From Trebouxia sp. TZW2008 (taxonomy: Eukaryota; Chlorophyta; Trebouxiophyceae; Trebouxiales; Trebouxiaceae), in NCBI GenBank assembly GCA_002118135.1, contig BDIU01000075.1:186001-250000 (forward strand): 64,000 bases of DNA, given 5' to 3'. This document shows positions 1-64,000 of the stretch, piece after piece (the stretch's first letter is position 1; each line of letters opens with the position of its first letter). The position numbers and the translations under genes are program-made. Below the pieces are notes generated by a model. The model ran no database searches. It was not told the origin of the DNA and saw only the letters and a program-made list of their open reading frames with translations.

Positions 1-112
1 TCAAGCCTGAGAAGCTAGCGTCACAACTTGCGTGCCGACAAGTGCACAACTGCAATGGTAGCAACTGTTGTTGTTGGCCTAGTGCAGGGGTTAGTAATCA
101 ACATGCTTTAAT

Positions 113-225
113 GATGCAGGTAGAGAAGCTGGCTCGGCACTTTGGAGTGGCAGAAGATGTGGCTTACACCTGTGAAACCGCTGCTCATTCCTGGCTGTTG
201 CACGTGCTCAGTCATTGGGAGGAGC
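113..225 (+). repeat. Echo copy of AQR exon 337-486 (first half)
   Basis: This stretch encodes a near match to the start of the following exon: [19 protein letters not shown] and then SWLLHVLSHWE. The similarity stops where the real exon continues with [10 protein letters not shown]. The spacing to the true exon is about 220 bp. It looks like a truncated tandem duplicate, because the matching reading frame ends without the exon's 3' end. Confidence 0.75.
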
Positions 226-336
226 ATATGAATACGCTATACTGAAGACATCAGTACCCCCCCCTTGAATGTGCTATATTGAAGACATCAACTTGATAGA
301 ACGGCGCCAAGAAGCTGACTGGCTCTCATCATGTAG

Positions 337-3300
337 GTTGAGAAGCTAGCCAGGCAGTTTGGCGTGGCAGAGGATGTGGCCTACACTTGTGAGACTGCTG
401 CCCACTTCTGGCTGCTACATGTTCTCAGCCGCTGGGAGAAGTTCTTGGCTCAAGCTCAGCAGAAGAAGACCAAGGAATGCATCAAGGTATGCATTGTACA
501 AGCTGATTTTATGTGCTGCCCACAATTTTGCACTTGCACAGACTTGCCAGTCTGTTCCTGCACTAAAGATCTCCAGTGCAGATTGATGAAAGGAGCTTGA
601 GATTGCACCGTCAGGCAAAGCCGCGCTATCATGAACGCAGCCTTACCTTGCCCTGGCATGCTTGAGTGAATAGCGTTTGGTTGGTGAAGGCTTGCTCATG
701 GCTATCACATTGTTTGCTGTGTGATAGCAGAGAGCAATCACAGCAAAGTCTGTCTTCACATTGTTGGGTTTGCTCAATGATCACCTGCTCACTGATCACC
801 AGCTACTTATTCAGCTGCTCACCAACCACCTGCTCAATTCTGTTACAGGAGTTGTTTCCTTCCAAAACCCAATTTGCAGATATCTCTGGCACCCTGTTTG
901 CTGATCAAGACTATGAGGCAGACCTGGAGAAGGCTCGAGGGCGTTGGCGTCACCTCAGGACCATGTTTCAGGAGCTGCATTATCATTGCCTGCTGAACAC
1001 TTGCTGACCACTTGCTTTCTGTTGCTGCAGGAGCTGTTCCCCTTCAAGACATACTTTGCAGATGCGCCAGGCACGCTGTTTGCTGGCCAGGACTATGAGG
1101 CAGACCTAGAGAAGGCACGAGGGTGTTGGCGACACCTCAGGACCATGTTCCAGGAATTGGAAGAGTGCCGCGCCTTTGAGCTGCTCAAGGCATGCATTTG
1201 ATACTGTGCAGCTGTCTGTCTGTCTCTGTGTCATCTGTGCCTGTCTGTGCATGTGCCTGTGCCTGTGTCTATGTCCGTGTCAGAGCCATTGGATTGTTGC
1301 CATGCATCAAGCCTTTCTTTGGCTTTATGTGCATATATGTGTGACCAGCCAAGAAGGCCAGTGGACTCTATTTGCGGCTTGGGCAGAGCCTGCCCCATGT
1401 TGTGGTGAGCATGAGTACAGAACAGGGAAGACTTTCCTTTTGGACCTGTGCTGGAACTCAAGCTCACCACAACAGGCAGTCTTGTCCTGCAAGCAGGAGT
1501 AGGCCATGAGCGTTGGTCCTCCACTGGAATCAGGCATATGTTTACAGCTAGGCAACACCTTTAATCACTATGAGAAGCCCAAGTTGAAACATGAACAGCT
1601 TTATGCTTGAATGCATCATGCTCTGCAAACTGGAAATGCTTGGTATGTATGCAGGGTCAAGCTGACGGGGTAAACTACTGCATGACTAAGCAGGCCATGT
1701 GATGCATGGGTAAGCTCATGATTGTCAATTGCTCAATGACTAAGCAGGCCATGTGATGCAGGGCCAAGCTGATAGGGTGAACTACCTGATGACAAAGCAG
1801 GCCAAGATTGTGGCAATGACGTGCACGCATGCAGCTCTGAAGCGGCGGGAGTTCCTGCAGCTGGGCCTCAAATACGACAACCTGCTCATGGAGGAGAGCG
1901 CTCAGATCCTGGAGATCGAGACCTTCATTCCCATGCTGCTCCAGGTCTGTTGCCCTGTGCACACACCTGCCCTAAGTTGCCCTTTGTACATACCTGCCCT
2001 GCATTGTGCCAGCCGTTCATACAGTCAGCTTCTATGCTAGAAGTTGTTTGATATTAGCATCGGGAGATTGTGCAGCTGGGACTGAAAATCACAACCTGCT
2101 CATGGAGGAGAGTGCCCGAATCCTGGAGATTGAGACCTTCATCCCCATGCTGCTACAGGTCTGCTCACCTGCTAAGCATCAAGGCTCTGTTCACCATTGT
2201 GGCAGTGCTTTGGCATTGCCGCAGCATTGGCATCTGCCCATCCGCATTGGCACTCTCGCTTTGCATGCAGGCAGCATGAACACCAGTGCGGATCAACATT
2301 GCCCATATCTGCACACCTGCCCTGACTTGGCATTATGAAGCACTGGCATCTGCTTGTGCGCAAGCGCACAGAGCCAATGCAGGATAGAAGCCAATGCCCT
2401 ACGTTTGCAGTATGCAGAATGCAATGCACTGTCTTCTGCCCTACATTGGCATAATGTGCTTCCTCACATGCAGCTCTTTGGGGTTGCTGTGGTCATATGC
2501 TGCTTCAGGCCTGCTCACCTGCCTTGTGTTGACCCTATGACGTTCACATAGGTGACATGTTGAGAGTGTCATGGTGCAAGATTGTACTAAATTGCCTTGG
2601 CGTCCACTCGACATTGGCAGTCGCCTGTGGGCAAGCGCACAATGCCAATTCAGGACAGAAATCATTTCTTTTGTTGGCATGCTGAGCTTGGATATCAGCA
2701 GCTGCTTTGGCTTGATATGGTCTGCTACTGCATCACGTCTGCACACCTGCCTTGCATTGACCCCGTGACTTTACACACAGGTTCCGTTTTCAAAGAATGT
2801 CATGGTGTAATGTTATTTGACTTGCAGTGGCGTCCACTCAGCATCGGCATCTACCTGTGGGCAAGCGCACGTTGCCAGTGCAGGACACAAGTCACAGCCC
2901 TGCATCGGCCTTGGTTGTTTGCTCACAGGCAGCTATTTGAGGTTGCTGTTGTCAGATGCTGCTTCACGTCTGCACACCTGCCTTGCATTGCCAGTATGAC
3001 TTTGCTGCAGCCCATTGCTGCTGCAAGTCTGCCTGTGCACACGTCTGCCCTGCGTTAGCACCTTTGGCTGGTTAATAATAATAACAATATTTACATGTTC
3101 CAGCATATACTGCTGGGTATGTGTGGCACAAGTCCTATCTCGCCAGGCAGGCTTGTCTTGAGCGTCGCAATATGGACGCCTGATGTTCAACTGTTGAAAG
3201 TCAGACAAAGCAATGTCATTCCAAATCTTCCTTGGGCGACCTGGAGGCTTTGATCCCTTGGTCAAACCCCTTGATCCGTTGGCTGGTTGCACCATCAGAA

Positions 3301-6300
3301 TCTGTGTCAGCACCCTTTTGGGCTGATCATGGTGGGTTTGAACCACCTGCTGCTCTAGGGCTACCCACCTGCCCCGCACTGCTGTTGTCTTTTGGCATAC
3401 TGTCAGCATGTTGACACTGCATAGGCAAGAGAATGGCTACAGCAGGCTGGAGCTCATGATTCTGACAGGGTAACACCATTGGCTGCCGTCTGTGGTGCAG
3501 ACAATGGGGATCTTACCCCGGTCCCTATCACCATTCTATAACCCTTCTAGCGTGCACGGCAGAGACAGGTCAACAAGTACAGCAGGCTGAAAATGATGGC
3601 TCTGAGTCTGACCAGCTGTGTCTATGCACTGCAGAGGCAGGAAGATGGGTACAACAGGCTAAAGCGTGTGATCCTGATAGGGGACCATCACCAGCTGCCT
3701 CCTGTTGCGAAGAACATGGCCTTCCAGAACTATGGTCTCTTGACCTTGGATATTGCCTCTTGATCCTGTGACTATACACTGCACAGTCATCTGATCTGAC
3801 CGTGTGTTTACGCACTGCAGAGGCAGGAAGATGGATACAGCAGATTGAAGCGTGTGATTCTGATAGGGGACCACCACCAGCTGCCTCCTGTAGTGAAGAA
3901 CATGGCCTTCCAGAAGTACAGCCACCTGGACCAGTCTCTCTTCACTCGCTTTATCCGCCTGGGTACACCTTACATTCAGCTCAATGCACAGGTAAGCAAG
4001 AATCAGTACTCTCCTCCCTAAGCACACCCACATGCCCCCCCCTCCCCCCCCCCTCCTCCTGTTGTTCTCTGCCTGGACTGTTTTCCCCCGTTTCAATTGC
4101 CTGGTTACATCTTACATGCTGCTCAATGCATAAGTAACACCCGGGCATTTCTCAAATTGCTTGTTCAGCTGTGCACAATCAACAGCATAGCAAATTTTGA
4201 GAGCACACTGCTCAGCCTACCTGTTCAGGTATGCATACGTAGCAGCCAAGCAGACCTCAGAATTTGGCCGGTAGCTGCCTTCATCTCAACACACACGCAA
4301 CGATCAAGGCTTCCTCAGATTGTTTATAGAGCTATGCACAGCTGGCAACCTAGCATCCTTGAGAGTACATTGCTCAGCCTGCCTGTTCAGCTGTGCATAG
4401 GTAGCAGCCAAGCAGACCTTAGTATTTGGCTGGTAGCTACCCTTTTCTCGATGCATAGCAAAACATCAAGCATTGCTCAGCCTGCCTGTTCAGCTGTGCA
4501 AAGGCGTCACCAAGCAGATTCAAGAGTTTGGCTGCTTGCTGCATTCAAATCAATGCCCACGTTACGCCCAAGCACCTGCCGAACCCATGATTGCTGAGTG
4601 GATTGCTCAAGTTTCCAGCTGACTTATTGACTGCTTGACTGATCAATTGTTTGATGTCATTGCAGGGAGGTGCAAGGCCAAGTTTGGCCAAGCTGTACAA
4701 CTGGCGGTCCTGGGCCCTGGGTGACCTCCCCTGTGTCACCCAGCAGGACCCCTAAAAAAAGCCATCCCTGACCTGGCCTAAGACTGATTGGTTTACTGCT
4801 GCCAATTTTTTCCCAACTGATTCATTGCTGGGTCCTGACTGTTGCAGGGGCGTGCAAGGCCAAGTTTGGCCAAGCTGTACAGCTGGCGGTACCAGGCCCT
4901 GGGTGACCTCCCCTCTGTCACCCAGCAGGACCCCTTAAAAAAGGCATCCCTGACCTGGCCTAAGACTGATTGGTTTACTGCTGCCAATTTTTCACCAACT
5001 GATTCATTGCTGGGTCCTGACTGTTGCAGGGGCGTGCACGGCCAAGTTTGGCCAAGCTGTACAACTGGCGATACCAAGCTCTGGGGGACCTTCCATCTGT
5101 CACGCAGCAGGAGCGCTTTAGGAAGGCCAACCCTGGCCTAGCATATGACTACCAATTCATCGGTGAGTGGTACTCCAGAGCATGCTCAATATGCTTTGCC
5201 ACTTCTGCTGTTGCGTGAGAGATATGCCAGCCTGGCCTATGATCGTAGGTGGGCCAAATCTCTTGCGCTGCTTCTGGTGATGCAGAGTACGAGCTCTGGC
5301 ATATACTGTGCCTGTGTTGCTTCATGTGACCAGAAACATTGCCAAGCTGTCAGCTTGTTGCACAGCCATCTGTGACACAAGCAGGTGTCTTCGCTGATAA
5401 ATCCGCATCACATGCTGCGCTGACATGTCTGCAAAGCACAACAAGGCGTTTCAGCCTGGCAAAAATAGCCTGACCTGGTGGCAATCAGACACACGGCTAT
5501 TCATGGCTTTGGTCTGTGCCATGCTGTCTTCTGCCTGCGCGGAATGGAATTTTGTGAGTCGACCAGGCATTGACTGGGTCAGTTCCAGTCATATGGAGAG
5601 ATTCGGCCCTATGAGCTTACTGTTTCTTAGGCTTGTGTCATGCAGACACTCCTGACTTTGAGGGTGTGGAAGAGTCGGTCCCTGTCCCCTACTTCTTCCA
5701 GAATTTGGCAGAGGCAGAGTATATGGTCACCCCGTAGCAAAACGTGCCCAAGTTGCCCCTGTGCTTGTGCTGTGCAGACACCCCTGACTTTGAGGGGGTG
5801 GGAGAATCTGTCCCTGTCCCCTACTTCTTCCAGAACCTGGCAGAGGCAGAATACATGGTCACGCTGTACCAGTACATGCGCCTAGTGGGTTACCCAGCTG
5901 AGAAGATCTCCATGCTCACCACCTACAATGGTCAGAAAGCTCTCTTGAGGGATGTAGTGGAGAGGAGATGTGCGCACCACCCAGCGTTTGGCATTCCCCA
6001 CAAGGTGAGGCTGCTGCTTGGCATGTAGTACTGTATGTTGGCATCCTTTACAAGATGGGGTTGCTGCTTTGCATGCAGTAGTGTGTATTGACATCTTTCA
6101 CAAGGTGAGGCTGCTGCTCTGCATGCAGCATTGGCTGCTTGGCACCTAGCAATTGGCAAACAGTTGCGGCATGACTTTTATGTGACAGGGGGAGCAAGGT
6201 GTATTTGACTGGTGAATGCTGAAAGGACCACATGCTCAGGTGCACTGTGCACTTCAAGTAACATCTGGTCAAGAAGGCAGCAGTCTGAGCATCTCGGGCA

Positions 6301-7584
6301 GCAACTGTATGCTGAGCACTGTGAGCAGCAGCAATGGGTTGAGCAGCAGCTGGACAATACACATGCATGCTCTGCCAGTACACAGCATGAAGTCCAAATT
6401 GCATGCATCTGCTGCGGCTTGGTTCTGAAGTGCTGTCACTGCAGAGTCAAAACAGGTACATTGACCCAATATATACGTGTCCTGCCATCTAGTGTCAGAG
6501 CTGACTAGGTTTGCTTGATGTTGCAGATTGCAACAGTGGACAAGTACCAAGGGCAGCAGAATGACTACATCCTGTTGTCACTGGTGCGGACTAGGGCTGT
6601 GGGTCATATCAGAGATGTCAGGAGATTGGTGGTGGCCATGTCAAGAGCTCGCTTAGGCCTGTACATCTTTGGAAGGGCTGAGCTGTTTGCCAACTGCTAT
6701 GAGCTCAGGCCAGCCATGAAGCAATTGTTGGATAGGCCACAACAGCTGCATCTGCACACATCAGAGCGACTGGTGGTACGCAATCGTAGACATGCTTCGT
6801 CACTGACCGCACAGGTGTATGTGTGACACAAATGACGGCAACTGCTGGCAAACATTGTCAAAGGCATACTGTCACAACGGTACTCACGATGTATTGTTGA
6901 CAAGCTCAGCTGCATATTGCAACAGTATCTTAGCAAGCAGCATCATTGCATCTCTATGCATGCAATGTTCTAAGCGCATCTTCTTATCTCTAAGCATCAT
7001 GCAAGGACTGCTCTGAATTGATGTATTGACTGCAGTCGTGTCGGCGGAATCTCAGCACACATGGGAAGCCCACCATTGTGGCTGGCCTGCCTGAGTTGGC
7101 AGGACTGGTTGGTCAAATGGCTGCTCAGTGGGAAGCCAAAGCCCAGCAAGAGGCCACACGCATGGGAACTAGCACAACTGAAATTGAGGAAGACGGTGAA
7201 GCTGTTGATGCAGCTGCTGCAACTGCTGGTCCGGCTGCATCTGAGATCAGCATGCCTGCTGTAGCTGCCACAGGTCAGCTACCCAAGGCAAACCCAAAGG
7301 GCAGTATTCAGCAAGTTGTGCAGGCAGATCAAGGTGAAGGGAGTGTCAGGAATCATGCAACAGTGGCCACAGCTGCTCATGATGCAGAGACTGGTAGCTC
7401 AGGTGCAGTGCAAGAGCGTCCAGGTCCTGCTGTTGATGCCAATGTAGAGCCTGCCATGGATGACATAGTTGCAGATGCAAAAGCTTCCGATGTAGTTGCT
7501 GGTGTCACTGATGAGCCCAACGCTAGCAATGCAGATGCTGCAGAGCATAGACGACAGAAAAAGACTAGAACTTCTGTACAATGA
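337..7584 (+). CDS. AQR: Aquarius / intron-binding protein 160 (spliceosomal SF1 helicase), 3' part of gene
   Basis: RNA helicase of the activated spliceosome that binds the intron upstream of the branch site. The window starts inside the gene. Exons read by splice signals and phase: 337-486, 1031-1189, 1762-1944, 3821-3991, 5030-5162, 5778-6004, 6527-6814, 7036-7584. All join in frame and follow the known AQR order without a gap. Visible motifs: LLMEES (DExx-box position) in exon 3, GDHHQLPP (motif III) in exon 4, [14 protein letters not shown] in exon 5, TTYNGQK in exon 6, KYQGQQNDY and [11 protein letters not shown] (motifs V and VI) in exon 7. The last exon encodes a low-complexity Ala/Glu-rich tail after [11 protein letters not shown] and ends TGA at 7584. 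The exon ending at 1189 is followed by GC, not GT. Introns carry echo copies of at least six exons, listed separately. The family call is very secure; exon edges are hand-read. Confidence 0.93.
850..975 (+). repeat. Echo copy of AQR exon 1031-1189
   Basis: It has a TTACAG acceptor and an open frame matching the next exon: [11 protein letters not shown] for [11 protein letters not shown], then [20 protein letters not shown] for [20 protein letters not shown]. The copy breaks off after MFQEL, before the exon's 3' end and donor, so it cannot replace the real exon cleanly. The flanking intron ending CTTGCTG..TTGCTGCAG also resembles the sequence before this copy. Confidence 0.8.
1650..1760 (+). 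repeat. Short echo copies of the start of AQR exon 1762-1944
   Basis: A TATGCAG acceptor at about 1653 is followed by a broken version of the next exon's start (GGTCAAGCTGACGGGGTAAAC, then ATGACTAAGCAGGCCATGTG). The 'ATGACTAAGCAGGCCATGTGATGCA' block is repeated at 1681 and 1736. The real exon begins at 1762 with [15 protein letters not shown]. These are small tandem duplications spanning the intron/exon junction. Confidence 0.6.
2063..2158 (+). repeat. Echo copy of AQR exon 1762-1944 (3' half), frameshifted
   Basis: DNA matches the second half of the preceding exon, from the CAGCTGGG block to CTGCTACAG, followed by GTCTGC as at the real donor (GTCTGT). Compared with the true exon, one base is missing near 'CTGAAAATCACAACC', so the copy cannot keep the LLMEES frame through the join. 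It is a decayed 5'-truncated duplicate, the opposite truncation from most other echoes in this gene. Confidence 0.75.
2170..3058 (+). repeat. Degenerate ~230-bp tandem repeats in AQR intron
   Basis: Two marker blocks recur. GTGGGCAAGCGCACA-type blocks lie near 2360, 2625 and 2858. CACACCTGCCTTGCATTG-type blocks lie near 2512, 2742 and 2978. The spacing is about 230-260 bp. The repeats are diverged and carry no consistent reading frame, and they make up much of this 1.9-kb intron. A related CACACCTGCCCT motif already appears at about 1965-2005 and 2315. Confidence 0.65.
3061..3410 (-). mobile_element. 5'-truncated LINE-type retrotransposon tail (copy A)
   Basis: The minus strand encodes [20 protein letters not shown] and then [17 protein letters not shown]. 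This resembles the C-terminal end of non-LTR retrotransposon reverse-transcriptase proteins, where GRP+..W..D....L and a final R-rich segment are common. It ends in a simple AT-rich ATT/TAT tail (plus strand 3073-3092). Related copies sit at 25.5, 29.5, 30.5 and 33.1 kb. Only the 3' end is present, as expected for truncated target-primed insertions. The exact LINE clade was not determined. Confidence 0.65.
3425..3745 (+). repeat. Echo copies of AQR exon 3821-3991
   Basis: At 3632-3735 a CACTGCAG acceptor leads into an open frame, [20 protein letters not shown] then [14 protein letters not shown], nearly identical to the start of the real exon at 3821. It breaks before the 3' half. Two shorter degenerate versions (around 3425-3470 and 3555-3605, QENGYSRL- and NKYSRLK-like) precede it. 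Together there are up to four tandem versions of the same exon start, 75-190 bp apart. Confidence 0.75.
4016..4663 (+). repeat. AQR intron stretch with repeated CAGCCTGCCTGTTCAGCTGTGCA blocks
   Basis: No coding exon was seen here. Blocks of the type GCTCAGCCTGCCTGTTCAGCT followed by GTGCATAGGTAGCAGCCAAGCAGA recur at about 4205, 4371 and 4477. They form a degenerate tandem array of about 110-170 bp period inside the intron. A C-rich tract lies at 4035-4057. Confidence 0.55.
4664..5029 (+). repeat. Two tandem 183-bp units, each an echo of AQR exon 5030-5162
   Basis: Units start near 4664 and 4847; the real exon is at 5030, exactly one period later. Each unit has its own CATTGCAG or GTTGCAG acceptor, the frame [20 protein letters not shown] (4847 copy) or a close variant (4664 copy), and then a nearly identical intronic spacer with AAAAAGCCATCCCTGACC and GGTTTACTGCTGCCAATTTTT. 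The two spacers differ by only a few bases, so this duplication is recent. Both copies lose the frame after TQQDP. Confidence 0.85.
5640..5735 (+). repeat. Echo copy of AQR exon 5778-6004 (5' third)
   Basis: A CATGCAG acceptor is followed by DNA matching the first ~85 bp of the real exon 133 bp downstream ([19 protein letters not shown] in the same frame, then AEAEYMVT). The copy stops at GGTCACC, where the real exon continues with [14 protein letters not shown]. It is truncated and lacks a matching donor. Confidence 0.75.
6005..6526 (+). other. AQR intron with short tandem CACAAGGTGAGGCTGCTGCT repeats
   Basis: The exon end and donor CACAAG|GTGAGGCTGCTGCTTGGCATGCAGTA at 6000 is echoed at about 6048 (ACAAGATGGGGTTGCTGCTTTGCATGCAGTA) and 6100 (CACAAGGTGAGGCTGCTGCTCTGCATGCAG). 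The local period is about 50 bp. The rest of the intron holds nothing recognisable. Confidence 0.6.
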
Positions 7585-8079
7585 CAGTCGCTGTTTGTTC
7601 AATGCAAAGTGGTCACCATATGTTGTGTTGGCGAGACTATAAGAATGTTGGCTATGCTCAAGAAGACATGTGGAAGTCTTAATGTACGCGTTACATGCAT
7701 CAGCCATTGGCGGCAGTATGTCGTTGCTGCAGCTAAAAAAACTCTGCAAATGTGTTGATGAGCAATGCAGAAATGAAACGAGTTACAACTGGGTGTTATA
7801 AGTGTGACATTGTATTGCATTTTTTGGCTTGAACACATTCATTACTCAGCACATATTGATTGCAATCGTTTCGCAGTGCATAAGTTGTCAATGTCGCACA
7901 TCTGTAACAACAACCAAGTCAAGCTTGACATGACACAAGTGCTAGCACACTGTACTTGCATACGTGATTGAACGAATTATCAAGAGATCAAATTGTTTCA
8001 CCAAGATAATCTCAAATGTGCATAAACATGTTGCCATGAAGGCAATACGCAATATTCTGAAAGACAAGCATGCCGCTCT
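7585..8079. other. Convergent intergenic region
   Basis: This lies between the 3' ends of AQR (+) and the Agenet/RRM gene (-). It is AT-richer than the genes and should hold both 3' UTRs and polyadenylation sites. Chlorophyte-type TGTAA strings are present (for example near 7905), but I could not assign them. No gene was seen. Confidence 0.5.
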
Positions 8080-11000
8080 TCAACATGTTAACTTGTCTTT
8101 TGTCAACAATAGCTGAAAAAGGTCTGGTACAGCTCGTGGTTTGCTTCGATAATTGCCACGCATTGCCCCCAAGGCAACCTGAGTCTGGACTGGTTCGCTG
8201 CGCATGACTTCTGCCAACCTACAATATTTGCTGAACTCCTCTGTGAACTTCCCTTGATGATCATCGTGCAATAGCATCTCCCACTCCATTGCCTAAATGC
8301 CCACACAAACTGTGATGTGCTTATACTTTACCAACGATGCTGATGTTGCAACAAGCTGCTTCTTGGGGAGCAGCTTCTAACAGAAATGTTGATAGTGGAG
8401 TAAGAGCTTGTCGCAACCAACAACAACAATCATTGGAGCAATCATGGGAGTTTGAGCTCAACAGCGCTGTTGAGGACAGTTTGTATATGTTGTAGTAGAC
8501 TTGTACCTTTGACGTCGGTATCATCAGCTTTTGCTTAGTGATGCAGCTGTGCAACTTGTTTGGCCAGTCCGCTTGTAACCATTTGAAGTGCTGAGTTGTG
8601 GGCGACAAGCGAGCGTTACACTTGCAATTGACAATTGAGATTTTTCTTACAAATGATGCGCTAATGTGCAATCTACACAACGTGTCAACCAACAAGCAAG
8701 ATTCAGCCTGAGCAAGGCTAACATGTGCCAATACATAGTATTTGCACAAACTCTTTGAGCACTTGCATAGCAAAAGCTTGCAACAAACGTGTTGTGACAC
8801 ACGCCCCAGCATGTATAAGGATGCTGGCATCAAGGCAATCTAAGGTTGGGAAGGGGATGTTTGGTGCTGTGATGCAACTCATCCATGTTCAAAGTTAATC
8901 AATAAATATTGCATCATAACACCAAAGATCCCTTTGCGGCAATGCATGACCAACACCATACTGAGGGTGGGTAAATCTTGATATTTCCAATAGTTGTCAA
9001 AGCAAAGGTCTGGAGGTCTTGAAAGCACAAGAGCTGTGTCAATTTCAAAGTTCAGATGTGGGATGTATGGATGTGAACCACAAATGTGATGAATTAAAAT
9101 GCACCCTTTTGACGCCAGTTATGTGAGGTATGCATGTAGGAACAACTTGAGGAAGTCACTATCGTATGTATGAAAACAATTTCGGGACAACACATGTTTA
9201 TGAGAAAGATGACAAAACTTACTTGTTTCTTGAAGAAGGCTCTGTCCTCCACGTGTTGGAGCATCATTTGACGCAAAGCAATTGTTGCTATCTCTTCCTT
9301 GCTTGTGAGCTGCCGCATTAAAACAAGTTGTGCGTGCGACTTATGCTTATTGATCTGCGTTCCAAAAATACTCTCGAGAGCATTGTCCAAAGCTGCCATA
9401 GCCCCCCTTTTACAACCTAAACGGCAAAGTGCATTGCATGAAGAATGTGTTGACTATCGATGTGCGACCTTGCCCAAATGAGAGATGCTTGAAACCAAAG
9501 GATCTATGCTCTATGCAATAAAGCATGCACTTATATGCCCAATAAAGCACACATGGGCATGAACCACATGGGCACACTTGTTCATCTCAATCGGAACGGA
9601 CATCGTGATTGTGTTGACAACATTTCAACATGAATTTGAAGCATGTGCCACAGACAACATTTGTGTCATGACCTCCTTGGAGCACAAAGCAAGTGAACTA
9701 TCCAATAGCCATGCGCTTTCCGTAATTTTTGCTAAAAGCTAACATCACCTGGTTCTGCCACACTTGCTTGTGTGGGACGAGGCCCATGTCCCATGACAAA
9801 AATCATGTCATTTAGGTCAGAGACCACCCATTTTGCCTGCTCAGGTGATTTCATCGTCACAATTGCATGACCAGTATAATCTTGCGTCACAGGGTCTTGC
9901 AAAAGGTCCACCTTCGTGTCATATGACGAGTCTGCAAACAACAAGTGTCACATTTGCGCAACATTCTCGTAAAACACTCAAGGACAAGCCACACCAATAG
10001 CCTCGAGGCACAATACATATGCAAGATGCCTATATGAGTTTGAGATGAAACAAGTTGGGAGACATGTACCTTCATCACCAATCCATTGGCAAAATGCTAT
10101 CTTGATGTTGTCAATTGCCTTTGGCGTAGGCACCAGACCCTTTAGCCAAAGCTGCTTGGATGGCCCTTTAGTACATGACGGCAAGGCCTCTGCTGACACC
10201 TGAGAACCCTACAAGCAAAATGTCATCTCTGAAATGTCACAAGCACAAGCAAGCTTAGTATGATCACACACAAACATTGGTAGCAATGTGCACGTCACGA
10301 GCTTCACAACTTGGCCCAACAATAATGGACGTGATCGTGTTGCAAGTTGTGCTTCAAATGTAGGCAATTGTTCAACTCCTTGCATTGACATCTTTGAAGA
10401 AAATGATGATACTCAACAAAGAAACACCTGTACGTGGATACGTAATATGTCTTTGAGCTCGCCCTCATGCCTCATCAGCATAGCCTTCTTGAATAAGGCT
10501 TTGCTTTGGTCAAGAGATCGCCATTCTTGTGCTGGGAAAAACTCTAGGCTATTTGGCTGCATGAAATGGCAAGTGTTCATGATTGTGATGGAGCCTGGAG
10601 GATGAAGTTCTTGTCCCCACGGGTACCTTGTCATCTGAGGAGGGTGGACCAATACTGGGGTTGGAAAAGGCATGTTTGCCCGTCTGACACATAGGTCTTG
10701 CAACCTACAAAAAGGCGCTTGCATTAGCAATAGTATGCGACATGACGATATCGATGTGTTGCAAGATCAAGCTGAGCATTATCTCATGAGCAACACACCT
10801 GTGGCACGCATCTACGGCATGTTCATCGCTCTCAAAGTGTACAACCGCCCAACCGCTTTGGTGCGCCTGACCATCAAGGGACACCTCTGCTATGTGGACC
10901 TCCTGCACAACATGGTCATGACTCACAACTTGAAGAACCAGATGGGTAATTATGTGTGCATAGCAATGACTGCCATACAAAATGTCACTACTGTAAAGCA

Positions 11001-13788
11001 CCACTTTATTGCATGACATTCCTGCCACTTCATACTTGTTGAATTATTACTAGGATTTGGATGTGATGCATATAATTAATGATTTACAGGGTGGCAAAAA
11101 AGAAATAATGCATTATGACATGTTGGGGAAATGCAAGCTTCAATCTACTTAACACATGGAGACATACCAAAACACCATCAACCAAGGCCTTTAGCTGTGA
11201 AGTGAGCTCAGTGCTTGTGAACAAAGAGCCCAAATGATCTAAGCAAAGCACATTGCTTGTCTTGGTTGATATTGTTGCGGACTTGAGGCGCTTTTGGGGC
11301 AAATCATCACCTTGACATCCACTGCAATGACAGAACAACAAGGTAAGAGCAACATCACATCCAATTAACAACAAATAAGCTTGTGCATGCTGCCAAGTCC
11401 CAACAATCAACGAAGCGTGGGTGTAAGCTAGATAAGGGCAAACAATATTATGCATAAAAGATGCCAAGACAAAGAGCACAAGCATCTGCGAACATTGAAT
11501 TTGTTCGAAAAATGTTGTTGCACCACTTGCCTCATGAATCGTTTTGAGGTTGGCTTGGCATCGCCCATGAAAGCTTGAACAGCTGCTTCCCCGTTGCAAC
11601 TTGGCATGTCCCTTGCATTGCTTGGGGCAACATGTGACAGTTGCGCAAGGGGCTTGCCACCTAAACTTGTGGAAGATGATCTTGTCTCCGACACCTTGTC
11701 TGCTGACTGCATATCCCGCAAAAATTTGACAGCTGCTGGTAATGGCCGGCTCTTTGAGCTGCTGTTGCGCTGTAATGTACAATCACGAATTTGGACTACT
11801 CCATCTTGTGGGCCCATACCAATGTCGCTTGATCCATTGTTGACATTAGATGCCGATGCTTCTTGCTTGACATGTCTATGTAATTCCGCCTCGACTTTGA
11901 CACTTTCCACCTCGTCCATGGTAACAATGGCATCGTGATTCTCTCTGGATAGACCACTACCCATTGTTGGCTTGCTCAAGGATGACTGAGATTGCTGGTG
12001 ACCAGTTGCCAAAGATGCCGAGCTTGTGCCACTTGATGACGCCTTGATAGAACTCACTGCCTTGGAATCTTGTCCTTGTGGCAATGCAACTTTTGGTAGC
12101 GAATGCTGGGATCCTAGAACCGTTGACCTCCTCCTGGTATTTGAAACTAACGCCTCTTGTTTGTTGCGGAGGCTAGCTGCTTTTGGGCAATTGGCACGCT
12201 GTTGCATCTTTGAACATCCTATGGCGCTAATGTTACTAGGTGAAGTGACTTCAACTCTTTCAGCTTCGTCAACATGGCCGACATTGTCGACATTATGATG
12301 ATTGGTATGGCTACCATGAGGCTCACCATTCAGCTGTTTAGCACGAGAACCAGTTTGACAACTAGACTCCCCAAACATGTCATCCTCCAACAAGTCGACA
12401 TGCAAGGGCGTTGCGCCCTTGTTGCCCAAACTGTCTTTTGGCTTTGTGCCTTGTTGATAAGTCTTGCCCTACAAGCAATGTAGCAAGCACTCATGACTGA
12501 GCAAGCAAACACAATATTCATGCGATCTAGAAAGAAGCGTGACATAGAATGTAAAAGGACTTGTCAAACCTCAATGCACTTGCCTCCATTGGTGTATCCA
12601 AGTGGTTGCCCCCTTTTGAGCTGATGTCCCTTGCTTTGCGCTCTTTAGCTTGAAGACTGCCACTTGAGTGCTTGACAAGCTTGCTTGAGCTTGGCTTTGC
12701 ATGTGAAAGCTTATGACTACCTTCATCACCTAGCCCATGCTGCCCTTGTCTTGTCTTTCGTGTCGCCTTACTTGAGCTAGGCAGTTGCTCGTGTTGCCTT
12801 TGATGCGGCAACATGTCCAAAGGTGGATTTGCTGCTCTATAATCTTTACACTGTGAGTACCATACACGTGGAAGCCCTTCCCAGATGTGTAGACTTGAGT
12901 CAAATTGCTTGGATGTCCTGCACATTGATGTCCATCAATACAAGCATGAGCCACATTGCTCAAATTGAAGGTTGCTCACACCGTGGTCAAGAAACCCAAC
13001 TATGCAATGATTGCAGGAGACTCCTTCTGCTTTCCAGTTGTGCACAAGCTAGGGATCACCTTGCACGATAGAAAAAAGGTGGGCGTGGTGGCTGGAAGAT
13101 TGGGTATGGATCTTCCACTACTGGTGAATCTACACACAGCAGCATTATCTCAAGACAATGTCAACATCACGACTTTGGCTTCAGATCTCATCAATTAAGT
13201 TGCATTACCTGGGAACATGACAGTGATATGGTCGCCAAAGCACTCACAAACTCTGCCTGCCCACCAACACCCATCCTTGTGAACATCCACAGCATCACCT
13301 ACGTCATGCATGTTGTGGGATGCAGCCAAGGTAAGTCAAGTCAATGGCAAAGTGCAACAGCAGCAGCGCCTACCACAGTGTCTTGAATGCAATGGCACAG
13401 CTTGGCTGTCGTCTTCTAGGCAAGGCCGTATTTCTGACAAAGGTTTCCGTTCGACGAGTAATGCTCCTTCAACACTGCCCTCTGCCAAGAACTGCAAGCG
13501 TAACCAGTGTCGTGCAAGACACTGAGAGAAGCAAAACAAAAGAGCCTAATGTCGACTTGCACAATACTCAGCGTCTCACCTCAACGGACTCGACGGTTAA
13601 TAGGCCTTTCTTAAGCGCTTTGAGAACTTTGTAATTTGACCAAGAAGCTCGAAAGCCGGGGTCGTCTTTGTCACCTTTCACCTGAAACGCCAGTCTGAGG
13701 AGTAAGATGCTGTCCTTTGCCATTGCATTGTATAGTTGCGGCCAGAACGCACCTCAACACGCTGATCAACCTTGTAGTCCTTGACATG
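8080..13788 (-). CDS. Agenet (Tudor-like) plus two-RRM protein, ASI1/chromatin-RNA type; N-terminus not located
   Basis: Reading down the minus strand: 13788-13753 (YKVDQRVEV), 13681-13580 (KGDKDDPGFRASW..KVLKALKKG) and 13491-13374 (EGALLVERKPLSEIRP) form one Agenet module. 13298-13209 (GDAVDVHKDGCWWAGRVCEC, then FGDHITVMFP) starts a second. Then comes a long disordered Ser-rich linker (ORF 12429-11428 and a block at 12925-12560). RRM-like halves follow at about 11300-11150 (NVLCLDHLGSLFTS) and 11000-10850 (SGWAVVHFESDEHAVDAC). A segment at 10700-10420 has HFMQPNSLEF..EWRSLDQSKALFKK, like the QPNTIEYDMA-type motif I recall after the RRM of plant ASI1. A second RRM-like pair lies at 10200-10075 and 9930-9740 (YTGHAIVTMKSPEQAK). 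The C-terminal exons are 9399-9224 and 8289-8080. Role inferred: chromatin reader coupled to RNA processing. Several internal exon edges are unresolved. Confidence 0.72.
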
Positions 13789-13799
13789 CTGCAACGTTG

Positions 13800-14630
13800 C
13801 TTGTTGCTTGTCGTGAATTGCATGCGCGCAATCGTGCACTGGCAAAAGCTCGCTGGTCTGACAGCCCCAAAGCTTTAGAGCTAATGCAGGGTGTCACGCC
13901 AGAGCGGGCATTTGCAATCTACCGCAAACGAACGAACGATTTCAAAGCGGTTGATTATTCAGCGCATTCCTCTTCTTGATTAGGTTTGATGCAAACGATT
14001 ATTGCACACTTCTCAATGCAAGCACAGCCTTGAGATCAGGCAACCGTGACTTCAATGTGTGCAAGCCTGATGGTCTTCCCACCAGCAGCCAACACTGTGG
14101 CACAAGCTTAAACCACACGTTGAATGCTGTTATGACCATGTGTATGATTTGTCATCATAACAGAACTAGCAATGCTGCCAAAAATACAGCAGCTGTCAAA
14201 ACTAGGCTTCTTGCTCATACGGCAAGCACCCACTTGAGTTTAGCTGTCTGAGGTGCAGCTTCTCAAGACACAGTGTGAATCAGCCATCGCATGCACAGAA
14301 CGCTGCTACCAGGCATCTTGCAGACAGTCTTGCAAGGCCCCAGGTGCCACTCAGGGCTGAACCTGACATGAACATTAGCTGCGAAAGCACCGAAGCACCA
14401 AAGCATTTCTCCCCCCTGAGGCGATGCCTGTTGCGTCAGGGCAGCAACCGCTTGTCAGCTGCTCAGGGGCTTCAGCTCGACGTGTCTGGGGATCCCAGAA
14501 AGTTTCTGGATTTGACCCTGATGGAGGTGTCGTGCTTCGCTTCCGGAAGTCGCTCATCTGTGCACTCGTCCCTGTTCCGATCTCCTGTCTCTATTTTTAC
14601 AAAACCTCTAGCGTCCAGCAGGCTCCAGTC
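13800..14630. other. No gene assigned; likely upstream exon(s) or promoter of the Agenet gene
   Basis: The first Agenet exon found (13788) opens with a splice acceptor (TTGCAG) and has no in-frame ATG, so at least one 5' exon lies upstream. Minus-strand ORFs in 14250-14560 are short and unsupported by any recognised motif. The stretch 14400-14560 has higher GC than its surroundings. Confidence 0.4.
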
Positions 14631-14633
14631 GCC

Positions 14634-14830
14634 TCAACATGTCAGGCAAGCGTCTGACGTCTGAATCTGAGTATCATCCATCTTGATGTCGAGCTCTGTG
14701 TTCCACTGCTCTACGCGCCCGCAGCTTGCTGACACCACAGCACCAGCATACTTGTTTGCCATGAGCTCGTGCAGGCCCCCCGTAAAAGTTTGGAAGTATT
14801 CATCGACGTGACCGATTTTGCGGTGCAGGG
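14634..14830 (-). other. Open minus-strand stretch, possible exon of an unidentified gene
   Basis: One minus frame is open from about 14830 to the TGA at 14634 and reads HRKIGHVDEYFQTFTGGLHE and then LMANKYAGAVVSASCGRVEQ. It has a balanced composition and helix-forming look, better than the shadow ORFs nearby. It abuts the plus-strand stress-like exon that begins at 14829, so both cannot be simple neighbours in one transcript. I do not recognise it. It may be a real exon or a chance open frame. Confidence 0.3.
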
Positions 14831-15013
14831 GTAGAAAAGCTGAAGGCTGCCGTGCCAGGAACTGCCGAGCACAAACTCAAGAAGGAGGAGAACAAGATCC
14901 AGAAAGACGAGACCAAGGCAGTCGACGCCGCGAACAAGACGCAAATGACCGGCAAGGAAAAAATCGAAAGCCATGTCCCAGGCACCACCGACCACAAGCT
15001 CACTCATCAGTAG
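14639..15013 (+). CDS. Small hydrophilic LEA-like / stress-type protein (tentative two-exon model)
   Basis: The clear part is 14829-15013: a TGCAG acceptor, then VEKLKAAVPGTAEHKLKKEE, a Lys/Glu/Ala-rich middle (NKIQKDETKAVDAANKTQ), then KEKIESHVPGTTDHKLTHQ and TAG. The protein is very hydrophilic and repeats a VPGT..HKL motif, in the manner of small disordered desiccation or stress proteins. A 5' exon at 14639 (ATG-TCA-GGC-AAG-C, splitting before GTCTGA) joins in the right phase, giving MSGKR-VEKL. That donor is weak, and another 5' exon is possible. Function is inferred from composition only. Confidence 0.5.
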
Positions 15014-15186
15014 ATAGCAGCCCCTAGTCCAGCAAACGTTGCTGAAGGCTCTGTTGAAACTTGGGCAAAGGCGCGTCCTTTCCCCTAGTTTCTGCAGGGT
15101 GCTGCAACCGTAGAACTTCACGTCACACAATGTTTAGACAATCAATCTGCTTGCATCTGCCCTTGGAAGCTGCCCGTACACCCACT

Positions 15187-17511
15187 TTATGCTTGCATCA
15201 GGTGCAACATGTCCTTAGCTTCATAGTTCTGAGTATTCAGTATCAAGGGCCTGTTCTGTCTTGAATGTTGCTGCTGAACACCTGTGAGGGTAGACACCTC
15301 TTTAATAGTTGCTACACATCCACACATGGCCTTGAACCCAATCTCCGCCAGCCTGAATGCTATGAACACGCAGTTTAGTGCAGCTTGCATACTTCTTGTA
15401 CGCACAAGGTTTCATCACCAAACACAATTCAGCTCATTGACAACATGTTGCAACATATGCATGAATAAATATCTTGAGCCTACGGCCTGCCATGAATGTG
15501 CTGTCGACATCAGATGTTGACATTGACCATCATTATGATTTGCAAGTCAGTCGACAAGCTTGCAAAGTACCACAACAATTGCGACAACATCTGAAAAACA
15601 GGCTGAAGCCAGCATCATGACACCATGTTCGATCACTCAACAAATGTTGAAAACATACCGTCAGTGCTAGCACAACATTTCTGGTGTTGTTGATGTATGC
15701 TTCCATAACAAGTATCCTAGGGCACAGGTCTACAAAGTACATCTTGCATGACACAACACCCAAAGGGACCTGGTGGAAAGGTGGGATTTGTTCAAGTGTC
15801 AGTTGGCAATTCCAATATTGTAAAGTAGCAATGCATTAATCTACAAGACAGGTCCAGTTTAACATTGAGTGGTAAGGGCATATATATATGCATACACATT
15901 GACAGGTATATCATCAAAATGCATTCAGGATGTTTGGCCGAGCATAGACTAGCAGCCTTGCATTCATCTGAGCAAGGACTGTAGAAATGCGCTGCATGAG
16001 GTTGTCTTGTACGAGGATGTGAACCCTGTGTCAGCAAGCCGCAGTTTGTGTATTGAATCCTGCTTGTTAGGTGTTTGCAGGGCTTTCAACTCAAATCAAT
16101 TGTACCAATGTGCTGCAAGCCATTGAGCTGCTGCACGAGCTGAGTTGCGTATCAATTTTCAAGGCGCCAAGAACAGAACAGCACCACAGGCTTTGCATGT
16201 TCGACACTGAAACATCACTGAAACTGCTGATATGCGTCCATTGGCAGAGAGAACCTCACCTACAATCAGATGAACTCTACCGTAGTAGTCAACAGCAAAC
16301 TGGCGTCTTTTGCTGAACATGTCTGTGAATGGCAGCAGCCACTGCGAGCTGGGGTCACCGCAAGACATTGGGTATTGAGCCATGTTTCTGGGACCGGAGT
16401 CCTGAGAGATTTGTAGGCAGGTTGTAGATTCAACAAGCTGATGGCATTTGTCAATTGCGTTTGGTGCCTCTTGAGCATGGTCAAACCCTATTGACCGCTC
16501 CAGAGACAGCTCTTCAAGACCTACAGTGTTGACAGTGACATCTTGCATCAGCAGGCTGGTACGCAGGACAAGAAAGGCAAAGACAGCAAATCTCAACACC
16601 AGAGTTGTAGGTTCCTGACCTAACAATCGGCCCCCGTAAGCGAAATCAATGTTGAGCTGTCTGTCTTGACCGTTTCGGAATCGGTACATCTCCCAAATCT
16701 GTATCAGCAGATTATGATGCACCTTTGCAGTATGCATGTGCTCAGAATGCCCAGCAACATATGAAAGCACATACCTGCCAAGGCAGTGACACACCAAGTC
16801 GCTCTTCGCAAGCTGTTAGCTGCTGAACAGTGGCGCCTACAAGCCTGACAACAATTGCTCAGCAGTCACAAACAGCGGCAGTTTGAGAATTTTGAAGGAG
16901 TGTGATGCTAGGGGCGGGTGTGATGCAGTCAGGGGCTTGATGTGTACCTGGCTGCAAGGCAGCTTGGCTTACATAGTCAAGAAAGGGAATGACTTGCTTG
17001 AAGGCTGATCTGCAGAGGGTCAATGTCAGCATTTGCAGAAAGAGTAGGCAAGGATTCAATGCCAGACAGCACGCAATAGAGAGCTCACCTGACTTGCCGT
17101 CGCATCAGCATGCGCCTGCTATAGTGGTGGAAAAAGCTAGCTGACGGATCTTTCTGATCTTGCCTATGTGGCAGTGCATGTCGGATAGGACCCAGCTTAG
17201 CATGCAAATGTAACTGTCCAATCACAGAAGAAGGTCGATGACACTTGCCTCCAGCCTTGTTTGCAACTCTGAGATGCCCAATATGGTTCTGCAACATGCA
17301 TCGCTGCCTTGAACTTTTTGCTGCTCTGCAAGCGCAATAGCCTTGGCTGTCTCCATACTGGTTTTGTAAGAGCGTGTCAAAGCAAGCCTCAGTATACCAG
17401 TAGCAGTTTGCACACATCGGCAGGACTGCCGCCTGCATGCTTTGTCAGGGAGTTGATGATGGCAGCGAGAACTGCGTCAGGCAGCTCCTCGAACTTCGGC
17501 GCATCGGCCAT
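15187..17511 (-). CDS. F-box protein with SMI1/KNR4-like domain (SKIP16-like); 3' end not resolved
   Basis: Probable SCF substrate adaptor. Exons read in phase: 17511-17398 (M..FEELPDAVLAAIINSLT..DVCKLLL, an F-box start), 17325-17245, 17213-17089, 17009-16948, 16836-16775 (EERLGVSLPW, the SMI1/KNR4 signature), 16698-16620 (MYRFRNGQDRQLNIDFAYGG, matching the YRF-DGQ..GL-GG part of SKIP16) and 16520-16260 (FAVDYYGRVHLIV). Later segments near 16020-15950 (DNLMQRISTVLAQMNARLLV) and 15763-15650 fit the following SKIP16 region, but phase and exon edges are uncertain. SKIP16 proteins end in an ApaG domain; I could not recognise one here. The ATG lies 2 bp after the stop codon of the upstream minus-strand gene. 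Confidence 0.72.
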
Positions 17512-17513
17512 TG

Positions 17514-18152
17514 CTAACTTAATGACGCGGACCTTCTCGAGCCGAGCCGGTCTGGACCGCAACGACAGATGCGGTCAATAAGTTCCGGAACTGCACAGAG
17601 CATGCACATGTCCAGCAGCTGATGCACATGACAGCTCAGTCTCTTGACTTGATGAGGCAGATCACTAGGGTCAGATCTCAGCTGGACACCAGTGTCTCAA
17701 CTTGTTAGCGGGACCATGCGTTGCTGCTCTACGTTACAGGACTTCTTACAGCATCGACACTTTTCTGCAGATTGCTTCAAAGAGTTGGCAGCGCTCGGAA
17801 CACTGAGCCACAAATTGTTATCCATTGTGCCAATTAGTGCAAACTATTTTCTCCCCTTATGACACAGAAGAGAAACTACATCATTGCCAATGATCTGCTG
17901 AAATGGTCTAGCATTTGCAGTTGCCTCTTGACCCCGCCATATCAGGCTTTTGCTTATCAGATCTGTAACAGAGGGCAAGAAGCTTCTGCAAGTATCAGCA
18001 GCCTTACAAATTAACAGACCCATGATGCACTTGACTGTAGTGTCCAAGAGTTCCAAACAGTCATTTGCATACTGTGCAGCCTGCCAACCAGAATCTGCTA
18101 AAGACGCAGCAGCACAGTAGCGCATTGTCCAAATCAACGCAGGGCGGACCAA
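17514..18152 (-). CDS. Unidentified helical protein, C-terminal exons only
   Basis: The last exon is well formed: 17676-17514 reads LSDPSDLPHQVKRLSCHVHQ, then LLDMCMLCAVPELIDRICRC, and ends TAG. Upstream, about 17810-17740 reads SERCQLFEAICRKVSML before GTAAGA. 18152-17850 reads LADSGWQAAQYANDCLELLD and TVKCIMGLLICKAADTCRSF, Leu/Ala-rich and helical, like a HEAT- or ARM-type surface. I do not recognise the family and could not find the start. It is notable for ending 2 bp before the F-box gene's ATG on the same strand. Confidence 0.45.
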
Positions 18153-18159
18153 TCTGCAT

Positions 18160-19176
18160 GTTCAACACTGCATGATGCAGCATCACACGCTTTGAGGAGG
18201 ATCTGACCTTGCGTTCCAGCCACATCCAGCAGTTTCAAGCAAAATTGCATTCAAGACTGACAGATATCTGCAGCAATTCAAGACAGGACAGGCATGATTG
18301 CGCTGCTGGATAATCATCTTGCCTGAGACAATTGGTGCTGGCCCAACATTTTCTGTGTGGTGATCATCTGCCCAAGCCCTGCTGATGGTTCTGGCCTTGT
18401 TTACTAGCCTGCAATGACATTGTCTGCTGCCCTAAGCACCCATGCTGATGCTAGCCTGGCCACACACAGTATTCACAATGTGGCCCAACTTCATTTGCAG
18501 AGCTCAAGAGAGGAAAACAGCACACCTGCTGAAACTTGAATGTTGACAATTGCTGACCATTGGAAGGGTCTGAACTGGTGCAAGGGCCTTGTTTTGCACT
18601 ATACACATGCTTTGCTATAGGCTTGACAGTGTGAGCTTGACATCAAGGTGCTGGCATGCACACACACATCGCACGCACACAGCCAGGACTGCACACTGTT
18701 TTTGTGCAAAGTCTGACATGTTTACGTCAACACACAAGCAGCATTCATTGTGAGCGTCTCACATGTGAGCATTAGCAACCTTCCCCCACAGCATCTCAGG
18801 AACTTACATGTAAGCGGCATCACTGCCCTTTCATAAGCCAAAAATTATGACAAGCATACTCCAGCTTGCACAGCACAGACACAGCAGCAAGCACAGAACT
18901 TGCCGACGGGCTCCCTTGCATAACAGTGACGAAGCAGCAACCGCAGGGCTTTGCAACAGGCCTCCTTGGTTGGCTTGTGTAAAAGTCATATAGTCAGCCA
19001 CAGGGCTTTGCAATAGGCCTCCTTGTTCACCTGGGGTGAAAGTCACAATAGCAGCAATCACAGGCAGGCAGGCAAAGCAGCAAGGCTGACCTGTGAAGTT
19101 GACAGAATGAAGCACAGGCAAAAGTGACAGACGCGCACCTTTGAGTGACTTGCTCACCGCGTAGGGTGCCCATACC
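18160..19176. other. No assigned gene; likely 5' exons of the helical-protein gene and 3' UTR of SUF4
   Basis: Only short unsupported frames occur. Two similar blocks, GCAACCGCAGGGCTTTGCAACAGGCCTCCTTGGTTG at about 18938 and AGCCACAGGGCTTTGCAATAGGCCTCCTTGTTCA at about 18997, form a local 60-bp duplication. CA-rich simple sequence lies at 18655-18680. Confidence 0.4.
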
Positions 19177-22100
19177 TCACAGACAATACCCACCAGCAGC
19201 CACCTGAGGCTGTTCATTTGGAGGCGCCATGCCATATGCTGCGGGACCATCAGCTGGCTGCCCCTGCAATGTACAAAGCCAAGGTCAAGCACCTGCTGAA
19301 AATTCTATACTTGTTGAACTGCAAGCATTTGCACTGCCATGCGACAACTCATGCTTGCAAGCGCAGCGGCAAATGCATCATGCATGACAGCTGAATGGTA
19401 ATGTCCATGGCCTGAGAGCAAAGCATCAAGAGTGCAACCTGAGACCAGGATGATGGAGCTCAGAGCTGATAGAAACAGACAGCAGAACACAGGCTGCTCA
19501 CCTGCGCTTGTGGTCGCCTGTTGTACTTGCCCAACTGTGCACGTCTCTCCTCCTTCAGGCAACATTTCCGTTAAGCATGCACTCAATCCCCGTGACAGTA
19601 TCAAATGTTCCAAGCTACAATTTGCTGATGCAGCACCAACAGCGACTTCAAGTTAGTCAGGCTGCATTCACATGGCAACAAACTAGATCTCTCAAGCTAA
19701 TATGATGGTGATGAGGCTAAGCTTTGAAACATATCGCAGCTGTTGCTGCCGCCGCAGCAGCAGCGAGGTGCTTATGTCAGGCACAGTTCAATGCCACAAG
19801 TGCAGGTCTACTGTTTGTACCATGGACACATTCTCCTCCTGCCATATTAGGTCAGCGTCAGGTGCTGTGACCATAGGCGCCTCTGCTGCAGCCTGTGCTT
19901 GGGGAGCTTGCTGTGCAGCAGAAGCCTGTGGTCCAGGCCCTGCATGAAAGCATAAAGATGTTTGAAGCAAAGAAGCAGCATTCAGCCAAGTATCTCATGA
20001 CACATTGGGGACCTATGTGCATCTTTCCGTTCACTGTCTGACTGCAGACCAACGTAGAGCCTGACTGAGTGAGTGAGTGAGTGGCTGGCCTGCAACTGCA
20101 GACTGCATCAAAGAAAGCAATGATGATCCAGTTGAGATGGCTTACCAGGCCGCCCAGTTGGTCTGCCTGAGCCATCTTGAAGGTTGATGGGAAACAGAGA
20201 GGCTCCAGGAGGCGGTCCACCTGCTGGCTGGGGCTGTGACATACCCTGGGGCTGCAGAATACCCTGAGGCTGACCCCCTGGAATCCCACCTGGGCCTCCC
20301 GCAATGGGAAATAGGGCGGCCCCAGGAGGCGGCCCGCCTGCTGGCTGGGGCTGTGGCATACTTTGTGGCTGACCCCCAGGAGGGCCCCCAGGAGCGCTCC
20401 CAATGGGAAACAAAGGCTGACCTGGGCCTGGCATACCCCCTAGCAGTACAACATACATAACATAGCACATAACCACGCATACTGGTTGTGCTCAGAGGCC
20501 TTGTAAGGTACGTATAGTCACCAAGCGACTGTCTTTGAGCAACCTAGTCTGTTCACGTGCTGAACCACTGCAGTACAACAGGGTGCATCAAGTTCAGATT
20601 GAGGTGCAATCTGACCCAATCAAGCCAGTGTGTCATGGCGAATAAGGTGCAGCACATGCCTGGCAGTCATACTGGACAGCGCAAAAATGTTTGCTCAGAT
20701 TCAGTTGAGCTGAAATTGAACAGGATAGTGTGGCAGCCAAAACCTCAAGGCATGTTGCTTTTCATGTTTTGATTCAGTGATCATGCTGCTATCAGCACCA
20801 TTGCACAATACTTGGCAGGTTCAAATTGCTATGCATGCACTAATGATAGCCAGGGTACAGCTGCATGTCTAGCGTCCAGCGCATCATCACTGTGGCAGGA
20901 CGAAGAAAGGAAGATACCGCTTCTCACCTCATGCGCATGCCCCATTTAAAGTTTGTTGTCAGCATCACAAGGTACTGAACTATTCAAGCACTACGTGCAG
21001 AACATCCACACCAGGACATTGAAGGTCTAACTCCTAAGCCCCAAATATCCAGCAATCCTGATGCAACGACTTCAGAGCAACCCTAGGCAGGGTCTATGGC
21101 AGGCACTGAAGCAAAAGCACTGCATTCTCACCTGGACCTGCTGGTCCTGCAAATTGCGCTGGTGCACTGGGCTGACTACCAGCCTGTGGGGGCCCAGAGG
21201 CTCCAGGGGCACCCTGGTACGGGCCCCCTGGGGCGGGCATTGGCATCCCTGGGGGTGGCCTCATAGGTGGCACACTCATTGGTGGCCCACTCACGGGAGG
21301 CTGACCCATAAGTGGCAGACTCATGGGAGGTTGGCCAGGCCGTGGGGGGTACATGTGGGGTGGCATGCCAGGGCGTGCAAACCCTGGTGGCGGCATGCCA
21401 TGGGTTGGCATACCTCCTGGTGGGAATCCATAGGGTCTGCATCAAAGCCACGTAGGCCATTGGGGAAAAGTTGTCAAAGCAGATGCAACAGGAATCTGTG
21501 GGGCAGCAGAAAGCATGTATGGACACTCATGGCGGGCCATTGTACTGAGGCAGATAGGCAAGGCCTGCAGAGGTTGACCTGGGTAGCCCAATGCAGCAGA
21601 CCCCAGAGTGCAAGTAGCAAACATGGTGTAGTCATACTCACAGGCAGCCACCATATGGCATTGAAACTCATGTAAACTGACGGTCTGCCTGCCAGCAGAT
21701 TGGCTCAGCAGTGATCTGTCCCAATGCAGAAGGCATGTGTAGTGAACAATGACTTACGGCGGGCCACCATACTGTGGGGGGTAGCCAGACCCTGCAGGGG
21801 GTTGGCCAGGGTGGCCAGGTGCACCGGGAGGGGCTGCACCCGGGAGGCCTGCAATGCCGTGACCTAGGGCTGCTCGCTTGGTCTCTGACTCATCCTCTGC
21901 AGCATTAGAGAAGTCTTGAAATGAGTGAACAGAAGACTTGCAGTGCTGCAAGTCTAGACTTGTGCAGTGTTTTGCAGGCGAGATATGATTGTTTGCTGGT
22001 GTGAATGTGCGTTTTTGGAACATCAGCATGCTATATTACTATAATGAATGTGGTTTTGCAGAATGAAGAATGCCTTGCATCAAGCAGTTGCTGCCTCACT

Positions 22101-22952
22101 GCCATGAGGCATACAGACAGCAGGCAGGACTCATGTGCAAGGACTGCACATGCCAGGGTCGTCCAATGTCTTGATTGGCTGTTTGCCGACCGAGGATGGA
22201 CGTCTCCCATGTAACCTTAAAACAAACCAAAAACAAGTGCAAGGACTGACCTATAGGCACTGTGACTCCAGGCGCTGCACCTTCAGGCACGCCTGCCATG
22301 CCAAAGATCTCAACATGCACGCTGTCTCTGCCAGCCAGGGCATTGGGTACCCTGCATCAGAAACAATACATGGTACAGTAATCTCTCGATATAAAAACAC
22401 TCAATATAAGGACATTCTCGACGTAGGGACAATGCAATTGGGAACACATTAATTGGGAACACTGCATGCTGACTACAATGATACTTCTGAGTATGGACAA
22501 TTCGATGTAAGGACATTTTCTATGGTAAACAATGCAGTCGTTGCAGTGAGAGATTGCTGTACACTGCCTCAGAGAATGTATGCTGCGTCCCAGACTTCAC
22601 ATGCATCATTTTGGCACTGTGTTATGTCAGGAGGCATTCTCTTGCGCAAGCTTTTGTCCTAGACTTCTGACAAAGTGATACTTACGATTCAACAGTGACT
22701 TTATGGACTTGACTGCAGTGTATGGCCAGGCCCTGTATGGTGTTGAGCTTCTTGTGACACGTTGCACACCTGTCAGCACAGGATTGTGTGTCAGGTTATG
22801 GCCGAAGAGAGTAAGGCTGGGAGCTCGGGAACATACTTGTAATGTCTTGCTTTTTGATGCTGAATTAGAGTCGTCTCGTCAGAAAAGATTCTGTCGCAGT
22901 AGTAGCAGAATGTCACAGTCTCCTCTTCTCTTTTCTTCTTTTTCCTTACCAT
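19177..22952 (-). CDS. SUF4: SUF4 / BuGZ-type C2H2 zinc-finger protein (431 aa, complete)
   Basis: Nuclear zinc-finger factor. Plant SUF4 acts on FLC transcription, and animal BuGZ/ZNF207 binds spindle and spliceosome components. Nine exons join in phase: 22952-22837, 22769-22686, 22351-22251, 21896-21758, 21436-21132, 20439-20146, 19939-19821, 19552-19502, 19263-19177. The N-terminus is MVRKKKKRE, then finger 1 (FCYYCDRIFSDETTLIQHQK then ARHYK) and finger 2 (CATCHKKLNTIQGLAIHCSQ then VHK). The family hallmark PNALAGRDSVHVEIFGMAGV follows. A long Pro/Gly/Gln/Met-rich tail contains repeated PLFPI motifs. The end carries the conserved DADLIWQEENVSM|EERRAQ then LGKYNRRPQAQ block. The intron between exons 2 and 3 carries a MITE. 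Length and motif order are normal for the family. Confidence 0.93.
20063..20084 (+). repeat. (GAGT)n microsatellite
   Basis: A short run of GAGT units (five) lies in the SUF4 intron between exons 6 and 7. No function is suggested. Confidence 0.7.
20463..21131. other. SUF4 intron 5, nothing else seen
   Basis: A 0.7-kb intron between the proline-rich exons 5 and 6 on the minus strand. No open frame with recognisable content and no echo copy of either exon was found. Confidence 0.6.
22374..22561. mobile_element. pogo/Tigger-like MITE, copy 1 (188 bp)
   Basis: It starts TACAGTAATCTCTCGATATA and ends with the inverted form GAGAGATTGCTGTA, giving terminal inverted repeats of about 14 bp with one mismatch and TA at both ends. 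The interior has repeated ATATAAGGACA / ATGTAAGGACA motifs, typical of pogo/Tigger ends (CAGTAAACTCTCGTTATAA-type). There is no coding capacity. It sits in the SUF4 intron between exons 2 and 3, 13 bp from the acceptor-side exon boundary at 22351 on the plus-strand map. Confidence 0.8.
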
Positions 22953-23340
22953 TGCTGACTGAGAAGTAAAGGATCAAGCTAAGACAGAAAGCAATTTGCT
23001 GCAGCGAACTGGATCACGCACGGGCAAAGCTGCTGTCACATCACGAAGGAGCGAGGGTCAGCCGCAGCGCGTTTACATATGCAATGATGCACACAACGAC
23101 GTCAGCAGCACCTACTGCAGCTCGATTGTCGCAGTCGAGCAGCTTTCTCAAGCAGCGCCTTGTCGTTTCATCTCCTGTCATGACCCGTTTATATCATGCT
23201 GGATCTGGCTCGATTGTAGATGTGCAGCACTCGGTACTGTTCAAGCACGACTTGACCAAAGCATAGTCTTTGCAGTGTACAGTGACCATTCCGAGACAGT
23301 TCGAGCCGCATAGCGTGCTGCAAATTTGGCTTGCAAAGCG
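22953..23340. promoter_or_regulatory. Shared divergent promoter region (SUF4 - / DUF3181 +)
   Basis: Only 388 bp separate the two start codons, so both promoters and 5' UTRs must lie here. Minus and plus ORFs in this stretch show no family content. No TATA box could be assigned with confidence. Confidence 0.55.
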
Positions 23341-24084
23341 ATGATCACCACTTGCCCCGCAACTGTGCAGCCAGCACAGCTGTCAATGCGGAGCGCTTTT
23401 GCTGTCAACAGCTCACGTGAGTGTTTCAACGCAACATGGTACAGCAATATCTGTCATATCACATAAAGCTCAGCTTTGTTTGCAGGCACTCCTTTCAGCA
23501 GTAGCTGCACTCAGACAAACAGCAGCAAAGGCCGCACGTGCAGAGCTGTGAGGTATCCTCGCAAGCAGGATGGCATGTTATGCAGAGGCATTGGCAAAGA
23601 CACTGTAGAGGGATGGATCGATCTGTCCAAGTTGGTGTCAGGCTCTGGAGGCATCAAAACTGCATATGAAGACCTGGCATACAAGATTGGTATGTACCTT
23701 TTGCATGCCTCTACAGCTTACTGCTCAGCAATGCACAGGAAATGGCCGACAGGGTCATGAACCAGCTCTAGCGAATGGCACACGCTGATAGTATCATCTT
23801 CGCATGCAGGTCATGATGTGTACATTGATGTGAGTGGCTGGCATCTGTTTCTACGAGAGGTGAAGGCTGCTAAAGGGTTGAACCTTGCGCAAGCCCTTGC
23901 TCAGCAGTTTGGGCAAGACATATCCAGCAGAGACTATGACAAAAACAAGCTGGACGAAGTGTTGAAAAAGATTCCAATCAAGCTGGGTGGTGGCAAGACA
24001 CAGCTTCCCTTGATAGAGTTGCTGCCTTCTGCCAGTGTGCGTGACCTGGAGCAGATCCTGGCAGACTTTGAAAGGGACAGCTGA
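23341..24084 (+). CDS. DUF3181-family protein with predicted plastid transit peptide
   Basis: Three exons join in phase: 23341-23416, 23486-23689, 23810-24084. The first ~45 residues (MITTCPATVQPAQLSMRSAF..., rich in Ser/Thr/Arg/Ala with no acids) look like a chloroplast transit peptide. The mature part has IKTAYEDLAYKIGHDVYIDV and SGWHLFLREVK, then VLKKIPIKLGGGKTQLPLIE and a final DLEQILADFERD. This matches the ~90-residue cyanobacterial and plant DUF3181 family, including its YIDV..WHL and KLGGG(R/K)T(E/Q)LPL motifs. The family function is unknown to me. An extra lineage insert (KAAKGLNLAQALAQQF) lies between the two conserved blocks. A different upstream start is possible but not needed. 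Confidence 0.85.
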
Positions 24085-24724
24085 CCGACTGTGTGATGCA
24101 TCAGTAGCAAGATGTGTGCACAACACAGGGTGGTCAGATTTGTGTAGACTGTTCATATAATGTCTGCTGGTTTATTCAATCTAAGTAATACAAGTTTGTA
24201 CAAGTAAGTGACAGAGTGTTTCCTGATGAAGTGAATGCAGTCAAAAGCAGCAGTGTCAAACAAAAGTGCATGTTGCCACAGAACTTAGCAGATTCATGCC
24301 GTGACCTCATGGGGTTAAATTGGGTATAATATTGCTCGACTGTAAATATTTCTTGTTGCTGAAGCCAAATAGCCCCCGACTTAAGTCATGCTGCAATTGC
24401 AGCTGGGCGTAGGACACTGGTGTAATTGTCGCAGCTTTTCGCTGGTTCAGCTTGCGCTGCAAGAAGTGGCTTCTGGAGTCATGTCAAGTTACAACTGGCT
24501 GGGACAGCACGTGCGATGTATGAACACCTTCTTTCTGTTGCAAACGACATACATTCTGTCTCAAAATTGAAAGCGGGGCATTCTAGAGCAGGCAGAGTCA
24601 ATGGACCATTGGAGTGTGACTATGAGCTGGCAAGCAAAAACAAATACAAGTGCATCAAGTTGGGAAGCCTGGTGGTGTAACTGCACGTGTTGACTGCAAA
24701 GCAAGATTTGTCCCATCAGCAGAA
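24085..24724. other. Convergent intergenic region between DUF3181 and ALY genes
   Basis: Both flanking genes end here. Open frames at 24388-24680 (+) and 24561-24833 (-) have no recognised motif and overlap the 3' UTRs. TGTAA-type strings occur near 24345 and 24420. Nothing else was seen. Confidence 0.5.
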
Positions 24725-26903
24725 TTAGTCTTCGTCCATTCTGTTGATTGCGCTGCGCATGCCGCCTCCAGAAGACCTGTTGCTCCTGTAAGCACAATGG
24801 GATCATGGCTGGCAACATTGCAGCAATAAACATGCAGTCAGCTGGTGGACAGCATCACTGTGATGTTGTAGAGCAAACAAAATGTGACTTGCAACTAGCA
24901 GGCATGCAAGCCCAGTGTTCTGACCTTGCTGACAACAGTAGGGAAGAGCAATGCAGACTGTAGTGTGCTTAGACAATAGCTCAGTAGCCACGCTGAAGGA
25001 GAAAGCTTACCCAATGCGGGCAGCTCCAGCTGCAGCTTGGAAGAGCTGATTATGCTGTACAAGGCGGCCAGAGGCTGAAGCAGCAAGCTTGCCCACCCTA
25101 CACAGAATGCAGGGTTCAAGACAGGGCTCAAGGGCAATCACCAGGCTCATGAACAACATTCAATGCAAGCCTTGTGTATGCAAAGAATATGTGAGTTACA
25201 TGCAGCACAGTTGCTGCAATGCCATGTGCACTTGTCAATAGCCATAATCGACACAGGATGTGTGAAGATGCTTGTCAAGCACACGCACCTGATACCACTT
25301 GAAAGTACGCTGCCACTGTCTGCTATCTTCAGCTGCATAGGCTTGCCGTCTAGCGCAACGCCGTTGTACTGCTCAAGGGCTCTCTGAGCATCTGCAGCAT
25401 TTGTGAAATGAACAAAGGCCACGCCTGTGTGCTCCCCACTGCAAGAAGCAAGAAGGCACAGGTTGACAAGAGGCAAGACAGCCAGACAGGATTTGTTGAT
25501 CTGGGAAGATAGGACATGTGCCACACACACCTAGCACCTTTGCTAGAAAGTGTGACTTGTCACTAATATCATTGACAAGGCAACTGATATTTACTTCATC
25601 CATAAGGCATGCTCAGGCACACACTGTTGGCATCAAAGACCAAGTCGATTGTCAGCATGGCTGTGACAATAGACTGGCTGCAGCCGTGCATAATGTGCTG
25701 GTGTTCTCCCAATTCACATCAGATAGGTTACAATGCACAAGGGCAAAAGGACTTACGATCTACTGAATATGACGCCAGACTTCTTTAGTTCTCCGCATGC
25801 CGCAAACAGCTCCTGTATGCACAAGGCAGCTGTAAGCTGTGTTGTGTGAGATATTTCCATTGCCAACATAAGTCAAGGGAAGCTTCTGGAGGCTCAGAAC
25901 TGTGCATACCTTGATGTCATTGTCTGTCACAACCTGATCCAGGTTTGAGATTTCCCTGCAAACACACAAAGTTGCTGCCTTGAACATCATGCCGCCCTGA
26001 CGCCTTGCTGTGACTGCAGGCTGTGACCAGATGCCCGCTGAAGGTTGGTGCTGCACATGGGGAGTTGCAAGGAATGCTGCTGGCTGCAATGCCTGAAAGC
26101 CTTTCAGACAGCTGACAGAAGGAAGACACTAGCTCCCAAGGGAGTGACTCAGCTTGTCCAGAGCACACAGCACATCAGATTGCTGCTGATGCACGTAGTG
26201 ACTGACCAAGCTGTGGTGTGGGCTTGCAGGGAAAATCCAATGGCCAAGGAAGAGCTGAAAGTCCCCGCTAGGCCTCTGCTGACAGGGCTGAATTATATTG
26301 AGGTACACTGCCAGCTGGGATGTATTGTTTGGGTCAGGTCAAATGCATGGTAGATGATTGTGCAGGCTGCTCATGCAGCTTTGGTGCGCTTACAATTTGG
26401 TGCCATCTGCAGCTGAAGCTGCAGGTGCACTGGCTCGCTGCTGAGCAGGCCGCCTGGGGGCTGGTCTTGCAATCTGACTGTACATGTCATGCGACCATGC
26501 CTTGTCGCCCTCAACTGCATCAAGATCGCGGGGCGCATCGCGCAAGAAATTGCCTCTGTCCACCTGGAAAAGGCAGCAAAAATAAGGAAGAGCCAAATTC
26601 AGGGCTGATGCTTGCAGGCGCAAAACCATGGCAGCGCGTAAGCCACGCCACAGGCATAGCGCTTACCCTTGGACCTCCTCTTGACGCGCCTCTGCTCTGA
26701 CCTCTACCTCTGTTGGAGATTGTCTTTGTGATTCCTCTGTTCTGCACACCTAGTACCCTTGGCGCTGAGCCGCTACCTCTGCCACCACGGCTGGCTCCTC
26801 GACCTCCTCTCCTGGCAGTGCCTCCGCTAGTCGACTTGGTTTTGTTCTCAGCGTTGCGCTTGATAATATCGTCCAGACTGAGACTTAGCGCGTCTTCTGC
26901 CAT
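24725..26903 (-). CDS. ALY: ALY/REF mRNA-export adaptor, THO complex subunit 4 (268 aa, complete)
   Basis: TREX-complex RNA-binding adaptor that hands mRNPs to the export receptor. Seven exons, all in phase: 26903-26667, 26563-26394, 25955-25910, 25812-25757, 25438-25289, 25097-25011, 24785-24725. N-terminal motif MAEDALSLSLDDIIKRN is the UAP56-binding motif of the family, followed by an RGG-rich segment. The RRM runs DGTKLEISNLDQVVTDNDIK / ELFAACGELKKSGVIFSR / GVAFVHFTNAADAQRALEQY and NGVALDGKPMQLKIA. The C-terminus, GSNRSSGGGMRSAINRMDED, ends like the second UAP56-binding motif. Length is normal. The start shares an 802-bp region with the divergent galactosyltransferase gene. One intron carries a LINE-tail fragment. 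Confidence 0.95.
25490..25580 (+). mobile_element. LINE-type retrotransposon tail fragment (copy E) in ALY intron
   Basis: GATAGGACATGTGCCACACA followed by CACCTAGCAC and TTTGCTAG..A matches the 3' terminal part of the copies at 29.6 and 30.5 kb (GATAGGACTTGTGCCACACA..CCTAGCA..TGCTGGA). It is short and strongly 5'-truncated, and lies between ALY exons 4 and 5. Confidence 0.6.
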
Positions 26904-27705
26904 TATAGGGAAATGCTTGTCTTGTCAGGCAATGTCAAAACAAAACTTGAAGCGATCCAACAGACGTGCACAGGCTTAACGGCACGCAGCTCACTCTGTT
27001 GTGCAGGTATCGCGCTGAGCTGTTGGAGATGTCCGCGGCTGGAGAAAAATTCCTTGAGCTCTTTGAATCCCCAGCAGCGATTTCAGAATCCCGGGTTTTG
27101 TGCACCTACATAGGAAGCCTGGTCCTCTTCTTCCGTCTTTCTTGGTGCGATACCTGGCGCATCGACGGCAGTCTCCGCGCAAAAAGCGCAGGGACTGCAA
27201 GCAGCCAGACGCGTCATAGCATTGCAAGCTTATCTACGAAAACACAAGTGTGCGCCGCGTCGTTGAGCTTGCCTGTCCCCCGTTTACCTCTGATCAGTGT
27301 GGTTGAGCGCGAACCTGATACTGAGGCGCGGTCGAGCGCATGCCGTGTACAACCAAATTTCCTTGCTGCTGTCGGTTGACGAACGTCTACGAAGCCCTGT
27401 GTCGATGAGCTGGATTTAGTACGTTGATGTGCACCTAGTGCTGGTGTCCTTTGACACCGGTTTGCGCGTCAAGGCTCTTTCATCAGGCAAGGCAGCTGCC
27501 TCGGACGTCATACCTGTCCGCCTCTGCGTTGCCTAAGCTGCCTGCTTCCAAAGTCGCAACTGCGTATCTGCAGCATAGCCTGACAGCAAGCGCACAGTGC
27601 ACGGCTGACGAACGCGTACGGCATCCGAGGTGTGTATGAGCAGAGTGGCAGGAGGCACCCCAACATCATCCCAGCTGCAGGCTCTGCTGGAGTCCTGGCA
27701 GTAGG
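26904..27705. promoter_or_regulatory. Divergent intergenic region (ALY - / galactosyltransferase +)
   Basis: It holds both promoters and 5' UTRs. It also has a 44-residue minus ORF (27217-27083) reading MTRLAACSPCAFCAETAVDA, then a charged EEEDQ stretch and GAQNPGF, plus a plus-strand frame from 27029 (MSAAGEKFLELFESPAAISE). Either could be a small gene or an upstream ORF; neither is recognised. GC content is higher than in the introns. Confidence 0.45.
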
Positions 27706-30700
27706 ATGTTGCAGCCCAAGTGCATCGCATCAAGCCAAAAGCTATTGGTGGCAGTGCTGCTGGTGGCCTGTTTGAAAGCTCAGGCTGCAAATGAGCTCAG
27801 AGCGCCTGGCACAGTGACACTGCATACAGTTGTCCCAACAGAATGCACAATGTACTTCAGCTGGCAAAGTCTCGGCATTCAGTACAGTCACAGGAAGGCT
27901 GGTCAAGTGGGACCTATAACACGCATCATTTCATGCACTGAGGAGCAAAAGCAGTCATACAAGGTAAAACGCATTGACCATGCACTTGACCATGCAGAAT
28001 GCATAATTCACAGCAGCTGGCAAGGTCAAGGCACTCATGCTTTGTCTCTGTGCCAGACCAAGCACTTTGCCTTGAGCTGTGTCTTGTGTAGATGAAACAT
28101 GATGGCAGGCACTTGTGCAGTACTTTACCACATGCTCAGATGCTGTAGTGCAATGCTTGTACATCCTGATGTCTGCTGTCTTGCAGGATGTGGATCTCAT
28201 GCCGTCTCACATTGTGCCGTCTCTCACCCATGATACAGAGCACAATGATGTGTACTCAGCGTACAACAAGCCTGGAGCTGTCATGTACTGGCTCAGGGTG
28301 AGTTACTTTCGGTTCCTGCCCCAGTCTTGCCGTTCATCAAGGCCAGTCTTTGTTGCCCATTTGCTAAGCTTCAGACAGTCTAGCAGCTGACTGGCAGCCT
28401 GCACTTATGGAAGCACCCATCCAGCCTACAATACGAAGATCTCAAGCTGCAATCACTGATTGAAACCAATGTGACTGTGGGTTCCCAGGCAGTGACATCA
28501 GTGCAACCCATACACGGCAGCTGTTGCGATAGGGGCCTGCTTGAGCTGCTTTGCTACGTGCTTTGACTCATGCCCTCAAGGATGCAGCAACTACATCAGG
28601 AATCTGCCCTCAGCCAGCACTTCCTGCAGAGCTGAATGTAACAAAACAGACAAGAATGGTTCGCTGCTTTTTGGAGAAAGTGTTCAGTTGCGTGCAGGAC
28701 GCAAAACCCCTTGAGGACTTCATCTTGGTCATAGATGTAGACATGATTATGCGGCAGCCCTCTGATAGTGTCAAAGAAACAGCAGAAACAAATGATAACA
28801 AGCTTTTGGTAAAGTATCATGTTGCATGCAGGATGCGAAACCTACAGAGGACTTCATCTTGGTCATAGATGCAGACATGATTATGCGGCAGCCCTTTGAC
28901 CCTGTAGCCCTCCAGGCAGGGCCAGGATGGGCCATCTCTGCCTTCTTCACCTACATGAAAGGCGTCAGTAATGAGCTGGCGCTGAGGCATGTACCACAGG
29001 TACAGTAAACTCTTGTTGTATAAGGACATTCATCTTAAGGACAATCTCGATGTAAGGACCATGCCATTGGTAACCAATCACTGCGTTCTGACTGCAGTGG
29101 TTTCTCTGAGTAAGGATAATTTGATGTAAGGACAAATTTGTTGGTAAACAACGCAGTCGTAACAAAGAGAGTTCATTGTAGCTGCTTGTTGTGAAAGTCC
29201 CATCATGATATGGCATGCGTGTTGAGTCCTGGTCAATACATGGGCCATCTCTGCCTCCTTCACTTGCATGAAAGGCGTCAGCAACGAGCTGGCACTGAGG
29301 CATGCACCACAGGTAGGTGCTGCAATTATTTTGGATAAACTGTCATATTTTGGCATGGATCCTCAACCCTTGACACTAGCTCAATGTCTTGGCTAGTTTG
29401 TCGCACTTGGGATCCACTACTTCAAAGCAAGGCTTTTGTGCTGGCCTTTGACTGTAGGCTAAGCCATCCCAGGTTGCCTAAGGTCATGATGTTTGGTCAA
29501 GTCAAGGAATCAAATCCTCCAGGTCGCCCAAGGAAGATCTGGAATGACATTGTTTTGCCTGACTTTCAACAGTTGAACATCAGGTTTTGTCTGACTTTCA
29601 GCAGTTGAACATCAGGCGTCCATATCTCGACGCTCAAGACAAGCCTGCCTGGCGAGATAGGACTTGTGCCACACATACCTAGCAGTATATGCTGGAGTAC
29701 GTAATTATCATTATTAGTATTATTAAGCAATCCCAGCCTGCCTTGCATGCAAATGAGGCAAAGTGGTCAACAGAACAATTTGGGAGCATGAGGCAGCTTG
29801 TAAGGTGTGCATGAGCACGTACAGCATGTGGAGAACAGTTATGCTGCAGCAGCCCCCTTGCAGTGATTGTAATCACCAGCGACTGTCCAAAGTACATGTG
29901 GTGAATGTCACAGGTCAAGCCCAGGACAGACAATCTAGCTGGCCCACCTGGGCGGCGAGGGGACCAAGTAGGGGGCTTCACACTGATGTACACAAAGGAC
30001 TTGGAACGGGTTGCGCCCATGTGGCTGTCTTTCACCACAGCTGTCCGCAATGACCCCACGGTAAGCCATGTCATCATAATTGCACAACAGGGCAGGGCGT
30101 GGAGGTGCATGATACTGTCCCTCACGTGATCCGCATACGATAGTACTCATGCCCAAAGCACGTGTAATGGCGAGAGTGAGACTAGTCAGCAGAAGGTGGG
30201 GTTGCATGACTCAGCTGCAGCATGACATGACATGTTTGAGTTAGCTCACCTATCCTCACCAGGCTTGAGGATTGTTGCTCCCTCAACAAGGTCATACGCT
30301 TGCAGTATTGCATGCATGCAGCTGTTTTGCAGCTCAGTGCAAGGACACATTGATGTGATGTATAGTCATGCACTGTCAGGCCAAGCGTGGAAGGCCTTCA
30401 GAGCAACAAAGGCCTGATCCCTTGCTGGAAGACATGCTACCTAGCTACATTCATGACAGCTATGTTGTGAATATGAATCATTGAATATCAGACATCCTTA
30501 CAAGGACGCTCAGAACAAGCCTGCCTAGCGAGACAGGACTTGGGCCACACACACCTAGCACATGTGCTGGAAGGTGCAATGATTATTTTTATTACCATGT
30601 TGTGAATGATGCAGGCCTGGAATACCACAGGGGACTCATATTCAATACACCCTGGAGACAAGCCCTGGATCTCAGAGATGTATGGCTACTCTTACGCCTG

Positions 30701-33700
30701 TGCTGCAGCAGATGTCTGGCATAAAGTGGATTTCACTGCTATGCTGTATCCAGCATACTTTTCTGCCAGTGAGTAACTATTCTTTCTGATGTTATCATTC
30801 TGTTGCCTGCATGTGATGCGTATTATCTGCTGTGATGCGCACAATGTTGCTGTGCTGCAAAATCAAGATAGGCATGTTTTATCATGCAGCATCATTGCTT
30901 GCTGATGAGGTTCCATGATCCTGCTTGGGACTGTCAGAAGCAGTGAACCGCCTCACAACAGGACACAAGTGACTCCCAAACAAGCAGTGGCCGTGTCACT
31001 CATGATCATATCAAGAAGTTGCACAGTCAACAGAGACGATGCCATGAGCATGTCAACATGGCAAAATTGCACACAGCAGTTTGATCACCTTCACAATTGT
31101 GGCATCATCTTGAGCTTATGCCCTGATACAGTCAGAAACACAAATCCTGCTTTCCATGTTGCATTACTAGCTGCAATTCAAGAGCATCATGGTAATAATC
31201 ACAGAATTTACACAATTGCACATTCAAAGACAGGTGCTAAATGTCTGTGCCATGTCTAGCCAGACTTGCTGCTGTCATGCTGAATAACAACAAGTGTAAT
31301 ATCAGCCACGATAACAGTTTGGTGATGATAGTAATAGTGGCAGCAGTAGCAGCAACAACATCCATGGTTATGGTCTAACAATCATTGCGCTTTCGTACGC
31401 AGCTCCTCCAAAATTGTTGCACTCGGCGCTGATCTCCACTATAGCCAACGACATCTGCACTTTAGACAAGCAATGGCATTATGATGCCACAGCCTGCCCA
31501 CCTTGGAACTTCACTACTGACTCCAGGAATGCTGATGCATTATCATGCATTGAGGCATATGTGCCAGGCGTGCGTGGCCCACCTCCTGTCTTGCCAGAGT
31601 CGTTATAGCAATGCTGACTGTGATCTCATTGGTTGTCATGCAGCTCCTCCAACGTGTTGCATTATGCGCTGATCTACACCATAGCCAACACCAACTACAC
31701 CTTCAACAAGCAACTGGCACTATGACTTTGATGCAACTGCCTGCATGCCTTGGGATCTCACTTCCTACACCATGAAACTTGATACATGATCACACCTGGC
31801 AGCATATGTGCCATGGCGCAGTTCTTGTCTCGCCAGACTCTTCATAGCCATGCTGACTGTGCTCTCTTGCTATGCAGCTCCCCCAAAGGTGCTGCACTAT
31901 GGGCTGATATACACCATAGCCAACACCAACTACACCTTCGACAAGCACTGGCACTATGACTTTAATGCCACAGCCTGCCCGCCATGGGATCTCACCACTG
32001 ACAGACCCAAGAAGGGTCTGTTCCCCCATCCCCCTAGAGCCTCCAGCTTCACCACCAAGGTCAGTCCTCACCGTTAAGATTCATGTGATCAGGTCATATG
32101 GTGTGATCACTTTGCAAGTCACAAACATGGACCTTGATAGACCCCAAGAAGGGTCTGTTCCCCATCCCCCTAGAGCCTCCAGCTTCACCACCAAGGTCAG
32201 TCCTCACCATTCAGATTCATGTGATCAGGTCATATGGTGTGATCACTTTTCACAAGTCACAAACATGGACCTTGCTAGACCCCAAGAAGGGTCTGTCACC
32301 CCTTTGGAGCCTCCAGCTTCACAACCAAGGTTAGTCTTCATTCTTGCTGTAACAAGCCAAGTGTAGGAATGAACCCTGCGTAGCTTGCGAGCTGCCTAAG
32401 TCATGCTGGAGCTTGACGCTGCCTTCTGCATCAAGCAATGGTTGGCATGCAATTTGACAGCATGCAATGCGTATACTCACCTATGCCAGCATCAGTGTAT
32501 GCTGGTGAAGCAGCAATGCACTTCGCTCAAGTCCAAGGATTCGCCCCCTCCCCCCCCCCGCAAAACGCCAGCAGGGATAACAGCCGCTGCATGATATGCC
32601 AGTCATTTAAGTTGTTATATAGCTCAACGCTGCCTTCTGTAGTCAGCAAACAATTCTGTGCATACAAAAAGCACAGAAATCTGCAATCACTTGACCCGAT
32701 TCTGTCTGTCTCACGTTCACAAGCTTTGCTGAGTGCAGGGAGAGGAGCTGTTGCGTGACTTGCTGGCCATTCAAGTCATAGTGGAGCTCAATGCTGCCTT
32801 CTGTGAGCGCCATTTGGTCAAGTGCCCGCCCTCAGAGCAGCTCACAAAGGAATGCACATATGTAAGTCATGCATAGCTGCAATGGTCCAAAACGCTTATC
32901 ACCCTACCCTTTTTCCATCAGCAGTGCAGCTGTAACCTTTGACTTCTGCCAATGTACACAAACAAGTACCGGCTGACTCATAACAAGGCCTCTGGGCAGC
33001 AGCTCAAAACCTGACATGGAAGCAACATGCATGATACAAACAGCAACAACAATTGTTGGATAGACGCTCCAGTCTAGGTGCTAGGTGTGTGTGGTACAAG
33101 TGCTGTCTTGCCAGGCTTGTCTTGAACCAAATGCATTCCTAAATGTAGGTCACAGAGATGGAGGATGAGTTGGATGCTGCCTTCATTGATGTGGAGTACC
33201 AAATCTCGATTGACAGCTGCAAGGATCATGATGTAAGCCTAGCCAGCTCAATACATCATGCATCTCGTGACTGGCAAAGAGCCATGGGCTGCTCTTTGCA
33301 GCTGCCTCTGCTTGTCATGCAAGCTGAACACACCCACTGTAGCAACAGAAGCAGTGGCAATAGCCGATCTCATGCCTGACAAAGAGCTGTTGGCTGCACT
33401 AACAAGCTGCCTATGCATGTTGTATGTGCCACTGTAGCATGCCTGACAAGAAGCTGTTGGCTGCACTGACAAGCTGCCTATGCATGTTGTATGATACCAC
33501 TGTAGCAGCAGTCTCCTGTGGGCTTTTCTGGCTGCATCAGGTTTTGGGTGGTTTTGAACTGTTACTGTGTTTTAGGCCTGCATCTATGATGCAAAATGTT
33601 TGTCTGCATGTGGATACCTGTGGCAATTGACTCCTGGGTGTCACAAGCTCACTTTGCAAATGGTGTTTGCTGTGCACACATGATCAGCCAGTTTGAGAGC

Positions 33701-36700
33701 TTTGAGTTTGAGTTAGGCTGACATGTCAGCTTGTCAGCTCAGCACATGTCAGCAAGCTGAAGGAGAAGCTGCATTGCATTTGATCCTGAGTGAGTTGCCT
33801 CTAATCTGTTAATGGCTCAACCGCTTGAGTGTCTTTGTTTGGTTCAGCCTTTCATCAGCAGGACATTTGCCTTTTCTATGAGGCAAACACTGATCAGCTG
33901 CCTTTGGTTGCCAGACACATTCACCTGTGCTTCCAATGAGTCATGCCTAGCTCCCTACCCCGGACTGTAAACTCAGTCAATTGATTGATAACTTTTGTTG
34001 TGCTGCAGACCCGCTGTAAGATGTGGGCTGATGCTGGCGAGTGTGACAACAATCCAGGCTTCATGACAAACAACTGCAAGGTTGCCTGCAAAAAGTGCTC
34101 CCTCCAAAAAGCAGCGCCAGCCAAAAAAGTCAAATTGCTGCTTCCTGCCTCGCCAAATCTGCTGCAGAAGGCGGCATCCACAGTCCAGGAAGGTGCCGTG
34201 AACGCCTCAGAAGCTGCCGGGAAGCTGCTTAGCGCTGGCAAGGAAGCTGCTGGCAGCTTGGTGGCAAATGCCACAGCCTTGAAGGGCAACATCACAGCTG
34301 GCAGTATGTCAAACAGCACAGGGCAGTCAGTGCTCAGTAAGGCCTCCAATAGGGCTGTTGTGGTCGCTGAAGAAGTGAAGAGTGCTGTGGCTAAGGCAGC
34401 AAACTCAAGCAGGGGAGATGGAGCAGATGACGCACCGGAGTCTATGAATTATGACTTTTCACAGGTGAGAACATTTCTTCATTTCTTGACTGCCTTCAGC
34501 TGTGCAATTGAACAAGTTTGCAATCACCCAAAATCAATCCTGCCTGGTTCCTGAGGCTCAAGGCACTTGGCTTCTGTGCAGTACAAGCAGTATATGGGAT
34601 TTGTTAGGGGTTCAAGATTGATTGATTAAAGTGCTTGGCAACACAGCAAAGCGAAACACGTGCTGATCACATTTTGATCGCCCTGTTCTGTTGTTTTGTC
34701 AAGCATACGCTTGCCAAGTAACAATTTCTTTGACCCTGAGCAACTCCCTGGCTTGACCAAAAGTGATCCCCCAGCTGCATGTGCATGTGCATCTGTCCGC
34801 AGTCAGCTTGACTGTTCAAGATACAGTCCACAAACAGCTGCATGTGCTCGTCAACATGGACTGGCTGTGATAACATCCTGTTCTTTTGCTGCAGTTTGAG
34901 CAAGCAGCGCGGGAAGTGCAACCTGAAGAGATTGCTGACATCTTGGAAGTACAGGCAGCTGACGCAGAAGATGCTTCCGTCATTGAAGATGCTGACGCAG
35001 AATCTGACACCAAAGCTGACTCAAATCCTGACTCAGAAGCTGACTACATGGGGGTGCAGGAAGCTGACTCAGAAGCTGACGCAGCCCTCAAGGCACAGGC
35101 GGCGGCTGAGCGTCAAAACCTAGCGGCAGATGCTCAGGCTAAGGCAGAACCTAAGCTCGTCCAAGCAGATCTGACTAATCCAGATCAAGCGAAGGAGGGC
35201 TTGAGTCATGCCTTACTGGATGGTCAGACCCGGCAGGAAGCTACAGGGGTGACTCAGGATTTGCATGAGGCTGATCTGGATTTGTCACACACAGACAAAG
35301 CACCAGGCAAGAGCAATTCTTCTTAGTGCTTACGCCTTCTGCTCTGGCTGGCCGCGTCTTCTTCATCTTCTTCACAGTCTGTCTGCATTCAGTCATGCAG
35401 TGATGAGTGATGTTGAACTATCAGCTCAGCCTCTTTGACACTTGTGTGCATAGTGAGACTGCTGACAGAACAATGCAATTGCTGACAGGTCGCTTTTGTG
35501 CTGACCATTCTGACATGCAGACATGGTATAGAAGCTGGTTGCGAGTAATTGAGTCAAATTTCTTGAGAAATTTTGAAATCACAGCCTTAGCCTTAGCCTT
35601 TGCTGAACTTGCACCATTGGACATAGTCGACTGTATATGCTGCTGCTGCTGTACAGAGCGGCAAGATTCCATAGAAGCAGACTCTATCATCAAAAGCGCC
35701 AAAAGGGCAGATCCAGATCTTGACTCAGGCGACTCAGACTCAGTACTCGGCAAGACTCGCTCAGCAGCCAATGAAGCAGCTGATGCAATCACCAGCCAGA
35801 AGAATGCTGTTGCTGGCTCATTGGACCATGTGAAAGCCAATATTGTCACAGGCGCCAAGATCACTGACCCTGAACAGGAATTCAACCAAGGTTAGGCAGG
35901 AAGCACTGCTCTTTTCCTGCCATGCCAAATGTTTAGAATGAAAATGCTGCGGATGCACATTTGTATGCTGCCTTGACAGCACATGTCAGCTTATATGTTT
36001 GTATGTCATCACACACCAGGAGGTTTTGGAAAAGCTGCACAACGCCACAGCCAAGCGTTTGTATTGCTCAATGCCAATGACACATTGTGGGCCTTTGTTT
36101 GTTGTGAGCTTCTGTTGCTCCTCTGAGGGTTTAAAGCCCTTGGTCTAGTCTGCTGTTCATCCCAGACAAGCTTGCATGCAAATCAAGAACAATCAACGAT
36201 CGACCTGTCTTTTGGCAGCAGGTGATAGTGACGGCGGGAAACAGCCAGGCAGTAGGAGTCAGAAGCTAGAACTAGGGAAGAGCCAATTGGGCAGCTTGGC
36301 GGGAACTGGCGCCACAGTAGTGACCAGACCTGCTGGCGGGAAAACTAGATTCACGCGGCGGGTCATAACGCTAGGTAGGCAGAAACTACAAATTAAAGGC
36401 TGCATCAATGCAGCTGATTTGGCATATGTGCAAAAGTTCGAGGGCTGCTTGCTTGATGCCTCACGCAAACCTTGCTGGCCGCTACCAATGCTCATCTGAC
36501 TATGCCAGAATTACATGTTGTCAAGACATAATGAGCAAGCAAACAAGAAGCTGACAAGGCCCAGACCCTGCTGATAGCACTTCATGCTGTGTTAATGTGA
36601 CACAAGCCTGGCATTACATGTTGTCATGCATGTGTGTAGGCATATGTGCATGCCGATTGTCTTCTGATCTGAAGACAAAACATCCGCTGACAACAAGGCG

Positions 36701-36835
36701 TGCTGACTTGCAGGTTTGTTTTTGTGGGTTTTGGCAGTAATTGGATTTCTGGCCATTCTAAGACTTCCCAGAGCCCAGAATTTGCGCCGCAAACCGGTGC
36801 TGCGCAAAAGAAGCCAGACAGCTCGATTACTGTGA
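27706..36835 (+). CDS. SGT1: Peptidyl-serine alpha-galactosyltransferase (SGT1/SERGT1-like) with ShKT domain and C-terminal membrane anchor
   Basis: Golgi/ER enzyme that adds galactose to serine of extensin-type glycoproteins. Exons in phase: 27706-27963, 28187-28297, 28832-28999, 29914-30060, 30615-30768, 31878-32059, 32739-32861, 33149-33232, 34009-34464, 34895-(~35222), 35657-35890, 36222-36374, 36714-36835. The signal peptide is LLVAVLLVACLKAQA. Core motifs: ECTMYFSWQSLG, DFILVIDADMIMRQP (DxD), GRRGDQVGGF, HPGDKPWISEMYGYSY, KVLHYGLIYTIANTNYTFDK then HWHYD, and KKGLFPHPPR. The ShKT domain (RCKMWADAGECDNNPGFMTN then NCKVACKKC) is followed by an Ala/Asp-rich stalk. The last exon encodes a membrane segment (LFLWVFAVIGFLAIL) and a basic tail, as in plant homologues. 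If the donor near 35222 is not used, translation stops at 35326 without the anchor. Introns hold echo exons, LINE tails and a MITE. Confidence 0.9.
28696..28780 (+). repeat. Echo copy of SGT exon 28832-28999 (5' half)
   Basis: A GTGCAG acceptor leads into DAKPLEDFILVIDVDMIMRQ and then PSD, matching the start of the real exon 136 bp downstream (DAKPTEDFILVIDADMIMRQ). The DxD motif is altered to DVD, still an Asp-x-Asp. The copy ends before the FFTYMKGVSNELA half and then runs into unrelated sequence. Confidence 0.8.
29001..29180. mobile_element. pogo/Tigger-like MITE, copy 2 (180 bp), abutting an SGT splice donor
   Basis: It begins TACAGTAAACTCTTGTTGTA and ends with the inverted form AAAGAGAGTTCATTGTA. 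The interior ATGTAAGGACA motifs and order match copy 1 at 22374. The exon ends CCACAG at 28999 and its donor GT..A overlaps the MITE's first TA: G at 29000, then TACAGTAAAC. The 5' splice site used here is thus partly made of the element's end. Confidence 0.8.
29236..29313 (+). repeat. Echo copy of SGT exon 28832-28999 (3' half)
   Basis: GGGCCATCTCTGCCTCCTTC, an ATGAAAGGCGTCAGCAACGA block and GCACTGAGGCATGCACCACAG, then GTAGGTG, match the 3' half of the exon that ends at 28999, including a good donor. The 5' half is missing. With the copy at 28696 (5' half), the real exon is bracketed by one duplicate of each half. Confidence 0.75.
29485..29730 (+). mobile_element. LINE-type retrotransposon tail (copy B)
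   Basis: It encodes [20 protein letters not shown] and then QQLNI, the same end as copy A, and finishes with GATAGGACTTGTGCCACACA..CCTAGCA and an AT-rich ATTATCATTATTAGTATTATT tail. It contains an internal ~35-bp duplication of the CTGACTTTCA(A/G)CAGTTGAAC block (29564-29617), which breaks the frame. It lies in the SGT intron between exons 3 and 4. Confidence 0.7.
30497..30600 (+). mobile_element. LINE-type retrotransposon tail fragment (copy C)
   Basis: GACGCTCAGAACAAGCCTGC, a CTAGCGAGACAGGACTTGGG block, ACACACCTAGCACATGTGCT and an ATTATTTTTATTACC tail form the same 3' end as copies A and B, about 100 bp long. It lies just upstream of the SGT exon at 30615. Confidence 0.7.
31399..31775 (+). 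repeat. Two echo copies of SGT exon 31878-32059
   Basis: Copy 1 (31399-31525) has a CGCAG acceptor and reads PPKLLHSALISTIANDICTL then DKQWHYDATACPPWNFTT; copy 2 (31640-31770) has a CATGCAG acceptor but frameshifts early, with DNA still matching the TATAGCCAACACCAACTACA block and TGCCTTGGGATCTCAC. The real exon reads PPKVLHYGLIYTIANTNYTF then DKHWHYDFNATACPPWDLTT. Both copies stop after the ..CPPWDLT equivalent, before KKGLFPHPPR. Each is followed by similar TTGCCAGA(C/G)TC..T(A/G)GC(A/C)ATGCTGACTGT intron sequence, so the duplicated unit spans exon and intron. Confidence 0.8.
32010..32338 (+). repeat. Three tandem ~118-bp units at the end of SGT exon 31878-32059
   Basis: The exon end (AGACCCAAGAAGGGTCTGTT.., CCTCCAGCTTCACCACCAAG|GTCAGTCCTCACC) and ~60 bp of following intron (ATTCATGTGATCAGGTCATA..TCACAAACATGGACCTTG) recur at about 32138 and 32275. 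The last copy is more diverged (CACAACCAAG|GTTAGT). Each unit ends with a potential donor, so three alternative 5' splice sites lie in series. Confidence 0.85.
32395..32650 (+). repeat. Echo copies of SGT exon 32739-32861 (core)
   Basis: CTGGAGCTTGACGCTGCCTTCTGCATCA (near 32408) and TATAGCTCAACGCTGCCTTCTGTA (near 32617) match the real exon's GTGGAGCTCAATGCTGCCTTCTGTGAG (VELNAAFCE). AAGTCATGCTGG- and ATTTAAGTTGT-type flanks correspond to the CAAGTCATAGTGG in the exon. They are diverged and truncated on both sides. Confidence 0.6.
33085..33140 (-). mobile_element. LINE-type tail fragment (copy D)
   Basis: The plus strand reads CTAGGTGTGTGTGGTACAAG..TGCCAGGCTTGTCTTGA, the inverse of the CAAGACAAGCCTGCCTGGCGA..TTGTGCCACACA end of copy B. 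About 50 bp long, in the SGT intron between exons 32861 and 33149. Confidence 0.5.
33235..34008. other. SGT intron with a duplicated CTGACAAGAAGCTGTTGGCTG block
   Basis: TGCCTGACAAAGAGCTGTTGGCTGCACTAACAAGCTGCCTATGCATGTTGTATG at 33374 is repeated at 33441 (67-bp period, a few mismatches). The rest shows no coding signal. Confidence 0.6.
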
Positions 36836-36839
36836 TGGT

Positions 36840-37315
36840 GTTGCTTTGCAAATGCAGCAGCTCCTGGCAATTCTGACTTACTGAATAAAAGGGCAGTCAT
36901 GTAAACAAGCATGCATCTGCATGTCAGTGACGTGTCTACTCCTGAAAGTCTGTTGCAGCTTTTACAGAATAAGGAATCCTGATTATCATAAATATGGCAC
37001 AGAACATGCCACCTTCCTCATGTGACACTGTGCTGTGATAGCGAGGGAGCTTCGATGCAAGATGGGTCACGGTTTGACAGATGAATTTGATGCATGTTCA
37101 AAGCTTGCATGCTGAAGCCGTCATCAACTATCAACGTTGACATGTTAAAATTGCATAGTGTTCATGGCCAGGGGCTGTCAAGCAATTCTTATACTATATC
37201 ATTAACGAGGTCAACAAGCAAATCAGAACAAATACATGGTCAACATTATAGCTGTGGCCACTTCAGTCTACATCGACCGGTATACAGCAAAGTGTTATGT
37301 TGCACGCCCAAACGA
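36840..37315. other. Convergent intergenic region after SGT
   Basis: This is the 3' side of SGT (+) and of the first LRR gene (-). It is AT-rich, with no exon-like frame. It should contain both polyadenylation regions. Confidence 0.5.
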
Positions 37316-39301
37316 TCAAATCTCGATTGACACAACGACCTTTGGCCAGCTTTGCTGAAAGTCCACTTTCACCTGGCAATAATTGGCAAGCAGGCGAAGA
37401 TCAAACTCAAAAGACTGCATGTTTGGCCAAAACTCAAACAAGCCATGCACATCAAGTACAAACTGGGATTTCAAAACACCTAATTGAGTCTGCCACAAGC
37501 AGCTTCCACCCTCTGTAAAAGTGACCTCAGGACAAAACTGCTGCAACTGTGTGTCCAGGTGCAATGCCAAGTCCTTGCAAGCCATGCGCAAGATCATTGA
37601 GGAACAACAGACCATGACAGCTTCTCCAAATTCAGCAGGCAATGCAAAAGCTGAGTTCTTGAAGGCCTCCTGCAGGTCTTGTATGCTACCTATGGTGATG
37701 GTCAGTTCCTCAATCCTACTGCCTAAGCCAACTAGCGCCCCAATGCTGGTTGCGTCAAGCTTGTTCCCGTCAATGGTAAGCTCGTGCAGGTGTGGCCAGT
37801 TGGCAGAAACAATCTGCGTCATGGAAGCTGCTGAGAAGGTACTTGCTGTCAAAGTCAGAGTGCGCAGGCCAGACAAGCCTCCTGTGCTCAGTGCAGCAAT
37901 CTGCTTCTCACGCAAGTTGTTGTGAGCTAATGACAGCTTTTGCAGAGACTGCCAATTGCCTATGAATAGAGCGCAGACATCATCAGCATTGTCAAAACAC
38001 CTGTCCAGACACAGGTAAGTCAGGTTGTTCCAGCCCCTTTTCAAGTCTTGCAACATTGGAATGTGCTGTGTCTGCAGCTTTGACCCAGTCAAATTCAGGG
38101 TCTCCAGTTGAGGCCATTTTGCATGGCGCAAGGCATCAAGAGCATCTGTGCTTAATCTGGTGTTACTCAAATCCAGCTGGCGTAACTCAGAAAAGCCGCC
38201 TTTTGCCAGCTCCTTTACAGTGTCAGGGGTGATGTCTGCGGTAGCTAGGCCAAAAATATGCAGTGACGACCTTTGTGTAGCGGCAATCTGTGTCATGACT
38301 CCTGCAGTGACTGGCGTCGTGCTCAAACTGAGCGAGGATAACTGAGTAAGCTTGAGGCTGAACAGCTCTGCGAATGTAGAATGTGAGGCGAAGATGGCTG
38401 AGTTGAAGTCCAAATCAAGACACTGTAGCTTTGGCCATTTGCTATGTCGTAGAGCCACTAACGCTTCACTGTCCAACTGATTGTTCCTTAGGCGAAGAGT
38501 TTGGAGCGGCCAGGATGCCTTGCTCAGCGCTTGCATGGCTTTGATGTTCAAAGGCGTATCAGAAACATGAAGTGTGGATAAACCATCCCATTTTGCGGTG
38601 ACCAGCCGACGAATGGCTTTATGATGTAGCACACCGCGCCTGAGAGCAAGCTGCGTCAGCTCTGGCCATTCACCTTTGATCAGTTCAGAGACGGCTGAAA
38701 TTCTGAGCTGCTGACGGCAGTTGAGGTAAGGTGTCAAATTAGTGAAGTCAAAAAGTTTAGCAGGATAGCAGTTCAGCTCGAGTTGCTGCAAGCGCACCCA
38801 GCTGCCCTGAGACAAGAGCTTGATTGTTTGCAGGGCCGTTTCGCGACGAGTGTCAGAGACGTCCAATCCAATTCTGATTGTTGACGCTGTATTATGCACT
38901 GTATCTCGCAACTTTCGTCCGCATAACAGCAACGACTGGAACGACCCCAAGTCCAGAAAGTCAACGATGCTTGGCACCTGGTGCAACAAGTCAAGCAGCA
39001 GCAGGCCATCGCTGGAACCAGACATCGCCTGAGCGAGCAACTCGGAAAGGCGCAACGAACAAAGCTTTTCCGCAACTAAGTGGATGTAGGACCTGCAAGC
39101 TGTGCTGTGCCGTGCCAACTTGGCACTGCCAAGTGCTCTTCTTGCAGAATTCAAAATCGTTTTCAAACTTGCCACTGTGGCAGCGATTTGCTGCACGTCT
39201 GCACTCTTGTTGAGAGAACGCTGCCTGCTTAGCAGGAGAGCCCGCATGTAATGCATACGCCAGAATGCTGGCATTGTTGTCCCAACCGCTTGGCCATGCA
39301 C
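37316..39301 (-). CDS. Intronless LRR protein, RNase-inhibitor type, paralogue 1
   Basis: A single open frame. The homologous start is probably the internal ATG at 39025 (MSGSSDGLLLLDLLHQVPSI), because the two paralogues begin with the same MSG/MSS..LLDLL..VP. The 92 residues upstream may be an extension or a non-translated frame. The N-terminal block LLLLDLLHQVPSIVDFLDLG then SFQSLLLCGRKLRDTVH resembles an F-box-like helix set. It is followed by about 14-16 repeats of LxxLxLxxxxL type, many with W..L..L (WPQLETLNLTGSKLQT, WPHLHELTIDGNKLDA). The last ~120 residues form a shared non-LRR domain (WPNMQSFEFDLRLLANYC). Intronless, unlike its neighbours. Function unknown; protein-binding, possibly an SCF adaptor, is inference. 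Confidence 0.85.
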   Translation of the reverse strand: MHGQAVGTTMPAFWRMHYMRALLLSRQRSLNKSADVQQIAATVASLKTILNSARRALGSAKLARHSTACRSYIHLVAEKLCSLRLSELLAQAMSGSSDGLLLLDLLHQVPSIVDFLDLGSFQSLLLCGRKLRDTVHNTASTIRIGLDVSDTRRETALQTIKLLSQGSWVRLQQLELNCYPAKLFDFTNLTPYLNCRQQLRISAVSELIKGEWPELTQLALRRGVLHHKAIRRLVTAKWDGLSTLHVSDTPLNIKAMQALSKASWPLQTLRLRNNQLDSEALVALRHSKWPKLQCLDLDFNSAIFASHSTFAELFSLKLTQLSSLSLSTTPVTAGVMTQIAATQRSSLHIFGLATADITPDTVKELAKGGFSELRQLDLSNTRLSTDALDALRHAKWPQLETLNLTGSKLQTQHIPMLQDLKRGWNNLTYLCLDRCFDNADDVCALFIGNWQSLQKLSLAHNNLREKQIAALSTGGLSGLRTLTLTASTFSAASMTQIVSANWPHLHELTIDGNKLDATSIGALVGLGSRIEELTITIGSIQDLQEAFKNSAFALPAEFGEAVMVCCSSMILRMACKDLALHLDTQLQQFCPEVTFTEGGSCLWQTQLGVLKSQFVLDVHGLFEFWPNMQSFEFDLRLLANYCQVKVDFQQSWPKVVVSIEI

Positions 39302-39309
39302 ATGATGCG

Positions 39310-40644
39310 TCTTCTCAGCGTTTGCAGCCAGGCCTTGACGGGCTGTGATAGGGCGTCCTCGTTGCGATCAAGCAGCAAAGAGCAAATATGGCAAGCTGAC
39401 AAACCCAAAATAGTCTGCTTGCTGTGAAGAAGACAGTTCTGGGCTTGTGAGATGTTGTGTTGCCAGTAGTCAACGTCTCGCAGGATGCAAATATGCGCCT
39501 GTCAAGCACTTTCGGCTATAAAATTTAGCAAAAGCCCTTCAGCAGGCACCACTATGCTTCTGAGCAACCAATTGCACGTGATCACAATCTTACTGTGATC
39601 TTGTGCTGTGACCTGGACCCTGCCTTATGTCAGCATGAGCCTATGCATCCAGCAAGTCTTATGCTGCTAGCAAGCACCAGTCTGGGGTGCCCCACATGTG
39701 TGCTGGCTCCTACTTGGCATCTTCTGCTGCGCCTGCTTCACACATAAAGCCTCCTCCAACAGGAACAATCAACGAGCATATGTTGCCAGCATAGCTTGAC
39801 AGCCGTCTCCCTTGTCCACTCTGTAACGTAGATCAACCTGCAGGTCATGCTTGCTGGAGTGGACCAAATCTGACAGCTTGTACATGATTGTGCTGTTGCA
39901 AGCGGAAGCGTCAACAAGGCATGTGTGCATTTGTCCTGGTATGCAGACACTTCCACATTGATGGCGCTTTGGTTGATCGCGCATGTTCTATGCACAGTCT
40001 GTTCAGCTACAGTAGTGCTTGTCCGCAATTCCCAGAAAGCCAAATTGACGTGAGTGGTACAAAACACCAAAGACATCATCATTGATGTCTCAGTGCTCAT
40101 TGTTGTCCAATGTTGTTGCTGATGCAACAGACAATATAACTGTAGCTGCTTATGATGGCATCACAAAGTCACTACTGTTGTGCAAAGCACTTGCACTATT
40201 AGTCAACGCAATCAAGAGCAAGCATGCCAAAGAGATAGAGTCAGCAATGTTTCCAGGCAAGGCTACCATTGACATTAATACAGTCAGCTCAAGAATGCTT
40301 CCATAGAGTAGCTACAGCTTGATCATTGCGCCTAAGTTTCAATGATGGACTAAACTGCGCTTTGACTACGTCCAGTCATAAGTCATGGCACTGCAGCAGC
40401 GCAAATCTGCTGCATGCAGTGATAATTCAAGGTGCAAAAGCGCCAGCGCTCTTCAGCCAGGTCCCCTCAACAACTTTGTGAAACCCACAGCAATCACGCG
40501 CATTGCTCAAATATTGCTCTGGCAGACGCTTGCGGCGAGCATGCTCTGACTGGATGCATAGCGCCGTCAGAATACCAGAGTGATGTACATAGTGGTTCAC
40601 AGTCTTGATGTGCTGCTCATGCTGGCAAACTCTGCATTACTTCA
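39310..40644. other. Intergenic region between LRR genes 1 and 2
   Basis: It contains the presumed promoter of LRR 1 and the 3' UTR of LRR 2. Only short frames without recognised content were seen (for example minus 39738-40127), and no repeats were noted. Confidence 0.5.
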
Positions 40645-42429
40645 TCATACTGCAATGTCATTGTCCAAAGGGTACAGTGCAACTGAAACCAGATATGCTA
40701 GAGGCATGCTGTGGTATTCAACTACCACCTCACACCGTTTGCCTAACAGTTGAAAATCAAAGAGCAGAAACTGCATGCATGGCCAACGTTGATACAGTCC
40801 ATCTGATGGAAATTCAAACTCATAAGCATCAAGAAGATTTGGATGGTATGAGGCATATGGAAAGCAGGATCCTGGCATCTGAAATGCAATGTCACAGCAA
40901 TTACTTTGCAAATCAGCATCAAGATGTAGTGCCAGGTCTGCGCAATCATATTTTAACACGAGCGAAGAGCCAGCAAGCAATAGAATTTGATCAAATGCTG
41001 GCAGGACCCCGCTTGTTGCGCTTGCAAACATTTCCCGCATGTCCTTGCTGCTGCTGATGGTCATCTTTAGAGACTTTATTCTGCAGCCAAACTCGGATAG
41101 CACATGGATGCAGCCGCTCCCAAGCTTGTTGCTCTGAATGTTCAGTTCCTCTAATTGCGGCCAGTCAGCTGCAAGTAATAACCAAGCTGCTGCCTCACAG
41201 AGGTTGTTGCTGCTCACATTCAGTCTTCGCAATTTTGGCAAAGCGACGGTGGTTAAGACCGCAACCTGTTTTGCATGCAGATTGTTTGAAGCTAAAGATA
41301 GGCTTTGCAAAGATTGCCACTTGCCCTGGGTCAAAAGAGTACAAACATCATCAGGATTGGCAAAACAACCTGACAATACAATGCGAGAGAGCTGACAACA
41401 GCTTGTCCACAGGGGCCTCAGTAACGGTATGTGATGTGACTGCAGTTGACAGTCGCAAAAATACAGCTCCGCTAATTGTGGCCAATTTGCATGACGCAAA
41501 GCTTCAATTGTGCTTGGGTCCATTTGAGTACAGTTCACATCCAAGGTGCGCAATTTTGTAAATCCTCCTTGCGCAAGTGCAAGCAGGGCATCATGGCTGA
41601 TACATGCACTGTTCATGTCCAAATACTGCAGCGAAGTGCGTTGAAAGGCGGCTAACTGTGTCACAGCTTCTGCACTGACTGGTACTAGTTGCAAGCTAAG
41701 AGAGTGAAGGTGAGTACGCCTTGCTTTGAACACATCCCAGAAGACAAACTGAGAGGCAAATATATCCGGATTAGAGTCCAAGATAAGAGAAGAGAGTTGT
41801 GGCCAATTGCTATCATGCAGAGTTGCCAAGGCTTTGCTTGTCAAGTTACAGTTCCTGAGACACAGATTTTGCAGCGGCCAGGATGCTGTGCACAGTTTTT
41901 GCATAGCATCTACAGTCAAGACTGTATTGGAAAGGTGTAATGCGCACAGATGGTGCCATTTTCCTGTGACTAGACGGCCAATAGCACTGTTGTGAAGCAC
42001 TCCACGTCTGAGAGCAAGGCATCTCAGCTGTGACCACGCACCCTTGATTATCTCAGACACAGCCGGAATTCTCAGCTGACCAACGCAGCGTTCATACGGA
42101 AAGTTGACTTCGTTCACGTCAGGGCAGCATATGAGCTCGAGGTGCTGCAAGCCCGCCCATCCTCCTCGAGACAAACGTTTCACTGTCTGAAAGGTCGAAC
42201 CATGACGTGCGTGAGAAGTGTCTAGCGAGATTCTAATTGTTGCGGCCTTACTATGTACAATATCCCGTGACTGACGCCCACACAATAGCAGGGACTGAAG
42301 TGAGTGTGAGTTCAGCATCTCGACCAGCCGTGGGACATGATACAGTAAGTCCAACAGCAACAGATCATCACCAGGGCCTGACATAGCGAATGCTGCTCGC
42401 TGGACGGGCGATGCGGACACCAGACGCAA
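40645..42429 (-). CDS. Intronless LRR protein, paralogue 2
   Basis: A single frame. The likely start is 42384 (MSGPGDDLLLLDLLYHVPRL), matching the other two genes; a further ATG at 42429 adds 15 residues. Same layout as paralogue 1: an F-box-like start (VEMLNSHSLQSLLLCGRQSR then DIVHSKAATIRISLDTS), then LRRs (LGCRALRRGVL-type first repeat, WPQLAELYFCDCQLQS, WPQLEELNIQSNKLGS) and the C-terminal domain with WPCMQFLLFDFQLLGKRCEV. The repeat register is kept between paralogues, so they arose by duplication of the whole gene. No signal peptide or membrane segment was seen. Confidence 0.85.
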   Translation of the reverse strand: MRLVSASPVQRAAFAMSGPGDDLLLLDLLYHVPRLVEMLNSHSLQSLLLCGRQSRDIVHSKAATIRISLDTSHARHGSTFQTVKRLSRGGWAGLQHLELICCPDVNEVNFPYERCVGQLRIPAVSEIIKGAWSQLRCLALRRGVLHNSAIGRLVTGKWHHLCALHLSNTVLTVDAMQKLCTASWPLQNLCLRNCNLTSKALATLHDSNWPQLSSLILDSNPDIFASQFVFWDVFKARRTHLHSLSLQLVPVSAEAVTQLAAFQRTSLQYLDMNSACISHDALLALAQGGFTKLRTLDVNCTQMDPSTIEALRHANWPQLAELYFCDCQLQSHHIPLLRPLWTSCCQLSRIVLSGCFANPDDVCTLLTQGKWQSLQSLSLASNNLHAKQVAVLTTVALPKLRRLNVSSNNLCEAAAWLLLAADWPQLEELNIQSNKLGSGCIHVLSEFGCRIKSLKMTISSSKDMREMFASATSGVLPAFDQILLLAGSSLVLKYDCADLALHLDADLQSNCCDIAFQMPGSCFPYASYHPNLLDAYEFEFPSDGLYQRWPCMQFLLFDFQLLGKRCEVVVEYHSMPLAYLVSVALYPLDNDIAV

Positions 42430-42434
42430 GCTTG

Positions 42435-44445
42435 CGGGCTTCCTTATTAGAGCCTGCTAATTCAAACATTTGGTTCAGTTCAGCCACTGTCCCTGTCCAC
42501 TGACAACATTGTTGACTAATGATAACCATGGCACAGTGGCCACTGTACTGTGCTGATCCCCTTCGTTGATTTTTGGAAGGAGGTGCAGCTCAGCCAGCCT
42601 GTTCAGACTGGAAGCTTTACTCTTTGGTGTTTTGACTGCATGAAGACAAGTAGATATGCAGTCAGATGCTCTTTGGGAGTCTACCAATCTGACCTTGCAG
42701 ACACAAGCTTAAACCGCGCAATAGCAAGCTTCCTGCAATTACAGTTTGCTGTCTTAGACATCAGCAGCTTGTTCTGAAAACCTTGCCAGTACTGCATCAG
42801 GTGCTGCTTACCAGGCATGCACTCAAGCACAGGGCTTGCTTGGCCTCATCTGGTGCTTTACTTGACTTGACGAGCAAGCAAACCAGGTGAGAAAATGCGT
42901 TGCCAGCACCACCTGGCTGTCGGCTTGTATGCTGCAAAACACGCATTTAGATGCCAGCGGGAGATATGCTGAGTGATCATTTATCGGTGCAACACATTAG
43001 AATTAGAAGCAACTTGATGGACAAGACAGGAACAGCTTCTCACGATTGGTTGCAAATTGATGCGAGACGTGAGAAGATAGGCATGCCAAAGCTTGCAAAA
43101 ACCTCACTCAGTGCATGTCTTTGAGGATGAGTTGCACAGTAGGATTCCATCAAGCATAAGGGTTTCCAGAGCTGTTGCATCCCGCCACAGATTGCACAGC
43201 AGCTACTGTATGCCTAGCTGGTGCAAACACACTGTTGCCCATCGCAAGGATGCAGCTGCAGTAATGCATGCTTCACACCAGTGACACAAGCATGTCAACA
43301 GCTGTTTGAGGGACTGACAGGCAAAACTGAGCACAGCAAATTCTGTCATCTAATCAGCTGCACTTGAGTGAAAGGTGCAAGCCTGGCTTTCTTTGGGAAG
43401 GGACCAAACATGCTGAAGGCATGACTTCCACACAGTTGCAGCATTAGCATCCAGGCTGTACAGAATTACTGTCCGTCTACACACATTGTGTTGAGCTGCT
43501 TTTCAGCTCACAGCAGCTGCAGCATGACAATGCAGATGCCAAGAACGTGCAGTTGGCCAAGTTCAAGTCACTGCTTGCTGTGTCCGAGTATAGTACAATT
43601 TGAAACCTGGCTGTTCTGCTGTCAGCGCCCTCTGTAGACTGAAGAATCTTGTCAGCAATGTCTCAAGCATAAGCCAAAAAGAATTGACAATTGTACGTTG
43701 ATAGGCCTCATTCTGGGCGCTCTGTGAGTAGAAGCAGCCCAGGAGTGTCAACACACACCCTCAACCTACAAAAGGCTGCCCTGCATACTAGCCAAAGACC
43801 CTGAGCAGCAACAAGCTCCAAGAATGGCTGATTTGCTGTGTGCAAAGCATTCCTGAGCTGTTGCATATCTAGACATGTGCACAGCTCTTACTGAAGCCGA
43901 AGGGATGCTATCATCATGTGCACATGCTATGCAACAGGCCTGAGGCTGTCAGTGATAGCACTTGCTCATTACAATGCTAGACTAGCAAACCCAACGTGGC
44001 CTGCACATCATGATGACTTAGCACTGTGTGTCGGCAAGACGTGCCAAACAGGCATCAGCTGTAACAGTGCAAAAGTGCTCAATGTGCGATGGCTCTTGCT
44101 GAGAAAATGAGGTGATGACTGCACATAAGCCTCAGGTGTCAACAGTCCTGAGAAGGGTTCATATTGTTTGGCATGACAATGCTTTTGGCATGCAATGTCT
44201 ACACAGAAAATACTGAATGTGACTGTCGACATAGTGAAAACAATGCACAGAATCTGCAACAGCACATGCAGAGATTAATGCACTGACATTCCAGTCAAAC
44301 CTGCATCGCATATAGCGCACATGTGCTTTGCATGTTGCCTTTGTCTGGCGCATCAGCCAAGCGAGCTAGCTGCATCTTTTGGCTTGCTGCCTGCCAGCTA
44401 CAGATCTCAACAGAGCCCAAAATGACACTTTTTCCCTTGCAGCCT
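42435..44445. other. Long intergenic region, no gene seen
   Basis: About 2 kb with only short, unsupported frames on both strands. The first few hundred bases upstream of LRR 2 should hold its promoter. There is no LRR-like remnant. Confidence 0.5.
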
Positions 44446-44454
44446 CTTGAATCT

Positions 44455-44485
<31 letters not shown>

Positions 44486-44486
44486 A
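44455..44486 (+). repeat. (CAG)n microsatellite
   Basis: About ten consecutive CAG/AGC triplets at the left edge of the satellite-like region. Confidence 0.85.
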
Positions 44487-44827
44487 ATTGGTCTACAGCT
44501 GGGACCAGTCAAGGCTGCAGCTCATCACGTGAGTCATATGGGGACCAGGACTGCCATTCACAGACCTGCGTTTGCTTCAGGAAGCACATACTGTCGACTT
44601 CTTTGCCTACTAGTTTGGCAAAACCATTGTCAAGCCATTGCAGCAGCCGCAAAAGCAGCAGCACAGGCCGTGATAGCACTGGCTGTAGACTTGAAACCAG
44701 GCAAACTGCAAAGAAGAAGCTGCAAAAGCAGAAGTTTCAGCAGCTCAGAATGCCCATATTCAAGTCAGGTAAGCTGCAACAGCACAAGCCAGAGGTGCTG
44801 CAGCTGGGCACGCCACACCAAGGAAGC

Positions 44828-45470
44828 CAGAGGGAATGGGCACAAACCAGACAAGCTGTTGTCACAGCAGCAAAATCATACAGAACTGCTGATTGGCTAC
44901 TGGGCAGGAAGCATCACAAAGCAAGTCAGTGGGAATAAGCACAAGCCAGACAAGCTGCAAGCACAGCAGCAAAGACAGCAGAAGAGTCTTCAAGCTGCTG
45001 GTTATGCAGCAGCCTGTTTTGAAACGGCCGCCAGTCATACATTATGTTGCACAGAGTCAGACTATAGCAAACAGCGAGTGGCAAGCTGTAGCCAAGCAGA
45101 CTGCAAAAGCCAGAAATGAGAGGCATCAGCCAGACAAGCTGCAGCCATAGTAGCAAAAGAAGTGAGAACTGCAACAAAGACTTGGCAGCAGATGCAGCAG
45201 AAGAACAGCCACTTGAACATCTTGCTGCAAAAATGCAGACTGTAGCAAACAGCGAGAGGCAAGCTGTAGCCAGGCAGACTGCAGAAGCCAGGAATGAGAG
45301 GCACAAGGCAGACAATAGCAGCAAAAGAAGCAAGAACCAGCCTGAGGTTGCTGAATTGGCAGCTGCCTGTTGCGAAACGGCAGTCAGTTCTGCAACTTGC
45401 TATAAGCATTAGACTGTAGCCAAAAGCTAGAGGCAAACTGTAGCCAGGCAGACAGAAGTCAGGCCTGCAA
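44828..45470 (+). repeat. Satellite-like tandem array, period ~178 bp
   Basis: The marker ACT(A/G)TAGC(A/C)AA(C/A)AGCGAG..GGCAAGCTGTAGCCA starts near 45061, 45239 and 45413. Another marker, CAAGCCAGACAAGCTGCAAG or CAGCCAGACAAGCTGCAGCC, occurs near 44942 and 45128. A third (TGTT-TGAAACGGCCG / TGTTGCGAAACGGCAG) occurs near 45013 and 45369. Unit length is about 176-183 bp for adjacent markers. Open frames in this stretch (Gln/Ala/Ser/Lys-rich) are by-products of the repeat. Confidence 0.75.
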
Positions 45471-45490
45471 AGAGTCAAGCAAAGCAAGCT

Positions 45491-46335
45491 GCAACATTGC
45501 AGGTGTTAAAATGCTGAACAGTCAAACTTTTGCAGTGCATGATATGTTGTTTGTGAGAGAACCTCTGGACACAGTTTTTCTTGCCCCTTGCTTGGCATCT
45601 GCTTCTGCATATGGCATGTCAACATACAGCTATGCACAAGGGGACCTCTTCTTGCGTAACAAACAATCTGACTTGATGCTAATGCTGAGCACAGAAAATA
45701 TGGTGAGGCTCAATTACTTGCCTCTTCATCTCTTGTGACTGGGCAGCAGCTGTTAGTTGCCAAAGCTGCCCAATCCAGAGTGCAGGTGGTGCATGTGCCT
45801 GCATGACATGCTTTACAAGTCAGATACATGCTGCACGCATGTTCCCTTGCTTGCAACAAGCTGCTAGAAACTGCTGCATGCATGCTGATACAGTGTGCGG
45901 CTTTGGGCAGCTGCCACTCTCCATCAAGCTTGATTGGTGGCATCGCAGCAACAATCTGAGGCATTGCTCAGCCCTGTTGCGTTTGCAGCTGCTCAGGACC
46001 AACGTCACGGAATTCACTCTGTCCTCAGTGTCTTCAAGATCCCTGCTTTTTTTGAACACAATCTGTTTTGTTGGCAGCGCTGTCTGTTAACAATGTTGAC
46101 TTAACATCAGCAGGGTCTGTCGCATGCACAAAGTCGGTTTTCGCAGTGCGCCCATGTTTATATTACCAGCAAGTCTGACATGAAGCTGGAGATTGCCAAG
46201 AATGCTCTGGTGTCAGGTCCGGCATGGTGCACAAGCGTCACTGGCAGCGTAATACAACTTATGCTCATCAACAGCATGACAGAGGACCTCAACTGGCGTG
46301 CAAAGCTTTCAATGTTGGAGGTGTCAAGATGAGTC
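45491..46335. other. Intergenic, 3' side of LRR 3; no gene seen
   Basis: A 75-residue plus frame at 45511-45738 begins MLNSQTFAVHDMLFVREPLD, with no recognised motif. The rest holds no coding signal. Confidence 0.4.
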
Positions 46336-48105
46336 TCACAAATCAAATAGTGACCATTCCTTTAGCCTTTCTAAGAAGGTCATTTCCCTTGGGTAGCAGG
46401 CAACTGTAATGCGTTGTGCTGACTGACTGCTCTCAGATACTATAGCTACTGCAAACCGTTTGCCTAACATCGAAAAGTCGAAAGTCAAGTTTTTCATGCA
46501 CTGCCAATAGTAAAAGAGTTTGTCCAACCTAAACTCAAAGACATTGGCACCCAGCAATCTTGTATCATCACATAATCTGTCAATGCTCCAGGCATCTGGC
46601 GTCTCAAAGAAGATGTCTTGACAGACGCTTTGCAAACAAGAAGCTAGATGTAATGACAGATCCTTGCAGTCAGCACGCAACACAAGTGAGGAGCAAGCTA
46701 CTAGTAAAGCCTGTTCAAATGCTGCGAGTGCTAACTTGGGTGTGTTTGTAGACGCACTTGTTATGTCCTTGATGCTACTGACGGTAATCCTCAGGCTTAG
46801 CATCCTACTTTGCACTCCAGACATACATTGCAAGTAGCTTCTGCTAAACTCTGAGCTGTTGCCTTGAACAAGTAGGTGTTGCAGTTGTGGCCAATTTTCA
46901 GTGAATAACAATGGAGCTGTTTCATCAGAGAAATCATTCTTGCTTAAATTGAGCTTCTGCAGAGCAGGCAGAGACACTGTAGCCAAGGCAGCAATATGCT
47001 CTGTCTGCAGCTCATTGCCAGCCAAAGATAGCTTATGCAAAAACTGCCAGCTTCCCTGGGTCAATAAAGTACAAGCATCATCAGCATCGCCATAACAATC
47101 ATTCAGTGCAATCTTCAAAAGCTTGGTCCAGCTTGTCACCAATGTTGTCATAGTTGGGATGTCAAGACATTGCAGCTCACACCCACTGAAATGGATGTTC
47201 TCCATTTCTGGCCAATTAGCATCGCACAATGCCTCTATGCCTGCTTGGAAGCCGTGAGGCAACTTCAGCGTGCGAAGCTGTGTGAAGTCTCCATGTGCTA
47301 GGGCATGTACACTGCCAGAAGACAATGTCGCACATTTCAGGTTCAGAGTTTGCAATGAAGAACTCTGGGAGGCAGCCAATTGACTCATAGCTTCAGCGCT
47401 TATGTGAACCCCAAACAGGCTGAGGCTGGTCAAGTGCGTGACATTTGCCCTGAACAGATCTGCAAAAGTATTCTGTGAAGAACAGACAAATGGATTGATG
47501 TCCAAAGTAAGAGAACAAAGCAGCGGCCAGCTGCTCTTGTGTAGGGCCACCAATGCAGCACTTGTCAGAAAGTTGTTCCTGAAGATAAGACTTTCCAAAG
47601 GCCATGTGGCCTTGCACAGTGTTTGCATTGCTTCCTCTTCCAGTACTGTGTCAGATAGGTGCAGTGTGGACAGGTTTTGCCACTTTGCTGTAACAAGGCA
47701 GTGAAGAGCACTGTGGCACAACACTCCACGTCTAAGGGCTAGGTACGTCAACCGCGGCCAGGCAGCCTCAATCAGCACGGCGACTGCGGAATCATCTAGC
47801 TGCTCTTGACAATCGCTGGAAGACACAGAGGTTCTGAGTCCTGCCTTGGAGACCAGCTCGAGGTGCTGCAGGCTCCTCCAGCCCCCCCGTGACAAAAGCG
47901 TGACTGTATGTAATGCCAAAGCCTGACGTGCCTCAGAAGTGTCCAACATCACCCTGACTGTTGCTGTCTCGCCATGTACTAGAAGGCGCAAGGGTCGACC
48001 GCAAGATAAAAGGGATTGGCGCGATCGCGAGTCCAAAGCGTGCACAAGTTGTGGCACGTGGTGCAGTACGTCCAGCAGCGACACATCACCGCTAGGACTT
48101 GACAT
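46336..48105 (-). CDS. Intronless LRR protein, paralogue 3 (589 aa)
   Basis: A single frame starting MSSPSGDVSLLDVLHHVPQL then VHALDSRSRQSLLSCGR. It shares the F-box-like start, the LALRRGVL first repeat, the WPL..LSL..NP repeat and later LSLAGNELQT and LNLSKNDFSD repeats, and the C-terminal YYWQCMKNLTFDFSMLGKRF domain with the two other genes. The start agrees with the reduced starts proposed for them. It is separated from LRR 2 by ~4 kb including the satellite-like array. Cytosolic or nuclear protein-binding role inferred. Confidence 0.87.
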   Translation of the reverse strand: MSSPSGDVSLLDVLHHVPQLVHALDSRSRQSLLSCGRPLRLLVHGETATVRVMLDTSEARQALALHTVTLLSRGGWRSLQHLELVSKAGLRTSVSSSDCQEQLDDSAVAVLIEAAWPRLTYLALRRGVLCHSALHCLVTAKWQNLSTLHLSDTVLEEEAMQTLCKATWPLESLIFRNNFLTSAALVALHKSSWPLLCSLTLDINPFVCSSQNTFADLFRANVTHLTSLSLFGVHISAEAMSQLAASQSSSLQTLNLKCATLSSGSVHALAHGDFTQLRTLKLPHGFQAGIEALCDANWPEMENIHFSGCELQCLDIPTMTTLVTSWTKLLKIALNDCYGDADDACTLLTQGSWQFLHKLSLAGNELQTEHIAALATVSLPALQKLNLSKNDFSDETAPLLFTENWPQLQHLLVQGNSSEFSRSYLQCMSGVQSRMLSLRITVSSIKDITSASTNTPKLALAAFEQALLVACSSLVLRADCKDLSLHLASCLQSVCQDIFFETPDAWSIDRLCDDTRLLGANVFEFRLDKLFYYWQCMKNLTFDFSMLGKRFAVAIVSESSQSAQRITVACYPREMTFLERLKEWSLFDL

Positions 48106-49030
48106 TGCGGTTGGGCTTCATACACAAATTAGGGACGCCAGCGCTGGAGAGTCTTGCAACTGGCTGCGTACTGCTCTCGGTCTCTGACAATGTAATTGTT
48201 AAAGCGCTGACCAGTCTGGCTACGTTGATCCTCTTCTTCTCAGTAAGGTCACTGCTTCTGAGTGTGGTGCCAGCTTCCATCTGTGTTGCTTGCATCGACC
48301 ACACCTTGAAGCCAGCTCAAAGCAGCCAGAGGTTTCACAAGCTTCAATCACTTTCTGCCGCAGTGCAGAGGCTGACACAACACGACGTTGTGCAGCAGCG
48401 TAATGGGAAGGCAGTATCCACTGGACAGACCTGTGGTCACTAAAGATGTGCTGATACTATGATAGCAGATTTGCAGACTTCCTGCACACTCAGGCCTTCA
48501 GTGCACTTGATCACTGATTGGAAACTCAGAACAAAAGGTTTTGTTAGCACTCTTGATCTGAGCATGCACTAAAACGGACTGCAGCGCCGTCATCAAATCA
48601 TACATGCTCATGCACTGTCATTACCGTACTGTAACGAAACAAATCCACAACAATCTTTGTTCAGATTTCTTTTGACGTTTTGCCTCCAAACATCTCAAGC
48701 TTTGACAACTTGCACGTACTGAAAGCTGGATCCACAAACAAAAACCATTGGGCATCATAAGTACTTGGCTTGGCCTGCAGATGTGACAACGTAGACACTT
48801 CGAAAGCGGAGTATCTTGCTGTCCAATGCTGTTGCCCGAACTGAGTCGATCCTGCCATCTGATAGTAACATTCAACTACTGACTGCCTGTTTGACACAAA
48901 TCACACTGACAGCTGGAGTAAACACATTATTGGTTACATTCCCTAGGTGCCAATGTCAGCAAGTTGTCAGCACAAAACTTTGACCTGAACACAGACATGT
49001 CACCTCCTGTACAAAGAAGTTTGCTACACA
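48106..49030. other. Intergenic region upstream of LRR 3 and downstream of the ABHD18-like gene
   Basis: It holds the promoter of LRR 3. A minus frame at 48304-48092 (EKKRINVARLVSALTITLSE) ends just inside the LRR start in another phase; no family was recognised. Confidence 0.4.
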
Positions 49031-49032
49031 GC

Positions 49033-49150
49033 GTCTACGCCACTGATTGCTGTTCCTCGGCACAGCTTTCCAAGTCTGTTGATGGAGCCATGAATGGCTT
49101 TCCCAAAAATTGGACGCTGCAGTAGAAACAATGAAACATGGATGACAGTT
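49033..49150 (-). repeat. Echo copy of the last ABHD18 exon
   Basis: The minus strand reads FLGKPFMAPSTDLESCAEEQ and then QSVA plus stop, a degraded copy of the true C-terminus FRRAIHDSIDRLESCAEEQQ then AVA (ending 49186). The similarity runs into the 3' flank (GGCATAGGC / GGCGTAGAC), so the duplicate includes the stop codon. It lies beyond the gene end. Confidence 0.75.
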
Positions 49151-49185
49151 CTGAAAACTGGCTACTGCAGCAGAGCATGGCTTGC

Positions 49186-52100
49186 CTATGCCACTGCTTG
49201 CTGCTCTTCAGCACAGCTTTCCAGCCTGTCAATGGAGTCATGAATGGCCCTTCTGAAAGCCGGCTGCTGCAGCAGGAAGGCTGAGACATGACCCCCCTTG
49301 ACCCACCTCACTTCAGAGCCAGGCCAATGAGCTGCCAGCTCTTCTACAGACTGAGGAGAGACATATGCGTCGTCTGTGGCACCAACCAGCACTGCAGCCT
49401 TTGTACACCTCGGCCTGCATAATTAAGAAGCTAGCTCAGCACAGAACATTGCAGTACACTGCAGAACACCAGTGTGCTGCTCAAAGCTGGCAGTCTGTCT
49501 GCATTGGGCCTGCATTTGTACAAGGTTGCCAAACAAGATGTGCAGAAAAGGGCCCTAGCTGCAACAGCCTTTGACTACAGCGATTGTATTGCAGCTTCTT
49601 CCAGAAGATAACACAGACGCTACTCTTTTGGAAAGGTTTATAAGTGTTGCAGACAGCTCAGAACCTTGCTAGTGACAGCAGTGACCTGAGTTGCAAAACA
49701 GGCTGCCATGTCAGAAACAAGGTGACAAGAGACCAGCTGGCTTACGCATGGAAACGGGTGACGTCTGTGTAGGTCTCCAGCACTTGGTGCAGGCGCAGGC
49801 AGGCTTGGTCTTCAGCAAGGCCCCGCCGCAAGCGCCACAGCTCCCCCAGCTCATGCTCAGCTGCATCGATGCCTGCATGACTCAAAGCACAATTTTGAGA
49901 AGAGTGAAGCCCTTGAGAATTGGGCTGTCATGTCTGTTGTGTCCTCTTTGCTGCAGGTGCCACAGCTCCCCTAGCTCATGCTCAGCTGCATCAATGCCTG
50001 CGTGAACCAAAGTATGGACATAAGGAAGAAGATGCATCAATGATCGCATGACTCTTAGAATGGACAAGCACAAGTCAACAAGCGGAGGGTCAGGCTATGA
50101 GTTCTATTGTGTCCCCAACGTAGCCACCACAGCTCCCTTAGCTGCATCAATAATGCCTGCAGGAGAAACAGCATGGATTTGAAGCTAGGCACTAACTTTG
50201 AACTCCGAGGGTTCAGTCTGTTGGGGCCTCAGAGAAGTTTGTGGGCACTGTGTCAGCTTTGCCGGAGGTACATGCTGATATGGCACAAGATTTACATTGG
50301 GTCCAACGTCACCTTCTCACACAACATTCAAGTCAAAACAGAATCTCCTGATGCGCGTGTCAAGCATGTTGCAGCTGCCAGCATCAGCTGTGACAAGGTA
50401 TGATGGCAAGTTGAATTGCCACTGCATGTTGATACAGCCGAGGTACTAGTCTACATAGGCAGTTGTATGTTTTTTTGTTTGAAGGTGCAACAGTACTTGC
50501 TCACTGTATTGTGTTTGAACGCTGTACTTACAAAAGGTGTGTCATGCTGACTGATTGCATCGACCTGATTTGACATGAGTTTTCTGACACTGTCCAACAG
50601 CTTTAACATGCACATCAGTATGCATGAACAAGCTGTTGCAGGGTGTGATACCTGAATTGGCTTGGTCACTGCCAGAGCTGGCGTCAGTATGTTGCTGCTG
50701 CCTTTCAGAGCTGTCCTGAACCCTTGCCTCAGCTTTCTGAGCTATCCTGTCAGTGAATGCTGCATTGGTTGGATGCCTGGTGGACTGTGCCTGGTCGCTT
50801 GCTCTCTTGAGCGTGGACAGGATGCGCGCCGTCTCTATCAAGCCGTCAGTTGACCTTGCAGACCTCAGTAAAGTGGCCTCGATCTCCTGCAGGACAGGCG
50901 CCTTGCTTGTCTCATCATTTATCCCTTGCCATGTTGAGGCTTGACGCAACTGCACTAAGTGTCTGTGCTGGAGCATTCAAATCCATAGTTGTTGCCATGC
51001 TGATTGATTTGAAAGCATGATCAAGTCGAGTTTCAGTATGCAGGATGCTGACGTCAACCATTAGCTCAGTTGCAGACATTGCCTGTCATGTGATCAGGTA
51101 GAAGATGCTCACAGTCATTAGAACTGTAGCTTGTATGCATAACAACCATGTCACAAAGCTGAGTGAGGGCTGACATACAAGAGCGCTGACGGTCACCGAG
51201 CCAAGTGCTACCTTCTGATTTTCATCCACCACTGCAGCCAGAGGTGCCCAAGATGTAGCAGATCTCAGGGCACCATGGCAGAACGCCCCAGAGGCAGATC
51301 GGGGGGCCAACAGAGGGGTGCAGGCCACATTTCCAGGGTAAAGAGATGCCACCATGCTGGCATGCACACCACCCATACTGAACCCGCACATGCCTATAGA
51401 GCACCACTCAGGCTTACAGGCCTGTTGCCTGAAACGATGGTTCGCATCTGTGCAAAGCAGACAGTGCAGACAGTACAGTGCAGACTTGCTACCATGCTAG
51501 CATGCACAGCACCCATGCTGAACGTGCACATGCGTACAAAGCATGAGTCAGGCTTGCAAAGCCATGGTTTGGCTCTGTCACCACAAAAGTCACAATGTAT
51601 CGCAAGCGCTAGTTGCAGTATCCACAACACACAGCATATGGCGCTATTCCATCACAAAGGCGGCGGTCAGTTGATGTGCCCATGTCCACAGCAATCTGTG
51701 AGAGATAACACGTGGACAGATGTACAGGACACTTCCAGATGGAAATCGGATTACGCAGGCTTGCTCACGTGAAAGTACATTGCCCCAGGTCGCTGACTTA
51801 GTTGCGCAAACCCATGACGGCCTGCCCAGTCCAGTAGGCACAAGATTTTTCAATGGTGGCAGTTCTGTTCAGAGACAATCTGGTGTCAGGGGTGTGATTT
51901 GACAACGACTGCACTCATCATATCAACATCACTCAAGATGCACCAACTTCTCAGGGACATTGGTGCTGACCTAATTGCGCAAAGCCATGACGGCCTGCCC
52001 AGTCCAACAGGCACAGGCTCTCCTCAATGGTGGCTCGCCCTAGCGTAAGCAGGTCACTCACTCTCAGCAGCTGAGATGCAAACTGGTAGTGGGGCTTGCG

Positions 52101-53519
52101 AGCGCCATAAAACGGGCTTTCCAACACCATTGTGGCAATACCCTACACAGGACATGAGACCTTGAGCGCAACTGGACTTTGAAACAGCAAGTGGCAGTAC
52201 ACTGCTTTTGGGGATTGTTGTGTTGACCTTTGACAGAGTCAGAGGCAAGCTGGTCAAGATGCAATGCAGCATCTTCTCAGGTCTGTGTTTGGCAAAAACG
52301 GCACAAGGCAGTAAGCTGCACGCTGCTGAAGCATGATAGCGTCCTTGCGTTTTCACAGCATAAGTGAAGTATTGCTGACCTGTTGCAACAGAGGGCCTCC
52401 CAAATTCATGCGCCTGCTCCAAGTGTGGTCGCCGGTGCCTGCCAGGTGCAGCACGCACGCTTTGCGCTGCTTGGGGTCCCTGGGCTGCAGCAGACGTGCG
52501 TGTGCAAGCCGGCTCTCTGGCGGCAGGGCATCATATACACGGCCATGACAAGGTGTCCTGCAGGTGTGGACGTAGAGTTGGGTCGGACCGCACTATGCTG
52601 CAAGTGTTTCTGAGCTTATGGTTTGTTGACCGCTTACCAACAAAACAAAACAACAGCAACAGCAGCAGGTCAACAGCGTGAGACGGGCATGTGCAAGACG
52701 CCCCTCTGATAGGAGGACAATGATACACGCGACCGTGACAAGGTGTCCTGCGATGGTGGTCAGCATTCAGGTAAGGTAGGTCACAGTGAAATGGCATTAG
52801 TGCTGTAGCTTTCGACATGTTGGCCACTTCAACATGTTGGCCACTTCAACATGTTGGCCAAAAGTGAAGAGCAGCACATGAACAGTGTGAGACAGGCAAG
52901 TTGGCTCTTTGCAGGCAGAGCATCATTCATGCAATCATGAAGGAAGGTGTCCTGCAGCAGGGATGAGCTTATGGCCTTGATGGGCTGACAGTACTGTGAT
53001 GACTCGATGTGATTGTTGTCATGTTGTACAAGTGCAGGCAGAACATGGTCATCATGGCATGCTGCTGATTCCGCCTCTAGTCCAGGGGAGCGTGCTAGGG
53101 GCATGCCCTGAAGCTGTTGCACTCGCACATGCAGCTTGCTGCCTGATGCTGCATTCACACCTGAAAGAGACTTCTAGCGTCTCACATTCAACACCCCAGT
53201 TCTTGCCTTGATACCTTGTATTCCAGTTGAGCTGCAGTGCAAACACCGCTTGTGAAGCTTTTCTGACAGTTGAAAGGTTCAAGCCTTAAAGCGTTTCAGG
53301 TACCGTCTGGTCAAAATGTGGAGGCGGCCAGGTGCGGAAAAGCTTTGCGTCTTCTTCGAAGTTGACTACCCCAAGGTCGCCCCAGCCCTTTTTAAAGAAG
53401 CCAGGACTCAGTCGAAGTTGGTGCACCAGGGAAGCATACACCAGGTCGAGCTTGCGTCCGGCTAGAAGGGCAATCTGGTCAATGAGCTGCAGCTGCTGGC
53501 CCGAGAAGAGTTGAACCAT
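49186..53519 (-). CDS. ABHD18: ABHD18-like alpha/beta hydrolase (DUF2048 family)
   Basis: Likely lipase or acyl hydrolase. Exons recognised: 53519-53304 (MVQLFSGQQLQLIDQIALLA, then LDLVYASLVHQL..FFKKGWG, the family start), ~52564-52386 (LPPESRLAHARLLQPRDPKQ and CVLHLAGTGDHTWSRR), 52142-51971 (MVLESPFYGARKPHYQF), 51393-51212 (MCGFSMGGVHASMVASLYPG, with the GxSxG nucleophile elbow GFSMG), ~50970-50652, ~49878-49746 (DAAEHELGELWRLRRGLAED) and 49414-49186 (VGATDDAYVSPQSVEELAAH for the acid, and VKGGHVSAFLLQQPAFRRAI carrying the catalytic His). The phases of the last pair and of 52142/51393 agree. At least one short exon between 53304 and 52564 is not placed. Several exons have echo copies. Confidence 0.85.
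49882..50170 (-). repeat. Echo copies of ABHD18 exon ~49878-49746 (5' part)
   Basis: GGCATTGATGCAGCTGAGCA..AGCTAGGGGAGCTGTGGCACTTG at about 50005-49960 matches the real exon start (AGIDAAEHELGELWRL) and gives AGIDAAEHELGELWHL before diverging. A weaker version lies at about 50165-50120 (GGCATTATTGATGCAGCTAA..GGGAGCTGTGGTGGC). The intron flank with TCTTCTCAAAATTGTGCTTT and related CTTCCTTATGTCCATACTTT also recurs. There are three versions in 420 bp. Confidence 0.75.
51430..51560 (-). repeat. Echo copy of ABHD18 exon 51393-51212 (nucleophile exon start)
   Basis: The minus strand reads MCTFSMGAVHASMVASL, against MCGFSMGGVHASMVASLYPG in the real exon. The catalytic GxSxG becomes TFSMG, so the copy would lack the first Gly of the elbow. 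The copy stops at ASL. Confidence 0.75.
51776..51875 (-). repeat. Echo copy of ABHD18 exon 52142-51971 (3' half)
   Basis: The minus strand reads GCCACCATTGAAAAATCTTG, TGCCTACTGGACTGGGCAGG and CCGTCATGGGTTTGCGCAAC, matching the end of the real exon (ATIEESLCLLDWAGRHGFAQ) and its GTCAGC donor (TAAGTCAGC here). The frame is broken by the altered GAAAAATC stretch. Confidence 0.75.
52680..52960 (-). repeat. Two echo copies of ABHD18 exon ~52564-52386 (5' part)
   Basis: Copy 1 (about 52760-52685) reads GGACACCTTGTCACGGTCGC..GTATCATTGTCCTCCTATCAGAG, and copy 2 (about 52956-52870) reads GGACACCTTCCTTCATGATT..GAATGATGCTCTGCCTGCAAAGAG. The true exon reads GGACACCTTGTCATGGCCGT..TATGATGCCCTGCCGCCAGAGAG. 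Copy 2 preserves DALPAKS for DALPPES. They are about 195 bp apart and truncated at the same side. Confidence 0.75.
52815..52860 (+). repeat. 17-bp tandem repeat (2.7 copies)
   Basis: ACATGTTGGCCACTTCA is repeated perfectly twice and followed by ACATGTTGGCCA. It sits between the two echo copies in an ABHD18 intron. Confidence 0.9.
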
Positions 53520-54028
53520 TGCATGCTGTAGGGCTCACGCTGACGCTGTCGTCGCAAGCAAGCAACACCTCATACGTCGATCACGCGCAGGCTCCCCGAC
53601 ACTCTTGTGACAGGGCAAGGCCGGAGACGCTTCTATTCGACAGCATGGGTCAAGTATGATCACCGAGGACACGCTTCGCGCCGTGACGCAGGTGATGGCC
53701 GGGGCTTACTTGCAAGATCCGTTCATGTTCTCATCCTGGTCAGCATCTCGCTTTCTCACATGGCATCTTCCACACGGGCTTACTGATCGGCAAGTCTTGG
53801 CACGGCATGTCGTTTGCTGCGATCGGGTGAGCGGACGACAACCGCTTCATTGTACCCGATGAATGGCGTGCATTGCTTGCAACCTGCTGCAGCGTGCAGG
53901 CGTTGTATGTCATACGTTATGCCGCAAACACAGTTGCAGCAAGCTGTGATCACTGCATGCTGCTCACTTGAGCGCGGTCTGGCGTAAGTCGCTGCGCGAT
54001 TGCATCTGGGCAACAATCCTCAGCCTTT
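53520..54028. promoter_or_regulatory. Shared divergent promoter region (ABHD18 - / codanin +)
   Basis: 509 bp between the two start codons, GC-richer than flanking introns. A plus ORF at 53656 (MITEDTLRAVTQVMAGAYLQ) could be an upstream ORF of the codanin transcript. No TATA element was assigned. Confidence 0.5.
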
Positions 54029-57000
54029 ATGGCAGAGTATCTGCACAGGGTGCTGGCTGGCGACATCGAGCTGGACTCGGTCAAAGACTGGATTGTAGGA
54101 AGCAGCGGTCTGCCGCCGACACCCTTGGGTTCAGGGTCTCCAAGGAGTCCCCCTACTAGCAGCAACGCGTTGGTCATCACGGCTGAGCAGCTGCGAGCTG
54201 AGACCCTGAACTACGTCAAAGAACAGGCGGACCTACTGTTCCTTGCCTCTGACAAGCGTGTTGCTGAAGCAAATGCTGCTGCTCAAGCTGACAAGGGGAG
54301 AAGCAGCTCCAAGCCAGCGTGGCCGGCAGGTCACGCTCGCTCACAAGCGCCTGGCCTGGTCACTGAGAACAGCTTCCCAGCCCTTGCAGTCGCCTCCGGC
54401 AAGGTATCGCATGCTGCCCTGAATTTGAATTCAAAGTAGCCCGGCATGGCCAGAGGCACCCAAAACATTGCAAAAGCAGCAAGCACTCCATCTGTCTGGC
54501 TGTTGGTGTGCACTGAGACTGCACACTGTGATTGTGAACCTGCAATAACCAAGGTTGCTGATGTTACCCATGCCCAAATGCCGTTGCCTGTAGCCTGTAT
54601 TGCTCGTGCAGAAAGATGCTTTGGACAGAAGACTCAGCCTTCAACCACCACAAGCAGCACACACTTCTTCTTCCTCACCTGCTCCTCAGAAGCAGAATCA
54701 GCGAGGCCGCAAGATAGCACCCACCAGGATACAGAGTGCAGCTGAGCCAATACTCCGAAACCAACTCCCGTTTGGCACTGTGTCAACTGGCCAGTTGCCT
54801 GAGGAAGAAGCTGCTGGCTTGGCAGTAGAAGCAAGCGCTAGAGACCTATTCTGCCCTGAGCAAGCATCAGGTACAGTCCTCATGACATGTTGATTGCTGC
54901 TTTGGCCTGATGAGCAGACAGCAGCAGTTTGTAGCTCCAGTGTTTCGTGGAATGGCTCTGGCAGACCATCACAAACATGCATGCTGCCACAGATATGGCC
55001 CTCAGTGTACAGTCATGATAGCAACGGCTGTTGCAGCTTGCATTCCAAGACATGACATCTGTGTGGCTGCCTGTACAAGGAGTCCTGATCACCTCTGACA
55101 TCACTGAGATTACTGAGAAATTTGTTATCTGTTCTGAAGCAGTGGCCACACTCAAACTTGATGCTTATCCACATCTATGGGCCATGAGACACTAGCCACT
55201 CAATTGCTGTGCTTTGCAGATCATCTGCAAGGACAGCTTGGACCTGTGGTGTCGAGTACCCCTCAAGCTGCAGCTCAAACGCCAAGCCCAGCACACTCAG
55301 CATGGAGCCGTCCCCTGACGCCTTCCTCAACAGGCAGCACAGCATCACAAGCACAGTCAAGACAGGCTGACGCTAACAGGGCAGTCAAGTGGCCCCAGCA
55401 GACACTGTCCCCTTCTGGCAGCATGAACTCTCAGGCTCACTTGAAACAGACCGATGCTAATAGGGCAATGAAACAGCCCCAGCAGACACTTTCGCCTGCG
55501 CTCAGCACACACTCAGCCCCTGCTACTGTGACACCCTGTAAGGCCTCTGGTAAGACCAAGCGCATCTCGCCAAGCCCCTTGGGAGAGGCCCCAGTGTCAG
55601 GTGCAGTGAATGGTGTGCGCTCAGGTCAGGCTTCTGCCTGGCAGAACTTGCATCACCAGCAGTCACACCATCAGCAGTCACATCATCAACGGTCACAACC
55701 TCAGCAGTCACATCATCAGCAGTCACATCCCCAGCAGTTGCTACCTGCCAACAGCCCCTCTCATGGGGTCCCGCTGAAAGCATCAGGGGGCAACATCAGG
55801 GCCAATGCTGACGGCCCACAGCTCAAAAAGGCCCTCAGCAGTGGCACTGGCAAACTTGCTCCAGGGTCTGGTCAGAAGGCTGCCTCCAGGCATCACAACT
55901 CCTTTGACTCGCCCCTTGGTAGTGCATGGGGCCGCCCAACTGCATCTGCAAACAGTGCATCGGCAAGTTCTGCCCCAGACAGATCAGCATGGTCCAGCCC
56001 AACCCTGCACAGTCACCAGAGCAGGTTACAACATGCTGCTTCCTACCCACAGCAGGACTCAGGTTCAAGTCCTGCTCATGGTCAAAACAGCAGGTTGCAA
56101 CACTCAGTCTCTTGTGCGCAGCAGCTGAGCTCTCCAGACAGCACTGCCACATCAGCCTTCACCCCAGCTTGGAAGGGCAGGGCTCCCCTCAGGAGCCCCC
56201 ACACGCCTTCCTCTGCAGCGCAGGATCCCTTTGCTACCCCTCAGAGACCCACCCAGACCATGTCTGGGACCCCACCAGAATCACAGACCAGGTCAGAGTG
56301 CGGCAGTACGGGCACTGATTACGCTACACCTTGCTCTACCTTGCATCCGTGGCAGGACGCTTCAGCAGAGCGGGAACATATGTCTCCTGACAATGCTTTT
56401 GGCACGCCTCAGGCGCAACACCTCAGCAGCCGCTTTGCATCTGAAGCAAGCTCTGCATCAGGTGCCTCACCATCACCATCACTGGGCTCTACTTCAAGAA
56501 CTCCCTGCAGCGCCTGGCAACAGCTAGCCTCAACTACAGATGCGCAATCTGAAGCCTCTTTGATGCTAGAGGCAAAAGCCAACAAGGTTTTGACTCATAG
56601 GCTTCAACAGGCATTGCCATCAGCTCATGCTGCACAAAGCCCCCCCAGCGCTCTGCATCAGCCAGCAACAGCAGAAGCTGGGCTTGTAAGCACAGGGTTT
56701 GCATTGCAGCAAGGAGGGTCTGATCATCTGGCAGCGTCTTGTGACCCATTGGCAGCTGAGCATCCGCAGCAGCTGCAGCAAGCCGCACACATATGTACAG
56801 ATCCCACTTTGTCTGACAAGGCACAGCGCCTGGCAAATCTTCACGCTCACATCATCACAGGTATGAGTGTGTGTCTGCTCAGAAGCAATGCACATGATCC
56901 AGAGCAGGAATGCCAGATTTTGAATCAAATGCGATTAATTTTTCTGTGTTTGCCTGCCCGCCTGGTCCTACATGAATGTTGCTTTGCTGTAGAGCAGATG

Positions 57001-60000
57001 ACCAGACATATCTCTTGACTACTGTATGCATGCTGTGCCTGCCTGCGTCCGGTCTGTACATTGGGCTGAATCTGTCTGTTTGCATGTGATCCAGCACCTG
57101 CCCTGTCTGAGCATGCTCAGATCTTGTGTGCCGTGGCTCTTCAGACCAACCTGCTGAACTGTCCCATAATTGCTCCACCATGCCCATCGCACGTTCACAA
57201 TTCTTGCAAACTGCATAACAGTCTCAGCACCTCTCATGAAGTGTACCAAGCTTTCACCCTGCTGTGCGGTTGTGCTGAGCGTGTCTCTAGCAGCTGAGCT
57301 GAACTTGTGGCTGCACCTCATTGCTCTGCCATAGCCCTCTCAAACGCTGCACAGCTTCACGCACAATGCATGAGAGTTTGCATGAACACCATCCATGAGG
57401 CTCCTTAGACTGACTCTTTGTTTACTGCAGTTGTACCTAGTGTGTCCCTGGCTGCTGAATTAGACCTGCTGCTGCACCTTATTGCTCTGCCTCCCAGCCT
57501 GGTGTTGACACCCTCCTCAGAGACGGACCTGCAGTTAATGTTCTCATCTGGGCCAGTGGCTGCACTGTATGCTAGTCAGGTGCTTGTTTTGTCAGGTGAG
57601 CCAATCTTTCAGCAACAAGGAGAACTTGGCCTTCACCAGCATGTCAATTTTGCATTGTATGCAGCTTAATTCTGCTTGAAGGTGCTCTTAACATAAACTC
57701 CTGTCCTGCTTCCGTGGCTTACCTTGCTTTAGAAACAATACAGTCTCACATCAAAGCATACAGCCCGCAAGGGCACTGACATTGCGCGCTCTGTTCAGGA
57801 AGGCTGATTCCTAGCTTGAGCAAGCACATGCTGGAGAGCATTGCTGAAGTGCCAACCTTGAAGCAGCACGCCCCGGCACTCATGGCAGATGCACAGCATC
57901 AGCTGGAGGTATGCCTTTGCCATCAGGCTCATATCTTGTTTGCAATGTTTGCAAGTGGCAGCAGCATCTTCTTAGGACACATGCGCTTAAGATTGGCAAA
58001 AGCAGTGTATCGTTGTAACCTTGAGTGCAAATCGTGGGGCCTTGATTTTTCGGCAACAAGGCCAAAGGGAAAAGGCTAAAAATGGCGTGTATGCAGATTG
58101 CGGTCGTGTATTCGCCATGCACATGCAATGGCTCCATCACACACCTTACAGTATCAAAGGTCTACACGCGCAGCCAACTTGTGTCAGATGTCTTTTTGCT
58201 TGCAGATGTTGAATGCAATGGCACTGCCACATGACGTCAGGCTGACTGGAGGCAGCAGTGGCAGGCATTTGTTTGGTGCTGGCGCATTCACTCAGGATGG
58301 GCAACCGCAGCGCACACAGGTGGGCTGCAGCTCTGGTGACATCTTGGCATGCACAGTGCTGTATGTTCTGCTTTGCATGGGAGAACCTTCATGTCCGACG
58401 GTTTGTCATTTGAGCTGCATCAGTTGCTGGGTATGTGTTGCGGCTCACGTTGGTGTGTACAGTGTAGCACAAACACCCTCTGTAGGGTAAGTTGAGGCAG
58501 GCAGGTTTAATGCCCATGAGTTCCTCAGCAAGTCCTGGTGCTGCTGGGTTGCCTTCTTCTGCTTGTATCTGCTTTCTGCTGGCTGTTGGGCTGCATAGTT
58601 TCCCTGGAAGCAAAAGGTCAAGCAGTTATGCAGCAAACTTGCTGAAAGGTGCCATTGACCAACACGAGCAAAGTCTTGGCTTGTTGTTTTCAAACTGCAC
58701 TTGTGAATGCATCACCGAGCTGCAGCATCATTTCAAGAGCATTTGGGGCATGCAGCTGAATTCCACATGAGGCGTGCCTAATCAGTATACTTGCATAAGT
58801 GCTCACAAGCCTGCCCAAACTAACGCAAGGTAGTCCCAGACAACAGGCCAGCACTGACAATGTCAGCAGCCATGCAAAGCCACTGTCAGCCGTGTACTGA
58901 GACCAGAAAAAGTGCCCGGTTGTCTATCAAGCAAGGCAAGCATCTGTGCAGGAAGCTTCTCATGAGCTGCACATTCAAAAAAAAGCTTGCTGTCATCAGA
59001 GCGCGTGTGTCACAAACTGCAGCGTAAATGCGATTCAGCTCAGCTTAGCAAGCATAAGCATTTTAATTTGGGTGTAGGAGGACCAGCGCAGAGTGAGCAA
59101 CATGAATGACTGCCGAGATGGATGGGCCAAGCTGATGCGGGCCGCTGCCGACCAGCAAACGCAGCCCTTCAAGGGCTCTTCTGTCAGACAGGGCCTTTCG
59201 CAAAGCCCTGCACAAGGTACACTGGACTGGCTGAAGTTTAGAGCATGAATTTATGAATGGAACAAATGGAAAGGGCCCTGCTGCAGTACAGATTGCTTGT
59301 GCTGGTCAGATCCTCTGTTGTCAAGCGATTGCAGAGTCGACAACACAGGTGTGCAATCCTGCAAACATTGTCATGCGTGATGACAGCTGCACTTGCTGCT
59401 TTTGCCTTGACATGCAGAATCCCATATGGCCATAATAATGATTGTAAAGCCATCAATCACATTGTGCGGCAAAGGACACAACAGCAGCTAGACCCCCCAG
59501 CATGCAGATGCCAATGTAGCTGTGCTGATGCATGCTCAGCAGCTTGCACAAACAACACAGTCCCTCCATGTCCTCCATGTCCAATTTAAATGATTCAGGT
59601 TAGCACATGACCGAACTGGTTGGAGACAGTTGATTGCTTCTGTACGTACCTAGATGGGGCTGCTAAGCCGGCCTAGCCCACGTTTACAATGAATGAGTGA
59701 ATGAATGAACAGGGACTCAGGAGCTTGACTTGCTTTGTATGCAGATGCCAATTGAGTTGTTTTGCTCTTCCAGCGATTTGTATAGCTTTTGGAACAACTG
59801 GCAGCTGTATACAAGCAGCATGCATAAGCGTCCACGCTCGGAAGCTTTGTCTTGCATGCAGATGCCAATGTGGCTGTGCTGATGCACATGCAGCAGCATG
59901 CAAGAAGATCATTGCGAGGCCTGCGCCTGGACAACTACGCCACCTTTGCTGAGCTGTTCATCACAGCCCTTCTTCAAGCTGCTGCCACTGGCGAGACCTT

Positions 60001-63000
60001 GCTAGATGATGACAGCCCCTCTACTCAGAAGCTGCAGAAGCTGGCTGACAAGGACACTTCCAAGTTCTACAGGCTGAATCAGCGCATGCAGGTATGCAGC
60101 TGTCCTTCGGTATGCCTTGCTCACTGCCACAAGTGCCCACATAAATGCCACAAGATACCACGGCATTCCAAGCTGCTGCCTTTGGCATGTTGCTCTTGCA
60201 TGATGCCAGTTGTCTACTTGTAAGCTGCAAACGCTGGCTGACAAGGACGCCTCCAAGTTCTACAGGCTGAAGCAGCAAATGCGGGTATGTTTACTGTCCT
60301 TTCATGGATACAAACTGCTGCCACAAGGGGTGAAAAGCCAAGCAGCGGCTACAGCTATGCTACAACATGTACAATATGCAAAAGCAGCCTCAAAACATGA
60401 CTACATGACAAGGCTATTTCCACTTCCAAGATTTGATGGCTCATTCCATACATGCATTACAGATTCATGATTGAGGGTGTGCAATCTATTGTTGCAGGGG
60501 CAGGCAGCAGGACACCGGCCCTCTCACCAGGGCAGATACGCCACCAACTCAGGAGGGGTCAGATCTGGTGGTAACAGCCCCTTTGCCTCGCCAGGAGTCG
60601 CAAGCCAGCCAAGCCACTCTGAGCCACTGCACTTTGGTTTCCAGTCGAGATCAAGCGGCAGCCTGACAGCGCAACAAAGCAGTGTCACAGATGCGGATTT
60701 GGCTGATGTCGCTGTGGCGCTGCAGTTTCCCCAGGCTCAGCGTCTGTTTGTCATGTTTGTCCAGGCTGCTGACAGCCACAAACTGAACTCCAGCCTTGTC
60801 AGGTCAGCTCTTGAACTTTCACTTGTGTGGCACAAGTCAAGCATGGGCAGAGCGTACTGGAAAACATGAGTAAAGCAAATAGGCCAACATGCGATTAGCT
60901 CCTAAAACAACACAGAAATGTTCTGGAAAGATTGTTTACGCTTGCTATTGTTGCTATGCCTGTCATCTCAAGCAGTCCTGTGGCTGCCTGTATAGAGCTC
61001 ACTCTGAATTTCTCTGACAAACGTGCAGACACTAGCATTGTTGTCATTATGGCACTGCAGTCTGATTGATCAAAATCCTGCATGAAAGCCCTTGACCATT
61101 GCTTGCAGGTGTATGCGGGCTCGCCTGCAGCAGATGCACCAGTCAGCCTTGACTGACAGCGCCACCTCTGACAGACTCAGAAGCGAGAGGCTTGTATCAC
61201 AGTGCTGCATTGCTTCCTTCCTCAGCCTCCTCACCTTCACAGGCAGCTGCGGCATTAGTCAGCCTCATGACTCATCCAGCAACAGTCACGTCTGCCCAAT
61301 CCCTGAGTTACACATAGCGCTGCAAGCAGCTCTGCACAGCAATATTGTTGAGTGGGTTGTGCCCTGGATTGTGCAATACCTCCGGTTCCTGAGTCATGAT
61401 GTTGACTCTCAGCACTCAAGCCAGGTTCAGCAGGTGTTGGGTTGCTTACGCAGCTTGCAGTCATGCGCAATTCTGTTGCCACAGTCAGCAGAATTTGGTC
61501 CTATGGCTCTGTGTCTGCGCACTGTGCTTGATGAGCACTTGGAGCAGATGGCAGACGTGGAAGTGATGCCAGAGGTTATGCCAGATGCCGACTGGTTAGC
61601 AGCCCTTGACAGCTGGCAGGCTGCAGTCAAGCTGAGTCGGTCTGTGCTGGATGTGCGTTACATGCAACTCTGCTGCCCTCTTTTGGAGCATGCAAGACAA
61701 GCTGTCCAGGTAAACTGAGCGTGGTGTACTTGTTTCTAATCCAGTTGCGTTTGCTCATTTGCAAGCCCGGTCAGACATGAGTTCCTTGCAGGAGCAGAAT
61801 GTCCATCAGCTGACTGATAAGGACTGTTGCCAGCTATGTGATTTTGTTGTCGCAGTCTCTGTATTGCATCTCAATTGTCTTGCTGAAATCTGTGTGATGC
61901 AACAATGAAAATTTGCCTGCACATGCCTGCAGGCTGCTGCTTCAGCAGAGGGCAGTCAGTGGGAGGGCAACAGGGCAGCGCTAAAGGGAGTACGCAAGAT
62001 CACCCCTTCACAGCCCCTAGGGGTCAGCCTCACCCCAAACTCAGAACTGCCCCCAGCCCTTGCAGCTGCTGTTGAAGGTGCTACAGGCAGTGACGCCCAT
62101 CCTGTGAAGCTCAAGCTGCAGCATGCCTTCTTGGAACAGTACAGCAGTAATGAGCACAAGGTAAAACTGATTGCTTTGCATTTGTACACACACTGGTAGC
62201 AATGCTCTTCCTGTGAAGCTCAAGCTGCAGCATGCCTTCTTGGAACAGTACAGCAGTGATGTGCACAAGGTCAGATTGGTTGTTGCTTTGTGTGTTTACA
62301 TACTCATTCTGCAAAGCTCAAGTTTCTGAATGCCTCCTTAGAGCAGTATAGCAGTTCTGATCACAAGGCAAGGCCAGCTTTTGCTTTGTGTTTGTGCATT
62401 TAGTGATGTTGTTGCAGGCTTGTTTTTGCATTGCTGCATCTCCATGTGCGGCAGCAGCAGCAGTACAGCAGCAGCGCTTGCACGCGTGAGCAGTAATTGC
62501 GTTGAGCTCACCCATGAAGTGACTCAACCTGGCTTGCTTATTGCATGTTGTCTGCAGGTTCGGTTGAAGGATGTTGTCACCTACATCACCAGCATCATTG
62601 CACAGAACGCAGTCAGCAGCAGCTTTGAGAGGTGTCTACCTGCGCTTGCCAAAACTGCAGCAGAGGACTTTTTCTCAAGGTGTCAGGACATTGTCAGACA
62701 ATCATCTGGGTCAAATAGTGAAGATCAGCAGGACAGCAGTAGTGCACGTGCTGGGCTGTCAACCCATGCAAGACTGCAGATTGATAGCTGTGCTGATAGC
62801 TGCGTGGGCTCTGCCTGTTATAAGGTGTGCTTCTTGAGCGGTCCTGCTCTTGTTTGCGTGAAGCGTTATTGACAGCAAAAGGATGTGTGATATTTGATAC
62901 GTTGCACCTCAGTCAAGCGTGTCTGGTTGCTGCAGCTTGATAAGCTAGCTTTGCACATGCCAACAGCAAGTTGCCAGCCAAGACTGCTGTGCTTTCCAGG

Positions 63001-63905
63001 CAAGAAAATTAGCAGATCTTGAAGCCAACATCAAAATCAGCCTCATGTTGAATGTTTTTCGAGTCATTCAACGTGAGGCTGCAGATGCCATGACATACAC
63101 AAGCCATAAACGTGCGAGCGTAGGTGCAGTCACAGATTGACATGTTCTCCTGTACATGCAGGCATTAGACGAGTGCTATAATGAGGCGGCCAAGGTTGTT
63201 GACCAGCAGGCAGTGCATGCACTAGCTGCTTTGTCTCCCCCAAGCTGGACAGCTGCTGTCATTGGTTCTGCTGCAGCCATCGTGGCAGAGACGGCCAAAG
63301 GCTCAAGCGCACAGCAGATTGTGTCACAGGTGATCCAAACAACATGTCTTGGCTGAGCCTGCTCCTACTTCTTGTGACAGACAGAGCCAGCAACGTTGCC
63401 AGTGTACAACGAAAGTTAGCACAGCAAACTGTGTCACAGATGATGCAAAGAGCTTGGCTGAATCTGCATCTGCACGCCCTGGTGAACAAAGCAAGCATGT
63501 GTGGTGTTCAGGCAAAACTGGCCTGGTGGCAACAGGACTCTGGTCATGCACACCTAGCACCCTTGCTGGGCTGTGTAAGCCACTGATTTCATGCATAAAG
63601 AAAGCAAGCAACAAGGCCAGTGCACATTGGCGCGTGTTGATCCTGTGCTTTCCCTGGACCTGGTGCTTGGCATCTTGTCGTTCAAATGATCTCCCATGGT
63701 CTCACTTGATGATAAATGATTGCCACACTGCAGCTGACTTCTAAGCATTGTGTGATACATATTGCTGAGGATAATTTTGTGTGATGTGCAGAGCACAGCA
63801 GTGCGTAAGCAGATCAAGCAGCAAGTTGAGAGTGCTAGTGCTGCGCTGATCAAGTCGTATACACGCCAGTCCGCTGCTCAAACCATGTCAACAATGAGTG
63901 AATGA
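54029..63905 (+). CDS. CDAN1: Codanin-1-like protein
   Basis: Animal codanin-1 is a scaffold that binds ASF1 and the nuclease CDIN1 and limits histone supply. Exons (all joins in phase except the edge near 59930): 54029-54403, 54612-54870, 55220-56860, 57431-57595, 57799-57908, 58206-58319, 59078-59216, ~59930-60093, 60498-60802, 61109-61709, 61933-62160, 62558-62824, 63000-63119, 63162-63329, 63792-63905. The N-terminus (MAEYLHRVLAGDIELDSVKD then WI, followed by a helix) and RGRKIAPTRI fit the codanin start. There is a 1.6-kb disordered Ser/Pro/Gln/His exon. The conserved C-terminal half includes SLSKHMLESIAEVP, ADKDTSKFYRLNQRM, SNIVEWVVPWIVQYLRFL, MQLCCPLLEHARQA, GVRKITPSQPLG and RLKDVVTYITSIIAQNAVSS. 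The protein stops soon after the AETAKG / VRKQIKQQVESASAALIKSY block, shorter than the animal protein. Introns hold echo copies. Confidence 0.85.
55645..55745 (+). repeat. In-frame HHQQS repeat inside the codanin disordered exon
   Basis: A 15-bp period, CATCA(T/C)CAGCAGTCA, is repeated about seven times, encoding (S)HHQQS and variants SQPQQS and SHPQQL. It is part of the open frame and probably a length-variable disordered segment. Confidence 0.85.
57240..57335 (+). repeat. Echo copy of codanin exon 57431-57595 (start)
   Basis: GTGTCTCTAGCAGCTGAGCTGAACTTG followed by TGGCTGCACCTCATTGCTCTGCC matches the real exon start (GTGTCCCTGGCTGCTGAATTAGACCTG, CTGCTGCACCTTATTGCTCTGCC; VSLAAELDLLLHLIALP). 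It lies 160 bp upstream and is truncated after IAL. Confidence 0.75.
59230..59920 (+). repeat. Codanin intron with repeated CATGCAGATGCCAATGTAGCTGTGCTGATGCATGC blocks
   Basis: The block GCATGCAGATGCCAATGTAG, CTGTGCTGATGCATGCTCAG at about 59501 recurs at about 59857 (GCATGCAGATGCCAATGTGG, CTGTGCTGATGCACATGCAG) and partly at 59740. The last copy runs into the acceptor side of the following exon, so the duplicated unit is intron-end sequence. Confidence 0.65.
60222..60290 (+). repeat. Echo copy of the end of codanin exon ~59930-60093
   Basis: AAGCTGCAAACGCTGGCTGA, CAAGGACGCCTCCAAGTTCT and ACAGGCTGAAGCAGCAAATG, then CGGGTATGTT, match the real exon end (KLQKLADKDTSKFYRLNQRM|GTATGC). The copy reads KLQTLADKDASKFYRLKQQM, is in frame and keeps a donor-like GTATGTT, but has no 5' half. 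Confidence 0.8.
62200..62370 (+). repeat. Two echo copies of the end of codanin exon 61933-62160
   Basis: CCTGTGAAGCTCAAGCTGCA, GCATGCCTTCTTGGAACAGT, ACAGCAGTGATGTGCACAAG|GTCAGA at 62211-62270 is almost identical to the real exon end (62099-62160, ..AGTAATGAGCACAAG|GTAAAA). A third, diverged version (CTGCAAAGCTCAAGTTTCTG, AATGCCTCCTTAGAGCAGTA, TAGCAGTTCTGATCACAAG|GCAAGG) lies at 62310-62370. The spacing is about 110 and 100 bp, and the flank TTGCTTTG(C/T)(A/G)TTTGT.CA is shared by all three. Confidence 0.85.
63330..63791. other. Last long codanin intron, with a short echo of the preceding exon end
   Basis: GCACAGCAAACTGTGTCACAGATGATGCAA at 63418 copies the real exon end GCACAGCAGATTGTGTCACAG|GTGATCCAA at 63309. 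Its donor GT is changed to AT. A CACCTAGCACCCTTGCTGGG string at 63550 resembles the LINE-tail terminus but is too short to claim. Confidence 0.6.
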
Positions 63906-64000
63906 ACACACCAGAAACAAAGCTGACTACAGGATGCATAGTTGTGCTGATAGAAGCCCAATTTAGCAGATTTCCCCGACCCTCTGACTGTTATGCCCAA

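Follow-up and report, generated by a model that had tools for sequence, protein, structure and literature searches.

How do introns come to hold fragments of the exons beside them? The question is raised by a 64-kb stretch of the genome of Trebouxia, a lichen green alga (the whole stretch is here called the window), in which introns of several genes contain partial copies of neighboring exons, here called echoes.

Local direct repeats in the window and in the genome

Self-comparison of the window by blastn yielded 56 repeat pairs, mostly local and direct, in a stretch with no N bases. The exon models of AQR, SGT, and the codanin-like gene were built from the proteins of relatives, and those of ABHD18 and the SUF4-like gene are ab initio predictions. 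The genome was sampled over 304 kb at 25 loci (0.4% of the genome), 15 of which, possibly atypical, lie at the start of a contig; 12 chaperonin loci, which are non-random, and the odd contig C30 (L021; GC content, 0.39; 88 direct and 43 inverted pairs) were kept out of this sample. It contained 217 direct pairs and 2 inverted pairs, the same orientation of copies being the one expected of short tandem duplications. These amount to 162 nonredundant events covering 12.4% of the bases, with a median offset between copies of 168 bp and a clustering of offsets at 120 to 180 bp. At least one pair was found in 22 of the 25 loci; together with the decay of one copy described below and the intron length added, this supports the mutational habit that the initial annotation had proposed.

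Non-exonic copies of exons at identities of at least 80% amounted to 1620 nt in the sense orientation and 19 nt in antisense. With AQR, SGT, and the codanin-like gene pooled, they correspond to 13.3% of the exonic nucleotides (22.7%, 15.5%, and 2.6%, respectively). By both measures of orientation, local direct repeats exceed chance, and the exon echoes are genuine and widespread in this Trebouxia genome. A genome search with the unit at positions 4660 to 5150 found it in one place only, its own, the repeat counts of that search being lower bounds. A search for relatives of AQR in IMG/VR gave no match. Offsets divisible by 3 (26 of 45 pairs in open frames and 34 of 112 elsewhere) were set aside as evidence because similar copies 3n apart share frames by construction.

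Exonic copies and splice sites

AQR, SGT, and the codanin-like gene contain 55 local direct repeat pairs, 35 of which touch an exon. Exactly one splice site falls within the exonic copy in 33 of these 35 pairs, the partner lying in the adjoining intron, and no exonic copy takes in a whole exon; of the other two, one is exon internal and in frame and one ends short of a donor. Alongside 34 one-site events, a number that includes the short one, random placement would predict 11.9 exon-internal and 3.5 whole-exon duplications. The reservation here is that one-site pairs, which form arrays of two or three copies, lack independence and are more easily detected than intron-only pairs. One-site pairs inside the window number 11 in AQR, 7 in SGT, and 6 in the codanin-like gene (Table 1), and these 24, with four more that fit ab initio exons at the ABHD18 gene, confirm the original count of at least 20 partial exon duplicates. 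Three of the four exons at the ABHD18 locus lie in a Pfam query matching ABHD18 (E = 5e-38); the fourth, 52459 to 52557, is outside the query and probably belongs to the same gene. The ABHD18 pairs agree with the pattern of the three protein-modelled genes. Among the exon-touching pairs listed for chaperonin genes, 7 of 9 cross one end of the Pfam exon match and 2 lie inside it; they come from three of the six contigs sampled (C87, C170, and C237), and the other three (C144, C44, and C348) had no exon-touching pair.

Table 1. Echoes and other local duplications in the window (positions are those of the window)
Feature	Position	Strand	Exon	Identity (%)	Offset (bp)	Remark
AQR exon 17 echo, acceptor kept	105..224	+	337-486	78	217	model from P0001
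AQR exon 18 echo, acceptor kept	825..973	+	1031-1189	80	182
AQR exon 19 echo, acceptor kept	1645..1697	+	1762-1944	83	106
AQR exon 19 echo, donor kept	2061..2171	+		84	215
AQR intron-only local direct repeats	2339..3003	+			228-501
AQR exon 20 older echo, acceptor side	3415..3507	+	3821-3991	75	398	AG lost; in-frame stop
AQR exon 20 echo, acceptor kept	3601..3732	+		88	189
AQR exon 20 echo, donor kept	4099..4137	+		85	142
AQR intron-only local direct repeats	4148..4572	+			103-265
AQR exon 21, two echoes	4660..4967	+	5030-5162	90; 80	182; 364	182 bp apart
AQR exon 22 echo, acceptor kept	5631..5747	+	5778-6004	85	132
AQR exon 22 echo, donor side	6099..6144	+		83	100	only 6 exonic nt
SUF4-like duplication inside exon	20187..20371	-		85	117	ab initio exon; in frame
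SGT (HPAT-family) exon 3 echo, acceptor kept	28669..28765	+	28832-28999	85	135
SGT exon 3 echo, donor kept	29240..29315	+		91	313
SGT exon 6, two echoes, acceptor side	31396..31761	+	31878-32059	77	475; 241
SGT exon 6, two echoes, donor side	32135..32340	+		91; 82	136; 275
SGT exon 7 echo, acceptor kept	32571..32640	+	32739-32861	73	164	3 in-frame stops
ABHD18 echo, donor side	49035..49140	-	49195-49414	75	151	ab initio; in Pfam query
ABHD18 echo, acceptor side	49950..50012	-	49746-49872	87	125	ab initio; in Pfam query
ABHD18 echo, donor side	51792..51860	-	51971-52142	86	173	ab initio; in Pfam query
Echo of ab initio exon, acceptor side	52681..52751	-	52459-52557	77	189	outside Pfam query
Codanin-like exon 3, exon-internal duplication	55362..55497	+		79	84	in frame; sole exon-exon pair of 55
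Codanin-like exon 4 echo, acceptor side	57265..57330	+	57431-57595	76	161	AG lost
Codanin-like exon 8 echo, acceptor kept	59500..59548	+	59862-60091	88	354
Codanin-like exon 8 echo, donor kept	60169..60289	+		78	194
Codanin-like exon 11, two echoes, donor side	62209..62398	+	61933-62160	76; 74	109; 207
Codanin-like exon 13 echo, donor side	63419..63467	+	63162-63329	76	110	weak (40 bits)

Some details of the first description need amendment. That most echoes keep the acceptor is only slightly true (17 acceptor and 14 donor echoes among 31 pairs profiled), and the SUF4 gene, said to show none, has an in-frame duplication of 117 bp inside an ab initio exon (20187 to 20254 and 20304 to 20371). 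Three LRR reading frames (5.6 kb) contain none of the 29 window events (2.8 expected; P(0) = 0.06). The duplications are not confined to exons, since introns alone hold 20 of the 55 pairs, including 2 echo-echo pairs and 1 dispersed repeat. This goes part of the way toward the refuting observation named in the initial annotation, an equal density of repeats unrelated to exon positions.

We consider it likely that the echoes arise by random short-range direct duplication, copies that include one splice site being absorbed by splicing and other exonic duplications being purged. A segment, often of 50 to 200 bp, would be recopied in the same orientation about 100 to 250 bp away, in introns and elsewhere, possibly through erroneous repair of breaks or replication forks. 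When the duplicated segment includes one splice site and no other, an intact exon would still stand next door and splicing would use that exon's own site, leaving the mRNA unchanged, and the partial copy would turn into intron and decay neutrally as an echo, lengthening the intron. A duplication wholly within an exon would persist only where it keeps the reading frame, and copies of a whole exon would be purged; selection would thus presumably have removed the missing classes (whole-exon and out-of-frame exon-internal duplications). The proteins of relatives, which are without the echoes, suggest that splicing ignores them. The association with exons can be explained on these terms, by a slower decay of the exonic copy together with the purging of other exonic duplications.

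Borders, decay, and alternative readings

Among 147 events with offsets of up to 400 bp, the copies abut in 56 and are separated by a spacer of at least 25 bp in 91. The spacer is homologous to a flank in 4 of the 91 (99% control level), a level reached in 53 to 97% of simulated tandem duplications, so the term "tandem" in the initial annotation is weakened. Fresh short tandem duplications would be expected to have microhomology or blunt junctions; of 33 events listed with identities of at least 88%, 3 had clean borders, with overlaps of 0 to 3 bp. The aligned intronic extension past the splice site has a median of 11 bp (range, 2 to 147), instead of the 50 to 400 bp of adjoining intron first described as usual. 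This and the other intron-flank tests covered 31 of the 33 pairs with one splice site, two array rows of SGT exon 6 being left out. Similarity in the intron drops off more quickly at echoes than would be expected of a tandem unit decaying neutrally, with flank similarity of z > 3 in 5 of 31 echoes versus 42% in simulations at a divergence of 0.3.

Such borders raise the alternative that breakpoints are tied to splice sites, through RNA- or splicing-coupled copying or templated insertion beside the junction rather than random tandem duplication. Similarity stops 2 to 15 bp past the splice site in 20 of 31 pairs, and at loci outside the motif training set, a splice motif stands at the end of the matching block in spaced pairs (13 of 62, versus 19 of 504 shifted controls; p = 6e-6) but not in abutting ones (2 of 41, versus 7 of 338; p = 0.25). 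However, similarity also stops at splice sites when an exon decays more slowly than its intronic surroundings, the echo flanks keep weak residual homology (mean z, 2.3; z > 2 in 12 of 31), spaced and abutting events have similar offsets (medians, 169 and 154.5 bp), and intron-only pairs occur; we regard this alternative as unlikely. Equally doubtful is the broader proposal that Trebouxia introns are largely built by local copying in a nucleosome- or Okazaki-sized step of ~160 bp with splice-linked breakpoints, exons seeding the growth of their own introns genome-wide.

The pattern of substitutions bears on whether the echoes function. In eight three-copy sets, polarized and counted within the limits of homologous blocks, changes unique to the echo fell on codon positions 1, 2, and 3 in 36, 33, and 44 cases, and those unique to the exon fell there in 5, 6, and 25 cases (p = 0.002). 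Since the changes unique to echoes are spread evenly across the codon (p = 0.42 for uniformity) and those unique to exons are not, echoes decay neutrally while exons are constrained. Over 32 of the 33 one-site pairs (the AQR exon 22 donor row being left out), mismatches at position 3 were 2.5 times those at positions 1 and 2, where we would expect ~1.7 for a purely neutral echo, an excess that speaks against the favored reading. There was no clear sign of RIP-like mutation, with transitions making up 2015 of the 3591 mismatches and a depletion of CpG (observed/expected ratio, 0.38).

A role for the echoes as functional exons, either alternative or mutually exclusive, would fit this position 3 excess, the retention of splice dinucleotides (in 15 of the 17 acceptor echoes mapped and in 10 of the 14 donor echoes), and the lack of in-frame stops in 25 of 32 echo alignments, most of which cover 10 to 40 codons. 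We nevertheless find it very improbable. No exonic copy has both splice sites of an exon, 7 of the 32 alignments contain in-frame stops and several contain gaps, and the even echo-unique changes indicate coding constraint on one copy rather than on both. In addition, all 19 algal proteins checked from these families lack an internal repeat, and the match in relatives to each of four echo peptides tested is the ordinary exon. Neutral decay and these 19 proteins also argue against the suggestion that echoes supply alternative exons. Tandem exon duplication with mutually exclusive splicing likewise places exon copies in neighboring introns; those copies were studied as possibly expressed exons (PMC9013439), whereas the Trebouxia copies are incomplete, have a single splice site, and are decaying.

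Identities of the 162 events peak at 80 to 85%, with two events at 95 to 98% and none at 98% or more. The initial annotation had described a continuous process ranging up to nearly identical copies, as at AQR 4.7 to 5.0 kb; that range was not found, and the AQR alignment at the 182-bp offset is 90% identical. A steady ongoing process would give pairs of at least 98% identity, so their absence counts against ongoing activity and weakens the idea of continuity, although the collapse of near-identical copies in the assembly may explain it. The same absence would be expected if the copies were allelic, that is, if diverged haplotypes or strains had been joined end to end in assembly, and the many contig starts in the sample could favor such an artifact. 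It is nonetheless highly improbable as a general explanation, given the three-copy arrays at fixed offsets, the neutral decay confined to one copy, the window free of N, and the spread of pairs over most sampled loci, and for copies of 65 to 95% identity it is unlikely. Remains of a mobile, introner-like element are extremely improbable: introners, which are dispersed families, are likewise repeated DNA that shapes introns, and many introns are affected here, but every echo matches its own neighboring exon and the single unit searched occurs at one place in the genome.

Relation to known duplications and consequences for Trebouxia

The short-range duplication favored here resembles, in being direct and local, the short tandem duplications that arise by break repair (paired nicks and fill-in end joining). 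Such duplications are described as a prominent product of the repair of breaks with overhangs (PMC5730883). The Trebouxia events differ from these in their frequent spacers, in the clustering of their offsets, and in a very high load. In intron gain by tandem duplication, as described for the potato RdRp gene (PMC4974935), one copy is likewise spliced out and the duplication neutralized; however, a new intron is created there, whereas in Trebouxia existing introns are lengthened. The Trebouxia units do not correspond to the wholly exonic, AGGT-containing unit of such intron gain, nearly all exon-touching pairs spanning an existing splice site.

We found no description of echoes among the papers and literature listings covered, and the word "tandem" occurs 0 times in the main text of the three Trebouxia genome papers. 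By another method, the share of exon copies is given as about 2% in human, 0.08% in fly, and 0.06% in worm (PMC9013439); the 13% of exonic nucleotides copied outside exons in Trebouxia is far above the fly and worm values, with the caution that methods differ and three genes are few. Echoes also call for care in gene prediction, as a simple ab initio exon picker called several of them exons. They represent a measurable source of intron lengthening and a dense natural archive of the ways in which genes survive small duplications, with introns absorbing those that cross one splice site. Exon-definition splicing and the origin of short duplications could both be tested on the Trebouxia echoes.

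Repeat pairs in AQR, SGT, and the codanin-like gene

The window (C73:186001-250000) belongs to an assembly of 68.5 Mb in 527 contigs from Trebouxia, described in a literature abstract as the commonest lichen photobiont. AQR, whose start lies 12.3 kb upstream of position 1, was modeled by tblastn with a relative's protein (P0001) and by reading of the splice sites. Its 24 exons give an open reading frame that agrees with those of relatives, and the protein is 84 to 85% identical to those of Trebouxia sp. C0006, C0010, and A1-2 and 73% identical to that of Myrmecia bisecta. SGT (13 exons; HPAT family with an ShK domain) and the codanin-like gene (14 exons) were modeled with a spliced-alignment script (queries P0121 and P0241, respectively), with low-complexity splits joined and several ends placed by hand; the uncertain ends are the AQR exon 23 donor and those of codanin-like exons 3, 9, and 14.

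At a threshold of ≥40 bits and an offset (distance between copies) of <1.2 kb, these three genes contain 55 direct and 3 inverted pairs. Twenty direct pairs are intron only, including one dispersed repeat and two pairs of echoes (partial, decaying exon copies) with each other. The other 35 touch an exon, and in 33 of these the exonic copy crosses exactly one splice site and its partner lies in the adjacent intron, upstream for acceptors and downstream for donors. The exceptions are an SGT exon 1 pair (40 bits) that ends short of the donor and a pair fully inside codanin-like exon 3 (offset, 84). The placement of the partners is forced by the geometry of partial-exon duplication and by itself is no evidence; the missing duplication classes, unlike placement, are evidence. 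If events with the observed offsets fell at random, the predicted proportions would be 0.353 (one site), 0.482 (intron only), 0.124 (exon internal), and 0.036 (whole exon). Scaled to 34 one-site events (the 33 plus the weak pair of SGT exon 1), this predicts 11.9 events inside exons and 3.5 covering whole exons, and 1 and 0, respectively, were observed; these expectations are generous, because one-site events are nonindependent and more detectable than intron-only ones.

Genome sample and age of the duplications

The genome sample comprised 25 loci that total 304 kb, or 0.4% of the genome; 15 of these loci are contig starts, and contig C30 was dropped. At ≥50 bits it contained 217 direct and 2 inverted pairs, reducing to 162 nonredundant events (0.53 per kb); recognizable copies cover 12.4% of bases, and 3 of the 25 loci had no pair. 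Offsets form a single peak at 120 to 180 bp, with one event below 60 bp (likewise at a lower threshold), in a scan that is weak for short periods; Tandem Repeats Finder gave periods of ≤50 bp in 10 of 13 window arrays. CpG observed/expected in the sample is 0.38, with TG and CA in excess, which suggests decay of presumably methylated CpG.

In 12 chaperonin loci on six contigs, nine listed pairs touch a Pfam exon match, seven crossing one end and two lying inside. All are on C87, C170, and C237; none is listed for the loci of C144, C44, and C348.

Features of the window and of sampled loci (L)
Feature	Location	Strand	Remarks
Non-canonical GC donor	1190-1195		GCATGC; opens AQR intron 3' of exon 18
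Dispersed repeat	3073-3260, 25501-25552, 29503-29722, 30481-30594, 33076-33125	both	
Reading frame	2933-3436	minus	presumably resembles a LINE 3' end
LRR reading frame	37316-39367	minus	Pfam LRR match
LRR reading frame	40645-42456	minus	
LRR reading frame	46336-48117	minus	
Local direct repeats	44816-45463		offsets 99, 178, 353; glutamine- and lysine-rich, without identified gene
Duplication, 324 bp	L024 3295-3773		in frame; presumably two polyketide synthase acyl-carrier domains
Array, ~85-bp period	L031 1904-2581 (C87:80210-80887)		66-77% alike; between two chaperonin exon matches
Locus L021	C30:1-10000		GC 0.39; 868 Ns; 88 direct and 43 inverted local pairs; perhaps organellar or foreign

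The three LRR reading frames are related (DNA identity, 63 to 65% over the longest alignments), and no local duplication event was found inside them.

The identities of the 162 events peak at 80 to 85%, with two events at 95 to 98% and none higher (0 of 162 at ≥98%), although older duplicates are abundant. A steady process should leave at least as many young pairs as old ones. The scarcity of young pairs therefore means that near-identical copies collapsed in assembly or that the rate has dropped, and the initial annotation's description of the process as continuous is not supported.

Splice-site borders and the origin of echoes

Among 147 events with offsets of ≤400 bp, 56 were abutting and 91 had spacers of ≥25 bp. 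The favored reading is that tandem units of ~160 bp arose and that the unconstrained half decayed or was rearranged. The spacer was homologous to a flank in 4 of the 91 by an anchored, conservative test; by a free local test, the figure was 5.9% for scored spaced events (88 selected) and 1.2% for controls. At echoes, ungapped identity is 0.64 to 0.93 on the exon side and 0.27 to 0.46 in the intron from 11 bp inward (control, 0.25 to 0.28), and the intron flanks retain some residual homology (z averages 2.3 and exceeds 2 in 12 of 31). Simple tandem duplication does not account for at least one independent event, L015 4457/4603 (93% identical).

Less favored is copying tied to splice sites. In loci outside the training set, a splice motif often lies at the end of spaced events (13 of 62; controls, 19 of 504) but not of abutting events (2 of 41; controls, 7 of 338). 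However, the median offsets of the spaced and abutting classes are similar (169 and 154.5 bp), and copies of purely exonic segments are nearly absent from introns (1 of 35), which would also argue against such copying.

Decay of echoes and consequences for introns

In eight three-copy sets, the counts at codon positions 1, 2, and 3 are 5/6/25 for exon-unique changes and 36/33/44 for echo-unique changes (Fisher test, P = 0.002; P = 0.42 for uniformity of the echo changes); in the AQR exon 21 set (2/4/12 of the exon changes), exon changes are inseparable from those on the stem shared by the two echoes. Since echo-unique changes, unlike exon-unique ones, are even over codon positions, echoes behave like neutral DNA. 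In-frame stops occur in 7 of 32 echo alignments; the 25 without them are mostly short. None of the 19 algal proteins checked contains an internal repeat, and each of the four echo peptides that were tested matches ordinary exon sequence of relatives.

The direct local duplications would most probably stem from faulty repair of breaks or replication forks; the offsets are nucleosome or Okazaki sized, which is suggestive at most. Exon definition would then pick the intact exon, because only there would both splice sites be close together. The mRNA would stay the same while the echo decayed, and the net outcome would be longer introns.
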